Below, one piece after another: positions 1-64,000 of a DNA stretch of 64,000 nt. Position 1 is the stretch's first letter. Each line of letters opens with the position of its first letter. The notes below the pieces were generated by a model that did no database searches, had not been told where the DNA came from, and was given only the letters and a program-made list of their open reading frames with translations. Source of the DNA: Enteractinococcus coprophilus (GTDB taxonomy: Bacteria; Actinomycetota; Actinomycetes; Actinomycetales; Micrococcaceae); the NCBI RefSeq assembly GCF_006716305.1, contig NZ_VFOU01000001.1, positions 1-64,000 of the forward strand. The letters are read 5' to 3'. A program made the position numbers and the translations under genes.

Positions 1-527
1 CCTCCGCCATAGCCGGCCATCGCGGTGGCGCCCAGGAGTCCAACGATGCTGGTGGTCAGCGAGAGCACAATCGAAGGGTAAGCCTCCGGAAGCAGGAAGT
101 GCCGGATGATCTGCCAGTTCGTGGCACCCATAGCCTGGGCGGCTTCGATGACACCGGGTTTGACTTCGAGCAGACTGGATTCCACCATGCGTGCGATGAA
201 CGGGGTGATGTAGATGGTCAATGGCACCAGTGCGGCTTGACTGCCGATACTGGTGCCCACGACGAACCGGGTGAACGGAATGAGCGCGACCAACAAGATA
301 ATGAAGGGCACACTGCGGGTGACGTTGATGATGAAGTTCAAGATCGAATAGGCCACCCGGTTTTCCGTTAGTCCGCCGCGCCGGGTCATCACCAACAGCA
401 GGGCGATGGCGATACCTAAAACCGCACCAAAAAGCATGCTCCAGCCCAGCATGTACACCGTTTGGGCACCAGCCAGGAGCAGTCTTTCACCGCTAACACC
501 GAAGAAGTCTTGTTCCATAAAGTCCAT
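1..527 (-). CDS. metI: Methionine ABC transporter permease MetI (partial, runs off the left edge)
   Basis: This is the inner-membrane permease of a D/L-methionine importer. Translating the complement from the ATG at 527 gives 175 codons without a stop, with hydrophobic helices and the binding-protein-dependent permease (EAA-type) loop (EAAQAMGATNWQIIRHFLLPE) about 135 residues in. The C-terminus lies outside the window. Its ATG overlaps the metN stop codon by one base (TAATG), so the two genes are translationally coupled. The methionine-binding lipoprotein MetQ is not visible and may lie beyond the edge. The assignment rests on the permease motif and the MetN neighbour. Confidence 0.88.
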   Translation of the reverse strand, partial: MDFMEQDFFGVSGERLLLAGAQTVYMLGWSMLFGAVLGIAIALLLVMTRRGGLTENRVAYSILNFIINVTRSVPFIILLVALIPFTRFVVGTSIGSQAALVPLTIYITPFIARMVESSLLEVKPGVIEAAQAMGATNWQIIRHFLLPEAYPSIVLSLTTSIVGLLGATAMAGYGG

Positions 528-1549
528 TAGAAGCGCACCTGTTCTTTGGTGATCCGGGCGGCATCGATGTGCTCTTCACCGCGGTCAATGGCGTCGTCGC
601 TGCCCACCAGCTGCACGTGGAATACCCCGACCACGGTGTCTTCTAATTGCTCGATGGTGGCACCCAGAATATTGATTTCTAATCCGGTGGTCTGGTTGAG
701 CTTGGACAGCAGAGCATTTTGAGAAGCTACTCCCACTGATCGCAGTCGATAAATGCGCGCATTACGGGGGTCGTTTTTAACTAGGTCCATCACGGCTTCG
801 GGGATTTGGTCATTGATCACCGTTCGGACGAATTCTTGCGTGGTGGCGGTTTGTGGGTTGCCAAACACTTCGATAACCGAGCCTTGTTCCACCACTCGGC
901 CGCCTTCCATCACGGCGACCTTATTGCAAATTCGTTGGACTACTTGCATTTGGTGGGTGATCAATAAAATCGTCACGCCCATTGTTTTGTTGATGCGTTT
1001 CAGCAGTTGCAGGATCGCCTCGGTGGTCTTGGGGTCGAGCGCACTTGTGGCCTCATCGCATAACAGTATGTCCGGTTCGGTGGCCAGGGCCCGGGCAATC
1101 CCGACACGTTGTTTTTGCCCACCAGATAACTGGCTGACGCGGGCGTCGCGTTTATCGGACAGCTCGACGATGTCTAGCACTTCATCGACCCGCCGGGCTA
1201 TTTCAGCACGGGACTTGCCTTGCAGCATGAGCGGCATGGCGACGTTGCGGAAGACGGTTTTGGTCTCTAGCAGGTTGAACTGTTGGAACACCATGCCAAC
1301 GTTGCGGCGACTGGTCAGGAGTTGTTTTTTCGTCATCGCGGTCACGTCATCACCATCAACCATGATGGTTCCGCTATCTGGCTCTTCTAAGCGGTTGACC
1401 ATGCGGATAAGCGTTGATTTTCCGGCTCCAGAAAACCCAACGATGCCGAAAATATCTGATCGTTCAACCCGGACTGACACGTCAATGAGAGCGTCAATAT
1501 GGCCAAATTTTCCGGAGTAGCGTTTTGACACTGATTCAAGTGTGATCAC
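527..1549 (-). CDS. metN: Methionine ABC transporter ATP-binding protein MetN
   Basis: This ATPase powers methionine uptake with MetI. It shows Walker A (GFSGAGKST), the ABC signature (LSGGQKQR), Walker B (ILLCDEATSALDP) and a switch histidine (ITHQ). A C-terminal region of about 90 residues matches the NIL domain that senses methionine in MetN proteins. I prefer the GTG at 1549 (VITLESVSKRY, 340 aa) because an AAGGG sequence sits just upstream and MetN proteins usually begin at this point. An in-frame ATG at 1594 would add 15 unconserved residues. No S-box or other methionine riboswitch was recognised upstream. Confidence 0.92.
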   Translation of the reverse strand: MITLESVSKRYSGKFGHIDALIDVSVRVERSDIFGIVGFSGAGKSTLIRMVNRLEEPDSGTIMVDGDDVTAMTKKQLLTSRRNVGMVFQQFNLLETKTVFRNVAMPLMLQGKSRAEIARRVDEVLDIVELSDKRDARVSQLSGGQKQRVGIARALATEPDILLCDEATSALDPKTTEAILQLLKRINKTMGVTILLITHQMQVVQRICNKVAVMEGGRVVEQGSVIEVFGNPQTATTQEFVRTVINDQIPEAVMDLVKNDPRNARIYRLRSVGVASQNALLSKLNQTTGLEINILGATIEQLEDTVVGVFHVQLVGSDDAIDRGEEHIDAARITKEQVRF

Positions 1550-1875
1550 TGTACTGCCCTTGTGAGTGTGAGTATCGCAGGTCACTCTACTCAAAGCACC
1601 AAGTCATCGCATTTGTTTGGACACAATCAGCAATAGACAGCTTGGATTCCGACGATCCGACTGGCGTGACGTGCTGCGATCGACGTGGTCGGCAGCGTGA
1701 TGAGATCGATAGCAATGGCGGCGATGAGGGTCGCGGTCAGCAAGAGGGTGGGACCCGCGCTAGGTCAGGTGCAATGGTTCGGATCGCCCGAGCTGTGAGC
1801 CTGCCGAGTGAGCCTTGTAGTCGTTTCCTCATGCCACCAGCGCTAGTCTTTAGCTCTTAGAGCGACGCTCTGAAC

Positions 1876-2414
1876 TTGCCCTGCGTGGATGTCGCGTACC
1901 CACTCCCAGCCTGGTTTCACGCCCACGGCGATCTCATGGACTATGAGAGCAGCCTGATGGAAAACGCCGGTACCCTGCTGCTCGGCAGGATCACGCATGG
2001 CGATTTCGCTTCTTACTGGCCTGCCGTTGCTGCCGATGAGACCCAGGCGGGCGAGGGCACAAAACGCTACGCACACCGGCTGGACCAGATGGACAAATTC
2101 GTCGTGTCACGATCCGGCGCCGTCGCGTTCTGGCCGGGAACCCACCGTGTCGAAGACGCAACGGCCATCGAGATCCAGAGGATCAAGGACCGATCTGCCG
2201 GTGACGTGATCGTCTACGGCAGTCTCAGTCTGATTGGCGCACTCAATGTGCTGAACCTGATCGATGAGTTCGACTTCATCGTCCCTCCGACCTTGCTCTG
2301 CCGGGGAAAACCCATCCTGAATGCAGACCAGCGCCCCAGGTGGAGCTCACGGAGCGCCACCCGTTTTCTTGTGGAGGCGTCCTGCTCCGGTATGCAACAT
2401 CTAGCCCCGAGTAA
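1876..2414 (+). pseudogene. Dihydrofolate reductase-like (RibD C-terminal family) protein, frameshifted and N-truncated
   Basis: The frame from 1876 encodes a RibD_C/DHFR-family core, with residues such as HAHGDLMDY, NAGTLLLGR and the IVYGSLSLIGAL motif that lies near the nucleotide site in this family. The usual N-terminal strand (VSxFVTLDG type) is absent. Near 2335-2338, in GCGCCCCAGG, the frame is lost. Reading on from CAG at 2337 in the next frame restores a sensible C-terminus (QVELTERHPF, then LLRYATSSPE) with TAA at 2412-2414. One base has therefore probably been deleted in the C run. The gene is broken at both ends and probably inactive. Such proteins are uncharacterised oxidoreductases, so no substrate is proposed. 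Confidence 0.75.
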
Positions 2415-2423
2415 CCCGGTCGG

Positions 2424-2469
2424 CAACCACGAAGGTCGGCCCGGTTGCCCGAGCCGACCTTCGTGGTTG
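2424..2469. terminator. Bidirectional hairpin terminator
   Basis: A perfect 17-bp inverted repeat (arms 2424-2440 and 2453-2469) with a 12-base loop lies between the converging reductase pseudogene and sdaA. There is no clear U tract on either strand, so strength is uncertain. Its position 8 bases after the sdaA stop fits the end of the glyA-sox-sdaA operon. Confidence 0.75.
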
Positions 2470-2476
2470 TGAGACG

Positions 2477-3868
2477 TTAGCACTCAGGAAGTGTGACCGC
2501 GACGGCCAGTCCACCTCGCGAGGTTTCTTTATATTTATCCATCATGTCAGCACCGGTTTGGCGCATGGTTTCGATAGCTTCGTCGAGGCTGACCTTGTGG
2601 CTGCCATCGCCGTGCAGGGCAAGGCGTGCCGCGTTGATCGCTTTGACCGATGCGATGGCATTGCGTTCAATACATGGGATCTGCACGAGCCCACCAATTG
2701 GGTCGCACGTCATCCCGAGGTTGTGTTCCAATGCCACTTCAGCGGCGTCCTCCACCTGGGTTGCGGTGCCGCCCATAACAGCCGCCAGTCCTGCGGCTGC
2801 CATGGAACATGCCGAACCGACTTCGCCCTGGCATCCGACTTCAGCTCCCGAGATCGAGGCTTGGGTCTTGATGATGATGCCGATGGTCCCTGCGGTGAGC
2901 ATGAACTCGATGATCTTGTCATCGGTCACATCATCCAGGAACCGGGCATAGTAGTGCATCACCGCTGGGATGATGCCGGCTGCCCCGTTCGTGGGGGCGG
3001 TAACCACTCGGCCACCGGAGGCATTTTCCTCGTTGACGGCCAGGGCGTACAGATTGACCCACTCGATACCGCGCAGTGCATCTGTAGTGTCTCCGGTACG
3101 CTCTGACGCACCACCCTGGGTGAGTTGCTTATACAGCTTCGGTGCTCGACGGGCAACCTGCAGCCCGCCGGGCAGGGTGGTCTCAGTACGCTCAATGCCG
3201 GACTGCACGCAGTCCTGCATGACCTGCCAGATCTTCAACAGCTGCGCACGAATCTCTTCGGGCTCACGCCATTCGATCTCATTTTCCCACGTCAATTCGG
3301 CAATCGATTTGTCGTGGACGCGGCACAGTTCTAACAGTTCGTCGGCAGTGCCAAATTGATGGCGGACTTTGCGTTCAGTGGTCAGTGGTTTATCGAGCTC
3401 ATCCTCGGTCACCACGAATCCGCCACCGATCGAATAGCTGATCTCGGAGGCCAGCTCTTGGCCATCAGCCCCGTAGACCGTGGTTTTCATCCCATTCGGG
3501 TGACCCGGTAGAGACTTTTGCAGGTGCAAGATGACGTCCCGGCCTCGATCGAACTCAATCGTTTTGATACCCCCCAACTGCAGGGTGGACGTGGTTTGTA
3601 CCTGTTCGATGATCCCATCGACTTGATCAGGTTCGATCGTGCCCGGATCGTGCCCGGCCAGACCCAGAATCACCGCGGTATCGGAGTGGTGTCCGATACC
3701 GGTGGCTCCCAGTGAGCCAAATAGCTCGACTTTGGCACGCGCGGTAGCCGTCAGAGTGTCGACGTCCAGACCATTGATGAACTGGGCTGTTGCCCGCATG
3801 GGGCCAACGGTGTGGGACGAGGAGGGCCCCAAACCAATTGAGAACATGTCCAGCACACTGAGAGCCAT
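2477..3868 (-). CDS. sdaA: L-serine ammonia-lyase, iron-sulfur-dependent, single chain
   Basis: It deaminates L-serine to pyruvate and ammonia in the cytoplasm. The 463-aa product has the N-terminal beta domain (SIGLGPSSSHTVGPMRAT near residue 8) and the C-terminal alpha domain with the [4Fe-4S] cysteines in GCQGEVGSACS and NLGMTCDPIGGLVQIPC. This is the fused form, near E. coli SdaA in length. The ATG at 3868 has an AAAGGA ribosome site that overlaps the soxG stop region. The gene follows soxG by 4 bases. As last gene of glyA-soxBDAG-sdaA it drains the serine that GlyA makes from glycine and the methylene-folate released by sarcosine oxidation. Confidence 0.95.
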   Translation of the reverse strand: MALSVLDMFSIGLGPSSSHTVGPMRATAQFINGLDVDTLTATARAKVELFGSLGATGIGHHSDTAVILGLAGHDPGTIEPDQVDGIIEQVQTTSTLQLGGIKTIEFDRGRDVILHLQKSLPGHPNGMKTTVYGADGQELASEISYSIGGGFVVTEDELDKPLTTERKVRHQFGTADELLELCRVHDKSIAELTWENEIEWREPEEIRAQLLKIWQVMQDCVQSGIERTETTLPGGLQVARRAPKLYKQLTQGGASERTGDTTDALRGIEWVNLYALAVNEENASGGRVVTAPTNGAAGIIPAVMHYYARFLDDVTDDKIIEFMLTAGTIGIIIKTQASISGAEVGCQGEVGSACSMAAAGLAAVMGGTATQVEDAAEVALEHNLGMTCDPIGGLVQIPCIERNAIASVKAINAARLALHGDGSHKVSLDEAIETMRQTGADMMDKYKETSRGGLAVAVTLPEC

Positions 3869-3872
3869 GGAG

Positions 3873-4460
3873 TTATCCTTTCGTACCGGAAAACTCGACC
3901 ATTGCGTCGAGCAGCCAGTTAGTGACGTGGTCAGCAAATGAAATTCGCGGTGCCAACCACCAGGTGTGTTCGGCAACCCGCCACAAAATCAGCGGAGTTT
4001 GGGCGACTTCGGTGACATAGGCTTGGTTGACCTGGAAAGCACGCGGGTGCAGATCCAGCGGACAGGACTTGCGCAGTACCAGTTCAGCAGCCTCACCCGA
4101 GACCTCAATGATCGTGCGGTTGGCTGACAGGTCCAGGACCTGACCGGAGTGGTCTCCCAGGGTGCGTTCCAGGGTTTCGGCCAGCCCGGTGTCGGGTTTG
4201 TCGATCGCTAGGAATTCATCCGGTGACATCCACACCACCGCCGTAGTCGACGGTTCACCGACGACGTCGCCGACTTTGGCGGGCAGCCCACCAAGGGCTG
4301 CTGCCAGCGCGTCATACCCTTCGGTTCCTTGGGTCGCGCGAATGCCGACCTGGGTCGTGAACGGGATTTCGCGCACCGCCACGGCGTCACCGGAGGCGTT
4401 GTGTAGTTCTTCACTTCGAGCGGCAAGTGGTGAGCGCCGCAGCTGTTGTACATTAGCCAT
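3873..4460 (-). CDS. soxG: Sarcosine oxidase gamma subunit
   Basis: This is the small structural subunit of heterotetrameric sarcosine oxidase. At 195 aa it matches the family length and has the GcvT-like fold signature ([11 protein letters not shown], then [16 protein letters not shown]). I chose the ATG at 4460 ([12 protein letters not shown]) over 4484: an AAGGAG lies 9 bases upstream, and MANVQQ fits known SoxG starts better. The start lies inside the end of soxA, with an 8-base overlap (ATGGCTAA), so translation is coupled. Gene order soxB-D-A-G is the classical one. Confidence 0.93.
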
Positions 4461-7410
4461 CTCGACGAGCTCCTTCGGCATCATATAGAACGGTTGGTCC
4501 GATTTTCATGGTGACAACTTCGCCGTCAACCAGGGCCTTGAGGCTTTCACCCACGCGGTTAAAACCATTTTTGATCAGCGCTAGACCAAAGGTGCGGCCC
4601 AGGGCAGGCGAGTTATACGAGGCGGTGACCCAGCCTTCTTGTGGGACTGGTCCGGCAGCGATATCGATGGGCGTGTCCATGGCCACCAGGGCTTCGCCTT
4701 CTTCCAAGCGGAAGGTTGGATCATCCGGGAGCACAGATACCAGCTGCTTGCGGTCTTCGCGGACATTGTCTGCCCGAGAGAAGGAGCGCTTGCCAATGAA
4801 ATCTTTGTGCTTGGACACGATCCATTCCATGGCGGCGTCCTGCGGGGTCACGGTGCCGTCGGTTTCTTGGCCGACGACGATGAACCCTTTTTCCGCACGC
4901 AGCACGTGCATGGTTTCGGTGCCGTACGGGGTGATATTGAATTCGGCACCCGCTTCAGCGACTGCTTCCCACACGGCCAGTGCGTACCAGGATTCTACGG
5001 CCAATTCCCAGGCGAGTTCACCCGAGAACGAGATGCGGCTGGCGCGAACCGGAATACCGGAGGCCAGGGTGATATCTCGGAAGGCCATGAACTTGAAGCC
5101 TTCTGCGGAGAAGTCTTCGTGCGGTGCCAGTTTCTGCATGACGTCGCGAGATTTTGGTCCAACCACGGCGACGGTCGCGTACTGTTCGGTGACCGAAGTG
5201 GCGAACACATCGAGTTCCGGCCACTCGGTTTGGAGCCATTCTTCAATCCATTCCAGGACATCAGCGGCACCCGAGGTGGTCGTGTGCAGGAAGAAGCGGT
5301 CTTCAGCTAGACGCAAGGTCACGCCGTCGTCGAAAATCATGCCGTCTGGTGTACACATCACACCGTAGCGACCCATGCCCTCTTTGAGCTTAATGTAGCC
5401 GTTCGTGTAGATACGGTTGAGGAACTCGGGGACGTCTTTGCCGCGTAGTTCAATCTTGCCCAATGTTGAGCCATCGAACATGCCCACTGACTCGCGTGCG
5501 GCAGCGCACTCACGGTAGACGGCCTCGTCCATGGTCTCGTTGCCCTGAGGGTAGTAACGAGCACGCTTCCACTGTCCGACGTCTTCGAACACCGCGCCGG
5601 CAGCCACGTGGGCCGAGTGGATTGGTGTGCCACGCGCGACTTCAAAGAGTTTGCCACGACGACGTCCAGCTAAGGCTGCGAAACCTACCGGTGTGAACGG
5701 TGGACGGAAGGTTGTGGTACCAATCTCGGAAAGATCCTCAACACCGAGGATATTTGCCATCACGCCGATAGCAGGCACGCCCGAGGTTTTACCCTGGTCA
5801 GCGCCCGTAGAGATCGAGGTATAACGCTTGACGTGCTCAACTGAGGACATCCCGGCACCGGTAGCGCGCAGAATATCGGCGACGGACTGGTCACGCTGCA
5901 GATCAACAAAGTGATTGTTGTAGTTATCAGCGTCGTCACCCTCCGGGGATGGAACCATCCACAGCGGGACGACGGGACCGTACGGGCGGTCAATAGCGCG
6001 AGCGGCTGTGGCTTCGGTTTCATACCCGGCCGCGGTGGCGGCTGCGGCACCGGCATTGGCACCCGAGGTTAACGCCGAAGCGGTACTGTATTTGCCGATC
6101 AGCGCACCAGCCAAGCGCATGTCATGGACAGATTCCACAGCGACGAAGCCCTGGAGTTGAGCATCCCAGTCGATCCGACCGCGACGCTGCGAGTGCAGGT
6201 GCACGACGGGCGACCAGCCACCCGAAACCGCCAAGGTGTCGACCTCGATACGCTGGGCTTGGGACGTGTCGAGCTTGCCGCCGTTGAGCGGAGCCACGGT
6301 CACGGCATTGAGTTCATTGTCGTCACCGGCGTGGGTGTCGATCACCGCCGAGCCAATCAGCACGTTGACGCCCTCGGATACTGCCTGTTGGGCGGCGGCC
6401 GAGGCTGAGGAGCGCGCATCAATAACGGCGACGACTCCCCCGGTCGCGGCAAGCTCAGACACCAGCGGGTAGACCGAGTCGTTGGTGGTGAAGACCGCGA
6501 TCTGTTGTCCGGCGCGCACAGCGTAGCGGTTCAGGTAAGTGCGCACGGCGGAAGCCAACATGATGCCCGGGCGATCATTATTCGCAAAAACCAGTGGGCG
6601 TTCGTGGGCTCCGGTGGCCAACACAACCTGATCGGCGCGCACATGCCAGATGCGCTCACGTGAGATGCCTTCGCCTGGGCTATCGTCCAGGTGGTGGGTG
6701 CGACGTTCGACGGCGATCGCATAGTTTTCGTCATAGACACCGGTAACCGTGGTGTCGGTGAGGATCTCGACGTCGTCGGTCGAAGACAGTTTGGTCACGG
6801 TGTCGTTGATCCACTGTGGTGCAGGCACGCCGTCGACGATTTCATACGGGGCATCAAGCAGGCTCCCGCCGGCCCATGGCTTTTCGTCCATGAGCATCAC
6901 GCGAGCACCAGATGCGGCTGCGTTGGCGGCGGCAGAAAGTCCTGCCGGACCGGCCCCGACCACCAATACATCCGTATGGACGTGGACGTGGTCGTAGTAA
7001 GCCTGGTCCTGAGCAGGGTCAAGTTTACCTAATCCACGAAGCTGTGTTGCCTTTAATCCGTTGGTCACCGGAACAGTGGTAGAAGTCATCATCGACTCTT
7101 CGACGTCACCGGCGTGGCGTGGGGACAGATGAACCAGCGAGTTGGGTTCTTCAACGCCCGCTGCGAACACGCCGCGCGGGCGGTTCCAGTACATCGAATT
7201 CGCTGCTGCGCGGGTCCCGGTGGCTAATAGTGCTGAGGCGACCGTATCGCCGCGTAGGGCCTGAGTGGGGTTGCCATCGATTTCGATGTCAACGGTATCG
7301 GTGTGGTCCACGACAGCGTGGGGCGCTTGGTCCGGAGCGAGCCGGTATGAGCGCTGTGTGCCGAGTTGCTCACGCATGTGCGTGTCCTGATCTGTGGTGG
7401 TGCGTGTCAC
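4453..7410 (-). CDS. soxA: Sarcosine oxidase alpha subunit
   Basis: This large subunit of the heterotetrameric enzyme takes sarcosine, O2 and tetrahydrofolate to glycine, H2O2 and 5,10-methylene-THF. The 985-aa product has an N-terminal ferredoxin-like Fer2_4 domain (about residues 35-110, ending [14 protein letters not shown]), an FAD/NAD-binding Rossmann domain ([16 protein letters not shown] near 150) and a C-terminal GcvT-type aminomethyltransferase domain (about 600-985) that binds folate. The GTG at 7410 is chosen because GGAGG lies 7 bases upstream and GTGA overlaps the soxD stop by four bases. An internal ATG at 7377 is possible but has no better site. Confidence 0.95.
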
Positions 7411-7697
7411 TTGGTACCTCCGGAAACCTCGGGGCGTGGGGCGCCGACCGGGTAAGTGGCTTTGAATGTGTAGGTGATCGTGTCGCGGACGGCGTTGAAC
7501 CATTTGCGGCACCCGCCATTATGAACCCAGCGTTCGGCAAAATCGCCTTTCGGGTTATCGCGGTAGAACAAGAATTCGGCCCATTCTCTATCAGAGAGAG
7601 CATGGGGGTCTTGTGGATAGGCGACGTGTGCTTCGCCGCCGTAGCCGAATTCGGTTTCATTACGTGGCCCGCAGTACGGGCAATCAATGAGCATCAT
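7407..7697 (-). CDS. soxD: Sarcosine oxidase delta subunit
   Basis: This is the small zinc-binding subunit, 96 aa, with CPYC at residues 6-9 and a later HNGGC that supplies the remaining histidine/cysteine ligands of the SoxD zinc site. [16 protein letters not shown] is the typical SoxD core. The start has GAAAGG upstream. The stop overlaps the soxA GTG. In characterised enzymes this subunit stabilises the complex and has no catalytic role of its own. Confidence 0.95.
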
Positions 7698-7712
7698 GGC
7701 AATTGCCTTTCT

Positions 7713-8930
7713 CTAGTGGGCTACGGCTGCGGCGCCGTGTTCGTCGATAAGGTGACCGGTTTCGAAACGCTCGAGGCTAAACGCTGCGTTGATCTCGTGA
7801 GGTTCATCGTGAGCGATCGTGTGAGCCATCGCGTAGCCTGCTCCCGGAGTGCCCTTGAAGCCGCCGGTACCCCAACCGCAGTTGACATACAGACCATCGA
7901 CCTCAGTTTTGGACACGATTGGTGAAGCATCCGGGGTCGTGTCCACAATGCCGCCCCAGGTACGCAGCACATGTGCGCGAGCGAAAATTGGGAACAGCTC
8001 GACCGCCGCGGCCATCTGCTCCTGGATCACATGGAACGCACCACGTTGACCAAAGCCGTTGTAGGTGTCGATACCCGCACCCATCACCAGCTCACCCTTG
8101 TGGGCTTGAGAAACATAGACGTGGATATGGTTGGACATAACTACGGTCGGGTGGACCGGTTCAAATAGCTCTGAAACCAGCGCCTGCAGCGGGTGCGATT
8201 GGATTGGCAGTTTCACACCGGCCATTTCGGCCAGTTGCGAGGAGTGCCCAGCACCGCACAGAGCAACCTGTCCCGCGGAGATCTTTCCGCGAGTGGTTTC
8301 CACCCCGGTGACACGTCCGTTTTCAACCAGGATGTCGGTGACTTCAGTGTTCTGGATGATGTCAATGCCAGCAGCATCAGCAGAGCGAGCCAGGGCCCAG
8401 GCGACATGATCGTGCTTAGCGATGCCGGCGCGTGGCTGGTAGGTCGCACCCATAATTGGATAGCGGATGTTATCCGAGATGTTGATGATCGGGCAGACTT
8501 CTTTGACCTCTTGCGGCGTCAACCATTCGGCATCCACACCGTTGAGCTGGTTGGCTTTGACACGGCGCACCGAGTCGCGGACTTCCGAGACATGGTGAGC
8601 CAGGTTCATGACGCCGCGCTGAGAGAACAAGAAGTCGTAGTCAAGCTCTTCCGGGAGCTCTTCCCAGAGCTTCAACGAGGTTTCATACATCAGGCTGGAT
8701 TCATCCCAGAGGTAGTTGGAACGAATGATGGTCGTATTTCGAGCCATATTGCCGCCGCCCAGCCAGCCTTTATCGATTACCGCGACATTAGTAATGCCGT
8801 GTCGGGCAGCGAGGTAGTGGGCGGTGGCAAGTCCGTGGCCACCGGCGCCCACGATGATCACATCGTAGGAGGACTTGGGCTCTGGATTATGCCACAGAAA
8901 TTCAGGGTGCTGTGGGAGGAGTTCTGCCAT
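7713..8930 (-). CDS. soxB: Sarcosine oxidase beta subunit
   Basis: This is the catalytic FAD/FMN subunit of heterotetrameric sarcosine oxidase. The 405-aa product has the N-terminal dinucleotide-binding motif ([18 protein letters not shown], residues 24-41). It keeps histidine 173 within [11 protein letters not shown], the position that carries covalent FMN in characterised SoxB proteins. The C-terminal half has the [14 protein letters not shown] motif. The start lies two bases after the glyA stop, with GGAG overlapping that stop, so glyA and soxB are one transcription and translation unit. Confidence 0.96.
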
Positions 8931-8932
8931 GG

Positions 8933-10249
8933 TTATGCTCCGAACGGTTCAAGGTTGGGGTACAACGGGTGAGCATCGGCCAGCGCTTGAACGCGGTAGG
9001 CCAGCTCTGGAAGTGCATCACGATTGCCGGTAGCCCCGGCAATCAAAGTTTCAGCGATAATGTCGGCGACTTCTTCGAATGCTTCAGTGCTAAAGCCGCG
9101 GGTGGTCAACGCTGGGGTGCCGATGCGCAGACCAGAGGTCGTCATTGGTGGGCGGGGATCCCAAGGAACGGCATTGCGGTTGACGGTAATATCGACTTCC
9201 TCCAGGAGGTCTTCGCCCTGCTTGCCGTCGAGTTCTGAATTGCGCAGATCAACGAGCACCAGGTGGACATCCGTTCCACCGGTCAGTACGGAGATACCAA
9301 CGTCGGCAACGTCTTGCTGTGATAGGCGATCCGCCAGGATTCTGGCACCTTCCAGAGTGCGACGCTGCCGCTCGGCAAATTCTTCCTCGCCAGCCACTTT
9401 GAAGGCAACAGCTTTACCTGCGATCACGTGCATCAACGGGCCGCCCTGTTGACCAGGGAAGACGGCTGAGTTGATCTTCTTAGAGATTTCAGCATCGTTG
9501 GTCAAGATGATGCCGCCTCGAGGCCCGGCCAGGGTTTTGTGCGTCGTCGATGAGACAACGTGGGCGTGTGGAACGGGTGAGGGGTGCAGTCCGGCTGCTA
9601 CCAGTCCGGCGAAGTGGGCCATGTCGACGAACAGGTAAGCGCCGACTTCATCCGCGATTTCGCGGAAGCGGGCGAAGTCGAGCTGGCGAGGATATGCCGA
9701 CCAGCCTGCAACGATCATCTTCGGCTGGTGTTCGCGAGCTAGGCTAGCGACTTCATCCATATCAACTTCGTAGGTATTTTCATCGACCGAGTACGGCACA
9801 ATGTTGTATAGGCGGCCCGAGAAGTTCAGCTTCATCCCGTGAGTCAGGTGTCCACCGTGAGCCAGGTTCAAGCCCATCACGGTATCGCCCGGACGAATGA
9901 GCGCGTGCATGACTGCGCTATTGGCCTGTGCCCCGGAGTGGGGCTGGACATTGGCGAACTGGGCACCAAAAAGACTCTTGACACGTTCGATGGCGAGACG
10001 TTCTACCGAGTCGGCGTGTTCACAGCCACCGTAGTAACGGCGTCCTGGATAACCTTCTGCGTATTTGTTGGTCAGCACCGATCCCTGCGCTTGCATGACT
10101 GCTAGCGGCGTGTGGTTTTCCGAGGCGATCATTTCGAGACCGCGTTGCTGACGGTCTAGTTCTTGGTTAATAAATCCAGCGATTTCTGGATCGAGGTCTG
10201 CCAGATCTTCGGTCAGCGATGGTGCAACCTGTGAGGTGATACTAGTCAT
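8933..10249 (-). CDS. glyA: Serine hydroxymethyltransferase
   Basis: This PLP enzyme interconverts glycine plus 5,10-methylene-THF with serine. The 438-aa product shows the family hallmarks [23 protein letters not shown], the aspartate in [13 protein letters not shown] and the PLP lysine in [13 protein letters not shown]. It is the first gene of the sarcosine operon, so this copy is probably dedicated to catabolism: it recombines the glycine and the one-carbon unit made by SoxBDAG. A housekeeping glyA may exist elsewhere. An AAGGAAAA ribosome site precedes the ATG. The promoter and operator lie at 10282-10333. Confidence 0.96.
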
Positions 10250-10281
10250 GTATTTTCCTTCAAAAAGTCCTGAACGACATT

Positions 10282-10333
10282 TGATATATCAGTTACCGAT
10301 CACAGACTATGATGAACATCACAGGCATGTCAA
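10282..10333 (-). promoter_or_regulatory. Promoter of glyA-soxBDAG-sdaA with CRP-like box and GntR operator candidate
   Basis: On the minus strand, -35 TTGACA (10333-10328) and -10 CATAGT (10311-10306) are 16 bases apart, placing the start near 10299. The spacer holds TGTGATGTTCATCATA (complement of 10308-10323), one base off TGTGA-N6-TCACA. Just downstream of the predicted start, 10282-10291 is the perfect palindrome TGATATATCA, well placed for a repressor. The GntR/FCD gene diverges from this region. The sequences are seen; the binding proteins are inferred. Confidence 0.6.
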
Positions 10334-10410
10334 GTGCTTACCCAAAAATCTTTGAGACGCTGCGGATTCCACGCAAGTAGTGCACAATAAGGAGCAATGA
10401 AAGGACACTG

Positions 10411-11070
10411 ATGACCACGCTGGACACTGTCAACACGAACAGCGAGTCTCTGTCGACTCGCGCCTATCGCATCCTGCTAGACCGCCTCATCATGCTGGAC
10501 ATTCAGCCCGGGGAACCCATTATGGAAAAGCACCTAGCCGAGGAAATGGGGGTGGGTCGTACGCCTCTACGTGAGGCACTCAAGCGCCTTGAGTCGGACC
10601 ACCTCGTCGTCACCTATCCGCGTCGAGGTACGTTTGCCAGCCAGGTGGATGTAACCGAACTTGCTCATGTCTCCGAAGTTCGTCAAGCCCTAGAACCCCT
10701 GGCCGCGCGTCGCGCCGCAGAGGTCAACGGCGGTGAGATGAGGGAGCAGCTTCTCGAAGTCTTGGATGAACTCAAAAGCCTCGACCCAAATCAATCGCAG
10801 CGCGACTTACTGTCTTACGACCTGTCAGTGCACCGACTCATCTACAGCGTGACCCACAATGAGCACCTGTCAGAGACCCTGATTCGACTGGACAATATCG
10901 CCACTCGCATTTGGGCGGCACTGTCGGACCGCCTACCTTCGCTCCACTCACACATTGTCGAGCACACCGAACTACTCAAACAGATCGTCGCCGGCGATGC
11001 CGAAGCCGCCGAGCAGACAGCGTCAGAACACGTGAAAAACTTCTACACCATGGTGCGCGAAGCCCTGTAA
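10411..11070 (+). CDS. GntR-family transcriptional regulator with FCD ligand domain
   Basis: This is a 219-aa FadR-subfamily regulator. The N-terminal winged helix (about residues 14-80) has the family pattern MEKHLAEEMGVGRTPLREAL. The all-helical FCD domain (about 85-215) has the metal/ligand residues typical of the family, for example the aspartate and histidines in SYDLSVHRLIY and SHIVEHTELL. An AAAGGA site precedes the ATG. It is divergent from glyA-soxBDAG-sdaA and probably represses it and itself, with glycine, serine or sarcosine as possible effector. The effector is a guess; the family and position are clear. Confidence 0.88.
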   Translation: MTTLDTVNTNSESLSTRAYRILLDRLIMLDIQPGEPIMEKHLAEEMGVGRTPLREALKRLESDHLVVTYPRRGTFASQVDVTELAHVSEVRQALEPLAARRAAEVNGGEMREQLLEVLDELKSLDPNQSQRDLLSYDLSVHRLIYSVTHNEHLSETLIRLDNIATRIWAALSDRLPSLHSHIVEHTELLKQIVAGDAEAAEQTASEHVKNFYTMVREAL

Positions 11071-11089
11071 GACGGCCCCTGCAGTCACG

Positions 11090-11120
11090 CCCGGCCTCAT
11101 CCGATAGAGGCCCGGTTTTT
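11090..11120 (+). terminator. Rho-independent terminator of the GntR gene
   Basis: A GC-rich stem (GGCCTC at 11093-11098 with GAGGCC at 11107-11112, extended by CC/GG around a bulge) is followed by five T residues at 11116-11120. It sits just after the regulator stop codon. Confidence 0.75.
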
Positions 11121-11162
11121 CTTGCCTCAAACCCTTCGATCGCACACAACCTCTAAGCCCCC

Positions 11163-11222
11163 TTGACAGTAATGTGCATCACATTCTACTGTGGTGCAAC
11201 AGCGTTGCAAGAGTTGCAACTA
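11163..11222 (+). promoter_or_regulatory. Promoter and three-half-site operator of the MHS transporter gene
   Basis: TTGACA (11163-11168) and TCTACT (11185-11190) are spaced by 16 bases. The spacer region contains AGTAATGTGCATCACA (11168-11183), which also forms a 15-bp palindrome AATGTG-CAT-CACATT. Downstream lies TGCAAC-AGC-GTTGCA (11195-11209), then TGCAAC (11215-11220) as a direct repeat 20 bases from the first half-site. The whole element overlaps the predicted transcription start and recurs upstream of creatinase 2, creatininase and dimethylglycine oxidase. Confidence 0.7.
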
Positions 11223-11243
11223 TTGATGCTACGGCGGTGAAGA

Positions 11244-12599
11244 ATGTCTGAACCAAGCGCTCCGACCTTCAAAGAAGATTTAGGTCCAACGCTTTCGGGC
11301 CAAGAACGTCCACATCCTGGGGGGATCGGAACCAAAGCACGTCGCAAAGTTATTGTGGCGAGTTTCATTGGCAACTTTGTCGAATGGTTTGATTACGGCG
11401 CATACAGCTATCTGGCTGTTGTCATTGCTGCCGTATTCTTCCCGTCAGACAACCTTACCGAAGGATTAATCTGGACGTTTGCGTTGTTTGCGGTGTCTTT
11501 CCTTGTACGGCCGCTCGGTGGGTTCATCTGGGGCCACATCGGCGACCGGGTCGGCCGACGCAACGCACTAGCATGGTCCATTCTGATTATGAGTGCCTCC
11601 ACTGTCTGCATCGGATTGCTACCCGGTGCGGCCACACTCGGCTTATGGGCCCCGGCATTACTGTTACTTTTCCGCGTGCTGCAAGGATTCAGCGCATCGG
11701 GAGAATACGCCGGAGCATCGGCATACCTCGTCGAGTATGCGCCTAAAGGCAAACGCGGCATTTACGCAGCCGTCGTGCCAGGATCGACCGCAGCAGGTCT
11801 ACTATTCGGCTCGCTCATGGCAACCACGCTGACTGCGTCACTGACGACCGCAGAGATGGAATCATGGGGCTGGAGGCTTCCTTTCCTCCTGGCAGCTCCA
11901 CTTGGGCTCATCGGCGTATATATCCGTCGAAAACTAGAGGACTCCCCTGTCTTCCAGGAAATGGCACAAGAAGATGAAGCCGTCAAAGCACCTGTATGGG
12001 CCCTGTTCCGTGACCACTGGCGTGCACTAGTTCGTGCCACAGCAGCAGTGCTGCTCAATGCCGTAGGTTTCTATGTCATCTTGACCTACATGCCGACCTA
12101 CTTGTCCCAGACCATCGGGCTTGATCTCACTACAGCCAACGTCACTACCACCATATCGCTGATCACCTACATTGGATTCATCTTCCTCACAGGACATCTA
12201 TCTGACCGCTTTGGGCGCCGCAAAATTCTCATGAGTGCTTCTGTACTGTTCATCCTGCTCACCGTGCCCGCATTCTTACTGCTCGGCACAGGTAGTGTAG
12301 TGGTGATTCTGCTGGTCCAAGTCCTGCTAGGCGCCATGCTGACACTCAATGACGGCAGCCTGGCCAGTTTCCTCGCAGAGAGCTTCCCCACCCGAGTACG
12401 TTACTCCGGCTTCGCTGTGTCATTCAACGTGGGTAACGCGATCTTTGGCGGAACCGCCCCGGCTATTGCAACTTTGCTAATTGCTAGCACTGGCAGCGCC
12501 ATTGCTCCGGGCTGGTACCTGATGGGCGCAGCTGTTATCGCGCTGATAGCTGTCTGGCTCTCACCAGAAACAAGCCACAAAGAACTCGAAGACTGCTAA
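11244..12599 (+). CDS. MHS-family MFS transporter (ProP-like proton symporter)
   Basis: This is a 451-aa integral membrane protein with about 12 hydrophobic segments. The family signatures are visible: FIGNFVEWFDYGAYSYLA at the first helix, GHIGDRVGRRNALAWSI in the 2-3 loop, LQGFSASGEYAGASAYLVEYAPKGKRG in helices 4-5, and LSDRFGRRKIL in the 8-9 loop. Relatives carry proline/betaine, shikimate, citrate or alpha-ketoglutarate with protons. The operator shared with the creatinine and dimethylglycine genes suggests a methylated glycine compound (betaine, dimethylglycine, sarcosine or creatine) as substrate. That is inference. Confidence 0.85.
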   Translation: MSEPSAPTFKEDLGPTLSGQERPHPGGIGTKARRKVIVASFIGNFVEWFDYGAYSYLAVVIAAVFFPSDNLTEGLIWTFALFAVSFLVRPLGGFIWGHIGDRVGRRNALAWSILIMSASTVCIGLLPGAATLGLWAPALLLLFRVLQGFSASGEYAGASAYLVEYAPKGKRGIYAAVVPGSTAAGLLFGSLMATTLTASLTTAEMESWGWRLPFLLAAPLGLIGVYIRRKLEDSPVFQEMAQEDEAVKAPVWALFRDHWRALVRATAAVLLNAVGFYVILTYMPTYLSQTIGLDLTTANVTTTISLITYIGFIFLTGHLSDRFGRRKILMSASVLFILLTVPAFLLLGTGSVVVILLVQVLLGAMLTLNDGSLASFLAESFPTRVRYSGFAVSFNVGNAIFGGTAPAIATLLIASTGSAIAPGWYLMGAAVIALIAVWLSPETSHKELEDC

Positions 12600-12643
12600 G
12601 CATCTTGTAGTCCCCAACTCGGGCCGACTTTGTTCAGAGTGCA

Positions 12644-13333
12644 CTACACGGTGACTCGAGCGAATTCGGCCCGAAATATTATGTGGTGTAATTGTGGCAA
12701 GGTAAATTCTGGCATTCGACCAAAAGATCTCCGTTGGTGCTCGACGTCAAGCTTAGAGGTTACACCCAGCAAGAGGTCATCACGTTGTGTGCGGCTGAAC
12801 TGTCCAAAGCCGAGCGCACGAGCAACGAAAGCATCCAACCAGGCGTTTTGCACCTCCGATAAGTGCGGGGTGTAGTGGCCTAGCACGATCAAGAAATAGT
12901 CCCAAGCCGGGGTGGGTACCCCATCGGTGGTCAATAATGCATCGCGCTGTTGCTGCGACGCCGGATCAACATCCGCTGCACTGTTGATGCCTGCGTCCAG
13001 CAACGCACCAGCGGCGGTCATCAACCTGTCGATTTGGTATTGTTCGGCAACGAAATCTGCCAACCCAAAAGGACCTAGCGTGGCAAGGAGTCGCATCATA
13101 TTGGCCGGGCCCCGAAAAGCTTTATACGCTCTGAGCCGCGGCAGCACCCCGGCCCCATAGGCGCCGTCTGCTTCGGCCCCGATGCTCAAGATCGTGTCCA
13201 TAAGCGCGACTTCTACGGCGGTTGTCCAATTCCCGGTGGCACCGTTAAACGGACGTGCCCCGGTTCTAGTGGCTGCTTCGGCTAGTGCGGTGAGATCAGT
13301 CTCGGTGGGAGAAGCCATGAAATTCGCTTTCAT
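12644..13333 (-). CDS. Conserved hypothetical protein with HhH/endonuclease III-like helical pattern
   Basis: About 229 aa, with no firm family name. The middle (GPFGLADFVAEQY, then ALLDAGINSAADV) and the end (TPAWDYFLIVLGHYTPHLSEVQNAW, then VARAL) resemble helix-hairpin-helix proteins of the endonuclease III fold found as hypotheticals in actinobacteria. No iron-sulfur cysteine loop or catalytic lysine/aspartate pair was recognised, so enzymatic activity is doubtful. The start is uncertain: ATGs at 13333 and 13318 have weak ribosome sites, and upstream starts at 13360 and 13408 remain open. It converges on the MHS gene and diverges from the IclR gene. Confidence 0.6.
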   Translation of the reverse strand: MKANFMASPTETDLTALAEAATRTGARPFNGATGNWTTAVEVALMDTILSIGAEADGAYGAGVLPRLRAYKAFRGPANMMRLLATLGPFGLADFVAEQYQIDRLMTAAGALLDAGINSAADVDPASQQQRDALLTTDGVPTPAWDYFLIVLGHYTPHLSEVQNAWLDAFVARALGFGQFSRTQRDDLLLGVTSKLDVEHQRRSFGRMPEFTLPQLHHIIFRAEFARVTV

Positions 13334-13470
13334 TTCTGACAATACAGGGCACGGCTTCATCCTATACCTGCAGCACAACTTCACGAGCGCTATATAGTCG
13401 CTTCTCAACCATGACTCAGGTCAGGGCTGTGACGTAAGATTCTTAAGTGTTCCCACATCAAAGGAGATCC

Positions 13471-14232
13471 ATGAGTGCCCCTCGCAACTCGGTAGTTCAT
13501 AACGTTATCGACGTCTTGCGATGCTTTTCATCCGAGTATCCCCTGGTGGGCGTCACAGAGATAGCTGATCGAGTCGGGTTACATAAATCCTCGGTTTCTC
13601 GCCTATTAACCACTCTGGAAGCCGAGGGGTGGGTCGAGCAGGATTCCATCACTCGGCGATACCAGCTCGGGCTCGGACTGATTGCCATTGCCGGACCATT
13701 GCTGGCAAATCTCAACGTCCGGCAAGTGGCTTATCCATATCTGCAGGAATTGGCTGAAACAACGAAAGAAACCGCAGTTTTAGCGGTGTGGCAAGGGTCC
13801 GTGGCAGTCACGGTCGAACAAATCGCTTCCGATCGCACAGTCAAACATACTTCCCCACTAGGCGCGCGTTACGCATCAACGGGTTCAGCCTCGGTGCAGG
13901 TCTTCCTGGCCGAAATGTCCGATGAACAGGTCACCACATTGTTGGATGAAGGCACCATCGAGTTGCAGCATGGATGGACGCGAGCAAAATTGCGTAAACG
14001 GCTCGAGGCGGTCCGCAAGCAAGGGTATGCCACGAACTTGCAAGAAACCTTTGATGACGAAGTGGGGATTGCTGCACCGGTCTACGATCATCGGCGCGAA
14101 GTCGTCGCTGCGGTCTTGATCGCCGCGCCCTCCTATCGGAGTGATGAGCAGACCACCCAGGCGTTGATAGACCAGTGCGTGGCGACCGCAGCAAAGATTT
14201 CCACCCGGATGGGAAATCCAGACTCGCAATAA
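13471..14232 (+). CDS. IclR-family transcriptional regulator
   Basis: A 253-aa regulator with an N-terminal winged helix (residues about 8-70; VTEIADRVGLHKSSVSRLLTTLE is the recognition region) and a C-terminal effector-binding domain with the typical RYASTGSASVQVFLAE and DDEVGIAAPVYDHRREVVAA motifs. The ATG at 13471 is preceded by a strong AAAGGAG, so the upstream in-frame ATG at 13447 is rejected. Its target is unknown. Its own upstream region lacks the GTTGC element seen at other promoters here. A weak hairpin (14219-14240) follows the stop codon. Confidence 0.9.
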   Translation: MSAPRNSVVHNVIDVLRCFSSEYPLVGVTEIADRVGLHKSSVSRLLTTLEAEGWVEQDSITRRYQLGLGLIAIAGPLLANLNVRQVAYPYLQELAETTKETAVLAVWQGSVAVTVEQIASDRTVKHTSPLGARYASTGSASVQVFLAEMSDEQVTTLLDEGTIELQHGWTRAKLRKRLEAVRKQGYATNLQETFDDEVGIAAPVYDHRREVVAAVLIAAPSYRSDEQTTQALIDQCVATAAKISTRMGNPDSQ

Positions 14233-14262
14233 CCGCGAGACTGGATTGTCTTGTGTTGCACA

Positions 14263-15237
14263 TTAGTCGATTGCGGTTGGCACCACGAGCACGGGCGTGA
14301 CAGCACGGTTCAACACCGCCTGGCTCACGGACCCCAAGAGCAAACCGGCAAATCCACCACGACCGCGTGTACCCACGACTGCCATGTCGGCGGTGCGCGA
14401 CGCCTCTGCTAATGCATCTGCAGGTGAAGCATCAAAGAAACGCCAATGCACCTCAACGGAGCTTTGTTCGGCAACCTGTTCGGCAACCTTTGCCAGGCGC
14501 TTGGCGACATCTTTGCGCAGGTCTGGCACCTCTGCTTGATAAATTGGTGAGACAGGCATCCACATGCTGCCAGTGAAAGGTTGGGCCGTAACCAACGTCA
14601 GAGATTTGCCTAACACTTGGGCATGTTTTGCTGCATGCAATGACAATTCCACCGGGTAGGCATCCAGGTCGACGCCCACGACAACGGTTCCACTAAAGTT
14701 AGTAGGGTCACCATCATCCTGGGATGATAGGACTCCGAACTCCGACAATTCTGGACTGCCCGATAACCGTGCAAATTGCGTTTCCAAGTGCTCACCGGAG
14801 TGGCGTTTTTCTGGAATAACCAAGGTCGGGCATTTAGCATGCGAAGCAACCGAGGCCGAAACGCTCCCCAAAAAGCGACCAGCAAACCGGCTGCGTCCAC
14901 GCTTGCCCACCACCACGAGCACCGCGTCTTGGGAAGCCTTGATGAGTGCACCGGCTGCATCACTTTCGATCGTGGTGCCGCTGATGCCAAGCTCGGAATC
15001 ATCGACGGTAGCTACCAAGTCATTAATAACCGCCTGGGCATTTTCTTGAGCCAGGCCTTGGGTGTTCTCTGGAAGATACTCGTATCCTGGTTCGGTGTAA
15101 GCCGCAATGACTCGCAAGCCGTAACCAAATTTCTGGGCAATTTCAACGGCAACGTCGAATGCTCGTTCGCTGTTTTCTGATCCGTCCACACCAACGACGA
15201 CAGTACCTGTTGCTGGATGCTCTGCGATGTGTCTCAT
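14263..15237 (-). CDS. Tandem-domain universal stress protein
   Basis: A 324-aa cytoplasmic protein with two Usp domains (about 8-150 and 185-322). Both carry the ATP-binding glycine motif: GKRGRSRFAGRFLGSVS in the first and GTRGRGGFAGLLLGSVS in the second, after VVVGVDGSENS and VVVGVDLDAYP starts. Two-domain, ATP-binding Usps are common in actinobacteria and are linked to hypoxia, nutrient limitation and osmotic stress. The gene diverges from the YuiF-like carrier at 15318, so the two may be co-controlled. Confidence 0.93.
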   Translation of the reverse strand: MRHIAEHPATGTVVVGVDGSENSERAFDVAVEIAQKFGYGLRVIAAYTEPGYEYLPENTQGLAQENAQAVINDLVATVDDSELGISGTTIESDAAGALIKASQDAVLVVVGKRGRSRFAGRFLGSVSASVASHAKCPTLVIPEKRHSGEHLETQFARLSGSPELSEFGVLSSQDDGDPTNFSGTVVVGVDLDAYPVELSLHAAKHAQVLGKSLTLVTAQPFTGSMWMPVSPIYQAEVPDLRKDVAKRLAKVAEQVAEQSSVEVHWRFFDASPADALAEASRTADMAVVGTRGRGGFAGLLLGSVSQAVLNRAVTPVLVVPTAID

Positions 15238-15317
15238 ATCACCACTTTAGCAAGCTCCCCTGAAACATAATAGGCTGCTGAGTAGCAACGAGAGGCCAAC
15301 GAACGGTTCTTCCGGCG

Positions 15318-16727
15318 ATGAATGTCAAAGGTGGGCTCGGTGCGGAGGCACCCTATGGTCTATGCTTATCGTTCGTGAATGCTGTAGTTATTTCCGTGGC
15401 CGTCATGCTTCTACTAGCACTGTTGAGGGTTCACGTAGTTATCGCCCTCTTTATCGGTGCCCTTGCTGGCGGCCTCATGGCCGGCATGGGACTAGAAGGC
15501 ACGATGCTGGCCTTCGAATCAGGTCTTGGCGACGGGGCCAAAATCGCCCTATCCTATGCCCTCCTCGGGGCGTTCGCGATGGCAGTTGCTGCTTCCGGTT
15601 TGCCCAAAGCTTTAGCCGATGCGTTAATTCGCAAGTTAGATGCGAATGCCGACGGAGCCTCTGAAAAAGTTATCACGATAACCACCTACCTGGTCATCGG
15701 TGGGATCCTGGCGATGTCCATCATGTCGCAGAACCTCATACCCGTTCATATTGCGTTCATCCCATTGCTCATACCACCGCTGTTGACCGTATTCAATCGG
15801 TTGAACCTGGATCGTCGACTCGTCGCCTGCGTTCTGACCTTTGGTCTGGTGACCACTTACATGCTGTTACCGGTGGGCTTCGGTAAAATCTTTTTGGAAG
15901 ATATTCTGCTGAGCAACATCGAACGTGCGGGCTTGGACACCTCGGGGATCAACATTGTGCAAGTCATGGCCATCCCCGCTCTGGGCATGGTCGCCGGGTT
16001 ACTCATCGCCGTATTTATTAGCTACCGCAAACCACGCCAATACGAAGAACGCCCGCTGGCAGGCGGCACAATTGTTCAACCAACGCCGACCCGCTATAAC
16101 CTCATCATGTCGATCGTAGCTATCGTGGTTACCTTTGCCATCCAGCTCATTGTGCAGTTCAGCGGTTCTGAAGCCGATGGCCTGCTTTTGGGGTCACTGG
16201 TCGGTCTCGGCATCTTCCTGCTGTCCGGTGTTGTCGAATGGAATAAGGCCGACGACGTCTTCACCTCAGGTATGCGCATGATGGCGCTGATCGGATTTGT
16301 CATGATCTCGGCGCAAGGCTTTGCCGCAGTGATCAACGAATCGAATCAGATCGAACCACTGGTCGCCGTCGTCCAAGAATTCTTCGGTGGAAACAAGGCC
16401 ATGGCAGCACTGGCCATGCTCGTGGTTGGGCTGATTGTGACCATGGGCATCGGCTCATCATTTTCGACCCTGCCAATTATCGCCGCGATTTACGTCCCAT
16501 TGTGTATCTCACTCGATTTCTCGATGGCAGCTACCGTGGCACTCGTTGGTGCGGCTGGCGCCCTGGGCGATGCTGGCTCCCCCGCTTCCGACTCCACACT
16601 GGGCTCCACCGCAGGATTAGCAGCCGATGGCCAACACGACCACATGCGAGATACTGTCATTCCGACCTTCATTCACTACAACATCCCGCTGACCGCTTCT
16701 GGTTGGGTTGCTGCGATGGTCCTCTAA
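15318..16727 (+). CDS. Na+/H+ antiporter-family (YuiF-like) membrane transporter
   Basis: A membrane protein of about 450-469 aa with 11-12 hydrophobic segments. It resembles the YuiF/NhaC-type Na_H_antiporter family: MSIMSQNLIPVHIAFIPLLIPPLL, the central GAGGALGDAGSPASDSTLGSTAGL re-entrant motif (near residues 415-440) and a C-terminal HYNIPL. Members exchange protons or sodium, and some import amino acids such as histidine, so the substrate is open. The start is uncertain: no good ribosome site precedes the ATG at 15318, and the GTG at 15375 starts directly at the first helix. Confidence 0.75.
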   Translation: MNVKGGLGAEAPYGLCLSFVNAVVISVAVMLLLALLRVHVVIALFIGALAGGLMAGMGLEGTMLAFESGLGDGAKIALSYALLGAFAMAVAASGLPKALADALIRKLDANADGASEKVITITTYLVIGGILAMSIMSQNLIPVHIAFIPLLIPPLLTVFNRLNLDRRLVACVLTFGLVTTYMLLPVGFGKIFLEDILLSNIERAGLDTSGINIVQVMAIPALGMVAGLLIAVFISYRKPRQYEERPLAGGTIVQPTPTRYNLIMSIVAIVVTFAIQLIVQFSGSEADGLLLGSLVGLGIFLLSGVVEWNKADDVFTSGMRMMALIGFVMISAQGFAAVINESNQIEPLVAVVQEFFGGNKAMAALAMLVVGLIVTMGIGSSFSTLPIIAAIYVPLCISLDFSMAATVALVGAAGALGDAGSPASDSTLGSTAGLAADGQHDHMRDTVIPTFIHYNIPLTASGWVAAMVL

Positions 16728-16740
16728 GCATCGACCAGTC

Positions 16741-17382
16741 CTAATTCTCGGTGCGTGGCTTTCGAACCTGCTCAGCTATCCGACTGATCACGCGGATCAC
16801 GAGCCCCACGGTGAGGGCTGAAAAGAGCGTACCTTCGCGTACGCCATACAGCCCATCGAGCAGCACCCAGGACGCGATCACTGCTAAGGTCACCATGATC
16901 GTATCGACCACGATTTTGACGGTTCCGTAGGGGATATTTTGCAAAACCGTGTAGATCGCAAAAACAATCCCATCACCAGGCAGGTATGTCAGACGCGGTT
17001 GCACCTCAATAAACACCCCCAGAGCCAGACTCACCACACTGACGGTAATCCAGGCCCACTGTTCAAGATAACTCGACGGATTAAGCCAGGACGTCAGGTG
17101 CATACACAAATCAACGAGCAGCCCAAAGGCAACAGTGACAGGTATCTGGATGAGCTGGAATAACTTGAACCTGCGACGCAGTACGAGCGCTTGCAACCCG
17201 ACGAATAACAAGTTCAGCGTCATGACGTAGGTCCCCACGCTGACGGGAGTTGCAAAAGATAGCACTGTGGGCAACGAAGCAATCGGCGCTGTTCCGAGAT
17301 CTGCCCGGACAGAGATGGCAATACCCATCGCGATCAAGAACACTCCGACAAGAAAGACAAGGCTTCGATTAATGTGGCGCAT
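16741..17382 (-). CDS. YczE/YitT-like integral membrane protein
   Basis: A 213-aa protein with five to six predicted helices (FLVGVFLIAMGIAISVRADLGTAPI near the N-terminus, then PGDGIVFAIYTVLQ). The pattern fits the YczE family of putative membrane proteins found in firmicutes and actinobacteria. Function is unknown in the family; some members sit beside regulators or antibiotic genes. The ATG at 17382 (MRHINRSL) starts just before the first helix; a GTG at 17439 would add 19 residues. It converges on the YuiF-like gene, 13 bases apart. Confidence 0.7.
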   Translation of the reverse strand: MRHINRSLVFLVGVFLIAMGIAISVRADLGTAPIASLPTVLSFATPVSVGTYVMTLNLLFVGLQALVLRRRFKLFQLIQIPVTVAFGLLVDLCMHLTSWLNPSSYLEQWAWITVSVVSLALGVFIEVQPRLTYLPGDGIVFAIYTVLQNIPYGTVKIVVDTIMVTLAVIASWVLLDGLYGVREGTLFSALTVGLVIRVISRIAEQVRKPRTEN

Positions 17383-17714
17383 CACTCGTGACGACCCCGG
17401 ACCATAGGTAGGCCACCAATAGTTCGTTGAGTTCTCCACAGTCCTGGTGTGCCGTGTCCTTGAATCCTCACCACGTTCAGTCCCGGGCAGATATCATTCA
17501 CCGTCTTCTGTTGTTGTGCACGCTGACTCCAACCCTTATCCGTTGTATCAGCGCAGGTTTGTCCCTCGAGTCATTGTAATGGCGCAATCCGCAAACACTG
17601 GCCATGTAGCACTGACTAGGTCTTCTGGCTGGTTTGGCTGCGGCAAGATGGCTGGGAACGTATGACGCTGAACACTTACACCGGGCGCGTACAAGGATCA
17701 CAGCGGGTCTTATC

Positions 17715-17744
17715 TTGAAGTCGCTTTTAACCGGTGCATAGGAT
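17715..17744 (+). promoter_or_regulatory. Candidate promoter of creatinase 1
   Basis: TTGAAG (17715-17720) and TAGGAT (17739-17744) are 18 bases apart, about 58 bases before the creatinase start. The rest of the 419-base gap (17383-17801) holds no convincing gene or RNA. It lacks the GTTGC element found at the other creatine-pathway promoters. Confidence 0.4.
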
Positions 17745-17801
17745 GGGGTCGAACGATAAGGCACAGAATATGACCCCAGAGTTGAAGTGGAGCATCGCTT
17801 A

Positions 17802-19058
17802 ATGACTAGCCCGATCAAACCTCACAAAACCGACCACAGTACGGTCCCGCATGTTTTTACGCAGCACAACGGTGATCAGCAGGAGCTGACGTTCTCACCA
17901 GCGGAATTCGATCGCCGGCTGGCTAACGCTCGAAAAGTGATGGCGGCTGATGATGTGGAGGCGCTGGTACTCACCAGCATGCACAATATCAAGTACTTCT
18001 CTGATTTCGTTCCTTCCCCCTTCGGTCGGCTTTTCGGCATCATCATCACCCCTGAAGATTCCATTACCATCACCCCCTGGGTTGATGGCGGCATGCCTTG
18101 GCGCACTACGTACGGTGACAATATCGTCTACTCGGATTGGGATGCACAAAACTTTTTCCGCGCCATCCAGCACACGCTGGATGAACGCAACATCAAACCG
18201 CGCCGGTTGGGGATCGAACACGATGGCCTCACCGTTGAGGAATACCACCGCCTCCACGATTGGTTCGACGGCGTTGAGCTTGTCAACGTAGCTACGGATC
18301 TGATGAATCAGCGCGTGGTCAAATCAGAGGAAGAGATTCACCTGATCAGCGAGGGTGCACGAATCGCTGATATTGGCGGTCGGGCGATTAAAAATGCAAT
18401 TACGGAAGGCATCACCGAATACGAATTGGCCTTGATTGGTACCGAAGCGATGGTGCCCGAGATCGCCAAGTCCTATCCCTCACGAGAACTCCGCGAAACC
18501 TGGTGCCTCGTGCAGGCCGGTATCAACACTGATGGTGCACACAACTGGCCGACTACCCGCAAACTGCAAAAAGGTGACATCTTATCGATCAACTGCTTCC
18601 CGATGATGTCAGGCCACTACACCGCTATGGAACGCACCATGTTCTTAGGTCAGCCAGACAAACGCAGCCTGGAATTATGGAAGATTAACGTTGAGGCCTT
18701 TGAACTCGGAAAAGAACTTATCAAGCCTGGCGCCGTTGCCCAGGATATTGCAGCTGAACTCAACCGGTTCTTCGAAAAACATGACCTGCTGAAATACGCC
18801 CCGATCGGTTATGGTCACTCGTTTGGTGTCATGAGCCCCTATTACGGTCGCGAAGCCGCGATGGAGTTCCGTGAAGACATCGAAACAGAACTGAAACCAA
18901 ACATGGTGGTTTCGATGGAACCGATGTTGACCATTCCAAATAATTTGCCGGGCGCTGGCGCGTACCGTGAACACGATATCCTCGTGCTCACGGAAGATGG
19001 GCACAAAAACCTGACCGATTTTGAAGTCGGCCCGGAACATAACATCATCGACTCATAG
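17802..19058 (+). CDS. Creatinase (creatine amidinohydrolase), paralogue 1
   Basis: It hydrolyses creatine to sarcosine and urea. The 418-aa protein has the two-domain pita-bread (M24) fold, but with the creatinase motif GINTDGAHN near residue 240, whose histidine matches the catalytic His of Pseudomonas creatinase. The aspartate metal ligands of true M24 aminopeptidases are replaced (DILSINCFP), while YGHSFGV, the glutamate in VSMEPML and YREHDILV are kept. The ATG at 17802 has GGAG nine bases upstream. The gene stands alone, away from sox and creatininase, and is probably regulated separately from paralogue 2. Confidence 0.88.
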   Translation: MTSPIKPHKTDHSTVPHVFTQHNGDQQELTFSPAEFDRRLANARKVMAADDVEALVLTSMHNIKYFSDFVPSPFGRLFGIIITPEDSITITPWVDGGMPWRTTYGDNIVYSDWDAQNFFRAIQHTLDERNIKPRRLGIEHDGLTVEEYHRLHDWFDGVELVNVATDLMNQRVVKSEEEIHLISEGARIADIGGRAIKNAITEGITEYELALIGTEAMVPEIAKSYPSRELRETWCLVQAGINTDGAHNWPTTRKLQKGDILSINCFPMMSGHYTAMERTMFLGQPDKRSLELWKINVEAFELGKELIKPGAVAQDIAAELNRFFEKHDLLKYAPIGYGHSFGVMSPYYGREAAMEFREDIETELKPNMVVSMEPMLTIPNNLPGAGAYREHDILVLTEDGHKNLTDFEVGPEHNIIDS

Positions 19059-19077
19059 TCATACCGAGATGCTATGC

Positions 19078-19113
19078 GGTATGGGTGGGGAAGTACGTTT
19101 CCCCACCTATACC
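19078..19113 (+). terminator. Rho-independent terminator of creatinase 1
   Basis: A 15-bp stem with one G-U pair (arms 19078-19092 and 19099-19113, loop GTACGT) is followed by TTCTTC. It lies 20 bases after the stop codon. Confidence 0.85.
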
Positions 19114-19213
19114 TTCTTCAGGACTGGTGAGGACCGTGGACTGCACGTGACCTGGGGCGTCCCGCAGTGCGCACACGGTACGAATTATGTGACTGGGAAA
19201 TAGTTGGGAACAA

Positions 19214-19243
19214 AAAACTCCCCCGCAATTGCAGGGGAGTTTT
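19214..19243 (-). terminator. Terminator after tRNA-Met
   Basis: A stem of AAAACTCCCC (19214-19223) with GGGGAGTTTT (19234-19243). On the minus strand it is followed by a T run, so it ends the tRNA transcript; it could also act on the plus strand. Confidence 0.85.
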
Positions 19244-19247
19244 ACTG

Positions 19248-19321
19248 TAGCTGTGGGCGGATTTGAACCGCCGACCTCACGATTATGAGTCGTGCGCTCT
19301 CACCAACTGAGCTACACAGCC
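19248..19321 (-). tRNA. tRNA-Met (CAT anticodon)
   Basis: The complement folds into a 74-nt cloverleaf: acceptor GGCTGTG with CACAGCT, D arm AGCTCAGTTGGTGAGAGC, anticodon stem ACGAC/GTCGT-type around CTCATAA, and T arm GGCGGTTCAAATCCGCC. The anticodon is CAT. The sequence looks like elongator tRNA-Met; a lysidine-modified tRNA-Ile2 cannot be excluded by eye. CCA is not encoded. A 14-bp palindrome GTCAGATATCTGAC (19324-19337) lies just upstream. Confidence 0.92.
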
Positions 19322-19342
19322 ACGTCAGATATCTGACTCCGG

Positions 19343-19379
19343 ATAAAAATAGCCTGCGGAGCACGCAGGCTATTTTTAT
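19343..19379 (-). terminator. Perfect hairpin between tRNA-Thr and tRNA-Met
   Basis: A 16-bp perfect stem (19343-19358 with 19364-19379) with a 5-base loop and T-rich flank forms a classical terminator directly after tRNA-Thr. It implies that most tRNA-Thr transcripts end before tRNA-Met. Confidence 0.85.
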
Positions 19380-19382
19380 CAG

Positions 19383-19454
19383 AGCCCCGACCGGGATTTG
19401 AACCCGGGACCTCCATCTTACCAAGATGGCGCTCTACCCCTGAGCTATCGGGGC
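19383..19454 (-). tRNA. tRNA-Thr (GGT anticodon)
   Basis: The complement gives a 72-nt cloverleaf: acceptor GCCCCGA with TCGGGGC, D arm AGCTCAGGGGTAGAGC, anticodon stem CCATC/GATGG with loop TTGGTAA (anticodon GGT), and T arm CCGGGTTCAAATCCCGG. The discriminator base is U and CCA is not encoded. Confidence 0.94.
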
Positions 19455-19536
19455 AACGAGATAAGACTTTACCAACAAATGATCAAAAGGCAAAATCGAT
19501 ATGCTCGTTTATGGCAAACGTCACGGTGCGTTGGTT

Positions 19537-21336
19537 TTAGCTGTTAAAGTCGGACCGTTTCTTGGTTTTGGACCAGCGTTGTTTTTTCTTTTGACCTCGC
19601 TGTGCCCCATCAAAACCGCCACCGCGCGAACCACGAGAATCAAAGGACTTCGGCGCACCGCGGTCAAGACGCAGATTCAACTTGCGTCCACCGACCACGG
19701 CATTCTTGAGGGCCTCTTCCTGCTGATGAGATAATTTCTCAGGCAGTTCCACCAGTGAGAAGGTCGGGCGGATCTGGATGTCACCGATATCGGAAGTGTC
19801 GATATTGGCTTCGTTCGCGATGGCACCCACAATGTTGCCAGGACCGACCCGGTCTTTGTGTCCTACGGCGATCCAATAGGTCGCTTGACCTTCCTTACTT
19901 GGGCGCTTCGGACGGCTGGAACGTTCACCTGATTGCTGTTCCTTGCGACGTCCACGCATATTCATCGGTGGCAGGTCTGGTTCTGCAGCTTCCAGTGGGC
20001 GACCGTCTTGGGCCATCATCGCTAGCGCAGCAGCAATATCGACGGCTGCCACATTGTGTTCTTCGATGTAGTTGGCAACCAGGTCTCGGTACACCGAGAA
20101 TTCGTCAGATTCTACCTGTGACGCAATGGTCTTGGTAATTTCTTCTGCAAAGGCTGCACGACGTGACGCGTTGACTTCGTCCAGCGACGGCAACTGCATT
20201 TCTTCCACCGATTGTTTGGTGGCTTTTTCAATCGAGCGCAGCAAGTAGCGTTCCCGCGGGGTCATCAACAAGATGGCATCGCCCTGACGCCCGGCGCGGC
20301 CGGTACGGCCAATACGGTGCACGTACGAGGCCGTGTCGTGTGGGATGTCATAGTTGATGACGTGGCTGATACGTTCGACATCGAGACCGCGGGCGGCAAC
20401 ATCGGTAGCAACGAGGATGTCGATGCGGCCGGCGCGCAAATCGTTCACGGTTTTTTCGCGCAGGTTCTGCGGAATATCACCGGAGATGGCGGCCGCAGCA
20501 AAGCCGCGAGCGATAAGTTTTGAGGTGAGCTCCTCGACCATATTTCGGGTACGCACGAAGGTGATAATGCCGTCGGTCTCTTCGGTTTCCAACAGGCGAG
20601 TCATAGCTTCAAGCTTCCATGGCTGAGCGACCTGTAAATACCGCTGACGGATGTTCTGAGCAGGTTTGGACTGACCTGCGACCTCGACCTGTTCAGGATT
20701 GTTGAGGTAGTCACCGGTGATGCGCTGAATCGCGCGTGGCATGGTCGCCGAGAACAATGCGGTCTGCTTGCCGTCGGGCGCTTCAGACAGGATGCGGTCG
20801 ACGTCTTCGGCGAAGCCCATACGCAACATTTCGTCGGCCTCATCGAGCACCAGATATTTCAGATCGGACAGATCCAATGACCCGCGTTCCAGGTGGTCGA
20901 TGACGCGCCCTGGAGTACCCACGACGATAGTTGCCCCGCGACGTAGCCCGGCCAGTTGTGGACCATACGAGGAGCCACCATAGACGGGCACTACTGAAAC
21001 GGTTGGGATGTGGGCGGCATAAGAGGTAAATGCCTCAGCGACCTGCAGCGCGAGTTCACGGGTTGGTGCCAGCACCAGGACCTGGGGGCTGTCGTGGCGT
21101 TCGTCGACCTCGGCCAATTTGGACAGGACAGGCAGTGCGAAAGCTGCGGTTTTACCAGTACCGGTCTGGGCCAGACCCACGACGTCGCGGCCTTCTAATA
21201 GCAGCGGGATGGTACGCGCCTGAATTGGCGAGGGCTTTTCATAGCCGAGACCTTCCAACGCTTTGGTGATCGGGTCGGCGAGGTTGAGCGATTCAAAAGT
21301 AATTTCAGTTTCGGGCAGCGAAGATTGTTCGGTCAA
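19537..21336 (-). CDS. deaD: DEAD/DEAH-box ATP-dependent RNA helicase (DeaD/CsdA type)
   Basis: This cytoplasmic RNA helicase works in ribosome assembly and RNA turnover. The 599-aa product has the Q motif (FESLNLADPITKALEGLGY, PSPIQ), Walker A AQTGTGKTAAF, PTRELALQ, DEAD (LVLDEADEMLRMGF), SAT and the helicase C motifs (ATDVAARGLDVERISHVINYD, HRIGRTGRAG). A DbpA-like RNA-binding domain follows (TYWIAVGHKDRVGPGNIVGAIANEANI, about 475-550), then a basic glycine-rich tail. This layout is typical of cold-shock DeaD proteins. The 5' leader before 21336 is long enough for post-transcriptional control, but none was identified. Confidence 0.94.
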   Translation of the reverse strand: MTEQSSLPETEITFESLNLADPITKALEGLGYEKPSPIQARTIPLLLEGRDVVGLAQTGTGKTAAFALPVLSKLAEVDERHDSPQVLVLAPTRELALQVAEAFTSYAAHIPTVSVVPVYGGSSYGPQLAGLRRGATIVVGTPGRVIDHLERGSLDLSDLKYLVLDEADEMLRMGFAEDVDRILSEAPDGKQTALFSATMPRAIQRITGDYLNNPEQVEVAGQSKPAQNIRQRYLQVAQPWKLEAMTRLLETEETDGIITFVRTRNMVEELTSKLIARGFAAAAISGDIPQNLREKTVNDLRAGRIDILVATDVAARGLDVERISHVINYDIPHDTASYVHRIGRTGRAGRQGDAILLMTPRERYLLRSIEKATKQSVEEMQLPSLDEVNASRRAAFAEEITKTIASQVESDEFSVYRDLVANYIEEHNVAAVDIAAALAMMAQDGRPLEAAEPDLPPMNMRGRRKEQQSGERSSRPKRPSKEGQATYWIAVGHKDRVGPGNIVGAIANEANIDTSDIGDIQIRPTFSLVELPEKLSHQQEEALKNAVVGGRKLNLRLDRGAPKSFDSRGSRGGGFDGAQRGQKKKQRWSKTKKRSDFNS

Positions 21337-21450
21337 AAAGACTTCCTAGATTTCGTAAGGTGATGTAAGGATCCGGATGTATTCCTTGCAATGCACGCTA
21401 CGGTCCACTCAACAGTCCCAGTGACTGGAGTTGAAGACGAAAAGGAAGAA

Positions 21451-21492
21451 GCCGGATCTGGCTGAACTGTTCTAGTCTAAGCCAGATCCGGC
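21451..21492 (-). terminator. Terminator of the cbs-metB operon
   Basis: A 13-bp perfect stem (21451-21463 with 21480-21492) lies 24 bases after the metB stop and is followed on the minus strand by TTCTTCCTTTT. Confidence 0.88.
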
Positions 21493-21515
21493 GTTTTCAA
21501 TAATCGAGGTCGCCT

Positions 21516-22694
21516 CTAGAGACCTTGAAGGGCCTGTTCGAGGTCTCCGATCAGGTCGTCAATATCTTCAATACCGACAGAAAGCCGGATCAAATTACCA
21601 GGAACCGCCAACTCGGTGCCCTCAACTGAGGCGTGCGTCATAGCGGTTGGATAGTTCAGCAGCGATTCTACGCCACCAAGAGATTCTGCCAAACGGAAAA
21701 CGTGCGTGGACTCGGCCACCTTGCGGGTTGCTTCCACACCGGCTTTGAACTGTACGGAGACCATGCCGCCGAAGCCAGACATCTGCTGCTTAGCGATCTC
21801 ATGACCAGGGTGATCTTCTAAGCCGGGGTAGTGAACTTTTTCCACCCCAGGTTGTTCGGTGAGCCACTGTGCAACCGCGGTGGCATTGGCAACGTGACGA
21901 TCCATGCGCACACCCAGGGTCTTCAGCCCGCGGGTGACCAGGTACGAGTCCAACGGAGAATTCGATGCACCAGCAGCGTATTGCTGGAACTTGATCGCCT
22001 CGGCCAGCTCTGCATTCTCGGTTACCAGTGCCCCACCGATCGTGTCGGAGTGGCCACCCATGTATTTGGTGGTCGAGTGTACGACAACGTCGGCACCGAG
22101 TTTCAGGGGCAGCTGCAGATACGGCGTCGCAAACGTGTTATCCACAACCAGCAGGGTGTCGAACTCTTTGGCCAGTTCCGCTAGGGCTGCGATGTCGGCG
22201 ATTTTCATCAGCGGGTTGGTCGGCGTTTCAACCCACAGGATCCGAGCTTTCGCCGAGACCAAGGCCTCGCGTACTTGATCCAGGTTCGACATGTCGACGA
22301 CTTGGTGTTCTAACTGCCAGGGGCCAAGCACTTTGTCGAGCAGACGGTAGGTGCCGCCGTAGACATCGTTGCCAACGACTACCCTATCGCCGGGTTTGCA
22401 GGTGGCCATGAGTAACGCGGTTTCCGAAGCTAGCCCGGATGAGAAGGTGTAGGCATACCCGGTGTCCGCATTGCCGGTTTCGAGTCCAGCAATTTGGGTT
22501 TGGAGTGCGTCGCGGGTCGGGTTGGTGCCACGTCCATAGTCGTAGCCTTTGCGCAGTTTGCCGATGGCCTCGGGTGCGTAGGTCGATGACAAATGGATCG
22601 GCGGAACAACAGCGCCGTAGACCGGGTCGAGTTCCTGACCGGCGTGCACGGCCCGGGTGTTGAACCCGGAGGTGTGTTTATCAATGAACGTCAT
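21516..22694 (-). CDS. metB: Cystathionine gamma-synthase / gamma-lyase (Cys/Met metabolism PLP enzyme)
   Basis: A 392-aa PLP enzyme with family signatures: YDYGRGTNPTRDALQ, FSSGLASE, DNTFATPYLQLPL and the PLP-lysine motif DVVVHSTTKYMGGHSD. It follows cbs by 17 bases in one operon. In Mycobacterium and relatives the same cbs-metB pairing occurs, and the pair can serve reverse transsulfuration (homocysteine to cysteine) if this enzyme acts as a gamma-lyase. Sequence alone does not separate synthase from lyase. A GGAG site precedes the ATG. Confidence 0.9.
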   Translation of the reverse strand: MTFIDKHTSGFNTRAVHAGQELDPVYGAVVPPIHLSSTYAPEAIGKLRKGYDYGRGTNPTRDALQTQIAGLETGNADTGYAYTFSSGLASETALLMATCKPGDRVVVGNDVYGGTYRLLDKVLGPWQLEHQVVDMSNLDQVREALVSAKARILWVETPTNPLMKIADIAALAELAKEFDTLLVVDNTFATPYLQLPLKLGADVVVHSTTKYMGGHSDTIGGALVTENAELAEAIKFQQYAAGASNSPLDSYLVTRGLKTLGVRMDRHVANATAVAQWLTEQPGVEKVHYPGLEDHPGHEIAKQQMSGFGGMVSVQFKAGVEATRKVAESTHVFRLAESLGGVESLLNYPTAMTHASVEGTELAVPGNLIRLSVGIEDIDDLIGDLEQALQGL

Positions 22695-22711
22695 AAAAAT
22701 ATGCTCCTGGG

Positions 22712-24238
22712 TTATGCGTTGTCAATGAGGTGCATCAGAATGTCGTGCGCGCTGACGATGCCGGCGATGTTGCCATCGCGTGTCACCAGCGCAGCTGGAG
22801 CCGAATCTAGAATGGTTTTCACTTCGGCCACGGGCGTCATGTATCCGACCATGGGGAGCTCTACCAGTTCAGTTTCTGACAGCGGCGTCTGGGCGGTGAT
22901 CTTGCCGAGAACCAGCTGGTTCATCAGGTCCTTCACGGTGACCGCTCCACGCAGCTCACCGATGCGGTAGTGCTCTTGGACCCCGCCGACCACCGGGATA
23001 GCGTCGATGCCGTAGCGGTTCATCGTCGAGATCGCGTCGGTAACCGGTGCGTCGATTTCTGCGATGACGACCTCCGGCAGTGAACCCGGCAGCCATTGGG
23101 TTTTGGCATCCAGTAGCTCCCCGATCTGGGTTTCCAGCCCGGCAACCTCAACGGTGGTTGTCGCTTCCTGTGGGGCTATCGGATCGGTGCCATCGCGGTA
23201 TGCGGTGCCAATGCGTTCTGGCGCGACAGGTTGTGGTGCGTTGGTGTCAAAACCATGTTCCTGCATCCAGGTTTCCGAGAAGACTTTGCCCAGATATCCG
23301 CGACCCGAATCCGGCAGGATCACGACCATCAGGTCGTCTTCGGTCAGCTTTTTGGCTTCTTTCAGCGCAGCTGCAAGCGCCATCCCCGAAGATCCCCCGG
23401 CCAGAATGCCTTCTTCAGCAGCCAGACGGCGGGTGTAATGGAATGCTTCGGCATCCGTGATCTCGTGGATCGAGTCTGGCACCTGTGGATCGTAGTTGCC
23501 CGGCCACATATCTTCGCCGACACCTTCGACGAAGTACGGTCGGCCTGAACCGCCGGAATACACGGAACCGGATGGATCAGCGACGACCACTTTAACCGGA
23601 CCGGATGCGCGGTCGGTCGAGACCTCTTTGAGGTAGCGTCCGGTGCCGGTCATCGTCCCGCCGGTGCCCGCACCAATGACCACGTGGGTCACCTGGCCTG
23701 CGGTGTCGTTCCAGATTTCTGGTCCGGTGGTTTCATAGTGTGATTCCGGAGCAGCAGCGTTGAAGAACTGGTTGGGCTGATAGGCGCCGTCGATGGATTC
23801 TTCTAGCTGATTCGTGATTCCGTAGTACGAGTTGGATGAGTCCGGTGCCACCGCGGTTTCCGATACGACAACGTCAGCGCCGTAGGCTTTGAGCACATCG
23901 CGTTTTTCTTGGGCTACTTTGCTTGGCGTGACGAAGACGGACCGGTAGCCTTTTTGTTGTGCCACCATGGCCAGACCGACACCGGTGTTACCGGAGGTGG
24001 GTTCAACCACGGTTCCGCCCTTGGAGAGTTTGCCTTCGGCTTCTGCCCGCTCAATCATCTTCAGGGCAATGCGGTCTTTGATGGATCCGCCGGGGTTGAG
24101 GAATTCGCATTTGACCAGGATCGTTGGTTTCAGATCCGATCCGATCGAGTTGAGTTTGACCAACGGCGTATTGCCAATGAGGTCCAGAATGGTTTCTGCG
24201 TACTGAGGTGTCGCTGACGTAGGCTGATTTTGGCTCAT
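22712..24238 (-). CDS. cbs: Cystathionine beta-synthase with C-terminal CBS domain pair
   Basis: It condenses serine (or O-acetylserine) with homocysteine to cystathionine using PLP. The 508-aa product has the beta-family core: GNTPLVKLNSI, PGGSIKDRIALKMIE (PLP lysine), EPTSGNTGVGLAMVA and GAGTGGTMTGTGRYLKE. After about residue 375 come two CBS motifs (VTDAISTMNRYGIDAIPVV and a final AALVTRDGNIAGIVSAHDIL). The ATG at 24238 (MSQNQPTSA) is favoured over 24313, which adds an unlikely 25 residues; the ribosome site is weak. It may draw on serine from glyA. Gene pair cbs-metB, 17 bases apart. Confidence 0.93.
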   Translation of the reverse strand: MSQNQPTSATPQYAETILDLIGNTPLVKLNSIGSDLKPTILVKCEFLNPGGSIKDRIALKMIERAEAEGKLSKGGTVVEPTSGNTGVGLAMVAQQKGYRSVFVTPSKVAQEKRDVLKAYGADVVVSETAVAPDSSNSYYGITNQLEESIDGAYQPNQFFNAAAPESHYETTGPEIWNDTAGQVTHVVIGAGTGGTMTGTGRYLKEVSTDRASGPVKVVVADPSGSVYSGGSGRPYFVEGVGEDMWPGNYDPQVPDSIHEITDAEAFHYTRRLAAEEGILAGGSSGMALAAALKEAKKLTEDDLMVVILPDSGRGYLGKVFSETWMQEHGFDTNAPQPVAPERIGTAYRDGTDPIAPQEATTTVEVAGLETQIGELLDAKTQWLPGSLPEVVIAEIDAPVTDAISTMNRYGIDAIPVVGGVQEHYRIGELRGAVTVKDLMNQLVLGKITAQTPLSETELVELPMVGYMTPVAEVKTILDSAPAALVTRDGNIAGIVSAHDILMHLIDNA

Positions 24239-24296
24239 AGTCACCACGCTACCTGCTTCGGTGGTTTCACGGTGTGTCAGGAGGTTATAAAACGCC

Positions 24297-25280
24297 ATGA
24301 ACTTTGTGCGCAAGCCCGACTATTCTGATGTTTTGCACCCTGGTGTCGCAGTCGATGTAGCCGCCAATATGGCACCGCTGGTTCGTGGCAAGGGCGACCC
24401 TACTGCAGCTACCGTGGATGGGGTCAGCTGGCTTTCGTTCCAGCCGGTCGCCACCGGCCCGGTGACCATCGCGATTGTTCACCCGGCCTCAGCGCTGCAC
24501 CCTGGTCCTATCCGATATCACGTATGGGCCAATGGTGACGACGACGCCATTCAGAGAACCGTGCAACGCATGCCACTACTGCTGGGGATCGATAATGATG
24601 CCCTAGCGGGCTGGGCTGCATTCGATGAATTGTTGGCACAGACTGCTGATCTGTTGCCGGAACGCGTGGTGGAAGCACGGCGTCGTCATCCGGGAATGCG
24701 GTTGATAGCGACCGGTCAGCTCCTCGATGAGCTGTTTACCGTGGTGTTAGAACAAAAAGTTACCCAGCAACAGGCTCGTGCGACCTGGAGCTGGTTGGCC
24801 GAAACCCATGGCAACCCTTCCCCCGCGGGCGATCCTGCGCCGAAGTTGGCACCGCGTCCCGAGACCATCATGGATATTGCCCCCTGGCAGTGGCATGCAG
24901 GTTGGGTGCAGCCGTTTATGGTGCGCACGTTGAAAACCGTGGCGTCCCGCGCGAGCGCAATCAACCGGTTGGCTGATAAGCCCTTGGAACGAATTAGTAC
25001 AGGATTGAATTCGCTGCCGGGTATCGGACCGTGGACGGTGGCAGAAACACTGCAGCGGACCCACGGGGCAGCCGATTACGTGGCGGTGGGTGACTTTCAC
25101 ATTGCCCACCACGTCGGCGAAGCGCTGACCGGAAAACGCACCGATGATGCCGGCATGTTAGAGCTCCTTGAGCCCTGGGCCGGTCATCGGCAGCGTATTG
25201 TCAGGCTGATTTATGCCTCGGGGATCCGCTTTTCGCGTTACGGGCCGCGCATGGCGGCAACCGATTTTCGGGATCGTTAG
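24297..25280 (+). CDS. DNA-3-methyladenine glycosylase II-like (AlkA-type HhH-GPD) protein
   Basis: A 327-aa DNA-repair protein. An N-terminal AlkA_N-like segment (about 1-140) precedes the HhH-GPD domain: LDELFTVVLEQKVTQQQARATW, then LNSLPGIGPWTVAETLQR (helix-hairpin-helix) and VAVGDFHIAHHVGEAL, whose aspartate is the expected catalytic residue. Such enzymes remove alkylated bases. The start at 24297 lies 59 bases from the divergent cbs start. The 3' end overlaps the stop of trxA by four bases in convergent orientation. Confidence 0.88.
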   Translation: MNFVRKPDYSDVLHPGVAVDVAANMAPLVRGKGDPTAATVDGVSWLSFQPVATGPVTIAIVHPASALHPGPIRYHVWANGDDDAIQRTVQRMPLLLGIDNDALAGWAAFDELLAQTADLLPERVVEARRRHPGMRLIATGQLLDELFTVVLEQKVTQQQARATWSWLAETHGNPSPAGDPAPKLAPRPETIMDIAPWQWHAGWVQPFMVRTLKTVASRASAINRLADKPLERISTGLNSLPGIGPWTVAETLQRTHGAADYVAVGDFHIAHHVGEALTGKRTDDAGMLELLEPWAGHRQRIVRLIYASGIRFSRYGPRMAATDFRDR

Positions 25281-25660
25281 TTGTTGTTTTGCTCGGCTTT
25301 GGCGCGAGCTTCTTCGACCTGTTTGTGGACTTCTGCCATATCCAGTCCGCGAACCTGTTCGATCAGGTGGTCAAGCTGCTGGGCGTTGATCGCGCCGGGC
25401 TGGGAGAAAACCAGCACGTTTTCCCGGAAGGCCATTAGTGTCGGGATCGAAGAAATGCCGGCTGCTGCGGCGAGCTGCTGCTGATCTTCGGTGTCGATTT
25501 TGCCAAAGACAATGTCGTCGTGTTTTGCAGAGACTTCATCATAGACCGGTGCGAACATCTTGCAGGGACCACACCAATCGGCCCACCAGTCCACCAGGAC
25601 GATGTCGTTGTTTTCGATAGTTTCTTGGAACGTTTCTTGGGTGAGATCTTTTGTTGCCAT
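25277..25660 (-). CDS. trxA: Thioredoxin
   Basis: A 127-aa cytoplasmic disulfide reductase with the WADWCGPCKM active site (residues 26-35) and the cis-proline in ISSIPTLMAFRE. The length is slightly above the usual 105-110 aa because of a charged C-terminal helix (EVHKQVEEARAKAEQNNN), common in actinobacterial members. Convergent with the AlkA-like gene, with a four-base overlap of ends. Confidence 0.96.
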   Translation of the reverse strand: MATKDLTQETFQETIENNDIVLVDWWADWCGPCKMFAPVYDEVSAKHDDIVFGKIDTEDQQQLAAAAGISSIPTLMAFRENVLVFSQPGAINAQQLDHLIEQVRGLDMAEVHKQVEEARAKAEQNNN

Positions 25661-25810
25661 GCGGCCAGCCTACTAGTGGAGCCATATCGTGCCTAGCGTG
25701 AATCCACAGATGACCATCCGTCGAACGCGAACACTGACGAAACGCTTCGTTCTGTCGCCGAGGACAGATATCTCCTAGCGGCTAGTGCGATTCAGTAATG
25801 CTACCTGCAG

Positions 25811-27154
25811 CTAGCCCTGAGAGACCTCCGGCAGCCGGCTTCCGGCGACGACTCCGATGAGCCCCATGACTGCTAGAAAGAGCAGCGCCCAGATGATATT
25901 GATCAGCGCCAGCAGTGAACTGAGTCCACCAACTATCAGCAAAACGATGCCTAGCACGGAGTTGGAGACGGCCACATAAACCGTCCGCTGATCGCCCCGG
26001 GCCATATCGACGATGTACGTTTTTCTCCCGATGCGAACCCCGGTGTGCATCAGCGTTACCGCGAAGTAGGCAATCACGAACAATAGGTTGCCGAGCCAGC
26101 TATCAGCGGTAAAAGCCGGGAGTGCTGTCAAGATAACGGTGACGATGATAATAGCTGATGCGACACCGGCTCCTATGCTCATGAGTTTCTTACTGGAACG
26201 GTCTGCAAAACGTCCAAACAGACGACCGCCAATGAGTGCCGCAAGCCCAGAGGCGATGATGAACCCGCCCAGTCCGGTCAGACTTGAGGCTCCGGAATGT
26301 ACCGAGAGCGTCACGATAAACGGTGGGCTCAACGATGACACCAGTAAAAGGCTGCGAACTGTAACAAAGTTTCGAAACGGTTTGTCATCTCTCAACAGGG
26401 TGATCATCTGAGTAAACCAGTTGGTGGTTTGCCCAGATTGGGTCTCATCAGCAGTATCGACCGGCTGTGGTGCTATCTCATCAGCAGGCTCCCGGATACC
26501 GATATATACAACCGCAACCCCTACCCACAGGACCACACCTAGGACGAGCAGCCAAAACAGTTCCTCGGCCGGTAAGTCGTTGCTTCCGAACCAGCGGATT
26601 GCGAGTCCCAGGGTGATCGCGACGAGTCCGGCGGCAGTCGTAGCTAGGCCGTTGAGTTGTCCGCGTTCTCCTTTAGGAATGGTGCGGCCTTGAACGTCTT
26701 TGGACGAGATCGAACACAGACAACGCCCCAGCGCGAAGATCGCCAGCGCTGCCACGATCAGGAGCCCGGCGATCATGCCCTCGCTGAGGGCTGCGGTGGC
26801 AGCCATTACGGCGACCGCGGCCGCCTGTACAATAGCACCGGTCACAAAAACCCACTTGCGGTATCGCACGCGCAACACTAAGGGCGTGAGAAATGCTTGG
26901 GGCAGCATAGACCCGGATTCCCGAATGGGTACAAGCACACCCGTGAGCGCCGGGGGTACGCCCAGTGCGGCAAACAGCCAGGGTAGAATGGTCGACGCAT
27001 TCACTACCTGGTCGCCCGATGACTGCAATGAATTGGCCAGCACGAGACGAAGCCCGTTCGGCGCCAGGTTGCTGCGGCTTTCCGCCGTCATCTGGTCTTC
27101 GGTTTCAAGGGTGCGGCGTACCAGCGCCGAATAGACTCGCTCAGTGACACTCAT
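25811..27154 (-). CDS. MFS transporter of unknown substrate
   Basis: A 447-aa integral membrane protein with about 12 hydrophobic segments. Motif positions include GQLNGLATTAAGLVA, GGRLFGRFADRSSKKL (the 8-9 loop) and LMHTGVRIGRKTYIVDMA. It has no close named relative I can identify. The start at 27154 (MSVTERVY) is a choice among several; 27232 and 27091 are alternatives. It lies 16 bases after a cupin gene and probably shares its transcript. Confidence 0.7.
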   Translation of the reverse strand: MSVTERVYSALVRRTLETEDQMTAESRSNLAPNGLRLVLANSLQSSGDQVVNASTILPWLFAALGVPPALTGVLVPIRESGSMLPQAFLTPLVLRVRYRKWVFVTGAIVQAAAVAVMAATAALSEGMIAGLLIVAALAIFALGRCLCSISSKDVQGRTIPKGERGQLNGLATTAAGLVAITLGLAIRWFGSNDLPAEELFWLLVLGVVLWVGVAVVYIGIREPADEIAPQPVDTADETQSGQTTNWFTQMITLLRDDKPFRNFVTVRSLLLVSSLSPPFIVTLSVHSGASSLTGLGGFIIASGLAALIGGRLFGRFADRSSKKLMSIGAGVASAIIIVTVILTALPAFTADSWLGNLLFVIAYFAVTLMHTGVRIGRKTYIVDMARGDQRTVYVAVSNSVLGIVLLIVGGLSSLLALINIIWALLFLAVMGLIGVVAGSRLPEVSQG

Positions 27155-27170
27155 GGTGGACGGTGAAACT

Positions 27171-27575
27171 CTAGTGGTCCTGGTCTGCCTGCGTCTGATG
27201 AATGGTGCCGTGCGCGTGATGTGGCGGAGCATAGAGGCTATAGATTTTCATGGGTTCATCCCCAATGTTGGTGATATTGTGCCACTGGCCCTTGGGGACG
27301 AGGATAACCCAGTCGTCTGAGACCTCCTCGTCGAACGTCAACTCATTTTTCGACGGACCCATCTGGACGCGACCATGGCCCTGCTCGAGGCGGAGAAACT
27401 GATCGGTGTCGTCGTGTACTTCCAGTCCGACATCTCCACCAACCGGGATGGTCATCACGGTGAGCTGCATTTTCTCCCCGGTCCACAAAGTAGTCCGGAA
27501 GTTTTCATTGGTCAGTGTGGCTTCTTCAATGTTGACGACGTACGGATGTGGTCCATGATCAATGTGTTCAGTCAT
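27171..27575 (-). CDS. Single-domain cupin protein
   Basis: A 134-aa cupin with the two conserved motifs: GLEVHDDTDQFLRLEQGHG near 50-68 and PKGQWHNITNIGDEPMKIYSLYAPP near 93-118. It contains the metal-type residues H, E and H at family positions. The C-terminal tail is histidine-rich (PPHHAHGTIHQ). Members of this subfamily resemble mannose-6-phosphate isomerase-like cupins without isomerase domains; the substrate is unknown. It heads a two-gene unit with the MFS carrier. Confidence 0.85.
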   Translation of the reverse strand: MTEHIDHGPHPYVVNIEEATLTNENFRTTLWTGEKMQLTVMTIPVGGDVGLEVHDDTDQFLRLEQGHGRVQMGPSKNELTFDEEVSDDWVILVPKGQWHNITNIGDEPMKIYSLYAPPHHAHGTIHQTQADQDH

Positions 27576-27669
27576 ATTCGGATCCTAACGACCGTCTAGA
27601 AGTAACGCCAGCAATCAATGACGCATTCTGTGCTCATGTACGGACAACTGCAACGGGCGTAAACAGCAC

Positions 27670-27697
27670 TGCAGCCACCCCGAAGGGTGGCTGCAGG
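27670..27697 (-). terminator. Hairpin terminator after the small conserved gene
   Basis: A perfect 12-bp stem, CTGCAGCCACCC (27670-27681) with GGGTGGCTGCAG (27686-27697), around a CGAA tetraloop. It is 22 bases after the stop of the 27720-27998 gene. No long T tract follows. Confidence 0.7.
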
Positions 27698-27719
27698 TCC
27701 AAACTATTGGGGCTCAGAC

Positions 27720-27998
27720 TTAGCGCGACACCAGTTTGAAGAACGTACTGTGACTGCCATCGGCTTTTTGCTGCTGGTAAAGGAAAGCTAGATTCTCTTG
27801 ATCGAATCTTTCGAACCAGTCATCCCACTCGATGTGTTCCAGCTCGTCTTCTCCGGCACCTCCAGGGAAGTCAATCCGCAGAATACCGCTGGTGTTTGAC
27901 GAATCGGTTCCGCGCACCACAGCGGGTTTACCGCTGTGGGCTTCTGCCCATTTGCGAATCTCGTCATGATCGGTGGTCGTGTTGCTTTCAGATGCCAC
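27720..27998 (-). CDS. Small conserved actinobacterial protein of unknown function
   Basis: A 92-aa acidic protein with a recognisable layout: EIRKWAEAHSGKPAVVRGT, then LRIDFPGGAGEDELEHIEWDDWFERFDQENLAFLYQQ, ending FFKLVSR. Near-identical short proteins occur across actinobacteria, often mis-annotated as branching-enzyme fragments. No catalytic motif is visible. It has its own terminator. Confidence 0.8.
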   Translation of the reverse strand: MASESNTTTDHDEIRKWAEAHSGKPAVVRGTDSSNTSGILRIDFPGGAGEDELEHIEWDDWFERFDQENLAFLYQQQKADGSHSTFFKLVSR

Positions 27999-28205
27999 GA
28001 TGTCCTCCTTGGATTGTTTGGTGGATCAGGCTATTTTCGACGCTACGTATCGGGTCTGCTACTGACAAGAGTCCGTGGCCTAAAGTTGCCTCAGGGTGCG
28101 CTGATAATACGCTGGGAGTGAGGAGATTTCGTTGGTACCGAACGGAATCGTCGTATGTGACCTTTTACCCGGAGCACCCGGGCTGCTAGCCGTAAAGTTG
28201 TGGCC

Positions 28206-29858
28206 ATGGCAAAATTCTCATCCTCACAATTGAAGATCTTGGCAACCGCCGCCATCGGCGGGCTCGCGCTGGCCGGCTGTGGCGATAGCGGCTCCACCCA
28301 AGACGAAGCAGCCGGTGACCCCCAGTCCGGCGGGACATTGATCTATGCCTCTGGCGACGCCGAACCTGACTGTTTAGATCCCCACTACGGCGGAAACTAC
28401 CCGCAGGGTTTGATCTCAACCCAGTATCTCGAGACTTTATTCACCAAGAATGAGGATGGCGAAACCGTCCCGTGGCTGGCTGAGAGCTCGGAAGTCTCCG
28501 AAGACGGTCTCACCCACACCATTACCCTGACCGATGGCATCACGTTCCACGATGGCACCCCACTGACCTCCGAGGCGATCAAAGCCAATATTGAACACCT
28601 CCAAGACCCGGACACCGCATCCTCCACCGGCTTCCTGGCGGTGCAGAAGGTTGAAGAAGTCGAACTCGTCGACGACCTGACCGCGGAGTTGCACCTGTCG
28701 GCACCAGATAACGCGCTGGAAGAATCCCTGTCTATGCACTGGACCGCGATTCAGTCTCCCGACGCGCTGGCTCGCGACGTCCAAGAAAACTGTGAAGCTC
28801 CGATTGGCACCGGTCCTTTCCAGGTCGATTCCTGGGACCGCGAACAACAAATCAACCTGGTGCGCAACGAAGACTATGTCCTGCCGGTTGAAGACCCAGA
28901 GCGTGAAAACGACCTGGCCTACCTGGACGGCATTACTTGGCGTCTGATCCCCGAGGCTGCCACCCGCTACGCTGCGCTGCAATCCGGTGAAGTTCATATC
29001 ATCGACAACGCCCAACCAGACACCATCCAGTCTGCTGATAATGCCAACATTGGTCACTTGGATTCCCCACGCCCGGGCGCGTCAAACCGCATCGAGCTGA
29101 ACTCCTCGCAGGCACCATTTGATGACCAGCTGGTGCGTGAAGCTTTCATTCGTGCGGTGGATGTTGACGGCGGCATCCAGGCTCTATTCTTCGACACCGC
29201 CCCGCGTTCGCACTCCTTGTTATCCTCGGTCGAGTCGCTGGGCTATTCCGATGATGCGCTGTTTTACCGCGACGTCGACGAGGCCAACGACCTGCTCGAT
29301 GAAGCCGGTTGGACCGACCGCGACGACGACGATGTTCGGATGAAAGACGGCGAGCGCTTAGAGATCGTCATGCCGGTCTCGACCAACCAGTCGGTACCGG
29401 CCGAACAGTCACTGTTTGAGCAGTTCCAAGCCCAGGCCTCCGAAGTCGGTTTTGACATGCAGATCAATCTGTTGGATTTGTCCAGTTGGTATGCCGCACT
29501 AGCTGAGCATAACTACAACCTGGTTTCGGCCCCGTACACCAAAGTTGGCCCGTCTGTGCTGCGCATTTTGTACCACTCATCGTCGATTGAGCCAGCACCA
29601 TCCGGTTATTTCGCAAATAACGCCCAGGTCGATATCCCAGAGCTGGATGAGATCCTAATCCAAGCCGAAGAAACACCCGACGGCGCCGAACGCGCTGACC
29701 TCTACGAACAAGCACAGCAAATGGTGTTAGAAGACTTCTACGTACTGCCGCTGTATGACCAGCAGAACCATTTCCTCTACACCGCTGATGTCCAAGGCAT
29801 GGGTGAGGCTTCGGCCATCGCTGCACCTGAGTACTACAACGTCTGGCTCACCCAGTAA
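28206..29858 (+). CDS. ABC transporter substrate-binding lipoprotein (SBP_bac_5, dipeptide type)
   Basis: A 550-aa extracytoplasmic lipoprotein with a signal peptide and lipobox (LALAGC, cysteine near residue 25). The SBP_bac_5 fold is shown by TITLTDGITFHDGTPLTSEAIKANI (family signature), CEAPIGTGPFQVDSWDR and the C-terminal YVLPLYDQQNHFLYT. It probably binds peptides or another solute such as nickel or glutathione; specificity cannot be read. First gene of a four-gene importer operon. A GTG six bases upstream is an alternative start, and both ribosome sites are weak. Confidence 0.88.
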   Translation: MAKFSSSQLKILATAAIGGLALAGCGDSGSTQDEAAGDPQSGGTLIYASGDAEPDCLDPHYGGNYPQGLISTQYLETLFTKNEDGETVPWLAESSEVSEDGLTHTITLTDGITFHDGTPLTSEAIKANIEHLQDPDTASSTGFLAVQKVEEVELVDDLTAELHLSAPDNALEESLSMHWTAIQSPDALARDVQENCEAPIGTGPFQVDSWDREQQINLVRNEDYVLPVEDPERENDLAYLDGITWRLIPEAATRYAALQSGEVHIIDNAQPDTIQSADNANIGHLDSPRPGASNRIELNSSQAPFDDQLVREAFIRAVDVDGGIQALFFDTAPRSHSLLSSVESLGYSDDALFYRDVDEANDLLDEAGWTDRDDDDVRMKDGERLEIVMPVSTNQSVPAEQSLFEQFQAQASEVGFDMQINLLDLSSWYAALAEHNYNLVSAPYTKVGPSVLRILYHSSSIEPAPSGYFANNAQVDIPELDEILIQAEETPDGAERADLYEQAQQMVLEDFYVLPLYDQQNHFLYTADVQGMGEASAIAAPEYYNVWLTQ

Positions 29859-29865
29859 GTAGTTC

Positions 29866-30807
29866 ATGCACATCATCACGTGGTTGGCCCGCCGGGTAGG
29901 AGCCGCAGCTATTTTGCTGTGGCTTGTGGCCACCGTCATCTTCATCGCCATCCGGTTCATCCCGGGTGATCCAGCCGAAGCCATCATGGGAGGACCCGGC
30001 TCCCAGGCTTCGGCCGAAGCCTTAGAAGCCGCCCGCGAGCAGTACCATCTCAACGAGCCCATCTTGGTGCAATACGGGCTCTACCTGGGGAAACTCGCGA
30101 CCGGTGATCTGGGGACCTCTTACGCCCAGCACCGCCCGGTTGCGCAAGTCATGGCCGAAATGCTGCCGGCAACGTTGCAACTGACGCTCATTGCATTAGT
30201 CATCGCCTGGTTGATCGCGTTTGTCATGGCCGCCATTGCCGCGCGCAGCTCTCGCATTGGTCAGGCGATGGGCACCATTATCGAAGTTATCGCCGCTGCC
30301 ATCCCCCACTTCTGGTTGGGCGCGATGCTGATCATTATCTTTTCGACCTGGCTGGGTTGGTTGCCAGCCGTGGATACCGGCACTGTGCAGGGCATCATTC
30401 TGCCCGCCGTTACCCTGGCCATCCCACTGTCGGGTTTCCTTGCACAATTGATGCGCGACAGTTTATTGACCGCGATGAACTCGCCGTTCGCATTAGCGGC
30501 CCGTGCCCGCGGAGCCTCCGAAGGTCAGGTCTTCTTCCGCCACGGTTTCCGACACGCAGCCCTACCTGCACTCAATCTCACCGGTTGGGCGGTCGCGGCT
30601 TCGATCTCGGGGGCCGTCGTCGTTGAAGAAGTCTTTGCACGCCCCGGCCTGGGGCGCTCGCTTCTTGGAGCAGTATTGTCTCGGGATATGCCCATGGTCA
30701 CCGGCATCGCGCTGTTCTCAGCACTGATCTATATGGTGGTGATGCTGGTGGTCGAGACGATCGAAGCGTTCATTAATCCTGCAGCGGCACGAGGTGATGA
30801 CCAGTGA
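29866..30807 (+). CDS. ABC transporter permease (DppB/OppB type)
   Basis: A 313-aa membrane permease with six hydrophobic segments. Typical DppB features are VIFIAIRFIPGDPAEAIMGG near the N-terminus, the GDLGTSYAQHRPV motif and the EAA loop (FALAARARGASEGQVFFRHGFRHAALPAL). It begins seven bases after the binding-protein stop and its end overlaps the next permease by four bases. Confidence 0.92.
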   Translation: MHIITWLARRVGAAAILLWLVATVIFIAIRFIPGDPAEAIMGGPGSQASAEALEAAREQYHLNEPILVQYGLYLGKLATGDLGTSYAQHRPVAQVMAEMLPATLQLTLIALVIAWLIAFVMAAIAARSSRIGQAMGTIIEVIAAAIPHFWLGAMLIIIFSTWLGWLPAVDTGTVQGIILPAVTLAIPLSGFLAQLMRDSLLTAMNSPFALAARARGASEGQVFFRHGFRHAALPALNLTGWAVAASISGAVVVEEVFARPGLGRSLLGAVLSRDMPMVTGIALFSALIYMVVMLVVETIEAFINPAAARGDDQ

Positions 30808-31595
30808 CCCGCACCGGGAAGTTCCTTGCCGGCGTGTTCGTGGCCCTCATCGCCGTCGCTGCCCTGTTTCCATCGTTGCTGGCACCAGGCAGCCCCCTAG
30901 CCGTGCATCCGGCCGAAGCATTCGAATCCCCGTCGTTACGCCACCCTTTTGGCACCGATGAATCCGGCCGCGATATTTACACCCGTGTCGTCCACGGCAC
31001 GGCCGATTCGTTGACCATTGGTCTTGCGGCCACCGGATTGGGTATGGGCATCGCCGTCGTCCTGGGCATTATCACGGCGTTCGCGCCACGCTGGATTGAC
31101 TCGGTGATTCTGCGCGGACTTGAAGTGCTGTATGCGATTCCTACTTTATTGATGGCGTTGATCATCATCGCATTTACCGGGCCCGGGACCACCCCCGCGA
31201 TTATCGCCGTAGGGCTATCCACTGCCCCGGGCTATGCTCGGCTGATTCGTACCCATCTGCGCACCTTGGTGAACTCTGAGATGTTCGACGCCGCCACGGT
31301 CCTTGGACACTCCACCTGGCGCAAAGTCCGCAACCATCTGGTCCCGAATACGCTTACGACCCTGTTAGCGCTGGTCACGTTGGGTATTGGCCAGGCGGTC
31401 ATTTGGGCCTCTGCGCTGTCATTTCTCGGGTTGGGAACGCCGCCTCCGGCACCCGAGTGGGGTGCGATGCTGGCGTCCGGCCGCACATATTTACATTTTG
31501 CCTGGTGGATGACGGTGTTTCCTGGGCTTGCGATTGTCACCGTTGCCGCCGGGGCGACTCTGTTAGGGCGGTCGGTTACGCGGAGGAGCACATGA
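30804..31595 (+). CDS. ABC transporter permease (DppC/OppC type)
   Basis: A 263-aa partner permease. It carries HPFGTDESGRDIYTRVVHGT, the hallmark N-terminal periplasmic motif of DppC proteins, and the EAA loop FDAATVLGHSTWRKVRNHLVPN. Its GTG overlaps the dppB stop and its ATGA overlaps the ATPase start, so all three are translated together. Confidence 0.92.
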   Translation: MTRTGKFLAGVFVALIAVAALFPSLLAPGSPLAVHPAEAFESPSLRHPFGTDESGRDIYTRVVHGTADSLTIGLAATGLGMGIAVVLGIITAFAPRWIDSVILRGLEVLYAIPTLLMALIIIAFTGPGTTPAIIAVGLSTAPGYARLIRTHLRTLVNSEMFDAATVLGHSTWRKVRNHLVPNTLTTLLALVTLGIGQAVIWASALSFLGLGTPPPAPEWGAMLASGRTYLHFAWWMTVFPGLAIVTVAAGATLLGRSVTRRST

Positions 31596-33223
31596 GCCAG
31601 GCAGCTGTTGAAGTCAAGAACCTCTCGGTGTCGTTTCCCGGGCATGGCAAGTCTGTGATCGAAGCGGTCAAGAACGTCTCGTTCAAGCTCACACCAGGCA
31701 AGGCCTTAGGTATTGTGGGTGAGTCTGGTTCAGGAAAATCGGTGACCGCTCGCGCGCTGTTAGGTCTCGCAGGAGGGCAGGTGACCGCCGATGTCCTCAA
31801 TATTCTGGGCACGGATGCCAGAAAGCTGCCGGATGCTCAGTGGCGCGAGCTGCGCGGTGGCAAGGTGGCGATGATCTTGCAAGATGCGCTGAATAGTCTG
31901 GATCCGCTGCGTCCGATTCACCGGGAGATCGCCGATGCGCTGCCCTTAGCGCGGAAAGCACGGAAACATGCCGCGGTCGAGGCGCTGCGCCGTGTCGAAA
32001 TGCCTAACCCCACGGTGCGCGCTGATCAACGCAGTCCACAACTCTCGGGGGGCATGCGTCAGCGTGCACTGATCGCCCAGGCCATGATTGGCAATCCGGC
32101 TGTGGTGGTCGCGGACGAAGCAACCACCGCGCTCGATACTCGGCTGACACGACTGGTGTTGGATCAACTGCACGAGCTCACCACTCAAGGCATCGCACTG
32201 GCGATCATCTCGCATGACCTGGCACAAATCGCTCAAGTAGCTGACGAGATTATCGTGATGCGTCACGGCGAGATCGTCGAGGCGGGGTTAACTGATCAGA
32301 TCCTCGAACGTCCATCCCATGATTACACCAAGCAATTGCTCGCTGCGGTCCCGGCGGGGGTTCCGCGATTTGTTCCGTTGGCCCGTGAGGTATCCCAGGG
32401 TGCCACGCCACAGGCGGGTCTCCCCCGGTCAGAAGCATCACGCAAGGCCACCGATGAACTTGCAGTTGAGGTCACGGGGTTATCGAAAACCTTCGGTGAT
32501 CACGTTGCGGTCGACGACGTCTCGTTGTCCATTGGCAAAGGCGCCACGCTGGGTTTGGTCGGTGAGTCCGGATCCGGGAAGACCACAACCGCTCGCATGA
32601 TCCTGGGCTTGACCGCGCCAGACACCGGTACGGTGCATATCTTCGGTGAGCAATTCACGCCGGCTAAAGAAATTGAACGTCGCGCCCTCCGCGACCGAAT
32701 CGGAGCCATTTATCAGGATCCGCTTGCGTCCTTCGACCCACGCTATTCGGTATCTCAGATCCTGATCAACGCTCTATCTCAGGGCACGACTTCAAGAGCA
32801 CGCCAGTATCGCAAACGGGCCGAAGAACTGCTGGAAACGGTAGAGCTAGACAGCTCTGTGCTGAGTCGGTATCCCCGAGAACTGTCTGGTGGACAGCGAC
32901 AACGCCTCGCGATCGCTCGCGCGTTAGCTCCAGAACCGGATATCCTGATCCTGGACGAGCCGGTATCAGCCTTGGATGTTTCAGTTCAGGCCACTGTCTT
33001 GGACCTCTTGGATCGCATCCAACTGGAAACAGCAACGAGTTATCTCTTTATCACCCACGATCTCGCGGTCGTGGAGCACATGTCCGACACGATCGCGGTC
33101 ATGACGAACGGTCAACTTGTCGAAACTGGGATCGCCGAACAGATCCTGAATCATCCACGGCACACCTATACTCAAGAACTCATGGCTGCAGCGCCTACGT
33201 GGGGTATCAACCGCGCTTCATAA
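31592..33223 (+). CDS. Fused dual ABC ATP-binding protein (DppD-DppF type)
   Basis: A 543-aa cytoplasmic ATPase with two complete nucleotide-binding modules. The first (about 1-270) has Walker A GESGSGKSVT, signature LSGGMRQRALIAQ and VADEATTALD. The second (about 285-540) has GESGSGKTTT, LSGGQRQRLAIAR and LILDEPVSALDV. Most dipeptide importers use two separate ATPases; fused versions are common in actinobacteria. The ATG at 31592 has a strong GGAGG and overlaps the dppC stop by four bases. Confidence 0.93.
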   Translation: MSQAAVEVKNLSVSFPGHGKSVIEAVKNVSFKLTPGKALGIVGESGSGKSVTARALLGLAGGQVTADVLNILGTDARKLPDAQWRELRGGKVAMILQDALNSLDPLRPIHREIADALPLARKARKHAAVEALRRVEMPNPTVRADQRSPQLSGGMRQRALIAQAMIGNPAVVVADEATTALDTRLTRLVLDQLHELTTQGIALAIISHDLAQIAQVADEIIVMRHGEIVEAGLTDQILERPSHDYTKQLLAAVPAGVPRFVPLAREVSQGATPQAGLPRSEASRKATDELAVEVTGLSKTFGDHVAVDDVSLSIGKGATLGLVGESGSGKTTTARMILGLTAPDTGTVHIFGEQFTPAKEIERRALRDRIGAIYQDPLASFDPRYSVSQILINALSQGTTSRARQYRKRAEELLETVELDSSVLSRYPRELSGGQRQRLAIARALAPEPDILILDEPVSALDVSVQATVLDLLDRIQLETATSYLFITHDLAVVEHMSDTIAVMTNGQLVETGIAEQILNHPRHTYTQELMAAAPTWGINRAS

Positions 33224-33285
33224 CCTCACGAACCCTCGCCAACCAGATCGTGACGCATATCACCCGGATCGTTAGGGTCATAGAT

Positions 33286-33759
33286 ATGGCTACACCCGAC
33301 TTCGACACGGCACGACTCCCCGCTCCGGCCCTCTGGGGTCTCACCGCGATGCTCGCGGTGACGGGGTGCGGGATGTCTGATGAGGTTGGCGAGGTCGAAC
33401 CAGTCAACTTCAAGAGTGTGGATGAATTATTCGAAGCTGTTGATCGTCACCTGGAGTGCCCAGAAGACACTAGTGGAGATTATGCTTTCGACGCCGGCGA
33501 AGAGCATGGACTGCTGAGCGGCCGACGGTGCGCCGAAAGCATTGTCATGGCTTATTCAGATAATGAAGTCGTCATCGAGGAGATTCAGGACAGGATGGCC
33601 ACAGCCCAAGACGGTGCGTTGCCGATGGTACATGATGCCACGTGGTTCGTCGTGGATATCACCGAGGTCGCTGGGAGCGATCTGGAGCTCGCGCACCCCG
33701 CCTCGCGAGATCTTGAAGCTTTGGCTACCGCGCTTCGTACCGACTACACGGAGCTCTAA
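33286..33759 (+). CDS. Small putative lipoprotein
   Basis: 157 aa, not recognised as a named family. The N-terminus has a hydrophobic stretch and a lipobox-like LAVTGC (cysteine near residue 28), although the n-region is longer than usual and has few positive charges. The rest is acidic and soluble. An AGGG lies eight bases before the ATG at 33286. It follows the ABC operon by 62 bases and may be transcribed with it. A strong terminator follows. Confidence 0.6.
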   Translation: MATPDFDTARLPAPALWGLTAMLAVTGCGMSDEVGEVEPVNFKSVDELFEAVDRHLECPEDTSGDYAFDAGEEHGLLSGRRCAESIVMAYSDNEVVIEEIQDRMATAQDGALPMVHDATWFVVDITEVAGSDLELAHPASRDLEALATALRTDYTEL

Positions 33760-33781
33760 CCACTTCATCACATAGACGCTT

Positions 33782-33814
33782 GAAGCCTCGGACAGCTGAG
33801 CTGTCCGAGGCTTC
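33782..33814. terminator. Bidirectional terminator
   Basis: A 15-bp perfect stem (33782-33796 with 33800-33814) with a TGA loop and flanking TCTT lies between the converging lipoprotein and creatinase 2 genes. Confidence 0.88.
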
Positions 33815-33856
33815 TCTTACGCAGCATGCTCTGGGTGGTTTCAGAGCCAGCTTTTA

Positions 33857-35098
33857 CTACGCGTCGATAATGTTATGTTCTGGGCCGTATGGGAACTTAG
33901 TGATGTTTTCTGCACCATCTTCTCCGACCACGAGGATGTCGTGTTCGCGGTAGCCACCGGCGCCCGGCTCGCCTTCCATGACCGTGATCATCGGTTCTAT
34001 CGACACGACCATGCCAGGTTCTAGCACTGTATCGATGTCTTCGCGCAGTTCTAGGCCTGCTTCGCGTCCGTAGTAGTGCGACAGCACCCCGAAGGAGTGG
34101 CCGTATCCGAAGGTGCGGTTCGACAACAGACCGTGTCCGATGAAGATTTCATTCAGTTCATGTGCGATGTCTTTACAGACTGCACCGGGCTTGATGAGTT
34201 CGAGACCGGCTTCGTGAACTTCCACATTTGCTTTCCACAGCTCTAACGTACGAGCGTCCGGTTGTCCCAGGGTCAATGTCCGTTCGAGAGCGGTGTAATA
34301 GCCCGATGTCATTGGGAAGCAGTTCAGGGACAGCAGATCGCCGCGCTGCAGTTTGCGAGTGGTTGCCCAGTTATGTGCACCGTCGGTGTTGATACCCGAC
34401 TGGAACCATACCCAGGTGTCACGTACCTCTTGGTCTGGGAAGGTCTTGGCAATTTCGTGGGTCATTGCTTCGACACCGATCAGTGCGACTTCGTATTCGG
34501 TAATACCTTCGCGGATCGCGGCCTTGATTGCCTCACCGCCGATGTCACCGATGCGGGCACCGTGCTTGATGACCTCAATTTCTTCGGCGGATTTGATCAT
34601 GCGCTGACGCATCGCTGCCTGGGAAATATCCAACAGCTGGGCGGATGGGAAGGTGTCCTGGAGTGCCCTGCGCTGCATCGTGGTCACAGTGTCGTCTTCG
34701 ACGCCGATGCGCTTAGCGCTGATGCCCTGGCGGGCAAGGGCTTCCTGTAGGCCGTAGTAGAAGTTGTCGCGGCGCCAGTCGGTGTAGACGATGTTGTCAC
34801 CGTAGCTGGTTCGCCATGGCATGCCGGCATCAATGTTGGCAGTCACCGAAATGGATTCCTGTGCTGTCACAACCAACGCGTAGGAGCGACCGAAGTATGT
34901 GAAGAGGAAGTCCGAGTAGTACTTGATGCTCTGATAGCTCGTCAAGATCACTGCGTCGAGTTCTTTTTCGGCCATGATTGAGCGCAGACCAGTCAAACGA
35001 CGCTCAAATTCGGCGTCCGAGAAAGTCAGCGGCTGCTTTTCTCCATTATGGAGGGTCTTCAGACGCTCTAGTTCGCTGACATTCGTGACATTAGCCAT
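33857..35098 (-). CDS. Creatinase (creatine amidinohydrolase), paralogue 2
   Basis: It hydrolyses creatine to sarcosine and urea. The 413-aa protein is clearly homologous to paralogue 1 at 17.8 kb, with GINTDGAHNWATTRK (catalytic His), DLLSLNCFP replacing the M24 metal-ligand aspartate, YGHSFGVLSHYYGR and GGYREHDILVV. The ATG at 35098 has a strong AAGGAG; longer upstream starts are rejected. Unlike paralogue 1, its promoter carries the three-half-site element and a CRP-like box shared with creatininase, so this copy is probably the inducible one. Confidence 0.9.
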   Translation of the reverse strand: MANVTNVSELERLKTLHNGEKQPLTFSDAEFERRLTGLRSIMAEKELDAVILTSYQSIKYYSDFLFTYFGRSYALVVTAQESISVTANIDAGMPWRTSYGDNIVYTDWRRDNFYYGLQEALARQGISAKRIGVEDDTVTTMQRRALQDTFPSAQLLDISQAAMRQRMIKSAEEIEVIKHGARIGDIGGEAIKAAIREGITEYEVALIGVEAMTHEIAKTFPDQEVRDTWVWFQSGINTDGAHNWATTRKLQRGDLLSLNCFPMTSGYYTALERTLTLGQPDARTLELWKANVEVHEAGLELIKPGAVCKDIAHELNEIFIGHGLLSNRTFGYGHSFGVLSHYYGREAGLELREDIDTVLEPGMVVSIEPMITVMEGEPGAGGYREHDILVVGEDGAENITKFPYGPEHNIIDA

Positions 35099-35215
35099 GT
35101 GGTTCTCCTTGAAAATCCTCAGCCCGTGTGCTTGGTGCTGAACCATAGTGGTGAATAGGTTTTGAGCCTCGCGGGCTGAATCCCGCCGCTCTGATATGGA
35201 AACCGGCAACCGATC

Positions 35216-35275
35216 AAGTTGCGATCAGTGCAACGCCGTTGCATCCAGGATATGTGTGAGTATCCTCACTGTCAA
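35216..35275 (-). promoter_or_regulatory. Promoter and three-half-site operator of creatinase 2
   Basis: On the minus strand, -35 TTGACA (35275-35270) and -10 TATCCT (35252-35247) have 17-base spacing. The spacer is AGTGAGGATACTCACA (complement of 35255-35270), one mismatch from TGTGA-N6-TCACA. The element TGCAAC-GGC-GTTGCA followed after six bases by GCAACTT (complement of 35216-35243) overlaps the predicted start. The same layout recurs at three other promoters. Confidence 0.72.
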
Positions 35276-35336
35276 GAGGGTTTTGGAAAATCTTTCAAAC
35301 CTTGCCATGAGGTCGCCTGACGGCATCAGAACACGC

Positions 35337-35375
35337 CAAAACGGGCGCTTCCCGTGAGGGAAGACACCCGTTTTG
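35337..35375 (-). terminator. Terminator of the creatininase-BCCT operon
   Basis: A nested hairpin: outer CAAAACGGG (35337-35345) with CCCGTTTTG (35367-35375), inner CTTCCC (35348-35353) with GGGAAG (35358-35363). It starts 15 bases after the BCCT stop. Confidence 0.85.
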
Positions 35376-35389
35376 CCTGCCCCCAAAGG

Positions 35390-37174
35390 TTAGGACAAGT
35401 TATCACCGGATCCTGGCGGACGTGAGGAGACAGTAGTGGCGTCATCAGGTGACTCCACGAAACCCTCACCGTCGGGGTCAGGAATTAGCACCAGGTTTGG
35501 ATCCGGGTCATTGATGGCCCGCTCCATACGACGAATCTGCTTATTGCGCTTATGTAGTCGTCTAATCAGGTTGGCGATCATGAGCAGGATGACAAACGAG
35601 AACGGGAAGGCGCCGATGATGGTTCCGGTTTGGACGGTGTCTACGACTGCCTCACCACCGATCGACAATAAGACAGTTGCCACGGTGCCAATACTCACGA
35701 CCAGCACGACACGGAAGACCGGACTGGATTTGCGCGGTGCCGTCACGAACTCACCTAACGCATACGTACCAGCGTCCAGCGAGGTGATGTAGTAGGTAGC
35801 CACCAGCACTGTCGCAACGACAAGCAAGATGGTTCCAATCACCGGGATCTGATCGAGCATCGCGAATAGCCCGCTTGAGGTGTCAGCTGCGACCTGTTCA
35901 CTAATAGAGCGGCCCAACTGGTCGTCATAGTAGATCGATGCAACGCCGATGACGCCGACCCAGACCATCACAATAAGCGACGGCACAACGGTCACACCGA
36001 GGACGAATTCGCGAATCGTCCGCCCACGGGAAATGCGTGCCACGAAACCCGCTACGAACGGCGAGAAAGCAATAACCCAGCACCAGATAAAGACCGTCCA
36101 CCAGCCGTTCCAGCTATCCTGCCACGTATCGAGCGACCCTGCGGCAAGCTGGAAGTCGGTGAAGAAGCTCATCGACAAGAAATGCTGACCGAATGTACCA
36201 AAAGTTTGGGTCATGGTTGAGAGCATGTAAATCGTCGGGCCGAAGATGAACACCGCTACAACAAGTATGATACTCAGAATCGAGTTCAGTCCAGATAATC
36301 GGGCCATACCTTTGTTAATGCCAACAAAGGCTGAGATGCCCGTCACGGCAGCGAAAGCACCGATGACGATCATCCACATGACCGGTCCTGACTCGAGTCC
36401 GGTAAACGACGTAATACCTGAGCCGAACTGCATCGCCGCAAAACCGAATGATGTTGCCAAACCGAGCACTGTGGCGATGATTGCCAAGAGTTCGATTACC
36501 ACACCAGCCGGGCGCTGTACTTTCTTGGGCAGGATATCAACGGTCGCTTCGCGGAAGGTTAGCGTCTTACCCAGGTTGTGATGCGAGTATGCCAAGCAGA
36601 GCGCCACGACGCAGTACATCGCCCAGGCTGTCAGTCCCCAGTGGAAGTACGTCCAGACGATCGCGCCTTCTTCTGCTCCACCTGTTCCCACAACAGGGAT
36701 GACAGGGTTGTCATCCCGCAGCATGATGGGTTCAGCTACCGACCAGAAGATCAGCCCGATGCCCTGCCCGCACGCAAAGAGCATAGAGTACCACGCGAAG
36801 CGCCCGTGCAAAGGTTTTGCCTTCGGACCACCAAGACGAACTTTGCCGAATTTACTAAAGGCCGCCCAAATACATACGATCAGTGCAACCAGCGAGTACA
36901 CGATGAATAGCCATGTGAATTCACCGGTAACAAATGTCCGCAGCATCGAAATAGCTGCGGCTGCACCATTTGGGTTGACGATGACCCAGATAACCGCGGC
37001 AACTATGAGTACCGGCGGAATAATCATGATGAGCAGTCGGTCTAGGGGTGGGATTTGTCGGCCCATGAACCGGGGCACTTCAACCGGGGGCTGTTCATCG
37101 GACTCCACGGGCTGCTCTCCTGCATATTCAACCGACACTTCGGAAGATTTTGTCGTAGTTTTGGCACTGGTCAT
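35390..37174 (-). CDS. BCCT-family betaine/carnitine/choline-type transporter
   Basis: A 594-aa integral membrane carrier with 12 predicted helices. Family signatures are GQGIGLIFWSVAEP, WTYFHWGLTAWAMYC (substrate-box tryptophans) and the long BCCT signature beginning WNGWWTVFIWCWVIAFSPFVAGF, followed by RISRGRTIREFVLG. Both termini are charged, as in osmoregulated members. The ATG at 37174 is one base after the creatininase stop, so the two are translationally coupled. BCCT carriers move quaternary ammonium compounds and carnitine; here creatine, creatinine or betaine is the inferred substrate. The terminator follows at 35337. Confidence 0.9.
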   Translation of the reverse strand: MTSAKTTTKSSEVSVEYAGEQPVESDEQPPVEVPRFMGRQIPPLDRLLIMIIPPVLIVAAVIWVIVNPNGAAAAISMLRTFVTGEFTWLFIVYSLVALIVCIWAAFSKFGKVRLGGPKAKPLHGRFAWYSMLFACGQGIGLIFWSVAEPIMLRDDNPVIPVVGTGGAEEGAIVWTYFHWGLTAWAMYCVVALCLAYSHHNLGKTLTFREATVDILPKKVQRPAGVVIELLAIIATVLGLATSFGFAAMQFGSGITSFTGLESGPVMWMIVIGAFAAVTGISAFVGINKGMARLSGLNSILSIILVVAVFIFGPTIYMLSTMTQTFGTFGQHFLSMSFFTDFQLAAGSLDTWQDSWNGWWTVFIWCWVIAFSPFVAGFVARISRGRTIREFVLGVTVVPSLIVMVWVGVIGVASIYYDDQLGRSISEQVAADTSSGLFAMLDQIPVIGTILLVVATVLVATYYITSLDAGTYALGEFVTAPRKSSPVFRVVLVVSIGTVATVLLSIGGEAVVDTVQTGTIIGAFPFSFVILLMIANLIRRLHKRNKQIRRMERAINDPDPNLVLIPDPDGEGFVESPDDATTVSSRPPGSGDNLS

Positions 37175-37175
37175 G

Positions 37176-37970
37176 TCAATTTGCCTTTCGTGGGGCAGCC
37201 ATGAGTTGAAGTTCGGAAACGAGAGCCGAAGAAACCGCTCCGCGGACAGCTTCAAATAATTGCTGACCCTTTTCAGCGGTAGCAGCTTTTGCCGACGATA
37301 GGCACCCACTTGATGGCGTGCGTCCCGGATCTTCTGGGAAAATATCGTAATTCGTTAGCTGCGCTGGCGGATGATCCATGACTCGGGACATGTCGACTTT
37401 GTCGGGGTATAACAACAGCATCAGCGAGGTCTCGAGTACTCCACCGTGCTCGATGTCCCAACCGAGGAAACCATCGGGAAAGACACTTTGGAGTGTCGTC
37501 TCATCAACGAAATCCCAGTAGGACAGCAGCATGCCCCGTCCTGCATTTCCATCCTTGCGGGCTTGTGCCACTGCGCAGTCGAGACCTTCATAGACGAACT
37601 GGTAATTCTCAAAGTGGCCATTGAGCACGACGACATTCTGGAAACCTTGTGCAAGAAAAGACGAGACCACATCCTCGATCAGATTGATCATAGTGACGCC
37701 CCTCAGGCTCGTAGTTCCCAAGCGGTGGTTGCCTCCACCTGAACGGGGCTGGGATTTATATCCGTATGCGAAGACTGGTGCGACGAGAGCTCCAATGTTC
37801 TCTGCGACTGATGCAGCGATCGCCGCTGACAGCATGGCATCGACACCAAGTGGCATGTGGGGACCGTGTTGTTCGGTTGCTCCGGTGGGAATAATAACCG
37901 TTGATCCTTCTCGACTGAGATACTCGGCAAATGTATCCGCATCGAGGTCTTCCAGAAAGACTGAAGACAT
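37176..37970 (-). CDS. Creatininase (creatinine amidohydrolase)
   Basis: It reversibly opens creatinine to creatine, with two metal ions. The 264-aa product matches the Pseudomonas enzyme closely, as I recall it: GATEQHGPHMPLGVDAML (metal-binding Glu, His, Asp), YGYKSQPRSGGGNHRLGTTSL, LNGHFEN (metal His and Glu), SYWDFV and GFLGWDIEHGGVLETSLML. The ATG at 37970 (MSSVFLED) has AAGGAG seven bases upstream and is preferred to 37991. It is followed by the BCCT carrier. With the creatinases it makes the entry to the sarcosine pathway. Confidence 0.95.
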   Translation of the reverse strand: MSSVFLEDLDADTFAEYLSREGSTVIIPTGATEQHGPHMPLGVDAMLSAAIAASVAENIGALVAPVFAYGYKSQPRSGGGNHRLGTTSLRGVTMINLIEDVVSSFLAQGFQNVVVLNGHFENYQFVYEGLDCAVAQARKDGNAGRGMLLSYWDFVDETTLQSVFPDGFLGWDIEHGGVLETSLMLLLYPDKVDMSRVMDHPPAQLTNYDIFPEDPGRTPSSGCLSSAKAATAEKGQQLFEAVRGAVSSALVSELQLMAAPRKAN

Positions 37971-38044
37971 ATGTACTCCTTGACTCCCCAACAGTCGGGG
38001 TCATAATTCCGGCAACGTGCCGATCAGAGAATGTGCAATTCATA

Positions 38045-38105
38045 AAGTTGCCTCGAACGCAACAGTGTTGCAGCAAATATATACAGTGGTGCTCATCACA
38101 GTCAA
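38045..38105 (-). promoter_or_regulatory. Promoter and three-half-site operator of creatininase-BCCT
   Basis: On the minus strand, -35 TTGACT (38105-38100) and -10 TATATA (38083-38078) are 16 bases apart. TGTGATGAGCACCACT (complement of 38085-38100) resembles a CRP box. TGCAAC-ACT-GTTGCG, six bases, GCAACTT (complement of 38045-38072) overlaps the predicted start near 38071. The rest of the gap to 38304 shows no gene. Confidence 0.72.
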
Positions 38106-38304
38106 GAAGATTGGGGGAAACGAAAATAGGCATCGCAGAATACTGCACGGTCATAGTTGCCTCAGACGCTGGTCGGGCCGTCATCGTCGAAGCGTATTTG
38201 AGCACCACAGCGCCAACATATAACAGTGCTCTGTGATGTGACGTCATCAAGCATGGCCGAGCAATCAGGACACAGCCGGTCGAGCCAGCACGCTGGGTCT
38301 CCCA

Positions 38305-38673
38305 TTAGCTATGCCTCCGTAAGTAGTCCTGTAGGATGCTCGCGTGGTTGATGGCTTTATCTTTGGCTGCGTAGAGCAGCGTCACGCGCTCGTTATCGTG
38401 AATCAATTGGATGATTTCATCGACAGCATCTTCGTGGTCCTCATCGGAAAGTTCCTGCTCGTATCGTTCCGCAAACTCGTCGAGCCGGTTCGGGTCATGA
38501 TCCCACCACCTTCGCAGGTCACGGCTTGGCGCGATGTTTCTTAACCAATGATCTAGCTGCGCTTGTTCTTTGCTGACGCCGCGTGGCCAGATTCGGTCCA
38601 CCAGAACTCGTAGACCATCGGAATCATCAGCGTCATCATAGATCCGTTTGATGACGATCTTACGGCTACTCAT
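38305..38673 (-). CDS. DUF488 family protein (YeaO-like)
   Basis: A 122-aa soluble protein with the family pattern: IKRIYDDADDSDGLRVLVDRIWPRG, then LDHWLRNIAPSRDLRRWWDHDP and a C-terminal VTLLYAAKDKAINHASILQDYL. DUF488 proteins are small and uncharacterised, sometimes linked to nucleic-acid or stress functions. It is a single gene between the creatininase promoter and fmdB. Confidence 0.9.
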   Translation of the reverse strand: MSSRKIVIKRIYDDADDSDGLRVLVDRIWPRGVSKEQAQLDHWLRNIAPSRDLRRWWDHDPNRLDEFAERYEQELSDEDHEDAVDEIIQLIHDNERVTLLYAAKDKAINHASILQDYLRRHS

Positions 38674-38857
38674 ATTCTCACCCTATGACCGACCGACTGA
38701 CGCCTGTCAACCGCATAGCTGCGGTTTGGGACACTTTGTTCAATGAAATGCGGCTGAGGAGCTTCTGGTCAGGCCGGGGGATATTTCGTCGAACCGGCAT
38801 GAGACCGCTCTTGAGAGCACCGTAGCCGACTGCACTCCAAGTCAGACCCATTGTGCT

Positions 38858-38881
38858 CGAGCCAACTATATGTTTGGCTCG
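38858..38881. promoter_or_regulatory. Inverted repeat in the fmdB leader
   Basis: CGAGCCAA (38858-38865) and TTGGCTCG (38874-38881) flank CTATATGT, 36 bases before the fmdB ATG. The TATAT in the loop could be a -10 box, which would make this an operator covering the fmdBA promoter. It could instead be an RNA hairpin. Only the repeat itself is seen. Confidence 0.4.
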
Positions 38882-38917
38882 GCACTACCGACCTGCACTC
38901 TGAGAGGATCACACTAT

Positions 38918-39211
38918 ATGCCACTCTATGATTACCGGTGCCCCGAGGGGGATATTTTCGAAGCCTTCTTTTCCATGCATGACAAACCCGATACTGCCAC
39001 CTGCCCGAGCTGTGGGCAAAGCGCCAGCAGTCTCATGCCGGCTATCGGCCCCTCGAAGCTCAACTCGGCACAAATGCGCCTCCTAGATGCAACCCGAGCC
39101 ACCGCCGAAACTCCCGAGGTGGTGCATTCCATCTCAGGTGCTCGCTCCAAGAAACGCCCCTCGACTCCTGTCACCCGAAATCCACTGCATCAAAAATTGC
39201 CCCGCCCTTAG
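38918..39211 (+). CDS. fmdB: FmdB-type zinc ribbon protein
   Basis: A 97-aa protein beginning MPLYDYRCPEGD, with the paired cysteine CPSCG zinc ribbon near residue 32. FmdB was first described as a regulator of amide-inducible porin and formamidase genes in Methylophilus, and it is often next to fmdA. The usual first CxxC is reduced here to a single Cys in YRCPEGD. An AGAGGATC site precedes the ATG at 38918. It is 28 bases upstream of fmdA and surely in its operon. Confidence 0.85.
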   Translation: MPLYDYRCPEGDIFEAFFSMHDKPDTATCPSCGQSASSLMPAIGPSKLNSAQMRLLDATRATAETPEVVHSISGARSKKRPSTPVTRNPLHQKLPRP

Positions 39212-39239
39212 GGGCTCGCATACGAACGAAGGAGCATCA

Positions 39240-40502
39240 ATGCTTGGCAATCTTTTCCCCCTCGATTCATCCAAACCATTTACCGAACAAGAAAAGATCG
39301 GGCACAACCGTTACCACCCCGAAATCCCACCTGTAGCCACTGTAAAACCCGGAGACAGCTTCCGAGTGGATTCTCGAGAATGGTTTGACGGCGCCATCAA
39401 AAATGATGACTCCGCTGAGGACATTCTCAATGCGCCCATGAAGAAAGTCCATGGCCTATCCGGACCTTTCCGGATCGAAGGTGCCCAACCCGGCGACTTA
39501 CTCATCGTCGATATTTTGGATGTCGGACCAATCCCCCAGGAACAAGGTCCACTAGCTGGACAGGGGTGGGGCTATACGGGCATCTTTGCTAAATCCAACG
39601 GCGGCAGTTTCTTAGTCGAACAATTCCCGGACGCGTACAAAGCGGTTTGGGACTTCCACGGCCCCTGGGCGACGTCGCGCCACATTCCGGGGGTGAAATT
39701 CGAAGGCCTTACCCACCCCGGGATCATGGCTACTGCACCCAGTGCCGAACTGTTGGCGAAATGGAATACTCGGGAAGCGGCCCTAATCGCTACCGACCCG
39801 GAGCGTGTCCCGCCACTGGCGCTACCACCGGAGCCCGAAGAGTCCGTCTTGGGCAGCGTCCCGCAAGCTGATCGGGCACGCATCGCAGCTGAAGCCGCCC
39901 GTACCGCTCCTCCGCGAGAAAACGGTGGAAATCAGGACATCAAGAACCTGACTAAAGGTACCCGGGCGTTCTACCCGGTCTTTGTTGACGGTGCGAACTT
40001 CTCGGTTGGTGACCTGCACTTCTCACAGGGTGACGGGGAAATCACGTTCTGTGGCGGCATCGAGATGGGGGGTTATCTGGAACTGCACGTTGACCTGATA
40101 AAAAACGGCATGGAGCTCTATGGAGTGTCCGAAAACGCGATCTTTATGCCGGGTCGCCAGGATCCACAGTTCAGTGAATGGATCGCATTCTCCGGTACTT
40201 CGGTAACTTTGGACGGCGAGCAGCGCTATCTTGACTCCCACCTGTCGTACCAGCGAGCGATCTTGCACGCGATCGATTACCTCGCGACTTTTGGTTACTC
40301 ACCCGAACAGGCGTACCTGCTGCTGGGTGCAGCCCCGGTCGAAGGACGTCTGTCGTCCGTCGTCGATATTCCGAACTCGTGTTCAACGGTCTACATTCCA
40401 ACCGCGATTTTCGATTTTGACGTGCGACCATCAGCCAACGGTCCCCACCAAATCGACCCAGGAATCGGCGCTCCCAAAGCAGCTGATCCTGTCTTCGGGT
40501 GA
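39240..40502 (+). CDS. fmdA: Formamidase (acetamidase/formamidase family)
   Basis: It hydrolyses formamide (or a short amide) to formate and ammonia. The 420-aa cytoplasmic enzyme has the FmdA_AmdA features: GPFRIEGAQPGDLLIVDILDVG, GGSFLVEQFPDA, HPGIMATAPS, the acidic FCGGIEMGGYLELHVDL, and the DIPNSCSTVYIPTAIFDF end. AAGGAG precedes the ATG. The neighbour fmdB supports formamidase rather than acetamidase. In this nitrogen-rich catabolic cluster it could release ammonia from amides; no link to creatinine breakdown can be shown. Confidence 0.9.
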   Translation: MLGNLFPLDSSKPFTEQEKIGHNRYHPEIPPVATVKPGDSFRVDSREWFDGAIKNDDSAEDILNAPMKKVHGLSGPFRIEGAQPGDLLIVDILDVGPIPQEQGPLAGQGWGYTGIFAKSNGGSFLVEQFPDAYKAVWDFHGPWATSRHIPGVKFEGLTHPGIMATAPSAELLAKWNTREAALIATDPERVPPLALPPEPEESVLGSVPQADRARIAAEAARTAPPRENGGNQDIKNLTKGTRAFYPVFVDGANFSVGDLHFSQGDGEITFCGGIEMGGYLELHVDLIKNGMELYGVSENAIFMPGRQDPQFSEWIAFSGTSVTLDGEQRYLDSHLSYQRAILHAIDYLATFGYSPEQAYLLLGAAPVEGRLSSVVDIPNSCSTVYIPTAIFDFDVRPSANGPHQIDPGIGAPKAADPVFG

Positions 40503-40530
40503 TTGCTTCGGTAGTTGGCTCCATACATAC

Positions 40531-40570
40531 CACCGGTGGCGGGCGTTGCTCGAGGCGCCCACCACCGGTG
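40531..40570. terminator. Bidirectional terminator between fmdA and dimethylglycine oxidase
   Basis: CACCGGTGG (40531-40539) pairs with CCACCGGTG (40562-40570), with an inner GGGCG/CGCCC-type stem. It sits between two converging stop codons. Confidence 0.82.
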
Positions 40571-40594
40571 CATTGCGTATGAGGTCAGGGATAT

Positions 40595-43102
40595 TTAACG
40601 ACGAATCTTGGCTCCTTCAGGATCGTAGATGGGATCCATGGCAACTTCTGCCGGGACGGACCGGTCAAAGTGCTGGATCACGACGTCGTTGCCGGGCTCG
40701 GTGTATTCGGGATCTAACCAGGCATACGTGATGGTTTTGCCCACGGTGTATCCGAAGTCCGATGAGGCGGTGTACCCGATCGTTTCGCCGGCCTGATTGC
40801 GTACCGGGGAACCAGGGTTCGGCGATCCGAAAGGGAAGGCAGACGTCAACGACACCATCCTGCGGTAAGTCCGAGGCGGCGTCGCTAGCGCATCATAGCC
40901 AAGGTAATCAGTTTTGACCTTAGAGACCGCGAATCCGAGACCGGCCTGGTCTGGCCGATGCTCACGAGTAATATCTGCCCCGTAAGAGCGGTAGCCTTTT
41001 TCCAAACGGAGCGCGTTGAAGGCTAACCGTCCGCCGATGATCAGTCCATATGCTCTGCCTGCGGCTTCGATTTCCTCCCACAGACGGGCACCATGATCTG
41101 CGGTCGTGTAGAGCTCCCAACCCAGTTCGCCAACGTACGACACCCGCAGTGCCAAGACCGGCACGGCCGCCACGTAGATCTGCCGGGCTTTGAAGTAACC
41201 GAAACCCTCATGGCTGATGTCGTCGTCGGTGAGTTTACCTAGGACATCGCGGGCATGCGGTCCCCACAGACCAATGCAGCAGGTTCCCGGGGAGATATCT
41301 GTGATCGTGACGTGTTCACCGTCTATGACATTGTTCTTCAAGTGCATCAGGTCACGGTGATTATTCGCCCCGATCATATATTCGTCTTCGCTCACCCGGG
41401 CTACGGTGATATCCGAGAGAATACCGCCCGTTGCATCCAGCATCAGCGAGTAGGTCACCGAGCCGGGGGCCTTCGAAACTTTATTCGTAGTGAGCCGTTC
41501 GAGCAGTGCGGTGGCATCCGGACCTTCAACGCGGTAGCGAGTGAGTGAGGTCATATCGTACATCGCTACGCGGTTCCGGGTGGCCCAGGCTTCTGCAACA
41601 GCAATCGGTGAGAATTCGGAGGTATCCCATGCCGGAATTTTCGGGAAGGTCAGATCAGCTTCTTCAAGGATCCTGCGGTTTTCTTCCAGCCATAGCGGGC
41701 GTTCCCACCCATTGGCTTCGACAAAATGCGCGCCGGCGAGCTTCTGGTGGAAGTAGAACGGCGAGGTCCGCAAGCGCCGCAATTTAGCCGACGCAGCACG
41801 CGGATGACGGATGTCGTAGACTTCGTCATAGGCTTCTAGACCCTTTTGCCGCGCGAACTCGGGTGACAGTAATTGGGTGTCGAAGCGGGCCACATCCAGG
41901 TCTGCTGTGTCGATGCCTGGGTCACCCGTCGTCATCCAGTCGGCTACTACTTGCGCCACGCCGGCCGAGGCGGTGACCCACACGGCCTGCGCCAACCACA
42001 CACCACGCACGGTATTTGATGGACCCAGCAGTGGCCCGCCGTCGGGAGTGAAGGAGAACAGGCCGTTGAAGGAGCGCTCCTCATCAAGTCCACCGTCACG
42101 AACCGAAGGATAAACCCGCTGAATCTCTTCCCAGGTTGGCGCGTAGTCCTTATAGGTAAACTCATGGATGGCGGGTTGGCGTCCAGAAATATGCGCTGCT
42201 TGCGGAGTCGCGATTTCGTCTTGGCGCACTTCTAGTGGGCGGTGCTCATAGGCGCCCACCGCAAGCGTCTTGCCTTGCTGACGGAAATACAGCCCAGCAC
42301 TCTGGTGGCGGATAATCGGGTGGTTGCAGGCCTCATCATTGACGGCGTCTTGGAACTCGTCCAACTCGTGGCTATAACCCATCCCGTGTTCAATCGGCTG
42401 CATCGGGAGGTTGCGGCCCAACCATTTGCCAATCGTGGGCCCCCAAATGCCGCCAGCAGCTACCACGTAATCAGCTTCAATGATGCGTTCATTGTCTCCG
42501 CTGAGAGCATCAACGACCTTGACCCCGACGACAATGTCGTCTTCGACCACCAGATCAACAGCTTGTGTGTGGCCGTGAAAGGTTGCGCCGTGTTCAATCG
42601 CCCGAGTCGCTTGAGCTTCGACTGCCCTCACCGAATGCACCACCGCATCCGTCGGAGTGTGCAGCGCACCGACCAGCCCTTCGGTGTTGATGCCCGACCA
42701 GAGTTCGCATACCCCCTGGGCGTCGATCAATCGGGAGTCCACACCCCAAGCTTGAGCAAAACCGTGGCGACGCTTCAGCTCGCGGAATTGTTCATCCGTG
42801 TATGCCAGCTCGATACCACCAACCCGCTTCAGTACCCAATTGTCGTCCCCACCGGGATTCAACTCGTCCAGTTTATTCAGCGTGCGCTGAGCTAGCTCCG
42901 ACATGGCTTTCGACGGATTGATCTGAAAGACAAAACCGGGCGCGTGCGAGGAGGAGCCACCTGTTCGATACAGCGGTCCTTGGTCTATTACCGTGACATT
43001 GCGTGCACCACGTTGCGTCAATTCATCCGCCACTGCGGCGCCGACGACGCCGGCACCAATAACAACGATTTTCGCATCAGGTGAGTAAGTCTGTTGTTCC
43101 AT
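40595..43102 (-). CDS. Dimethylglycine oxidase (FAD- and folate-dependent)
   Basis: It oxidises N,N-dimethylglycine to sarcosine and passes the methylene group to tetrahydrofolate. The 835-aa length matches Arthrobacter globiformis DMGO (about 830). The N-terminal DAO domain has the FAD motif VVIGAGVVGAAVADEL and GGSSSHAPG, whose histidine (residue 53) corresponds to the covalent FAD site. FSFTPDGGPLLG and AVWVTASAGVAQ follow. The C-terminal GcvT domain (about 430-835) keeps the aspartate in LDATGGILSDITVAR used in folate chemistry and GTCCIGLWGP. An AAGGGG precedes the ATG. It is divergent from an IclR regulator, with one operator copy between. Confidence 0.94.
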   Translation of the reverse strand: MEQQTYSPDAKIVVIGAGVVGAAVADELTQRGARNVTVIDQGPLYRTGGSSSHAPGFVFQINPSKAMSELAQRTLNKLDELNPGGDDNWVLKRVGGIELAYTDEQFRELKRRHGFAQAWGVDSRLIDAQGVCELWSGINTEGLVGALHTPTDAVVHSVRAVEAQATRAIEHGATFHGHTQAVDLVVEDDIVVGVKVVDALSGDNERIIEADYVVAAGGIWGPTIGKWLGRNLPMQPIEHGMGYSHELDEFQDAVNDEACNHPIIRHQSAGLYFRQQGKTLAVGAYEHRPLEVRQDEIATPQAAHISGRQPAIHEFTYKDYAPTWEEIQRVYPSVRDGGLDEERSFNGLFSFTPDGGPLLGPSNTVRGVWLAQAVWVTASAGVAQVVADWMTTGDPGIDTADLDVARFDTQLLSPEFARQKGLEAYDEVYDIRHPRAASAKLRRLRTSPFYFHQKLAGAHFVEANGWERPLWLEENRRILEEADLTFPKIPAWDTSEFSPIAVAEAWATRNRVAMYDMTSLTRYRVEGPDATALLERLTTNKVSKAPGSVTYSLMLDATGGILSDITVARVSEDEYMIGANNHRDLMHLKNNVIDGEHVTITDISPGTCCIGLWGPHARDVLGKLTDDDISHEGFGYFKARQIYVAAVPVLALRVSYVGELGWELYTTADHGARLWEEIEAAGRAYGLIIGGRLAFNALRLEKGYRSYGADITREHRPDQAGLGFAVSKVKTDYLGYDALATPPRTYRRMVSLTSAFPFGSPNPGSPVRNQAGETIGYTASSDFGYTVGKTITYAWLDPEYTEPGNDVVIQHFDRSVPAEVAMDPIYDPEGAKIRR

Positions 43103-43113
43103 GGTCTATCCCC

Positions 43114-43198
43114 TTGAGTTGCATATGTTGCAACTTATGCGTAAGATGCAACTGTGACTTGTCGCACACATCATAGTGCGATTGGAGTCAGGACACAA
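43114..43198 (-). promoter_or_regulatory. Promoter, CRP-like box and operator between dimethylglycine oxidase and IclR
   Basis: For the oxidase, -35 TTGTGT (43198-43193) and -10 TATGAT (43175-43170) are 17 bases apart. A CRP/GlxR-like TGTG-N8-CACA box (43153-43168) follows the -10. Farther down are TACGCA-TAA-GTTGCA, six bases, then GCAACTC (complement of about 43116-43143), a weaker copy of the three-half-site element with a degenerate first half, plus another TGCAAC at 43147-43152. The site lies in the oxidase leader and upstream of the IclR gene, so it could serve both. Confidence 0.62.
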
Positions 43199-43233
43199 GG
43201 GGTTTGTCAGAGCGTCGTAAGAGGACGAATATT

Positions 43234-43980
43234 GTGAGTTCGAATCAATCAGTTGACCGGGCACTGACGGTCTTATGGATCCTCAATGGACTACAGCAAG
43301 CCACGGTTACTGAGATCGCCGAAGAACTCGGAGTACATAAGTCCACGGCCTCGCGACTCCTCGCAGTATTGGAACAGCACCGCCTCGTTGTCCGACAACC
43401 CGGTTCGATGGCCTATGAGCTCGGCCACGGAGTCCTACAATTGGCCAGCACAGTCCGATCACAAAATGACCTGACTCGTTCCGCGCAATTACTCGTGGAA
43501 ATGGTCGCGGAACATTTCCAGCTCACTGCCAATGTGGCCATCCGTGATGAGATCTTTGCGGTGAACATCGCCCAATCTGCCCCGTCTAAGAGGTTTTTTA
43601 CGCCCCGCCAGTACGTGGGACGCCGAACTCCCGGTCATGCCACCAGTAGCGGCAAGGTATTGCTGGCTTTTGCTGATCGAACCGTGCAAGATCAGGTGCT
43701 CAGCGCCAAACTGGAAACATTCACTGAACACACTATTACTGACCCGGTCTGCCTGGCCGAGGAATTTGCTCTGACGAAAGAACGCGGCTGGGCGGTATCA
43801 AATAATGAATGGGATGCCGATATGACGGCTGTCGCGGTCCCCTTGTTGGGCCTCAGTGGCACTGTTATTGCCGCCGTCTCTGTCACCGGGTTTACCCACG
43901 ACCTACCGCCAGACACTTTCAAGACTCGCGCTGAAGAGCTGGAAACACTGGTCCAACGACACGGCCGCTTACTGGAATAA
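43234..43980 (+). CDS. IclR-family transcriptional regulator, divergent from dimethylglycine oxidase
   Basis: A 248-aa regulator with an N-terminal winged helix (VTEIAEELGVHKSTASRLLAVLEQH) and a C-terminal effector domain (RRTPGHATSSGKVLLAF, then NEWDADMTAVAVPLLGLSGTVIAAVSV). The GTG at 43234 has AGAGG nine bases upstream; the TTG at 43204 has a site only two bases away and is less likely. It is the best candidate for the protein that binds the TGCAAC-N3-GTTGCR-N6-GCAACTW elements, since one copy lies in its own control region. That is inferred from position and family. Confidence 0.88.
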   Translation: MSSNQSVDRALTVLWILNGLQQATVTEIAEELGVHKSTASRLLAVLEQHRLVVRQPGSMAYELGHGVLQLASTVRSQNDLTRSAQLLVEMVAEHFQLTANVAIRDEIFAVNIAQSAPSKRFFTPRQYVGRRTPGHATSSGKVLLAFADRTVQDQVLSAKLETFTEHTITDPVCLAEEFALTKERGWAVSNNEWDADMTAVAVPLLGLSGTVIAAVSVTGFTHDLPPDTFKTRAEELETLVQRHGRLLE

Positions 43981-43998
43981 GCGGCCTGAAAAGCGAAA

Positions 43999-44020
43999 GA
44001 CCTCGGATCTCTCCGAGGTC
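43999..44020. terminator. Terminator shared by the IclR gene and tRNA-Tyr
   Basis: GACCTCGGA (43999-44007) pairs with TCCGAGGTC (44012-44020). On the minus strand it is followed by TTTCGCTTTTC, so it probably ends tRNA-Tyr. Confidence 0.78.
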
Positions 44021-44037
44021 ATAGTGCTGTATTGAAC

Positions 44038-44122
44038 TGGTGGCAGATACTGGATTCGAACCAGTGAAGGCAATGCCAGCTGATTTACAGTCAGCCCCCG
44101 TTGGCCGCTTGGGTAATCTGCC
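44038..44122 (-). tRNA. tRNA-Tyr (GTA anticodon)
   Basis: The complement is a type II tRNA with a long variable arm: acceptor GGCAGAT with ATCTGCC, anticodon stem GACTGTAAATC (GTA), variable arm GCATTGCC region and T arm ACTGGTTCGAATCCAGT. CCA is encoded at 44040-44038. Length is 85 nt with CCA. Confidence 0.95.
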
Positions 44123-44316
44123 ATGTGCACGTCATCCGTGCACGAATGATTACCTTACCAGCACTTTTTTATTTTTGCGAATCGAGCCATTCCGTGCCTT
44201 TAGGTGGGTGTCACCTGCCGGTCATGACCCGCCAGTCGACCTTGTCTGGGGCACCCTCGTAGATTCGCGCTACACTTTGACCAGTACCAGTAATCCAGTC
44301 TGTGCAAGGAGAACTC

Positions 44317-44805
44317 ATGGCCAAGGAATCGACGTTTGACATCGTATCCGAGGTGGATAAACAAGAAGTGGCAAACGCAGTAAACCAGGCGTCTAAAGAA
44401 ATCCAACAACGCTATGACTTCAAAGACACCGATGCTTCGATCGATCACACAGACAACACGATCACTCTGACCGCTAACGCCGAAGAACGAGTGAACGCCA
44501 TCCTTGATGTGCTGCAATCAAAATTTGTACGCCGCGGAATCTCCCTCAAGGCACTGGACGCCGGGGATCCCATCGCGTCGGGCAAACATTATAAAATTGC
44601 CGCAACGATTAAAGAAGGCCTTGATCAGGCCACAGCTAAGAAAATTTCCAAGCTGATCCGTGACGAAGCTCCAAAGTCAGTCAAGGCCAACATCCAGGGC
44701 GATCAGCTGCGTGTCTCCTCGAAGTCGCGGGATGATCTGCAAGCAACCATGAGTCTATTGCGTGACTTCGACGATGCCGCACTACAATTTGTGAACTTCA
44801 AATAG
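44317..44805 (+). CDS. yajQ: YajQ family nucleotide-binding protein
   Basis: A 162-aa cytoplasmic protein typical of the family: STFDIVSEVDKQEVANAVNQASKEI, the RYDFK motif, LKALDAGDPIASGKHYK and LIRDEAPKSVKANIQGDQLRVSSKSRDDLQ. YajQ proteins bind nucleotides, and cyclic di-GMP binding has been shown in Xanthomonas. The ATG at 44317 has AAGGAG six bases upstream. Part of the upstream gap is the tRNA-Tyr gene. Confidence 0.95.
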   Translation: MAKESTFDIVSEVDKQEVANAVNQASKEIQQRYDFKDTDASIDHTDNTITLTANAEERVNAILDVLQSKFVRRGISLKALDAGDPIASGKHYKIAATIKEGLDQATAKKISKLIRDEAPKSVKANIQGDQLRVSSKSRDDLQATMSLLRDFDDAALQFVNFK

Positions 44806-44824
44806 AGACTAAGGAGCTTTGTCG

Positions 44825-45292
44825 ATGCTGTATCTGATCACTTTTGACCATGACGTATATACCGCACCATCCTCGGTTGGTGACCTACATGTGATGGAAC
44901 AAGACGGCGAGTCGTTTGATCAACTGGAATTGAGCCCAGTCGAGCTACCGTTCAACTCAGATGACGTGCTCCAGCCAGCATTACGCCACGGGTTCCCGCA
45001 CCCCCGGGGGCTCCTGGTCGATGGCGGACTGGTCGATATCATGACCGCACCATCGCGACTGGAAAAAGCGGCGTCTGCACAAGACGAGCTAGCAGCTCAA
45101 CTGGCGGAACTCGATGATGGTCCGGTGTCGGTAGAAAATGCCGGTCACTTTCAACAAAAAGGTCAGGATGCACGAGAAGCCCGACTCGATCACGAAGAGG
45201 CACTGGGCTGGGCAAATACCGCTCGCCAAGATCTCCTGAAGCAGCCGATCAATGACCGGCTAGAGCTGCACTGGAAGAACCACGGCAGATAA
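44825..45292 (+). CDS. Hypothetical protein
   Basis: 155 aa, not recognised. It begins MLYLITFDHDVYTAPS and is acidic, with a charged helical stretch in the second half (LEKAASAQDELAAQLAEL, then QDAREARLDHEEAL) that could form a coiled coil. AAGGAG lies eight bases before the ATG. It follows yajQ by 19 bases and may share its transcript. No signal peptide or membrane segment is seen. Confidence 0.7.
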   Translation: MLYLITFDHDVYTAPSSVGDLHVMEQDGESFDQLELSPVELPFNSDDVLQPALRHGFPHPRGLLVDGGLVDIMTAPSRLEKAASAQDELAAQLAELDDGPVSVENAGHFQQKGQDAREARLDHEEALGWANTARQDLLKQPINDRLELHWKNHGR

Positions 45293-45305
45293 TCCCCGGT
45301 GTTTG

Positions 45306-46175
45306 TTAGCGGTGCTGGCCCATATCGCGGGCTTGTTGAGTTAAGCGCTCGACCCGCTCATCCATGGGCGGGTGGGTCGAGAACCAGTTACGAATTTTGC
45401 CAGCAAACGGGTTCGCGATCATCATGTGTGAGGCGGCCTTGACGCGATGATCCTCAGCCGGCATAGGGTGCCGTTGGACGCCACCGGAGATCTTTTCTAA
45501 AGCTGAGGCTAACGCCATCGGATCGCCGGTCAATACTGCGCCGTCATGATCGGCGGACGTTTCACGATCGCGCGAAATTCCGGCCTGAACAAGTCCGGCA
45601 GCCAGTGGTGCCAGGATTGCAGCAACCAGGTTCAACAACGCATTGCTGTTATTGCCGCGGTTGAACATCAGCATGTAGGCCACACCCTGGATCACGGTGC
45701 CCAGGGCCGCGGCGACGGACGAGGTGAGGATGTCACGGTTATACACGTGCATCAACTCGTGCCCGGTCACTGCTCGCAATTCGCGAGGATTCAACAGGTG
45801 CATAATGCCTTCGGTGAAACAGATCGCCGCGTACTCAGGGTTTCGCCCGGTTGCAAATGCGTTAGGTTGCTGGGCCGGGGAAATATAGATCCGAGGGGCA
45901 GGCTGGCCGGCTTTCTGTGCTAGATCATGCACCATCTCATAGATCCCCCTGAACTGGTTTGGATCAGCAGGGTAAGCCTGCATGCTGCGCAGCGCGATCT
46001 TATCCGAGTTCCAGTAGGTCACTGCGGTAGTGACCAGACCGATCCCCGTAAAGAGCACGATCCACATGCTGCTGCCCGTGGATCCCGAAATAGCACCGCC
46101 AATGGCGACCAGGATGCCCAACATGAGGGCAAAAAGAAACCAAGTTTTTGTGCGATTTCGTGCTGCGCGTTGCAT
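45306..46175 (-). CDS. htpX: Zinc metalloprotease HtpX
   Basis: A membrane-bound quality-control protease. The 289-aa protein has two N-terminal helices, the HELMHVYNRD zinc motif (HExxH, near residue 140), further hydrophobic segments and a downstream ETSADHDGA glutamate-bearing stretch. FSTHPPMDERVERL near the end is typical. GAGGAAGAC precedes the ATG. It is 11 bases after fprA and so probably cotranscribed. Confidence 0.94.
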   Translation of the reverse strand: MQRAARNRTKTWFLFALMLGILVAIGGAISGSTGSSMWIVLFTGIGLVTTAVTYWNSDKIALRSMQAYPADPNQFRGIYEMVHDLAQKAGQPAPRIYISPAQQPNAFATGRNPEYAAICFTEGIMHLLNPRELRAVTGHELMHVYNRDILTSSVAAALGTVIQGVAYMLMFNRGNNSNALLNLVAAILAPLAAGLVQAGISRDRETSADHDGAVLTGDPMALASALEKISGGVQRHPMPAEDHRVKAASHMMIANPFAGKIRNWFSTHPPMDERVERLTQQARDMGQHR

Positions 46176-46186
46176 GCTGTCTTCCT

Positions 46187-47608
46187 CTAACTATGTGCGG
46201 CTGCTCGGGATTTTGCTCGGGAGATGCGAACTTGTTCGTCACGATCAACGACTTTGACCCGTTCACGTTCCACCGGACCGGTCTCTGTGGCCAGATCACC
46301 GAGGTTGATTTCGTGATTGTCGAGTTTTTTCCACCCGTTCCAATCACTATATGCAACTCCGCGCTCTTCTAGCAGATGCAAGATGGCGTCTGCATCTGGA
46401 TTCTCGGCGGTGTACAGGTGATCAGCATCCTCAATGATGTGGCCGATCGTTTCTAAAGCGTCACCCTTGGTGTGCCCAATCAGACCTACCGGACCGCGTT
46501 TAATCCAGCCTGCGGTATAGAGTCCAGGTACCGGTTTACCGTCGGCACCCAATACGCGACCTTCTGCATTCTTAATGATGCCGCGTTCTTCATCGAATTG
46601 GATATTCGGGACGGCGGAGCCAAAGTAACCGATCGCACGGTACACCGCTTGGACCGGGTAAAACTTCTTCTCGCCGGTGCCGCGCACATTTCCGGTACCG
46701 TCCAATTCCATGCGCTGCATCCGAATACCGGCGACTTTGCCGTTCTCGGTCAAAATCTCCTCGGGTGCTTCTAAAAAGTGCAAGTGGAGACGACGCGACG
46801 CCCCGGTGCCCTCAGGGTTCTCATCTTGTTCTAACAACCAGTTAGTCAACGTGTTGACCATGTTGCGCACCTGGTTGGACTCTTCGGCAGCCTTCTCGGA
46901 GGCCTCATCAAATTCGAAGTCATCTTCGTAGAGAATAATGTCTACATCTTCAACAGTTTTCAGTTCGCGCAATTCCAGCGGTGTGAATTTCACCTGGGCT
47001 GGTCCACGACGGCCGAAAACATGCACATCGGTCACCTGAGATGCTTTCAACCCTTGGTAGACGTTGTCCGGGATTTCGGTTTCCAGCATCTGTCGGGCAG
47101 GTTTGGCAAGCACCCGTGCCACGTCCAGCGCGACATTGCCGTTGCCAATGACGGCGACTTCGCGTGCAGAAAGATCCCAATGACGGTCGACATCCGGGTG
47201 ACCGTCGTACCACGACACAAAATCTGCTGCCCCAAAAGAGTTTTCGGCGTCGACACCCGGAATGTTCAAACGGGCATCTTTTATCGCACCGGTTGCAAAG
47301 ACAATCGCGTCATAGTGTTTTTGTAGATCTTCTAAGTGAATGTCGGTGCCGTATTCGACGTTGCCCAAGAACCGAATATCTCCACGATCCATCACCCGGT
47401 GCAGAGCGTTAATGATGCCCTTAATGCGGGGGTGATCGGGTGCCACACCGTAGCGAATCAGTCCAAAAGGTGCTGGATATCGATCAAATAGGTCGATCGA
47501 CACGTCGAAATCGATATCAGCTTTTTGCAGTGAGTCTGCGGTGTACACACCGGCCGGACCAGCGCCTACGACGGCGATCCGCAGTGGACGATGCATAGTA
47601 TCGGACAC
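46187..47608 (-). CDS. fprA: Ferredoxin-NADP reductase, adrenodoxin-reductase type (FprA)
   Basis: It transfers electrons between NADPH and ferredoxin. The 473-aa FAD protein has [16 protein letters not shown] (FAD), YPAPFGLIRYGVAPDHPRIKG, the NADP motif IGNGNVALDVARVL, FGRRGPAQVKFTPLELREL and the C-terminal TAGWIKRGPVGLIGHTKGDA signature. The GTG start has GGGAG five bases upstream. This class is frequent in actinobacteria, where it feeds cytochromes P450 and iron-sulfur enzymes. Confidence 0.95.
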   Translation of the reverse strand: MSDTMHRPLRIAVVGAGPAGVYTADSLQKADIDFDVSIDLFDRYPAPFGLIRYGVAPDHPRIKGIINALHRVMDRGDIRFLGNVEYGTDIHLEDLQKHYDAIVFATGAIKDARLNIPGVDAENSFGAADFVSWYDGHPDVDRHWDLSAREVAVIGNGNVALDVARVLAKPARQMLETEIPDNVYQGLKASQVTDVHVFGRRGPAQVKFTPLELRELKTVEDVDIILYEDDFEFDEASEKAAEESNQVRNMVNTLTNWLLEQDENPEGTGASRRLHLHFLEAPEEILTENGKVAGIRMQRMELDGTGNVRGTGEKKFYPVQAVYRAIGYFGSAVPNIQFDEERGIIKNAEGRVLGADGKPVPGLYTAGWIKRGPVGLIGHTKGDALETIGHIIEDADHLYTAENPDADAILHLLEERGVAYSDWNGWKKLDNHEINLGDLATETGPVERERVKVVDRDEQVRISRAKSRAAAHS

Positions 47609-47683
47609 GTATCTCCCTTATTCTTGATGACACAGAGGTACCGTAAATCTTAATTACGTAATCACCGTATCGCCTAATGCTGG

Positions 47684-47712
47684 TTGTCACCTATGAATTC
47701 AGCGATTAGCAA
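47684..47712 (+). promoter_or_regulatory. Promoter placing a leaderless GTG start
   Basis: TTGTCA (47684-47689) and TAGCAA (47707-47712) have 17-base spacing. The expected transcription start falls at about 47720, beside the GTG at 47721, which has no ribosome site. This supports leaderless translation of the next gene. Confidence 0.5.
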
Positions 47713-47720
47713 CAGTAGCT

Positions 47721-48248
47721 GTGACCGTTCTGACGACTACACTGGAAGGCATGGCTCGACGCGATACAAAAGTATTTTATCCTTCATATCAGGGTTTGGT
47801 GACCAAACTCCTAGACCGTTCATGGACCGTTAATGACGGCATGGACTCTGAGCAATTCCACCGACTCGTGGAGTCGTCGATCGCAGCCGAACAATTACAG
47901 ACTCGCGGGCTCGACGCTTCAGTGCACACTATTGCGCCGTTGGCTCTCCAGGAATTTTATCTTGCGTTGGGGGTCTCTGAAATGATGGAGACGAATCACT
48001 TTTTCTTCGACCCTGACGAGCTTGAGGTTCGCGACGACATGGTCATGTTCGTCGAAGACGCCGATGAAACGACGGTGTGGGGTGTGCCGATTGATCAGAC
48101 CTCGCTACCCGACCCCATTACCTTCCGGCGGACCGTCGGTGCAGATGAGCCCGATCACGCAGGCACCTGGGAAACTACGGAGCTGACGGTATCTGAACTC
48201 ATCACCGACATTTTGACCTGGAACTACTCGGAGGACGACGTTGACTGA
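47721..48248 (+). CDS. SUKH/SMI1-KNR4-like protein
   Basis: 175 aa with the pattern of SUKH-superfamily proteins: LALQEFYLALGV, FFFDPDELEVRDDMVMFVEDADETTVWGVPIDQ, DPITFRR and a closing ELTVSELITDILTWNY. SUKH proteins are immunity or scaffold proteins in bacteria; no toxin is next to it here, so immunity is not claimed. The GTG at 47721 fits a leaderless transcript; the ATG at 47751 has a ribosome site only one base away. Its end overlaps the HIT gene by eight bases. Confidence 0.68.
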   Translation: MTVLTTTLEGMARRDTKVFYPSYQGLVTKLLDRSWTVNDGMDSEQFHRLVESSIAAEQLQTRGLDASVHTIAPLALQEFYLALGVSEMMETNHFFFDPDELEVRDDMVMFVEDADETTVWGVPIDQTSLPDPITFRRTVGADEPDHAGTWETTELTVSELITDILTWNYSEDDVD

Positions 48249-48774
48249 CACCACCGGCCACGGCCCCCACCCCACTCCCCCGCAGATCCGCTCCCATGCG
48301 CCCGCGGGGTATGTTTGCCCGTTCTGTGGACTGGTCAACGGTGATGTTGCCGATCCGAATAACCGGTGCGCGTTATCCGATCTGATTTATCAGGATGACG
48401 ACGTCATCGTATTTAGCGCAGCGGATGGCTTTGGTCCGCACGCCGGCCACGTCATGATCTGCCCTACTGAACACTATGAGGCACTCTACGACCTCCCCGA
48501 CCGGGTGCTGATGCGCATTAGTCTGATGGCTCGAGAGATCGCTCTTGCGATAAAGCGTGCTTGGAATCCAGAAGGGGTCTCAACCCGGCAGCACAATGAG
48601 CCCGCTGGAAACCAGCACGTGTGGCATTACCATCTGCATGTGTTCCCGCGTTATTCCGGCGATATGCTGTATCGTCACCTGCGCCAACCCATGGACATCG
48701 AACACCGCGCACGAATCGCCCAGGATATTAAAGCCACCCTGAATCCAGCGGCAACGTTCTTGCCGGAATCCTAG
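48241..48774 (+). CDS. HIT-family hydrolase
   Basis: A 177-aa protein with the histidine triad HVWHYHLHVFPR (near residues 120-131) and an N-terminal CPFCGLVNGD zinc-type pair. HIT enzymes hydrolyse nucleoside phosphoramidates or dinucleoside polyphosphates; the exact subgroup is uncertain. It starts with TTG at 48241, six bases after GGAGG, overlapping the SUKH-like gene, and its stop overlaps the stop of the convergent polyprenyl synthase gene. Confidence 0.9.
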   Translation: MTDTTGHGPHPTPPQIRSHAPAGYVCPFCGLVNGDVADPNNRCALSDLIYQDDDVIVFSAADGFGPHAGHVMICPTEHYEALYDLPDRVLMRISLMAREIALAIKRAWNPEGVSTRQHNEPAGNQHVWHYHLHVFPRYSGDMLYRHLRQPMDIEHRARIAQDIKATLNPAATFLPES

Positions 48775-49817
48775 GCGTCGCGCGAAACGACGTACCGGGC
48801 GAAGTCTGACAGCGCAGTCTTCACTGGCGATTCCTGGAGACCGTCAAGCGCCACAATAGCCTTATCGGCCCACTGCTGCGTCAGCAGCCAGGCGCGATCG
48901 ATCACCGGATGCGAAGCGACGGCCTCAACCGCCGCGGCAAGTTCGGCGTCGGTATCCAGTGGCCCATCTACCAGTTCAAGAGCTTTGATGGCACTGGTAT
49001 CGCCTTCTGCTGCGGCTTCACGTAACAACAGGGTGGGCAACGTGGGGACGCGCTCTTTGAGGTCCGTACCTTGAACTTTGCCAGAGGTATCAGAAGAACT
49101 GGTCAGATCAATAATGTCATCAGCTAACTGGAATGCCATGCCCACATTGCCACCATAGGTAGCAGCAATTTCGACTACCTCGTCTGAGCCGCCTGCAAGC
49201 AAGGCGCCCAGCAGCGCACTTGCTGCCAACAGCGAGGCGGTTTTGCCGTCGATCACCCGCAGGTAATGCTCCAGTGGATCGTCCCCGGCTGCTGGCCCGA
49301 CAGTTTCCCACAGCTGCCCCATCACCAGTTTCTCAAAAGTGATCGCGTGCTCTCGCACCGCGCGAGGTCCCAGGTTTGCCATTTCTGCTGAAGCTCGGGC
49401 AAAGATGAGGTCGCCGGCCAAAATCGCAATCGAGTTTGACCATTGCCGATGAGCTGCGGTCACCCCGCGACGTTGGTCTGCTTCATCCATGACGTCGTCG
49501 TGATACAACGTGGCCAAGTGGGTCAGTTCTAACGCGACGGCCGCTTGTCGGATCGGCTTGCCGGGTTCATCGACCAGCCCGGAGCCCACATTTTCGTCGG
49601 CCAACATGGAGGATAAAATTGTCACGATAGGACGGACTCGTTTGCCGCCGGCATCTAGCAGATGACGCGTTGTGGCCTGTGCCAACCCGTCTGGGTAGAC
49701 CAGTGCATCAGCTAAGTCTTCTTCGATCTTGGACAAGCTGGTGAGCAGCGCATCGAAAAGCTGTTCGTGCTCTTGGAGTGCGTCAATCCCCGGAGGCAGC
49801 GAAATAGAAATATCCAC
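48771..49817 (-). CDS. Polyprenyl (long-chain) diphosphate synthase
   Basis: It elongates isoprenoid chains, here most likely for the menaquinone side chain given menF, menD and menC downstream. The 348-aa product has the first aspartate motif HDDVMDEADQRRG and the second FQLADDIIDLTSSS, plus GGKRVRP near residue 57. The start is GTG at 49817. A ribosome site is absent, while a TAGGGT/TATACG-like -10 lies just upstream, so the transcript may be leaderless. Chain length cannot be read by eye. Confidence 0.9.
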   Translation of the reverse strand: MDISISLPPGIDALQEHEQLFDALLTSLSKIEEDLADALVYPDGLAQATTRHLLDAGGKRVRPIVTILSSMLADENVGSGLVDEPGKPIRQAAVALELTHLATLYHDDVMDEADQRRGVTAAHRQWSNSIAILAGDLIFARASAEMANLGPRAVREHAITFEKLVMGQLWETVGPAAGDDPLEHYLRVIDGKTASLLAASALLGALLAGGSDEVVEIAATYGGNVGMAFQLADDIIDLTSSSDTSGKVQGTDLKERVPTLPTLLLREAAAEGDTSAIKALELVDGPLDTDAELAAAVEAVASHPVIDRAWLLTQQWADKAIVALDGLQESPVKTALSDFARYVVSRDA

Positions 49818-50015
49818 CCGTATAACCCTACACTAGCGACCCATTTGGGCCGCTCGAATCATCATCTTGAGACCTTATATTTGTCTGGCCCCAACTTACC
49901 CCGCCCTAGACTTCAGTGTGTAGAGGTTACCCTGACCAGTACGGATTTTCAGCTGTCCGAGCAGCCCAACGACCGCCCCACGCAATATCTAGTAGCGATA
50001 ACCATCAGCGGTCGT

Positions 50016-50144
50016 TCAGTCGTGTGCAGGCTTGACGTTGTGCTTGCCTTGCGGCGTCGTCGGTAATTTCCCAGCCCGACGACGTCGTTTGCGCCACCAC
50101 GACCACAACCGAGTTCGTCGAGGCCAGATCAAATGTTCTTGCAT
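50016..50144 (-). CDS. Candidate small basic protein
   Basis: A 42-codon frame begins at ATG 50144, with AAAGGGGTG as ribosome site. The product is very basic, with tryptophans and an arginine-rich stretch (WSWWRKRRRRAGK near 14-26). It sits alone in the 430-base gap between polyprenyl synthase and menF. No homologue is known to me. The strong ribosome site is the main support; chance occurrence remains possible. Confidence 0.4.
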   Translation of the reverse strand: MQEHLIWPRRTRLWSWWRKRRRRAGKLPTTPQGKHNVKPAHD

Positions 50145-50171
50145 GACCGCACCCCTTTCGCCAACCGGTCA

Positions 50172-50200
50172 CTTCCTATTGTGGTGGTCACGATAGGAAG
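50172..50200. other. Strong hairpin between menF and the small reading frame
   Basis: CTTCCTAT (50172-50179) pairs with ATAGGAAG (50193-50200), continued by a wobble pair and GTG/CAC. It lies 47 bases before menF and 28 bases before the small minus-strand frame. Possibly an operator or a leader structure. Confidence 0.45.
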
Positions 50201-50246
50201 ATGACAAGCACGCGTACGAGCAAAACCCGGTACATTATTGCCTATC

Positions 50247-51533
50247 ATGTCTTTTACCGCCGTAGCCTTTCAGCTTTCTGATGCACAATTGGAACAACTG
50301 CCCACGCAGATCATTGGTCAGGCCAGTAGTGCGTTTTCTCGTCATCACCGAGGCAAATTCGGCTTCGGCGAACGCTATCGTTTCTGTACGCACGGGCCAC
50401 AACGGTTCAGTAACGCGCGAGATCGGTGGGACGAGCTGACCTCCACTTCGGTCACCGCGGTGCCCACCGGATTCACCGCCAGCGCACCGGTATGCTTTGC
50501 GGCCTTTAGTTTTGATGCACGCTCCGACGTCGATTCTGTGGTGACGGTGCCCAAGTATGTGTTGGACGTCGGCGAAACCTCCACGTGGCTGCACTACCAA
50601 TACGACGCCAGTGAAACCATCGCGACTCCAGAAACAGTCTTCGCAGCGTTTATCTCAGAGCTGCCAGCCGACACGGCCACCGTTGGCGATGCGACATTTA
50701 CCTACTTGGCAGCCCAGATGACTGAAACCGCGTTCCAAGACAGCGTCCAGGCTGCCGTTGCGATGCTGGCAGAAGGCGGCATCGAAAAGGTCGTGCTTGC
50801 TCGCGATGAGCTGCTGCACAGCGCCACCGGTTTTCACATACCGGCCACTCTGCGTGCTCTGGCGCACCATAATCCAACGGCCTGGACCTATAAAGTTGCA
50901 AACCTGATGGGCTCCACTCCAGAATTACTAATTGCTCGCAAAGATGCTGCTGCAAAGGCTCGGGTACTGGCCGGGACCGTGGATCGGACGGTAGCCGTTA
51001 ATGAGCAACTGATCGCCACACAGCTCTCCGACAGTCCCAAACAAATCTTCGAACACCAAGCCGCGGTGGACTCCCTGGTGGAAAAACTGACACCATTTGC
51101 CACCGAGATGAACGTCTCCGAGACACCTTTTGTGCTAGCCCTGCCGAACGTGTATCACCTGGCCACTGATGTGTCGGCACAACTCACAGATGCCACCTCG
51201 ATTCTGGATCTGGTGGCTGCAATCAACCCGACCGCGGCGGTTGGTGGGACTCCACGAGACCTTGCGCTGGAGGTGATCTGGGAGCTGGAAGCACAGACCC
51301 ACGGGATGGATCGCGGCTTATACGCCGGTGCGGTTGGCTGGTTGGATGCTCACGGTCACGGCGAATTCGGGATTGCTCTGCGCGGCAGCATCATCGAAGA
51401 TGCGCACCATATCCGCCTCTACGCGGGCGGCGGCATCGTTGAAGGTTCTGATCCAGCCGAAGAACTGGCCGAGACCCACGCCAAGATGCGACCTATGAAA
51501 CACGCCCTGCGAACGATTGCGGCGGACTCGTGA
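50247..51533 (+). CDS. menF: Isochorismate synthase
   Basis: It converts chorismate to isochorismate, the first menaquinone-specific step. The 428-aa product has the chorismate-binding core: EKVVLARDELL, STPELLIAR, RVLAGTVDR, HQAAVDSL, LHPTAAVGGTP-like INPTAAVGGTPRDLAL, AGAVGWLDAHGHGEFGIALRG and YAGGGIVEGSDPAEELAETHAKM. The ATG at 50247 is chosen; a TACATT -10 lies close upstream, suggesting a short or absent leader. menD and menC follow 2.6 kb downstream on the other strand. Confidence 0.92.
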   Translation: MSFTAVAFQLSDAQLEQLPTQIIGQASSAFSRHHRGKFGFGERYRFCTHGPQRFSNARDRWDELTSTSVTAVPTGFTASAPVCFAAFSFDARSDVDSVVTVPKYVLDVGETSTWLHYQYDASETIATPETVFAAFISELPADTATVGDATFTYLAAQMTETAFQDSVQAAVAMLAEGGIEKVVLARDELLHSATGFHIPATLRALAHHNPTAWTYKVANLMGSTPELLIARKDAAAKARVLAGTVDRTVAVNEQLIATQLSDSPKQIFEHQAAVDSLVEKLTPFATEMNVSETPFVLALPNVYHLATDVSAQLTDATSILDLVAAINPTAAVGGTPRDLALEVIWELEAQTHGMDRGLYAGAVGWLDAHGHGEFGIALRGSIIEDAHHIRLYAGGGIVEGSDPAEELAETHAKMRPMKHALRTIAADS

Positions 51534-51778
51534 CGTTTCCGTCGAGACGTATCACCTTCGGGGTGAGTGATGCCGACGTTATTGGGGTCGCCGTCGCACG
51601 CAGTGCTCCACCGATTCCCGCAAGCCGCAGTCACGGTCTTTGATAAAGCTCTGCGGGCGGCTGCACAATATTTACCAACGCGCTATGACCAATGGGGCTA
51701 CGTCGTCATTAGCGATCGCAGAACACCTCGCCGATACGCTGACCGACGCCCACGCCCTGAGCGCGGTCTAGCCGGCAG

Positions 51779-52726
51779 TTACTGGTAGGACACGAACCAG
51801 GGTTTTGGTTCGATTTCAAAGGTGTCCTTTGGCGCAAACATCGGTTGATCCTGGCGGAAGAAGTTTTTCCACGCCATGTACATGTTGTCTGGGAGATCTT
51901 GTTTCAGTGCCCGCCAGGTGTCCATTTTTTGTTCCGGGGTGCCGTGGCCGTCGGCGTGTAGGACCACAGCCAGCTCCGGATGGTCGGTGTTGACTTGTTC
52001 ACGTCCACGGATCATCGATAGTCGAAACTGGTGCAGGATGACAAGTTTTTGGGGCAGATCATGTTCCGCGGTTAGCTCGGCCAACCATTCGGTGGTTTCG
52101 TTAATTTCGACCGCACTGACTGAGCCGATTTGTTGCATGTGCACCTGACCGGGGGCTAGTCGCCACTCGGGGTCCAAGGCAAGTCCCACGTTGGGACGGG
52201 TGAGCAGGTCTTCGAACAGTTTTGCCTGGGTGAGAAAATCCGCGTGGCCCGGTTGCAGGTCTAAAACCACATAAATGTCGTGTTCCTCGGCGGCGTCGAC
52301 GTAGGCTTCCAATGCGGCCCGGTCGGCTACGGCCGAGTAGTTCCCGTCCTCGCCAGGCGCGGCCGAGGCCATGGTTGCGATGATTTCAAAGGCCGGGATG
52401 ATGTCCTCATCGGCGTGGGCCTCATACATTTCCGCCAGCTCTATGACCCGTTCGGCTGCTTCCTGCGGGCCTTGTTCACCCAGTGAACCAAGTTCGGCAT
52501 ACTCGGGGTGGCCATAGAGGGCAATGAAACGACGTTCGGGGAAAATCTCGGTGCCGCCCCCGATTAATTCGGGTGGCTCTTCGCTAGGGGTTGGTTCGGC
52601 TTCCGGAGTCGGCTGTGCCGTTTGAGGTTGCGCTTCCGTTTCGGCCGATTGGGGTGGTTGTGAACAGCCAGCCACCAGCAACGAGACGGCGGTGAGACTT
52701 GCGAACAGACGAAAAAGACGAGACAT
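51779..52726 (-). CDS. Putative secreted lipoprotein
   Basis: A 315-aa protein with a signal peptide and lipobox (LLVAGC, cysteine near residue 21), then a proline/glutamate-rich linker (about 22-55). The folded part (FIALYGHPEYAELGSLG, YVVLDLQPGHADFL, NVGLALDPEWRL) resembles a TIM-barrel hydrolase domain found as hypotheticals in actinobacteria. It may act on the cell surface, but no catalytic pair is certain. An 80-base gap separates it from the epimerase-like gene upstream. Confidence 0.72.
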   Translation of the reverse strand: MSRLFRLFASLTAVSLLVAGCSQPPQSAETEAQPQTAQPTPEAEPTPSEEPPELIGGGTEIFPERRFIALYGHPEYAELGSLGEQGPQEAAERVIELAEMYEAHADEDIIPAFEIIATMASAAPGEDGNYSAVADRAALEAYVDAAEEHDIYVVLDLQPGHADFLTQAKLFEDLLTRPNVGLALDPEWRLAPGQVHMQQIGSVSAVEINETTEWLAELTAEHDLPQKLVILHQFRLSMIRGREQVNTDHPELAVVLHADGHGTPEQKMDTWRALKQDLPDNMYMAWKNFFRQDQPMFAPKDTFEIEPKPWFVSYQ

Positions 52727-52806
52727 AGTGAGTTCTTTGGTGACGCGTTATGGACCAGGCCAAGCATATACCCTGTACCTGGAGACCGGGTGCCTGTTCC
52801 GGCAAC

Positions 52807-53646
52807 TCAGCTCCGGTGGGCCGCGATGACTTGGTCATATCCTTGCCTAAAGGTTGGGTAATATAGCGGACCCAACAGGGTGTGCAGCAGGCGAGCATCA
52901 AGGATTTTCCCGCCGACGCTGTCGGGGGCGCGTGCCGGTAGTGGCGCAAGTTGTAAGCACTGGGCAATATAGTCGACGACGTCGCCCCGTGGTATGCCCG
53001 GGGCCACGTCCACAGCGTGCAGGATTGCCGGTGGGTTGGGCATCGTGAGCATCATGTGCAATGCCCGGGCCAGATCGGTCTGGTGGATACGGTTGGTACG
53101 TCGTCTACGGTTGATGGCTTCGCCCGCACGGACTTTGCGGATGAGCATTTCGCGGCCGGGCCCATAAATACCGGCTGGGCGTACAATGTGCGCATCGAAG
53201 AGCTCGGCTGCCAGGTGTTCGGCGGCCACCAGAAGTTGTGCACGTTCTGACACCGGAGCTGGGGCATCGTTTTCGGTGAGCGCCGATGTTTCGGGGTTGC
53301 CGTCAAATACCCGGGTGGACGAGACAAACACAACCCGGGTTGGGATTTTGGGCAGCGCCTGGGCGAGATTGTTGAGTGCAGCCAGATAGCCGGGCTGAGC
53401 GTTGACCTCCGGCATGCTCGGCGTCAGAGTGATCACCATGGTGTCGACGGCGGGCAACCGCTGAATAACGGGTCGGGTGAGATCCACCGCGAGCGGCATA
53501 AACGCGGCAGGCAATTGTGCCGTGTTGCGGCGCAGACCGTGCACCCGGGTGCCCTCGGCCGTTAAACGTTGGCCTAATTCGGTACCCACTGTGCCACAAC
53601 CCACCAGCAGGGTGTGCTGCGGGGACCTCGGTGTTGGCTTCGTCAC
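52807..53646 (-). CDS. NAD(P)-dependent epimerase/dehydratase-like protein
   Basis: A 279-aa Rossmann protein. The N-terminal LLVGCGTVGTELGQRL nucleotide motif, VVFVSSTRVFDG and IVRPAGIYGPGR match the extended short-chain family related to YeeZ-type SDR proteins. The active-site YxxxK is not obvious, so it may bind nucleotide without classical SDR chemistry. GGAGT precedes the ATG. Substrate unknown. Confidence 0.82.
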   Translation of the reverse strand: MTKPTPRSPQHTLLVGCGTVGTELGQRLTAEGTRVHGLRRNTAQLPAAFMPLAVDLTRPVIQRLPAVDTMVITLTPSMPEVNAQPGYLAALNNLAQALPKIPTRVVFVSSTRVFDGNPETSALTENDAPAPVSERAQLLVAAEHLAAELFDAHIVRPAGIYGPGREMLIRKVRAGEAINRRRRTNRIHQTDLARALHMMLTMPNPPAILHAVDVAPGIPRGDVVDYIAQCLQLAPLPARAPDSVGGKILDARLLHTLLGPLYYPTFRQGYDQVIAAHRS

Positions 53647-53693
53647 AGGTACTCCTTTCTGTCCGGGTCATCTACGGACTGACGTGGAGTAGC

Positions 53694-54171
53694 CTAACGA
53701 ATCAACCTGAACCTCCGCCGGACATCTTCGAGCACGCCCCCGCAGTGTTCAATGACTTCGGCGGATAGTAGATTGTCGTCTTTACAGGTGATCAAAGCCC
53801 GGTCGATATCTAGTACCGCAAGATGGTCAAGAGCGCGTCACAGAATCTGCTTCGTGTATCCGCGGCCTCGAAATTCCGGAGCGATGGCATAGCCAATGTG
53901 CCCGTCGAAGTTCAACAGGTACTCATTGAGCTTGTGCCTGGTGGAGACCCGACCGATAATTTCGCCATCGACTTCAACCAAAAGAAGTCGGCTGGCACCC
54001 GCCCTTCCGGCAAATTTTTACCGCGTGGTTCGCCTTGGATAGTTTCAAGGATTTCATCCCACGATCCCTGAGCCAGAAGAAACTCGAAACTATCGTGAAC
54101 TACCAGCTGTTCATGCAGCGCCCGCACGATTTTCTCATCATCCAACGCCGGGGATCGCAGGCGGAGTGCTA
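53694..54171 (-). pseudogene. GNAT-family N-acetyltransferase, frameshifted with internal stop
   Basis: Minus-strand reading gives DIALRLRSPALDDEKIVRALHEQL and an N-terminal GNAT region. It loses frame near 53990-54005 (around GGCGGGTGCC) and then continues in the next frame as RLLLVEVDGEIIGRVSTRH, then IGYAIAPEFRGRGYTKQIL, the acetyl-CoA loop. An in-frame TGA follows, after which the remainder of the domain (RALDHLAVLDIDRALITC, then GGVLEDVRRRFRLIR) runs to TAG at 53694-53696. There is no obvious start codon after menD. One frameshift and one stop make it almost certainly inactive. Confidence 0.8.
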
Positions 54172-54183
54172 TGTCGACGGCCG

Positions 54184-55959
54184 CTAAACGAATGTGGCGC
54201 GCACGGCGGCTTGAACTGCTGCATGTACCTCGGGCCGCTGGCTGCGATCCGAAATAACCTCCAGAACACGACGTCCCTGGGATGGGTCTCCAAGGACGTG
54301 GATCAGTTGTTGTTCCGAGGTGAGTCGCTCGTGTTTGATACCGTGCGCGGCGCACACCGCCCCGATGTCAACGGTGTGGGGTGTACCGAAAAAGCGTTCG
54401 ACCACCGATGACATACCGGGGCGAGTGGCCACTTCACCGTGTTCGAGCCCGTGGAAAATAGCGCCACCGGAATCATTGATCACGACGATATCGAGATTGG
54501 GTTCTTGTTCTGTGGGACCGATCAACAGCCCGTTGGTGTCATAAAGAAACGTGAGGTCTCCGACCATCAGGGTAGTGCGTTGATTCGTTGCCAGACTGAT
54601 GCCGGTCGCCGTCGAGATCGTACCGTCAATGCCGGCCAGCCCGCGGTGGGCAAAAACCGTTGAGGTCGCCTCGGACGGTGGCCGCCAGGCCAGATCGACG
54701 TCGCGAATCACCGACGAGGATCCCAGCACGAGTTGACCGAGTGCGGTCGCCGACACTAATTGGGCGGTGCGCATGGCCCCCGGCTTACCCACCACGTGTT
54801 GTCGTTGTGACAAGGCCTGCTCTAGGGCACGTTGGGCGCGCTGGGCGGCAGACTGCCAGGAACCAAGCCATCCTGGAGGACCGCTGCCGGCAAACTCGGC
54901 AAGCTCTTGTAGATCGGCGACCAACTGTTCTTTGCGCGCACCGGGTGAGAACCAACCGACCGGACGTGGATGGTACAGCGCGGACTTGATGTCATCACGT
55001 TTCAGTAACGCCTGAAGTTGGCGCGACAACGTGGGACGCCCAAAGAGCACGATGCGACGGATGTGCTTGCCTAGCCGGTGGGCCTGCTCGCCGACCCCAC
55101 CTTCGGGTCCCAACAGATACGGGTAGGCGGCAATAGCGTTGCGTGAAAACCGCGCATTGGAGGACGGTTCGGCGAATAACGGCAGCCCCAGGGCCAACGC
55201 GAAGTCGTGAGCGATCGGACCGGCACCATGCCCCGCAACGACTACGGTGTGACGTTCCCGCAGATTCGAGATGCCTACTAACTGGTCGTGATACGACTGC
55301 CCGCGCTCGCGCCAGCGCTTATCAACGGTAAAACGCGGTTGGCCCGGTGCGGGGTGTAATACGGGCAGCACGCCGGTTTCTGCGTCGGGGACGACGGCGA
55401 GCGCATCGGGCTGCGGGATGAGCGGTTCACGGAACCGCACGTTGATGTGTACCGGACCGGTTGGTGAGCTTGCGGTGCCGGCTCCCACGGCCAGTGCGCC
55501 CATGACCGAGGCGTGGGTTTTTGCATAGTCTGCGGCGTCGCCGGTGACGGTAATGGAGGTGCGGGCGTGCACGCCAAAGATATTGCGCTGATCGGTGGTT
55601 TGATTTGCGCCGGTAAATTGGACTTCCGTTGGACGGTCGGCGGTGACGGCGACCAGGCGGATATCGGCGTGCGCGGCTTCCATCATCGCGGGTAACAGGT
55701 TGCCGGCGGCGGTGCCCGACGTCGTGACCACGGCTGCGGGGTGGCCGGAGGCCAGAGCGATACCCAGCGCGGTAAATGCCGCAGAGCGTTCATCAATGCG
55801 GACGTGTAATCGCATCGTTTCAGGATCGGCGGTTTCAGCCAGTGCGTACACGAGTGGTGCCGAGCGCGAGCCTGGCCCGATGACAACGTGTTGCACCCCG
55901 GAATCGCGCAGTGCGGTGATGATGGCTCGTGCGGTATCCATGGAATCCATGCGCTCCAT
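54184..55959 (-). CDS. menD: 2-Succinyl-5-enolpyruvyl-6-hydroxy-3-cyclohexene-1-carboxylate synthase
   Basis: A ThDP enzyme that condenses 2-oxoglutarate and isochorismate in menaquinone synthesis. The 591-aa product has GPGSRSAPLVYAL, RIDERSAAFTALGIALASG (active-site glutamate), TTSGTAAGNLLPAMMEA and the ThDP motif GDLTFLYDTNGLL near 490-505. It follows menC by one base. The start could be any of three clustered Met codons at 55959, 55950 or 55941; GGAG lies three bases before the second and eleven before the third. Confidence 0.94.
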   Translation of the reverse strand: MERMDSMDTARAIITALRDSGVQHVVIGPGSRSAPLVYALAETADPETMRLHVRIDERSAAFTALGIALASGHPAAVVTTSGTAAGNLLPAMMEAAHADIRLVAVTADRPTEVQFTGANQTTDQRNIFGVHARTSITVTGDAADYAKTHASVMGALAVGAGTASSPTGPVHINVRFREPLIPQPDALAVVPDAETGVLPVLHPAPGQPRFTVDKRWRERGQSYHDQLVGISNLRERHTVVVAGHGAGPIAHDFALALGLPLFAEPSSNARFSRNAIAAYPYLLGPEGGVGEQAHRLGKHIRRIVLFGRPTLSRQLQALLKRDDIKSALYHPRPVGWFSPGARKEQLVADLQELAEFAGSGPPGWLGSWQSAAQRAQRALEQALSQRQHVVGKPGAMRTAQLVSATALGQLVLGSSSVIRDVDLAWRPPSEATSTVFAHRGLAGIDGTISTATGISLATNQRTTLMVGDLTFLYDTNGLLIGPTEQEPNLDIVVINDSGGAIFHGLEHGEVATRPGMSSVVERFFGTPHTVDIGAVCAAHGIKHERLTSEQQLIHVLGDPSQGRRVLEVISDRSQRPEVHAAVQAAVRATFV

Positions 55960-55960
55960 C

Positions 55961-56971
55961 CTACGCGTTCTGCACTAACACTCCGTGCGCCGTTGCCAAT
56001 CGCTTCTGCCACCAGCGTTGCCGGTCGGCGGGCAGTTTCAACTGTTTGAGCACTTGTGGATCAGGGACCGGCGCCGGCCCGGGGGTGAGCACACCGTCCA
56101 CCGGGAGCGCGGGCTTGGCAGGTTCCGTAGCAAATAAAGCTGCGGTGGCCAGACCGCAGGCATGTTCCAGGCGTGGCAGTGCGGCGGCGAGCGCGACCCC
56201 TGCGGCAATCCCGACTGAGGAATCCAGAGCCGAGGACACAACGGCGTCTAGGCCTGCCTGTTCGACGATGGACAGCGCCCGGCGCACCCCGCCCAGCGGT
56301 TGCACCTTGACCACAATCAGATCAGCAGCATTGGCTTGGGCAACGGCCAATGGGTCGGTTTCCTTGCGGACTGCTTCGTCAGCAGCGATCAACACCGTAC
56401 TGCCCGCTGCGCGCAAGGCGGCACGCAGCCGAGCTAGAGGTTCGATACCGGGCACTGGCTGTTCGGCGTAGCGCAGAAACGGCAGTGCAGTAATAACTTC
56501 GACAGCTTCCTGATGCGTGTATCCCGCGTTGGCGTCGATGCGAATATCGGCATCGGGCAATAGTTCATGCACCCGCTTGACCCGGGCAATGTCTGTTGCG
56601 AGATCACCTTCGGCGACTTTGACTTTCACCGCTGGGACCGGTCCGAATTTAGCTAACACCGACTCAACATCGTCGACAGCAACCGCCGGCACCGTCGCAT
56701 TGACCGGAACCGTATCGCGGACAGGTTCGGGCCAACCGTGCCACCCGGCTTCGATGCTCGCAGATAACCACCTGGCGGATTCGTCGGGGCCATATTCAGG
56801 AAATGGTGAGAACTCAGCCCAGCCGCGGGGCCCTTTGATGAGCATGACTTCCCGCAGGGTGGTGTTGCGAAAAGTCGTGTTCATGGGCAACCCGATCGCC
56901 ACGGCGTTTGTGGCTAATTCGTCCAGAGCAACGTCAGCATTTAGCGGTAAGATGTGTGAGTTGTCGACCAT
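55961..56971 (-). CDS. menC: o-Succinylbenzoate synthase
   Basis: An enolase-superfamily dehydratase, the next menaquinone step after MenD and MenH. The 336-aa product keeps the catalytic lysine in VKVKVAEG, RIDANAGYTHQEA (metal Asp), AEQPVPG and AADEAVRKE (metal Glu/Asp), and VKVQPLGG (second lysine). Gene order menC-menD, with a gap of one base, implies translational coupling. It is divergent from the PAP2 gene with only 18 bases between the starts, so promoters must overlap coding sequence or each other. Confidence 0.93.
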   Translation of the reverse strand: MVDNSHILPLNADVALDELATNAVAIGLPMNTTFRNTTLREVMLIKGPRGWAEFSPFPEYGPDESARWLSASIEAGWHGWPEPVRDTVPVNATVPAVAVDDVESVLAKFGPVPAVKVKVAEGDLATDIARVKRVHELLPDADIRIDANAGYTHQEAVEVITALPFLRYAEQPVPGIEPLARLRAALRAAGSTVLIAADEAVRKETDPLAVAQANAADLIVVKVQPLGGVRRALSIVEQAGLDAVVSSALDSSVGIAAGVALAAALPRLEHACGLATAALFATEPAKPALPVDGVLTPGPAPVPDPQVLKQLKLPADRQRWWQKRLATAHGVLVQNA

Positions 56972-56989
56972 GTAGTTAGTCTAGGCTCA

Positions 56990-57961
56990 ATGATGTATTC
57001 CGACCCTGTCCATCACCTGCCGGAGGATAATCTGCCGGCCTCCCAACCGGAGCGCCGGATTATTCGCGCGCCCGGGTCCAGAATATGGGCCTGGCTGGTA
57101 CTAGCAGCTGTCATGATCGCAGGGTTCGTGGCAACCTATCGGGTCTTTGTGGTCTCATCTCAGGGACAAATCTTGGATCATGCCGCGCTGGCTTCGGCAG
57201 AGGTCCGGCTCCAATCACTGCATGCGGCCTCGGTGAGCCTGTTGGCTGACCTGCCGATCGTTGTCGCAGCAATTTCCGCAGCCGGGTTCTTAGTACTCAC
57301 ATTGTGGCGACGACGATGGGCCGCCTCGCTGATCGTAGCGCTGACGTTTGCCGCCGCCAATTTCACGACCCAGATGCTGAAAGTGCTACTCGATCGCCCC
57401 GAACTGGCCAACGGCGTGCCGTACTACACGGGCAATTCCTTACCCTCCGGTCATGTGACATTTGCCACCGCAACCTTTGCTGCGGTGTTCTTATTGGTCG
57501 CTCCCCGCTGGCGTTCGACGGTGGGACTGGTCGGCATGATTTTCTCGGCCACCGTAGGCGTGGCAACCTTTTTCGACGGCTGGCACCGGCCAGCTGACAT
57601 TGTGGCCGCCTACCTCGTCGTTGGGTTATGGACGCTGATCGGTGGCTTCATCATCTACAGAGTGTCTGCCGACTACAACGTCATTTCTGCCCGCTCTCGC
57701 GCCAAGCACGCCTCACTCAGCGAAATCCTGTTATGGCTGTTGGCCGTCGTCGGGGTCGGTGGTTCGGTGGGCATGTTATTTCTCGGGCTTGGCGAGTTGC
57801 CAACCCATTTCGACCAGGTCACCCCATCGCTGCGCTGGTTTATGTTTGGCACGACGCTCATTGGTGGTGCGGCCTGTCTGGTCTGCGCGCTGTTGACCAG
57901 TTTCTTCCGCTGGGAAGCCGGCCGTGAGGCCGCTCGCGACCGCCGCTATGGTGTGCGTTAA
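56990..57961 (+). CDS. PAP2-family membrane phosphatase
   Basis: A 323-aa protein with about six helices and the PAP2 signature: KVLLDRPEL (first motif), SLPSGHVTFA (second) and FDGWHRPADIVAAYL (third, catalytic His). Such enzymes dephosphorylate lipid phosphates, for example undecaprenyl diphosphate or phosphatidic acid. The start has no ribosome site and lies 18 bases from the divergent menC start, consistent with leaderless translation. Confidence 0.9.
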   Translation: MMYSDPVHHLPEDNLPASQPERRIIRAPGSRIWAWLVLAAVMIAGFVATYRVFVVSSQGQILDHAALASAEVRLQSLHAASVSLLADLPIVVAAISAAGFLVLTLWRRRWAASLIVALTFAAANFTTQMLKVLLDRPELANGVPYYTGNSLPSGHVTFATATFAAVFLLVAPRWRSTVGLVGMIFSATVGVATFFDGWHRPADIVAAYLVVGLWTLIGGFIIYRVSADYNVISARSRAKHASLSEILLWLLAVVGVGGSVGMLFLGLGELPTHFDQVTPSLRWFMFGTTLIGGAACLVCALLTSFFRWEAGREAARDRRYGVR

Positions 57962-57994
57962 CCTCGAGGTAGAAAAACGTTCTAGGATATTTCC

Positions 57995-59464
57995 ATGTCA
58001 ACGTTGCGCACAGTGAATCACCGGGACGTCGAACCCAAAAATAAACTCGACAAGTTCTTCAAAATTTCCCAACGCGGTTCAACGATCGGTGCCGAAGTTC
58101 GCGGCGGGCTCGCGACCTTCCTCGCCATGAGCTACATCATTGTGCTCAACCCGCTTGTCCTGTCCGGACCAGATGGTTCCGGTAACACTCTGGGGATCTC
58201 CGCGGTCGCAGCTGCAACTGCACTGATCGCCGCCATCATCACCTTCCTGATGGGACTGTGGGCCAACCACCCCTTCGGTCTGGCCGCCGGACTGGGTGTC
58301 AACGCTCTGCTGGCCATCACCATCGCCACCACCCCGGACCTAACCTGGCCCGAAGTCATGGGCCTGGTCGTTATCGCAGGACTGGTCATGATCCTGCTGG
58401 TCTTGACTGGCTTTCGAACCGCGGTCTTCCGCGCCGTCCCGGATGCCATCAAGACCGGCATCGTCGTTGGCATTGGCTTTTTCATTACCCTCATCGGCTT
58501 AGTCAATGCAGGATTTGTGCGTCGCGTTCCCGATGAAGCCGGCACCACCGTCCCATTGGGACTCGGCGTTGGCGGGGAGTTGTCAGGCTGGCCAGTCTTA
58601 GTATTTGTCATCGGGTTGGCCGTGACCGCAATTCTCGTTGTGCGTCAGGTGCGCGGCGCGATTCTCATCGGAATTGTCGTGTCCACCGTGTTAGCCAACG
58701 TCTTCGAGGCCGTCTTTGACATTGGGCCTTCGATTGATGCCGCCGATAATGTCAATCCCGAAGGTTGGAGCTTAGTTGCTCCCTCGATGCCCGGCTGGAG
58801 CGCACCGGACCTCAGCCTGCTGGGCAACTTCTCGTTTGGTGCATTTAGCTCCATCGGTTCGATCGCCGCCTCACTCTTGGTCTTCGCGATCCTGCTGTCA
58901 GTCTTCTTCGACGCGATGGGCACATCAGTCGGCCTGGCCCGCGAAGCCGGCAACGTGGACGACGTCGGCAATATCCCAAACCTCGACCGGGTGCTGCTGG
59001 TTGACGCGCTGGGTGTCACCGCCGGGGGCGCCGGCTCGGCGTCGTCGACCCAGATTTTCGTTGAATCCGGCACCGGCATTGGCGAAGGCGCCCGCACCGG
59101 ATTCGCCTCGATTGTCACCGGGGTGCTGTTCTTGGCCGCGATGTTCCTCACCCCGCTGATCTACCTGGTCCCCTTCGAAGCCGTAGCCCCGGCTCTAGTG
59201 ATTGTCGGGTTCATGATGGTTTCCCAGGTCCGCCAAATTGATTGGAACGACGTCGGCGCCTCCATCCCCGCATTTATTACCTTCGCCCTGATGCCCTTTA
59301 CCTACTCGATCGTCAACGGCATTGGCGCCGGAATCATTGCTTATGCCGTGATTCGCACCGGTCAAGGCCGCGGACGCGAAGTCCACCCGCTGCTGTGGGT
59401 CGTGGCCGTAGCATTTGTGTTCTATTTCGGAATGGGCGTATTCCAGGGCATGCTGGGACTGTAG
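57995..59464 (+). CDS. NCS2-family purine permease (AzgA-type)
   Basis: A 489-aa transporter with about 12 helices. The AzgA group markers are TIGAEVRGGLATFLAMSYIIVLNPLVLS near the start, GLAAGLGVNALLA, FDAMGTSVGLAREAG and the second motif near VESGTGIGEGARTGFASIVTG. It should move guanine, hypoxanthine or adenine with protons. No purine catabolic genes are beside it. Confidence 0.93.
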   Translation: MSTLRTVNHRDVEPKNKLDKFFKISQRGSTIGAEVRGGLATFLAMSYIIVLNPLVLSGPDGSGNTLGISAVAAATALIAAIITFLMGLWANHPFGLAAGLGVNALLAITIATTPDLTWPEVMGLVVIAGLVMILLVLTGFRTAVFRAVPDAIKTGIVVGIGFFITLIGLVNAGFVRRVPDEAGTTVPLGLGVGGELSGWPVLVFVIGLAVTAILVVRQVRGAILIGIVVSTVLANVFEAVFDIGPSIDAADNVNPEGWSLVAPSMPGWSAPDLSLLGNFSFGAFSSIGSIAASLLVFAILLSVFFDAMGTSVGLAREAGNVDDVGNIPNLDRVLLVDALGVTAGGAGSASSTQIFVESGTGIGEGARTGFASIVTGVLFLAAMFLTPLIYLVPFEAVAPALVIVGFMMVSQVRQIDWNDVGASIPAFITFALMPFTYSIVNGIGAGIIAYAVIRTGQGRGREVHPLLWVVAVAFVFYFGMGVFQGMLGL

Positions 59465-59482
59465 TTCCCTATAGTGGAGACC

Positions 59483-61660
59483 ATGACTTCTACCCCTCCA
59501 AAAGCTCAAAGAAAACCGGTCACCGCCCGCTATCACGGCGTGGACCTGGTCGATGAATGGGACTGGCTCAAAGACCCTGACGACCCCGCGGTCATTGCGC
59601 ACCTAGAGGCCGAGAACGCCTACACCGACGCCGTCACTGCCGACCAGCAGCCGTTGCGTGAGACGATCTTTGCCGAGATTAAATCACACACCGTGGAAAC
59701 CGACATGTCGGTGCCCTCACGCATTGATGACTGGTGGTACTTCACCCGCACCGAAGAAGGTGCACAGTACGCGGTGCACTGTCGAGTACCGGTAGAACAC
59801 GACTCCTGGGAGCCGCCACAAATTCAACGTGGTGTGCCGTTAGAGGGTGAACAAGTCATCCTGGACGGTAACGTCGAGGCCGAAAAAGTAGCATTCTTCT
59901 CGCTGGGTGGGATGACAGTCTCCCCCGATGGCAACCTGCTGGCGTATCTGGTCGATGAAACCGGCGACGAGCGTTTCACCCTGCGTGTTCGCGATCTGCG
60001 CGACGGTGAACAACTCCCCGATGAAATTTCCGGATTGTCCTATGGCATCGCTTTTGATCCTTCCGGCTCTCGCCTGTTCTACATGGAGCCCGACGAAGCC
60101 TGGCGCCCCTACCGCTTGCGTTCCCACCGCCTGGGCACTGATACCAATTTCGACGCCGTCATCCATCAAGAAGACGACCCCCAGATGTGGGGCGGTTTCG
60201 GGCTGAGCCCTGACAAAACCAAGCTCCTGTTGGAGCTGGGGAACTCGGAGGTCACCGAAACCCACATCTTGGATTTGACACAGATTGCCGCGCCCTTAGA
60301 ACTAGTGATCAGCCGCGACGAGCGCTCGCTGCACGATGTGGTGCCCGTGGGCGATCAGTACCTCATCACGCATAATCGTGCCGCTGATGGCACGCCGCTG
60401 CCCAATAACCAGGTTTCCATTGTTGACGCCGACAAAGTCACAGATCGCTCGGCCTGGCGCACGGTGTTTGAGCACTCGGCAACCGTCAAGCTCGACGGCG
60501 TAGGCGTGACCCGCGAGTACCTGTTTGCCGCAGTGCGCTCTGAGACCACGCCGCGCATGTGGTTCATGCCGCTTGAAGACATTGGCACCGAAAACCAGGC
60601 CGACGTCATCGAGCCTGCGTTCCCCGAGGAACTCTACTCTGCGGCCCCGATAGGCCAGCACATCGATTCGCCATATATCCGCCTGGGGTACACCTCCTGG
60701 ATTACCCCGTCGCAGGTGCTGGACTACGATCCCGCAACGAATTCCTCGAAACTACGCCGGCAGACTGAAGTTCCCGGTTATGATCCCGCACAATATTTGG
60801 TCGAGCGCTGGTGGGCGCCAGCCGAATCCACCGACCGCAGCGTCGCCATCCCGTTGACCGTTATTCGTCATAAAGATGTGGAGTGGAATGGCGACAACCC
60901 GGCGTTGATCTACGGATACGGGTCCTATGAGATGTCGATGGATCCCGGATTTGGGCCGTCGCGCTTGTCGCTATTAGATCGCGGCGTGATTTACGTCGTC
61001 GCGCATGTGCGCGGTGGCGGCGAGCTGGGTCGTACCTGGTATGAAAACGGGAAAAAACTGGCCAAGAAGAACTCCTTTACCGACTTTGTCGACGCCACGC
61101 GATTTGTTGCGTCATCCGGTTGGGTGCACCCTGACCGCATTGCCGCGATGGGCGGCTCGGCCGGCGGCCTGTTGATGGGTGCGGTATTGAATATGGCACC
61201 CGAACTGTACCGGGTGTGCGTAGCGCAAGTGCCCTTCGTGGATGCGTTGACCTCGATTCTAAACCCCGATCTGCCGCTAACCGCACTGGAGTGGGAGGAG
61301 TGGGGCAACCCAATTGAGGATAAGGAAGTCTTCGATTACATGCTCGACTACACTCCGTACCACAACGTGGCCTCCACCCAGTATCCGGCCATCGCGGCGG
61401 TGACCTCTCTGCATGACACTCGAGTGCTATATGTCGAGCCGGCAAAATGGGTGCAGAAATTGCGTGCCAACACCACATATGATCAAAACACCTCCTTAGC
61501 CGAAGGTGGTTCACCGATCGTATTGAAAACTGAGATGGATGGCGGTCACGGTGGCGCCTCTGGCCGATACCGCGCCTGGGAAGACCGGGCCTGGGATTTC
61601 GCTTTCATCCTCACCGCTCTCAATGCCCAAGAACGCGTCTTCAACCAGGAGAACTCATGA
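59483..61660 (+). CDS. ptrB: Oligopeptidase B (S9 family serine peptidase)
   Basis: A 725-aa cytoplasmic peptidase. The N-terminal seven-blade propeller region (about 60-400) precedes an alpha/beta-hydrolase domain with the nucleophile serine in GGSAGGLLMGAVLN, the aspartate in SLHDTRVLYVEPAKW and the histidine in GGHGGASGRYRAW. The Arg/Lys-specific oligopeptidase B is the closest fit. GTGGAGACC precedes the ATG at 59483. Its TGA overlaps the ddh start by four bases. Confidence 0.93.
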   Translation: MTSTPPKAQRKPVTARYHGVDLVDEWDWLKDPDDPAVIAHLEAENAYTDAVTADQQPLRETIFAEIKSHTVETDMSVPSRIDDWWYFTRTEEGAQYAVHCRVPVEHDSWEPPQIQRGVPLEGEQVILDGNVEAEKVAFFSLGGMTVSPDGNLLAYLVDETGDERFTLRVRDLRDGEQLPDEISGLSYGIAFDPSGSRLFYMEPDEAWRPYRLRSHRLGTDTNFDAVIHQEDDPQMWGGFGLSPDKTKLLLELGNSEVTETHILDLTQIAAPLELVISRDERSLHDVVPVGDQYLITHNRAADGTPLPNNQVSIVDADKVTDRSAWRTVFEHSATVKLDGVGVTREYLFAAVRSETTPRMWFMPLEDIGTENQADVIEPAFPEELYSAAPIGQHIDSPYIRLGYTSWITPSQVLDYDPATNSSKLRRQTEVPGYDPAQYLVERWWAPAESTDRSVAIPLTVIRHKDVEWNGDNPALIYGYGSYEMSMDPGFGPSRLSLLDRGVIYVVAHVRGGGELGRTWYENGKKLAKKNSFTDFVDATRFVASSGWVHPDRIAAMGGSAGGLLMGAVLNMAPELYRVCVAQVPFVDALTSILNPDLPLTALEWEEWGNPIEDKEVFDYMLDYTPYHNVASTQYPAIAAVTSLHDTRVLYVEPAKWVQKLRANTTYDQNTSLAEGGSPIVLKTEMDGGHGGASGRYRAWEDRAWDFAFILTALNAQERVFNQENS

Positions 61661-62619
61661 CCATCAAAGCTGGAATCGTTGGCTACGGAAACCTCGGCCA
61701 AGGGGTTGAATACCTCATCAACTCCCTTGACGATTTTGAACTCTTCGGCATCTTCTCACGCCGGGAAACACTAGATACCGACGCCGCCGTTTATCCGGTC
61801 GAGGATGCTGCCAACTACAAAGACGACATCGACGTGATGTTCCTGTGTGTTGGTTCTGCAACCGATATTCCGGAACAAGCTACGGGGTTTGCAGAACACT
61901 TCACGACCGTGGATACCTACGACAATCACTCAAAAGTTGCCGAGCATCGTGCCGCGATGGATAAAGTTGCGCGCGCGAATAACAACGTCGCAGTGATCTC
62001 TACCGGTTGGGATCCAGGCCTGTTCTCAATGAACCGGGTGCTGGGTCTGAGTCTCTTCCCCGAACCCGTACAGAACACGTTCTGGGGCAAAGGCCTATCG
62101 CAAGGTCACTCCGATGCAGTACGTCAGGTGGAGGGCGTCAAGCGAGGGGTCCAGTATACGATCCCGGCACAGGATGCGATCGATCAGGCACGTGCGGGCA
62201 ATGGTCAAGATCTATCGAAGACCGAGGCTCATGACCGTATCGTGTATGTCGTGGCAGACGAGGTTGACCACGAACGCATCCGCCAAGAAATCGTGACCAT
62301 GCCGGCCTACTTCGAACCGTACACCACCACTGTTCACTTCATCTCTGAAGACGAGTTCGAACGTGATCATCAAGGTGCTCCCCATGGTGGCTACGTCATC
62401 ACGACCGGGAACCTCCAAGGACACAACGCCAGCGTGGAGTTCAGCTTAGATCTGGAGTCGAACCCGAACTTCACCGCAGCGGCCATGGTCGCTTTTGGAC
62501 GTGCAGCAGCACGGTTGAAAGCACAAGGCCAGTCCGGTGCCTACACCGTATTGGAAGTACCGCTGTATTTGCTCAGCCCACAGTCACTCGAAGACCTGTT
62601 GGAATCCGAAATCATCTAA
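61657..62619 (+). CDS. ddh: meso-Diaminopimelate D-dehydrogenase
   Basis: It converts tetrahydrodipicolinate directly to meso-diaminopimelate with NADPH and ammonia. The 320-aa product has the NADP motif GIVGYGNLGQGVEYLI, FLCVGSATDIPEQ, DTYDNH, STGWDPGLFSMNRVL and WGKGLSQGHSDAVR, the last matching the family substrate loop. This single-step lysine route is typical of Corynebacterium and some Bacillus; its presence is notable. ATGA overlap with ptrB shows coupling. The terminator follows at 62634. Confidence 0.95.
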   Translation: MTIKAGIVGYGNLGQGVEYLINSLDDFELFGIFSRRETLDTDAAVYPVEDAANYKDDIDVMFLCVGSATDIPEQATGFAEHFTTVDTYDNHSKVAEHRAAMDKVARANNNVAVISTGWDPGLFSMNRVLGLSLFPEPVQNTFWGKGLSQGHSDAVRQVEGVKRGVQYTIPAQDAIDQARAGNGQDLSKTEAHDRIVYVVADEVDHERIRQEIVTMPAYFEPYTTTVHFISEDEFERDHQGAPHGGYVITTGNLQGHNASVEFSLDLESNPNFTAAAMVAFGRAAARLKAQGQSGAYTVLEVPLYLLSPQSLEDLLESEII

Positions 62620-62633
62620 CGCAAATTCCAATG

Positions 62634-62669
62634 TGTGGCGTGGCCAAACAATGCTTTGGCCACGCCACA
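62634..62669. terminator. Terminator of the ptrB-ddh unit
   Basis: A perfect 15-bp stem (62634-62648 with 62655-62669), loop CAATGC. It also lies downstream of the converging HNH gene. Confidence 0.85.
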
Positions 62670-62743
62670 GCATTTAACCCTTTAACTGCCCGGTAGATAT
62701 TGCACCGGCTGCCAGCTCCTGCGATGACAGACGCCGTCGAGGG

Positions 62744-64000
62744 TCAGCACCGCAGATACTGGGTAATCGCAATCCGGTGCGATTTGCGTCTATATGGTTC
62801 TGGTTGAGTTTTTGGCGGCCGTTTAGGTATCGACCCTGGCCGCGGAGCACCCTGGGTCGGTGGTCCTTCTGGTACAGGGGCAGCAAGCGGTTCTACTTCA
62901 AACTCTTGTCCTGGTAACAGCGGCGCCGGGGGTTTAGTGTATTCATGTCCGGTCGGTGTCGTCACCGTGAGCGACTGAGCATCTCCGGTATGTTTCCATC
63001 CCCGGTTTTCCTTGAGTTGGTTGCAATAGCCGCATAGTCCAGAGCCATTATTCAGCGCCGTCTTGCCGCCCTTGGCATGGCCTTCGATATGGTCGCCATC
63101 TTTCATGGTCGCTTCACAAAATGGGTTGCGACATCCGTTGTCTCGCATCAACATCATTTTGCGCAATCCAGCAGGAAAATTCCGACCTCGAGATTCCATT
63201 CCCAGCAGCTGTGTTGCTGTGGGATCGGTAAATAGCCGCCGCAAAAGGACGTGCAGATCCTCGTCAGCCAACCATTGGCGTGCGATGTGTGCAGGAATCG
63301 GGCCATGTCCTGCCAACCAGGCTGCCGTATGGGATTGTCCCAAGAGAGTTTGCGGCGTCATCAGGACCACGAGATCGACTTTGGAAGCGGCCATGGGATT
63401 TGCCTTGCCGGTGCACCATTGAGCAAGGACATCAAACATGACCTGATCGCGCGTACGCTTCTGACCGTTCGCATCCTTAGAGTGCCCCGAGTTCATAATA
63501 GTCTTGGCTTTCGACTCCACAGCATTCATCATGTTTTGAATGACAGGGGCTGGACCATACGCGGTGAAAAAGGCCATGCCGTCGCCTGCAGGATGGGTGG
63601 CTACGCGGCGGGAATCGTTGGCTTTACGATGTCGGGTGGCAGCCGCTGAGGGCTCGAGGGATTGTGCATAGGCTCGAGCTTGTTTGCCCAGGTCTTTCGG
63701 TCCGGCCACACCCAATCGGTCTTTGAGTGCTGAATCGACTTTGCGACGATGCTTGGAGGACAACACTTCGGTGGCTTTGGCAATACTTTGGGCGTGTTCT
63801 TCCCGAATCTTACCTGCGGTCAAGGCCGCCTTGGTGTGGGGTAAGTCGTGATCAAGTGTCCGAGCAAGGTCTAAGAATTGTTTGCCTTTTGCAGGCGATT
63901 CGGTCCGAGCTAGCGCGATTTCTCCGGCTAGGCCTTTGCCACGGTCCGCTTTCGGGATCTGTTGTGCTTTCTCTGCAGCGATGCGTTTGCGTTCTAGTTC
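62744..64000 (-). CDS. DUF222 / HNH endonuclease domain protein (partial, runs off the right edge)
   Basis: The frame is open to the right edge (419 codons seen). The N-terminal part carries DUF222 helices, and the C-terminal HNH core is CRNPFCEATMKDGDHIEGHAKGGKTALNNGSGLCGYCNQLKENRGW (given here as positions within about residues 235-285 counted from 63823: paired Cys, DH, N and a second Cys pair). The tail is proline-rich. Such genes are multi-copy in actinobacteria, often repeated elements of uncertain mobility. No terminal repeats are seen within the window. Confidence 0.85.
   Translation of the reverse strand, partial: ELERKRIAAEKAQQIPKADRGKGLAGEIALARTESPAKGKQFLDLARTLDHDLPHTKAALTAGKIREEHAQSIAKATEVLSSKHRRKVDSALKDRLGVAGPKDLGKQARAYAQSLEPSAAATRHRKANDSRRVATHPAGDGMAFFTAYGPAPVIQNMMNAVESKAKTIMNSGHSKDANGQKRTRDQVMFDVLAQWCTGKANPMAASKVDLVVLMTPQTLLGQSHTAAWLAGHGPIPAHIARQWLADEDLHVLLRRLFTDPTATQLLGMESRGRNFPAGLRKMMLMRDNGCRNPFCEATMKDGDHIEGHAKGGKTALNNGSGLCGYCNQLKENRGWKHTGDAQSLTVTTPTGHEYTKPPAPLLPGQEFEVEPLAAPVPEGPPTQGAPRPGSIPKRPPKTQPEPYRRKSHRIAITQYLRC

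Follow-up and report, generated by a model that had tools for sequence, protein, structure and literature searches.

A predicted three-box IclR-family operator at the creatine and creatinine genes of Enteractinococcus coprophilus and its relatives

Three promoters of a creatine and creatinine gene cluster of Enteractinococcus coprophilus, located in the 64,000-nucleotide stretch of DNA analysed here (the window), carry the same box, TGCAAC-N3-GTTGCR-N6-GCAACTW. Judged from sequence comparison, it is quite probable (roughly 0.83) that this box is a three-half-site operator of the IclR family placed over the transcription start, and that the IclR-family protein encoded at 13471 (IclR 13471) is its inducible repressor. 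The original prediction for this stretch identified the element and the kind of element correctly, but was probably mistaken about the binder and about a fourth member, the dimethylglycine oxidase (DMGO) promoter. Other genomes and loci are referred to below by handles in G and L.

Results

The box had been predicted upstream of the MHS carrier, creatinase 2 and the creatininase-BCCT pair, and the pattern scan of the window returned three exact matches at these promoters (Table 1) and no others at up to 3 mismatches, against a mean expectation of 0.04 matches for the full pattern in 100 dinucleotide shuffles. The whole genome (2.88 Mb, 6 contigs) holds 3 matches at 0 mismatches, 0 at 1-2 and 8 at 3, so that the box is not equally common elsewhere. 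On a matrix built from 111 boxes of other genomes, the scores are 31.3-37.2 bits for the three window boxes and 2.7 bits for the DMGO site, and the best score in the shuffled window averaged 3.3 with a maximum of 11.1 (20 mononucleotide shuffles). In all three boxes the third half-site repeats the first in the same direction at a distance of 20 bases, as proposed. The middle half-site forms a pair with each of its neighbours, TGCAAC-N3-GTTGC with the first and GTTGC-N7-GCAAC with the third, and the three half-sites alternate in direction; the suggested IclR-type operator form, a palindrome plus a third repeat, is supported. The palindrome GTTGC-N7-GCAAC occurs 9 times in the genome, including once at each of the four promoters of the original prediction, and 17 times in the reversed control, and is therefore not over-represented as such; three of the other five copies overlap a frame of at least 150 aa and two do not.

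Table 1. Features of the window, with the sister operators found in other loci (last row)
Feature	Position	Strand	Evidence and remarks
GntR/FCD regulator	10411..11070	+	PF07729/PF00392; cluster-linked, judged not the binder
MHS core promoter	11163..11192	+	TTGACA 11163-11168; imperfect CRP-like dyad GTA-N8-CAC 11169-11182; TACTGT 11187-11192
Three-box operator, MHS carrier (TGCAAC-N3-GTTGCA-N6-GCAACTA)	11195..11222	+	exact match; conserved before MHS orthologues; 32.4 bits
MHS-family metabolite:H+ symporter	11244..12599	+	TIGR00883 398.1 bits, under curated cut-off 443.45
IclR-family regulator 13471	13471..14232 (open frame from 13447)	+	PF01614/PF09339; proposed binder of the three boxes
Creatinase 2	33857..35209	-	1chm/7yto/1kp0 creatine amidinohydrolase, best E 1.4e-165 (1chm)
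Three-box operator, creatinase 2	35216..35243	-	exact match; 37.2 bits
Creatinase 2 core promoter	35247..35275	-	TTGACA 35270-35275; GTGA-N6-TCAC dyad 35256-35269; TATCCT 35247-35252
BCCT-family transporter	35390..37309	-	PF02028 463.8 bits; overlaps creatininase frame, same strand
Creatininase	37176..37991	-	TIGR04448 334.7 bits, cut-off 235; 1j2t 7.8e-79
Three-box operator, creatininase-BCCT	38045..38072	-	exact match; 31.3 bits
Creatininase core promoter	38076..38105	-	TTGACT 38100-38105; GTGA-N6-CCAC dyad 38086-38099; TATATT 38076-38081
Dimethylglycine oxidase (DMGO)	40595..43102	-	1pj5 2.3e-215
DMGO operator	43117..43153	-	tandem AGTTGCA-type palindromes, 18-bp period; 9/9 aligned promoters, three genera
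TGTG-N8-CACA-like dyad abutting DMGO element	43153..43170	-	sequence
Second IclR regulator 43234	43234..43980	+	divergent from DMGO; proposed binder of DMGO element only
Sister operators at N-carbamoylsarcosine amidase	L093:9033-9058, L141:1817-1842, L221-L226		

The MHS symporter is a candidate importer of creatine or creatinine, and its gene adjoins creatinase 2, downstream of a box, in several genera. The longest frame of creatinase 2 opens at a TTG directly after the box (the part from 35098 to 35209); as the genus-mate L014 shifts frame near residue 33, the ATG at about 35098 is a more probable start than the listed TTG at 35209. A second creatinase-like gene (17787-19058), 58% identical to creatinase 2, has no box. 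In Glutamicibacter creatinolyticus, a gene with PucR and PucR-type HTH domains (L139:751-2451, Pfam) stands divergent from creatininase and is a possible further regulator.

The box had also been predicted to overlap the transcription start, and each of the three boxes is preceded by a TAnnnT hexamer, ending 2-3 bases away, that would serve as -10 element. As the box starts just past this hexamer, it should span about -4 to +22 and cover the transcription start. The same layout is seen in the loci collected by the IclR 13471 profile (best 80 of 296; boxes too close to a locus end left out), where TTGAC lies 28-36 nt upstream of 77 of the 94 distinct boxes; among these 77 promoters TAnnnT precedes the box by 1-5 nt in 62, and GTG-N8-CAC stands exactly at one fixed place of the -35/-10 spacer in 63.

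Sites of the CRP/GlxR type have the consensus TGTGA-N6-TCACA, which the spacer dyad resembles, imperfectly in the copies of the window. The GntR protein was considered as binder of the dyad and made unlikely by the GntR-less genomes (no match at E<=1e-45), as 6 of their 8 promoters keep GTG-N8-CAC exactly (G104, G116, G197, G207, G230 and G254), with one letter changed in G193 and no dyad in G088. For this reason we tentatively assign the dyad to a CRP-type protein. The perfect TGTGA-N6-TCACA occurs 4 times in the own genome (reversed control 2) and TTGACNGTGN8CAC, at <=1 mismatch, 83 times (control 72), 7 of them exact; neither count speaks for or against a global regulator as binder of the spacer dyad.

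Within the genus, 8 of 9 genomes match the box at <=2 mismatches, the miss being a genome 71% complete, and 19 of the 23 loci outside the own genome precede MHS, creatinase 2 or creatininase; the remaining four are L025, L029 and L030 (2 mismatches, no known target) and L031, which is of the sister type described below. Across the family, 172 of 395 genomes from 23 of 32 genera match at <=1 mismatch, against 27 genomes for the reversed control. Every box in the 30 family loci listed, all of genus g10, is upstream of an MHS relative, and 18 of 20 further loci from ten genera have the box before MHS, creatinase, creatininase or BCCT. An IclR 13471 orthologue is present in 16 of these 20; of the four pieces lacking it, L083 and L095 are second boxes before MHS in IclR-bearing genomes and L090 and L099 are 1-mismatch matches with no recognised target. 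Boxes also occur before creatinase 2 and two MHS genes in Glutamicibacter creatinolyticus, in two Georgenia loci and in one Nocardiopsis locus. The box is therefore kept before orthologous creatine and creatinine genes, as the original prediction required.

The best 80 of 296 loci were gathered by the IclR 13471 profile and not by the box, and 14 chosen loci among them were inspected. On an 8 x 9 grid of spacings, N3/N7 was found in 68 of the 80 loci at <=1 mismatch (73 at <=2), N6/N7 in 9 and each of three further spacings in a single locus; the N6/N7 peak was rejected as a separate arrangement, being the N3/N7 site with an altered first half. All 67 loci of this set with at least 5 kb upstream of the IclR gene have the box at <=2 mismatches, and the 13 with a shorter upstream part are divided into 6 with and 7 without it. 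Upstream regions of MHS genes in the set carry it at <=2 mismatches in 62 of 68 cases, and their reversed sequences in 0 of 68. An own box within 330 bp, at the same threshold, was found for 11 of 70 creatinase, 5 of 27 creatininase and 3 of 15 BCCT genes of the set, and such low numbers would fit genes transcribed in operons that a boxed gene leads.

In the g10 loci, as in some others, the first box is accompanied by another, often weaker one about 120-185 bp further upstream. In L207-L211 it is 141-155 bp from the MHS box (the L210 copy at L210:6058-6083), and in L209-L211 the box matches on both strands overlap, giving four half-sites. On the far side of the second box of L210 are the genes for serine hydroxymethyltransferase (glyA) and sarcosine oxidase subunits beta and alpha (NCBIfam), and, judged by eye in L210 only, a -10-like hexamer of glyA precedes this box when it is read in the other orientation. 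In L096, glyA and a boxed BCCT gene are transcribed divergently. The second box may serve glyA in loci beyond L210 as well. Creatine supports growth of Arthrobacter Rue61a, and no operator is mentioned for its glyA-soxBDAG-sdaA-purU cluster in the part of PMC3534580 consulted.

As the cluster contains several candidate regulators, their occurrence was compared with that of the box. Pfam domains and locus context link an IclR-family gene to the boxes. Calls were made per genome in the 395 family genomes and gave IclR 13471 in 178 (E<=1e-60), GntR in 215 (1e-45) and IclR 43234 in 45 (1e-40). In raw genome counts, uncorrected for kinship and with target genes that travel with the regulator, box and IclR 13471 are both present in 162 genomes, the box only in 10, the IclR only in 16 and neither in 207 (phi 0.87). 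The original prediction had favoured IclR 43234 as the binder, for which the corresponding counts are 21, 151, 24 and 199 (phi 0.02); the box thus tracks 13471 and not 43234.

The exceptions were followed up in 9 of the 16 IclR-only genomes (G052, G061, G195, G214, G228, G301 and G389 were left out). Seven of the nine have 2-mismatch boxes, and each of these seven has at least one box with both changes in the first half and GTTGC-N7-GCAAC intact. Of the other two, G378 offers no upstream sequence, and the piece of G273, where the contig stops about 220 bp ahead of creatininase, contains no box. Among the 10 of 172 box genomes without an IclR 13471 call, G083 and G353 carry the IclR at a contig end.

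The DMGO promoter had been taken as the fourth matching element. Its site at 43118-43134 shares only GTTGC-N7-GCAAC with the box, there being no TGCAAC-N3 first half in place, and a second palindrome stands 18 bp upstream. All nine aligned DMGO promoters (seven from this genus and a single one from each of two other genera) have two AGTTGCA-led half-sites 18 bp apart that end in GCAAC, and each adjoins a divergent relative of IclR 43234. Among four such relatives examined outside the genus, L123 and L124 have both DMGO and the palindrome, and L121 and L122 have neither within 12 kb. The DMGO element is best given to IclR 43234 as its putative binder, and the single regulon of four promoters that had been proposed is not supported.

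The similarity of these two IclR systems raises the alternative that both proteins read all four promoters through the GTTGC core as one loosely coupled network. We regard this as unlikely: the half-site core is common and the helices are similar, but the box is kept in genomes with no 43234 relative and the two arrangements differ consistently. That IclR 43234 by itself binds all four sites in one methylated-glycine regulon, as originally predicted, is very unlikely. Its recognition helix is close to that of IclR 13471 (LHKSSVSRLL vs VHKSTASRLL), GTTGC-N7-GCAAC is common to all four promoters and its gene is nearer to two of the three boxes, from which IclR 13471 is 21-24 kb distant. Against this stand the 151 of 172 box genomes that lack a 43234 relative at E<=1e-40, and a DMGO element that is arranged otherwise, conserved with 43234 relatives and poorly scored by the box matrix.

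The linked GntR/FCD protein (10411) is a highly improbable binder of the box and was rejected. In six genomes of the genus (own, G001, G002, G003, G005, G006) its gene immediately precedes MHS, and in other genera it is often near boxes, with an overall phi of 0.63 in the 395 family genomes, but it adds nothing once IclR 13471 is given, the box being present in 152 of 166 genomes with both regulators, 10 of 12 with the IclR only and 3 of 49 with GntR only (7 of 168 with neither). Besides, motifs of the FCD type differ in shape from the box. G004 has no MHS gene between GntR and IclR and keeps both distant boxes. The idea of a 5' RNA hairpin (TGCAAC-N3-GTTGCA) in place of a protein site has a negligible probability and was likewise rejected, for although a hairpin of the first palindrome near the mRNA 5' end is conceivable, it is disrupted in clades with AACAAC, which retain GTTGC-N7-GCAAC, the third repeat is as conserved as the other half-sites (73 promoter-bearing boxes, a set selected with the three-part pattern), the box at L210 glyA has the opposite orientation and the transcription start would lie inside the first arm.

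A sister operator with the sequence AGCAAC-N3-GTTGCT-N5-AGCAAC is present in nine loci picked for having it or a close box. In 8 of the 9 it is directly upstream of an N-carbamoylsarcosine amidase-like gene, with a sister IclR in the same piece. The L093 amidase matches 1nba at 4e-161 and the other copies were recognised by BLAST to the L093 copy; in L093 and L141 the sister IclR shares 46% identity with IclR 13471. The ninth operator, in the genus-mate G008 (L227:6004-6029), has no amidase, sister IclR or recognised target within 12 kb. Two creatinine-breakdown routes thus appear to be served by paralogous IclR proteins and by operators differing in their flanking bases. A clean split of the operators is opposed by some MHS promoters that use an AGCAAC outer half (L139:8429, L189:6890, L196:7160). 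The sister-type box of L227:6004-6029 is abutted by a TGTGA-N6-TCACA dyad, which was seen in L031, a locus covering the same place.

Discussion

The sites, their conservation and spacing, their position in the promoter and their linkage to an IclR gene are observed, and from them we infer binding, repression, an inducer and a transcription start. A dimer or tetramer of IclR 13471-14232 would grip about 26 bp and, sitting at about -4 to +22, would stand in the way of RNA polymerase. Creatine, creatinine and sarcosine are candidates for the inducer, which would then release the protein and switch on the transporters, creatininase and creatinase.

A wider and more tentative reading, which we hold to be possible though doubtful, is that the three routes feeding into sarcosine are each guarded by an IclR paralogue, and that these paralogues, with near-identical recognition helices, read one GTTGC core and are separated by flanks and arrangement. 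The AGCAAC outer halves at the MHS promoters of L139, L189 and L196 make it somewhat less probable. The arrangements would be TGCAAC-N3-GTTGCR-N6-GCAAC for creatine and creatinine, AGCAAC-N3-GTTGCT-N5-AGCAAC for N-carbamoylsarcosine amidase and tandem AGTTGCA palindromes 18 bp apart for DMGO. A CRP-type protein stacked upstream in the -35/-10 spacer would place two repressors in series at the creatine and creatinine promoters. Comparing the three operators would be a natural way to test how IclR paralogues that share a core half-site escape cross-talk.

These results name a candidate regulator and operator for bacterial creatine and creatinine catabolism, the enzymes of which are clinical reagents. 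A regulator sensing creatine or creatinine would, if true, be a ready biosensor part. It would also give a function to an IclR clade with a solved C-terminal domain: residues 80-249 of IclR 13471 match PDB 3obf at 4.1e-41 and the orthologue profile does so at 9.8e-84. This entry ('Putative transcriptional regulator, IclR family') is limited to the C-terminal domain, and its name gives no function, ligand or operator.

Control of creatine genes has been described for Corynebacterium glutamicum ATCC 14067, where it is exerted by AmtR (PMC8864220). The two systems are alike in the transcriptional control of creatine and creatinine genes in an actinobacterium, but AmtR is a nitrogen regulator of the TetR family with the site CTAT-N6-ATAG, unlike the IclR box, and the main text of that paper has no word beginning with iclr. 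Outside Corynebacterium, the literature searched yielded no description of the control of creatine or creatinine catabolism, and among the top results of longer listings, supplementary files excepted, there was no IclR operator for creatine or creatinine genes.

Using comparative genomics, Suvorova and Gelfand (2021, PMC8222616) predicted three-box operators of the IclR family, and the present box has the alternating half-sites of these operators. One of its pairs corresponds to their group 1, GTT-11-AAC, and the other to the layout of their group 2, TGRAACA-N1-2-TGTTYCA, here with N3 between the AAC and GTT halves; both pair spacings are found together in the N3/N7 loci (68 of the best 80 of 296). 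The half-site is GTTGCR/TGCAAC here and GTTYCR/TGRAAC in PMC8222616 (tested as GKTYCR/TGRAAC), and as one letter differs per half, the box is filed as a variant of the three-box IclR-family operator. The DMGO layout fits the tandem sites of the same study, the centres of which are 18-22 nt apart. Its main text has no word beginning with arthrobacter, micrococc or creatin, and its supplementary tables may list the regulon. The experimental three-box example cited there is PcaU, which requires the external third half-site for binding (PMC8222616). The palindrome with an external third half-site is common to the PcaU, PobR and HmgR operators and the present box, whereas the PcaU half-site is of the GTTCG type and belongs to an aromatic pathway (PMC8222616), and the box stands at creatine and creatinine genes over the likely transcription start. 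Set beside the consulted part of that study, the architecture is already known, and the half-site, the regulon and the assignment of the regulator appear to be new.
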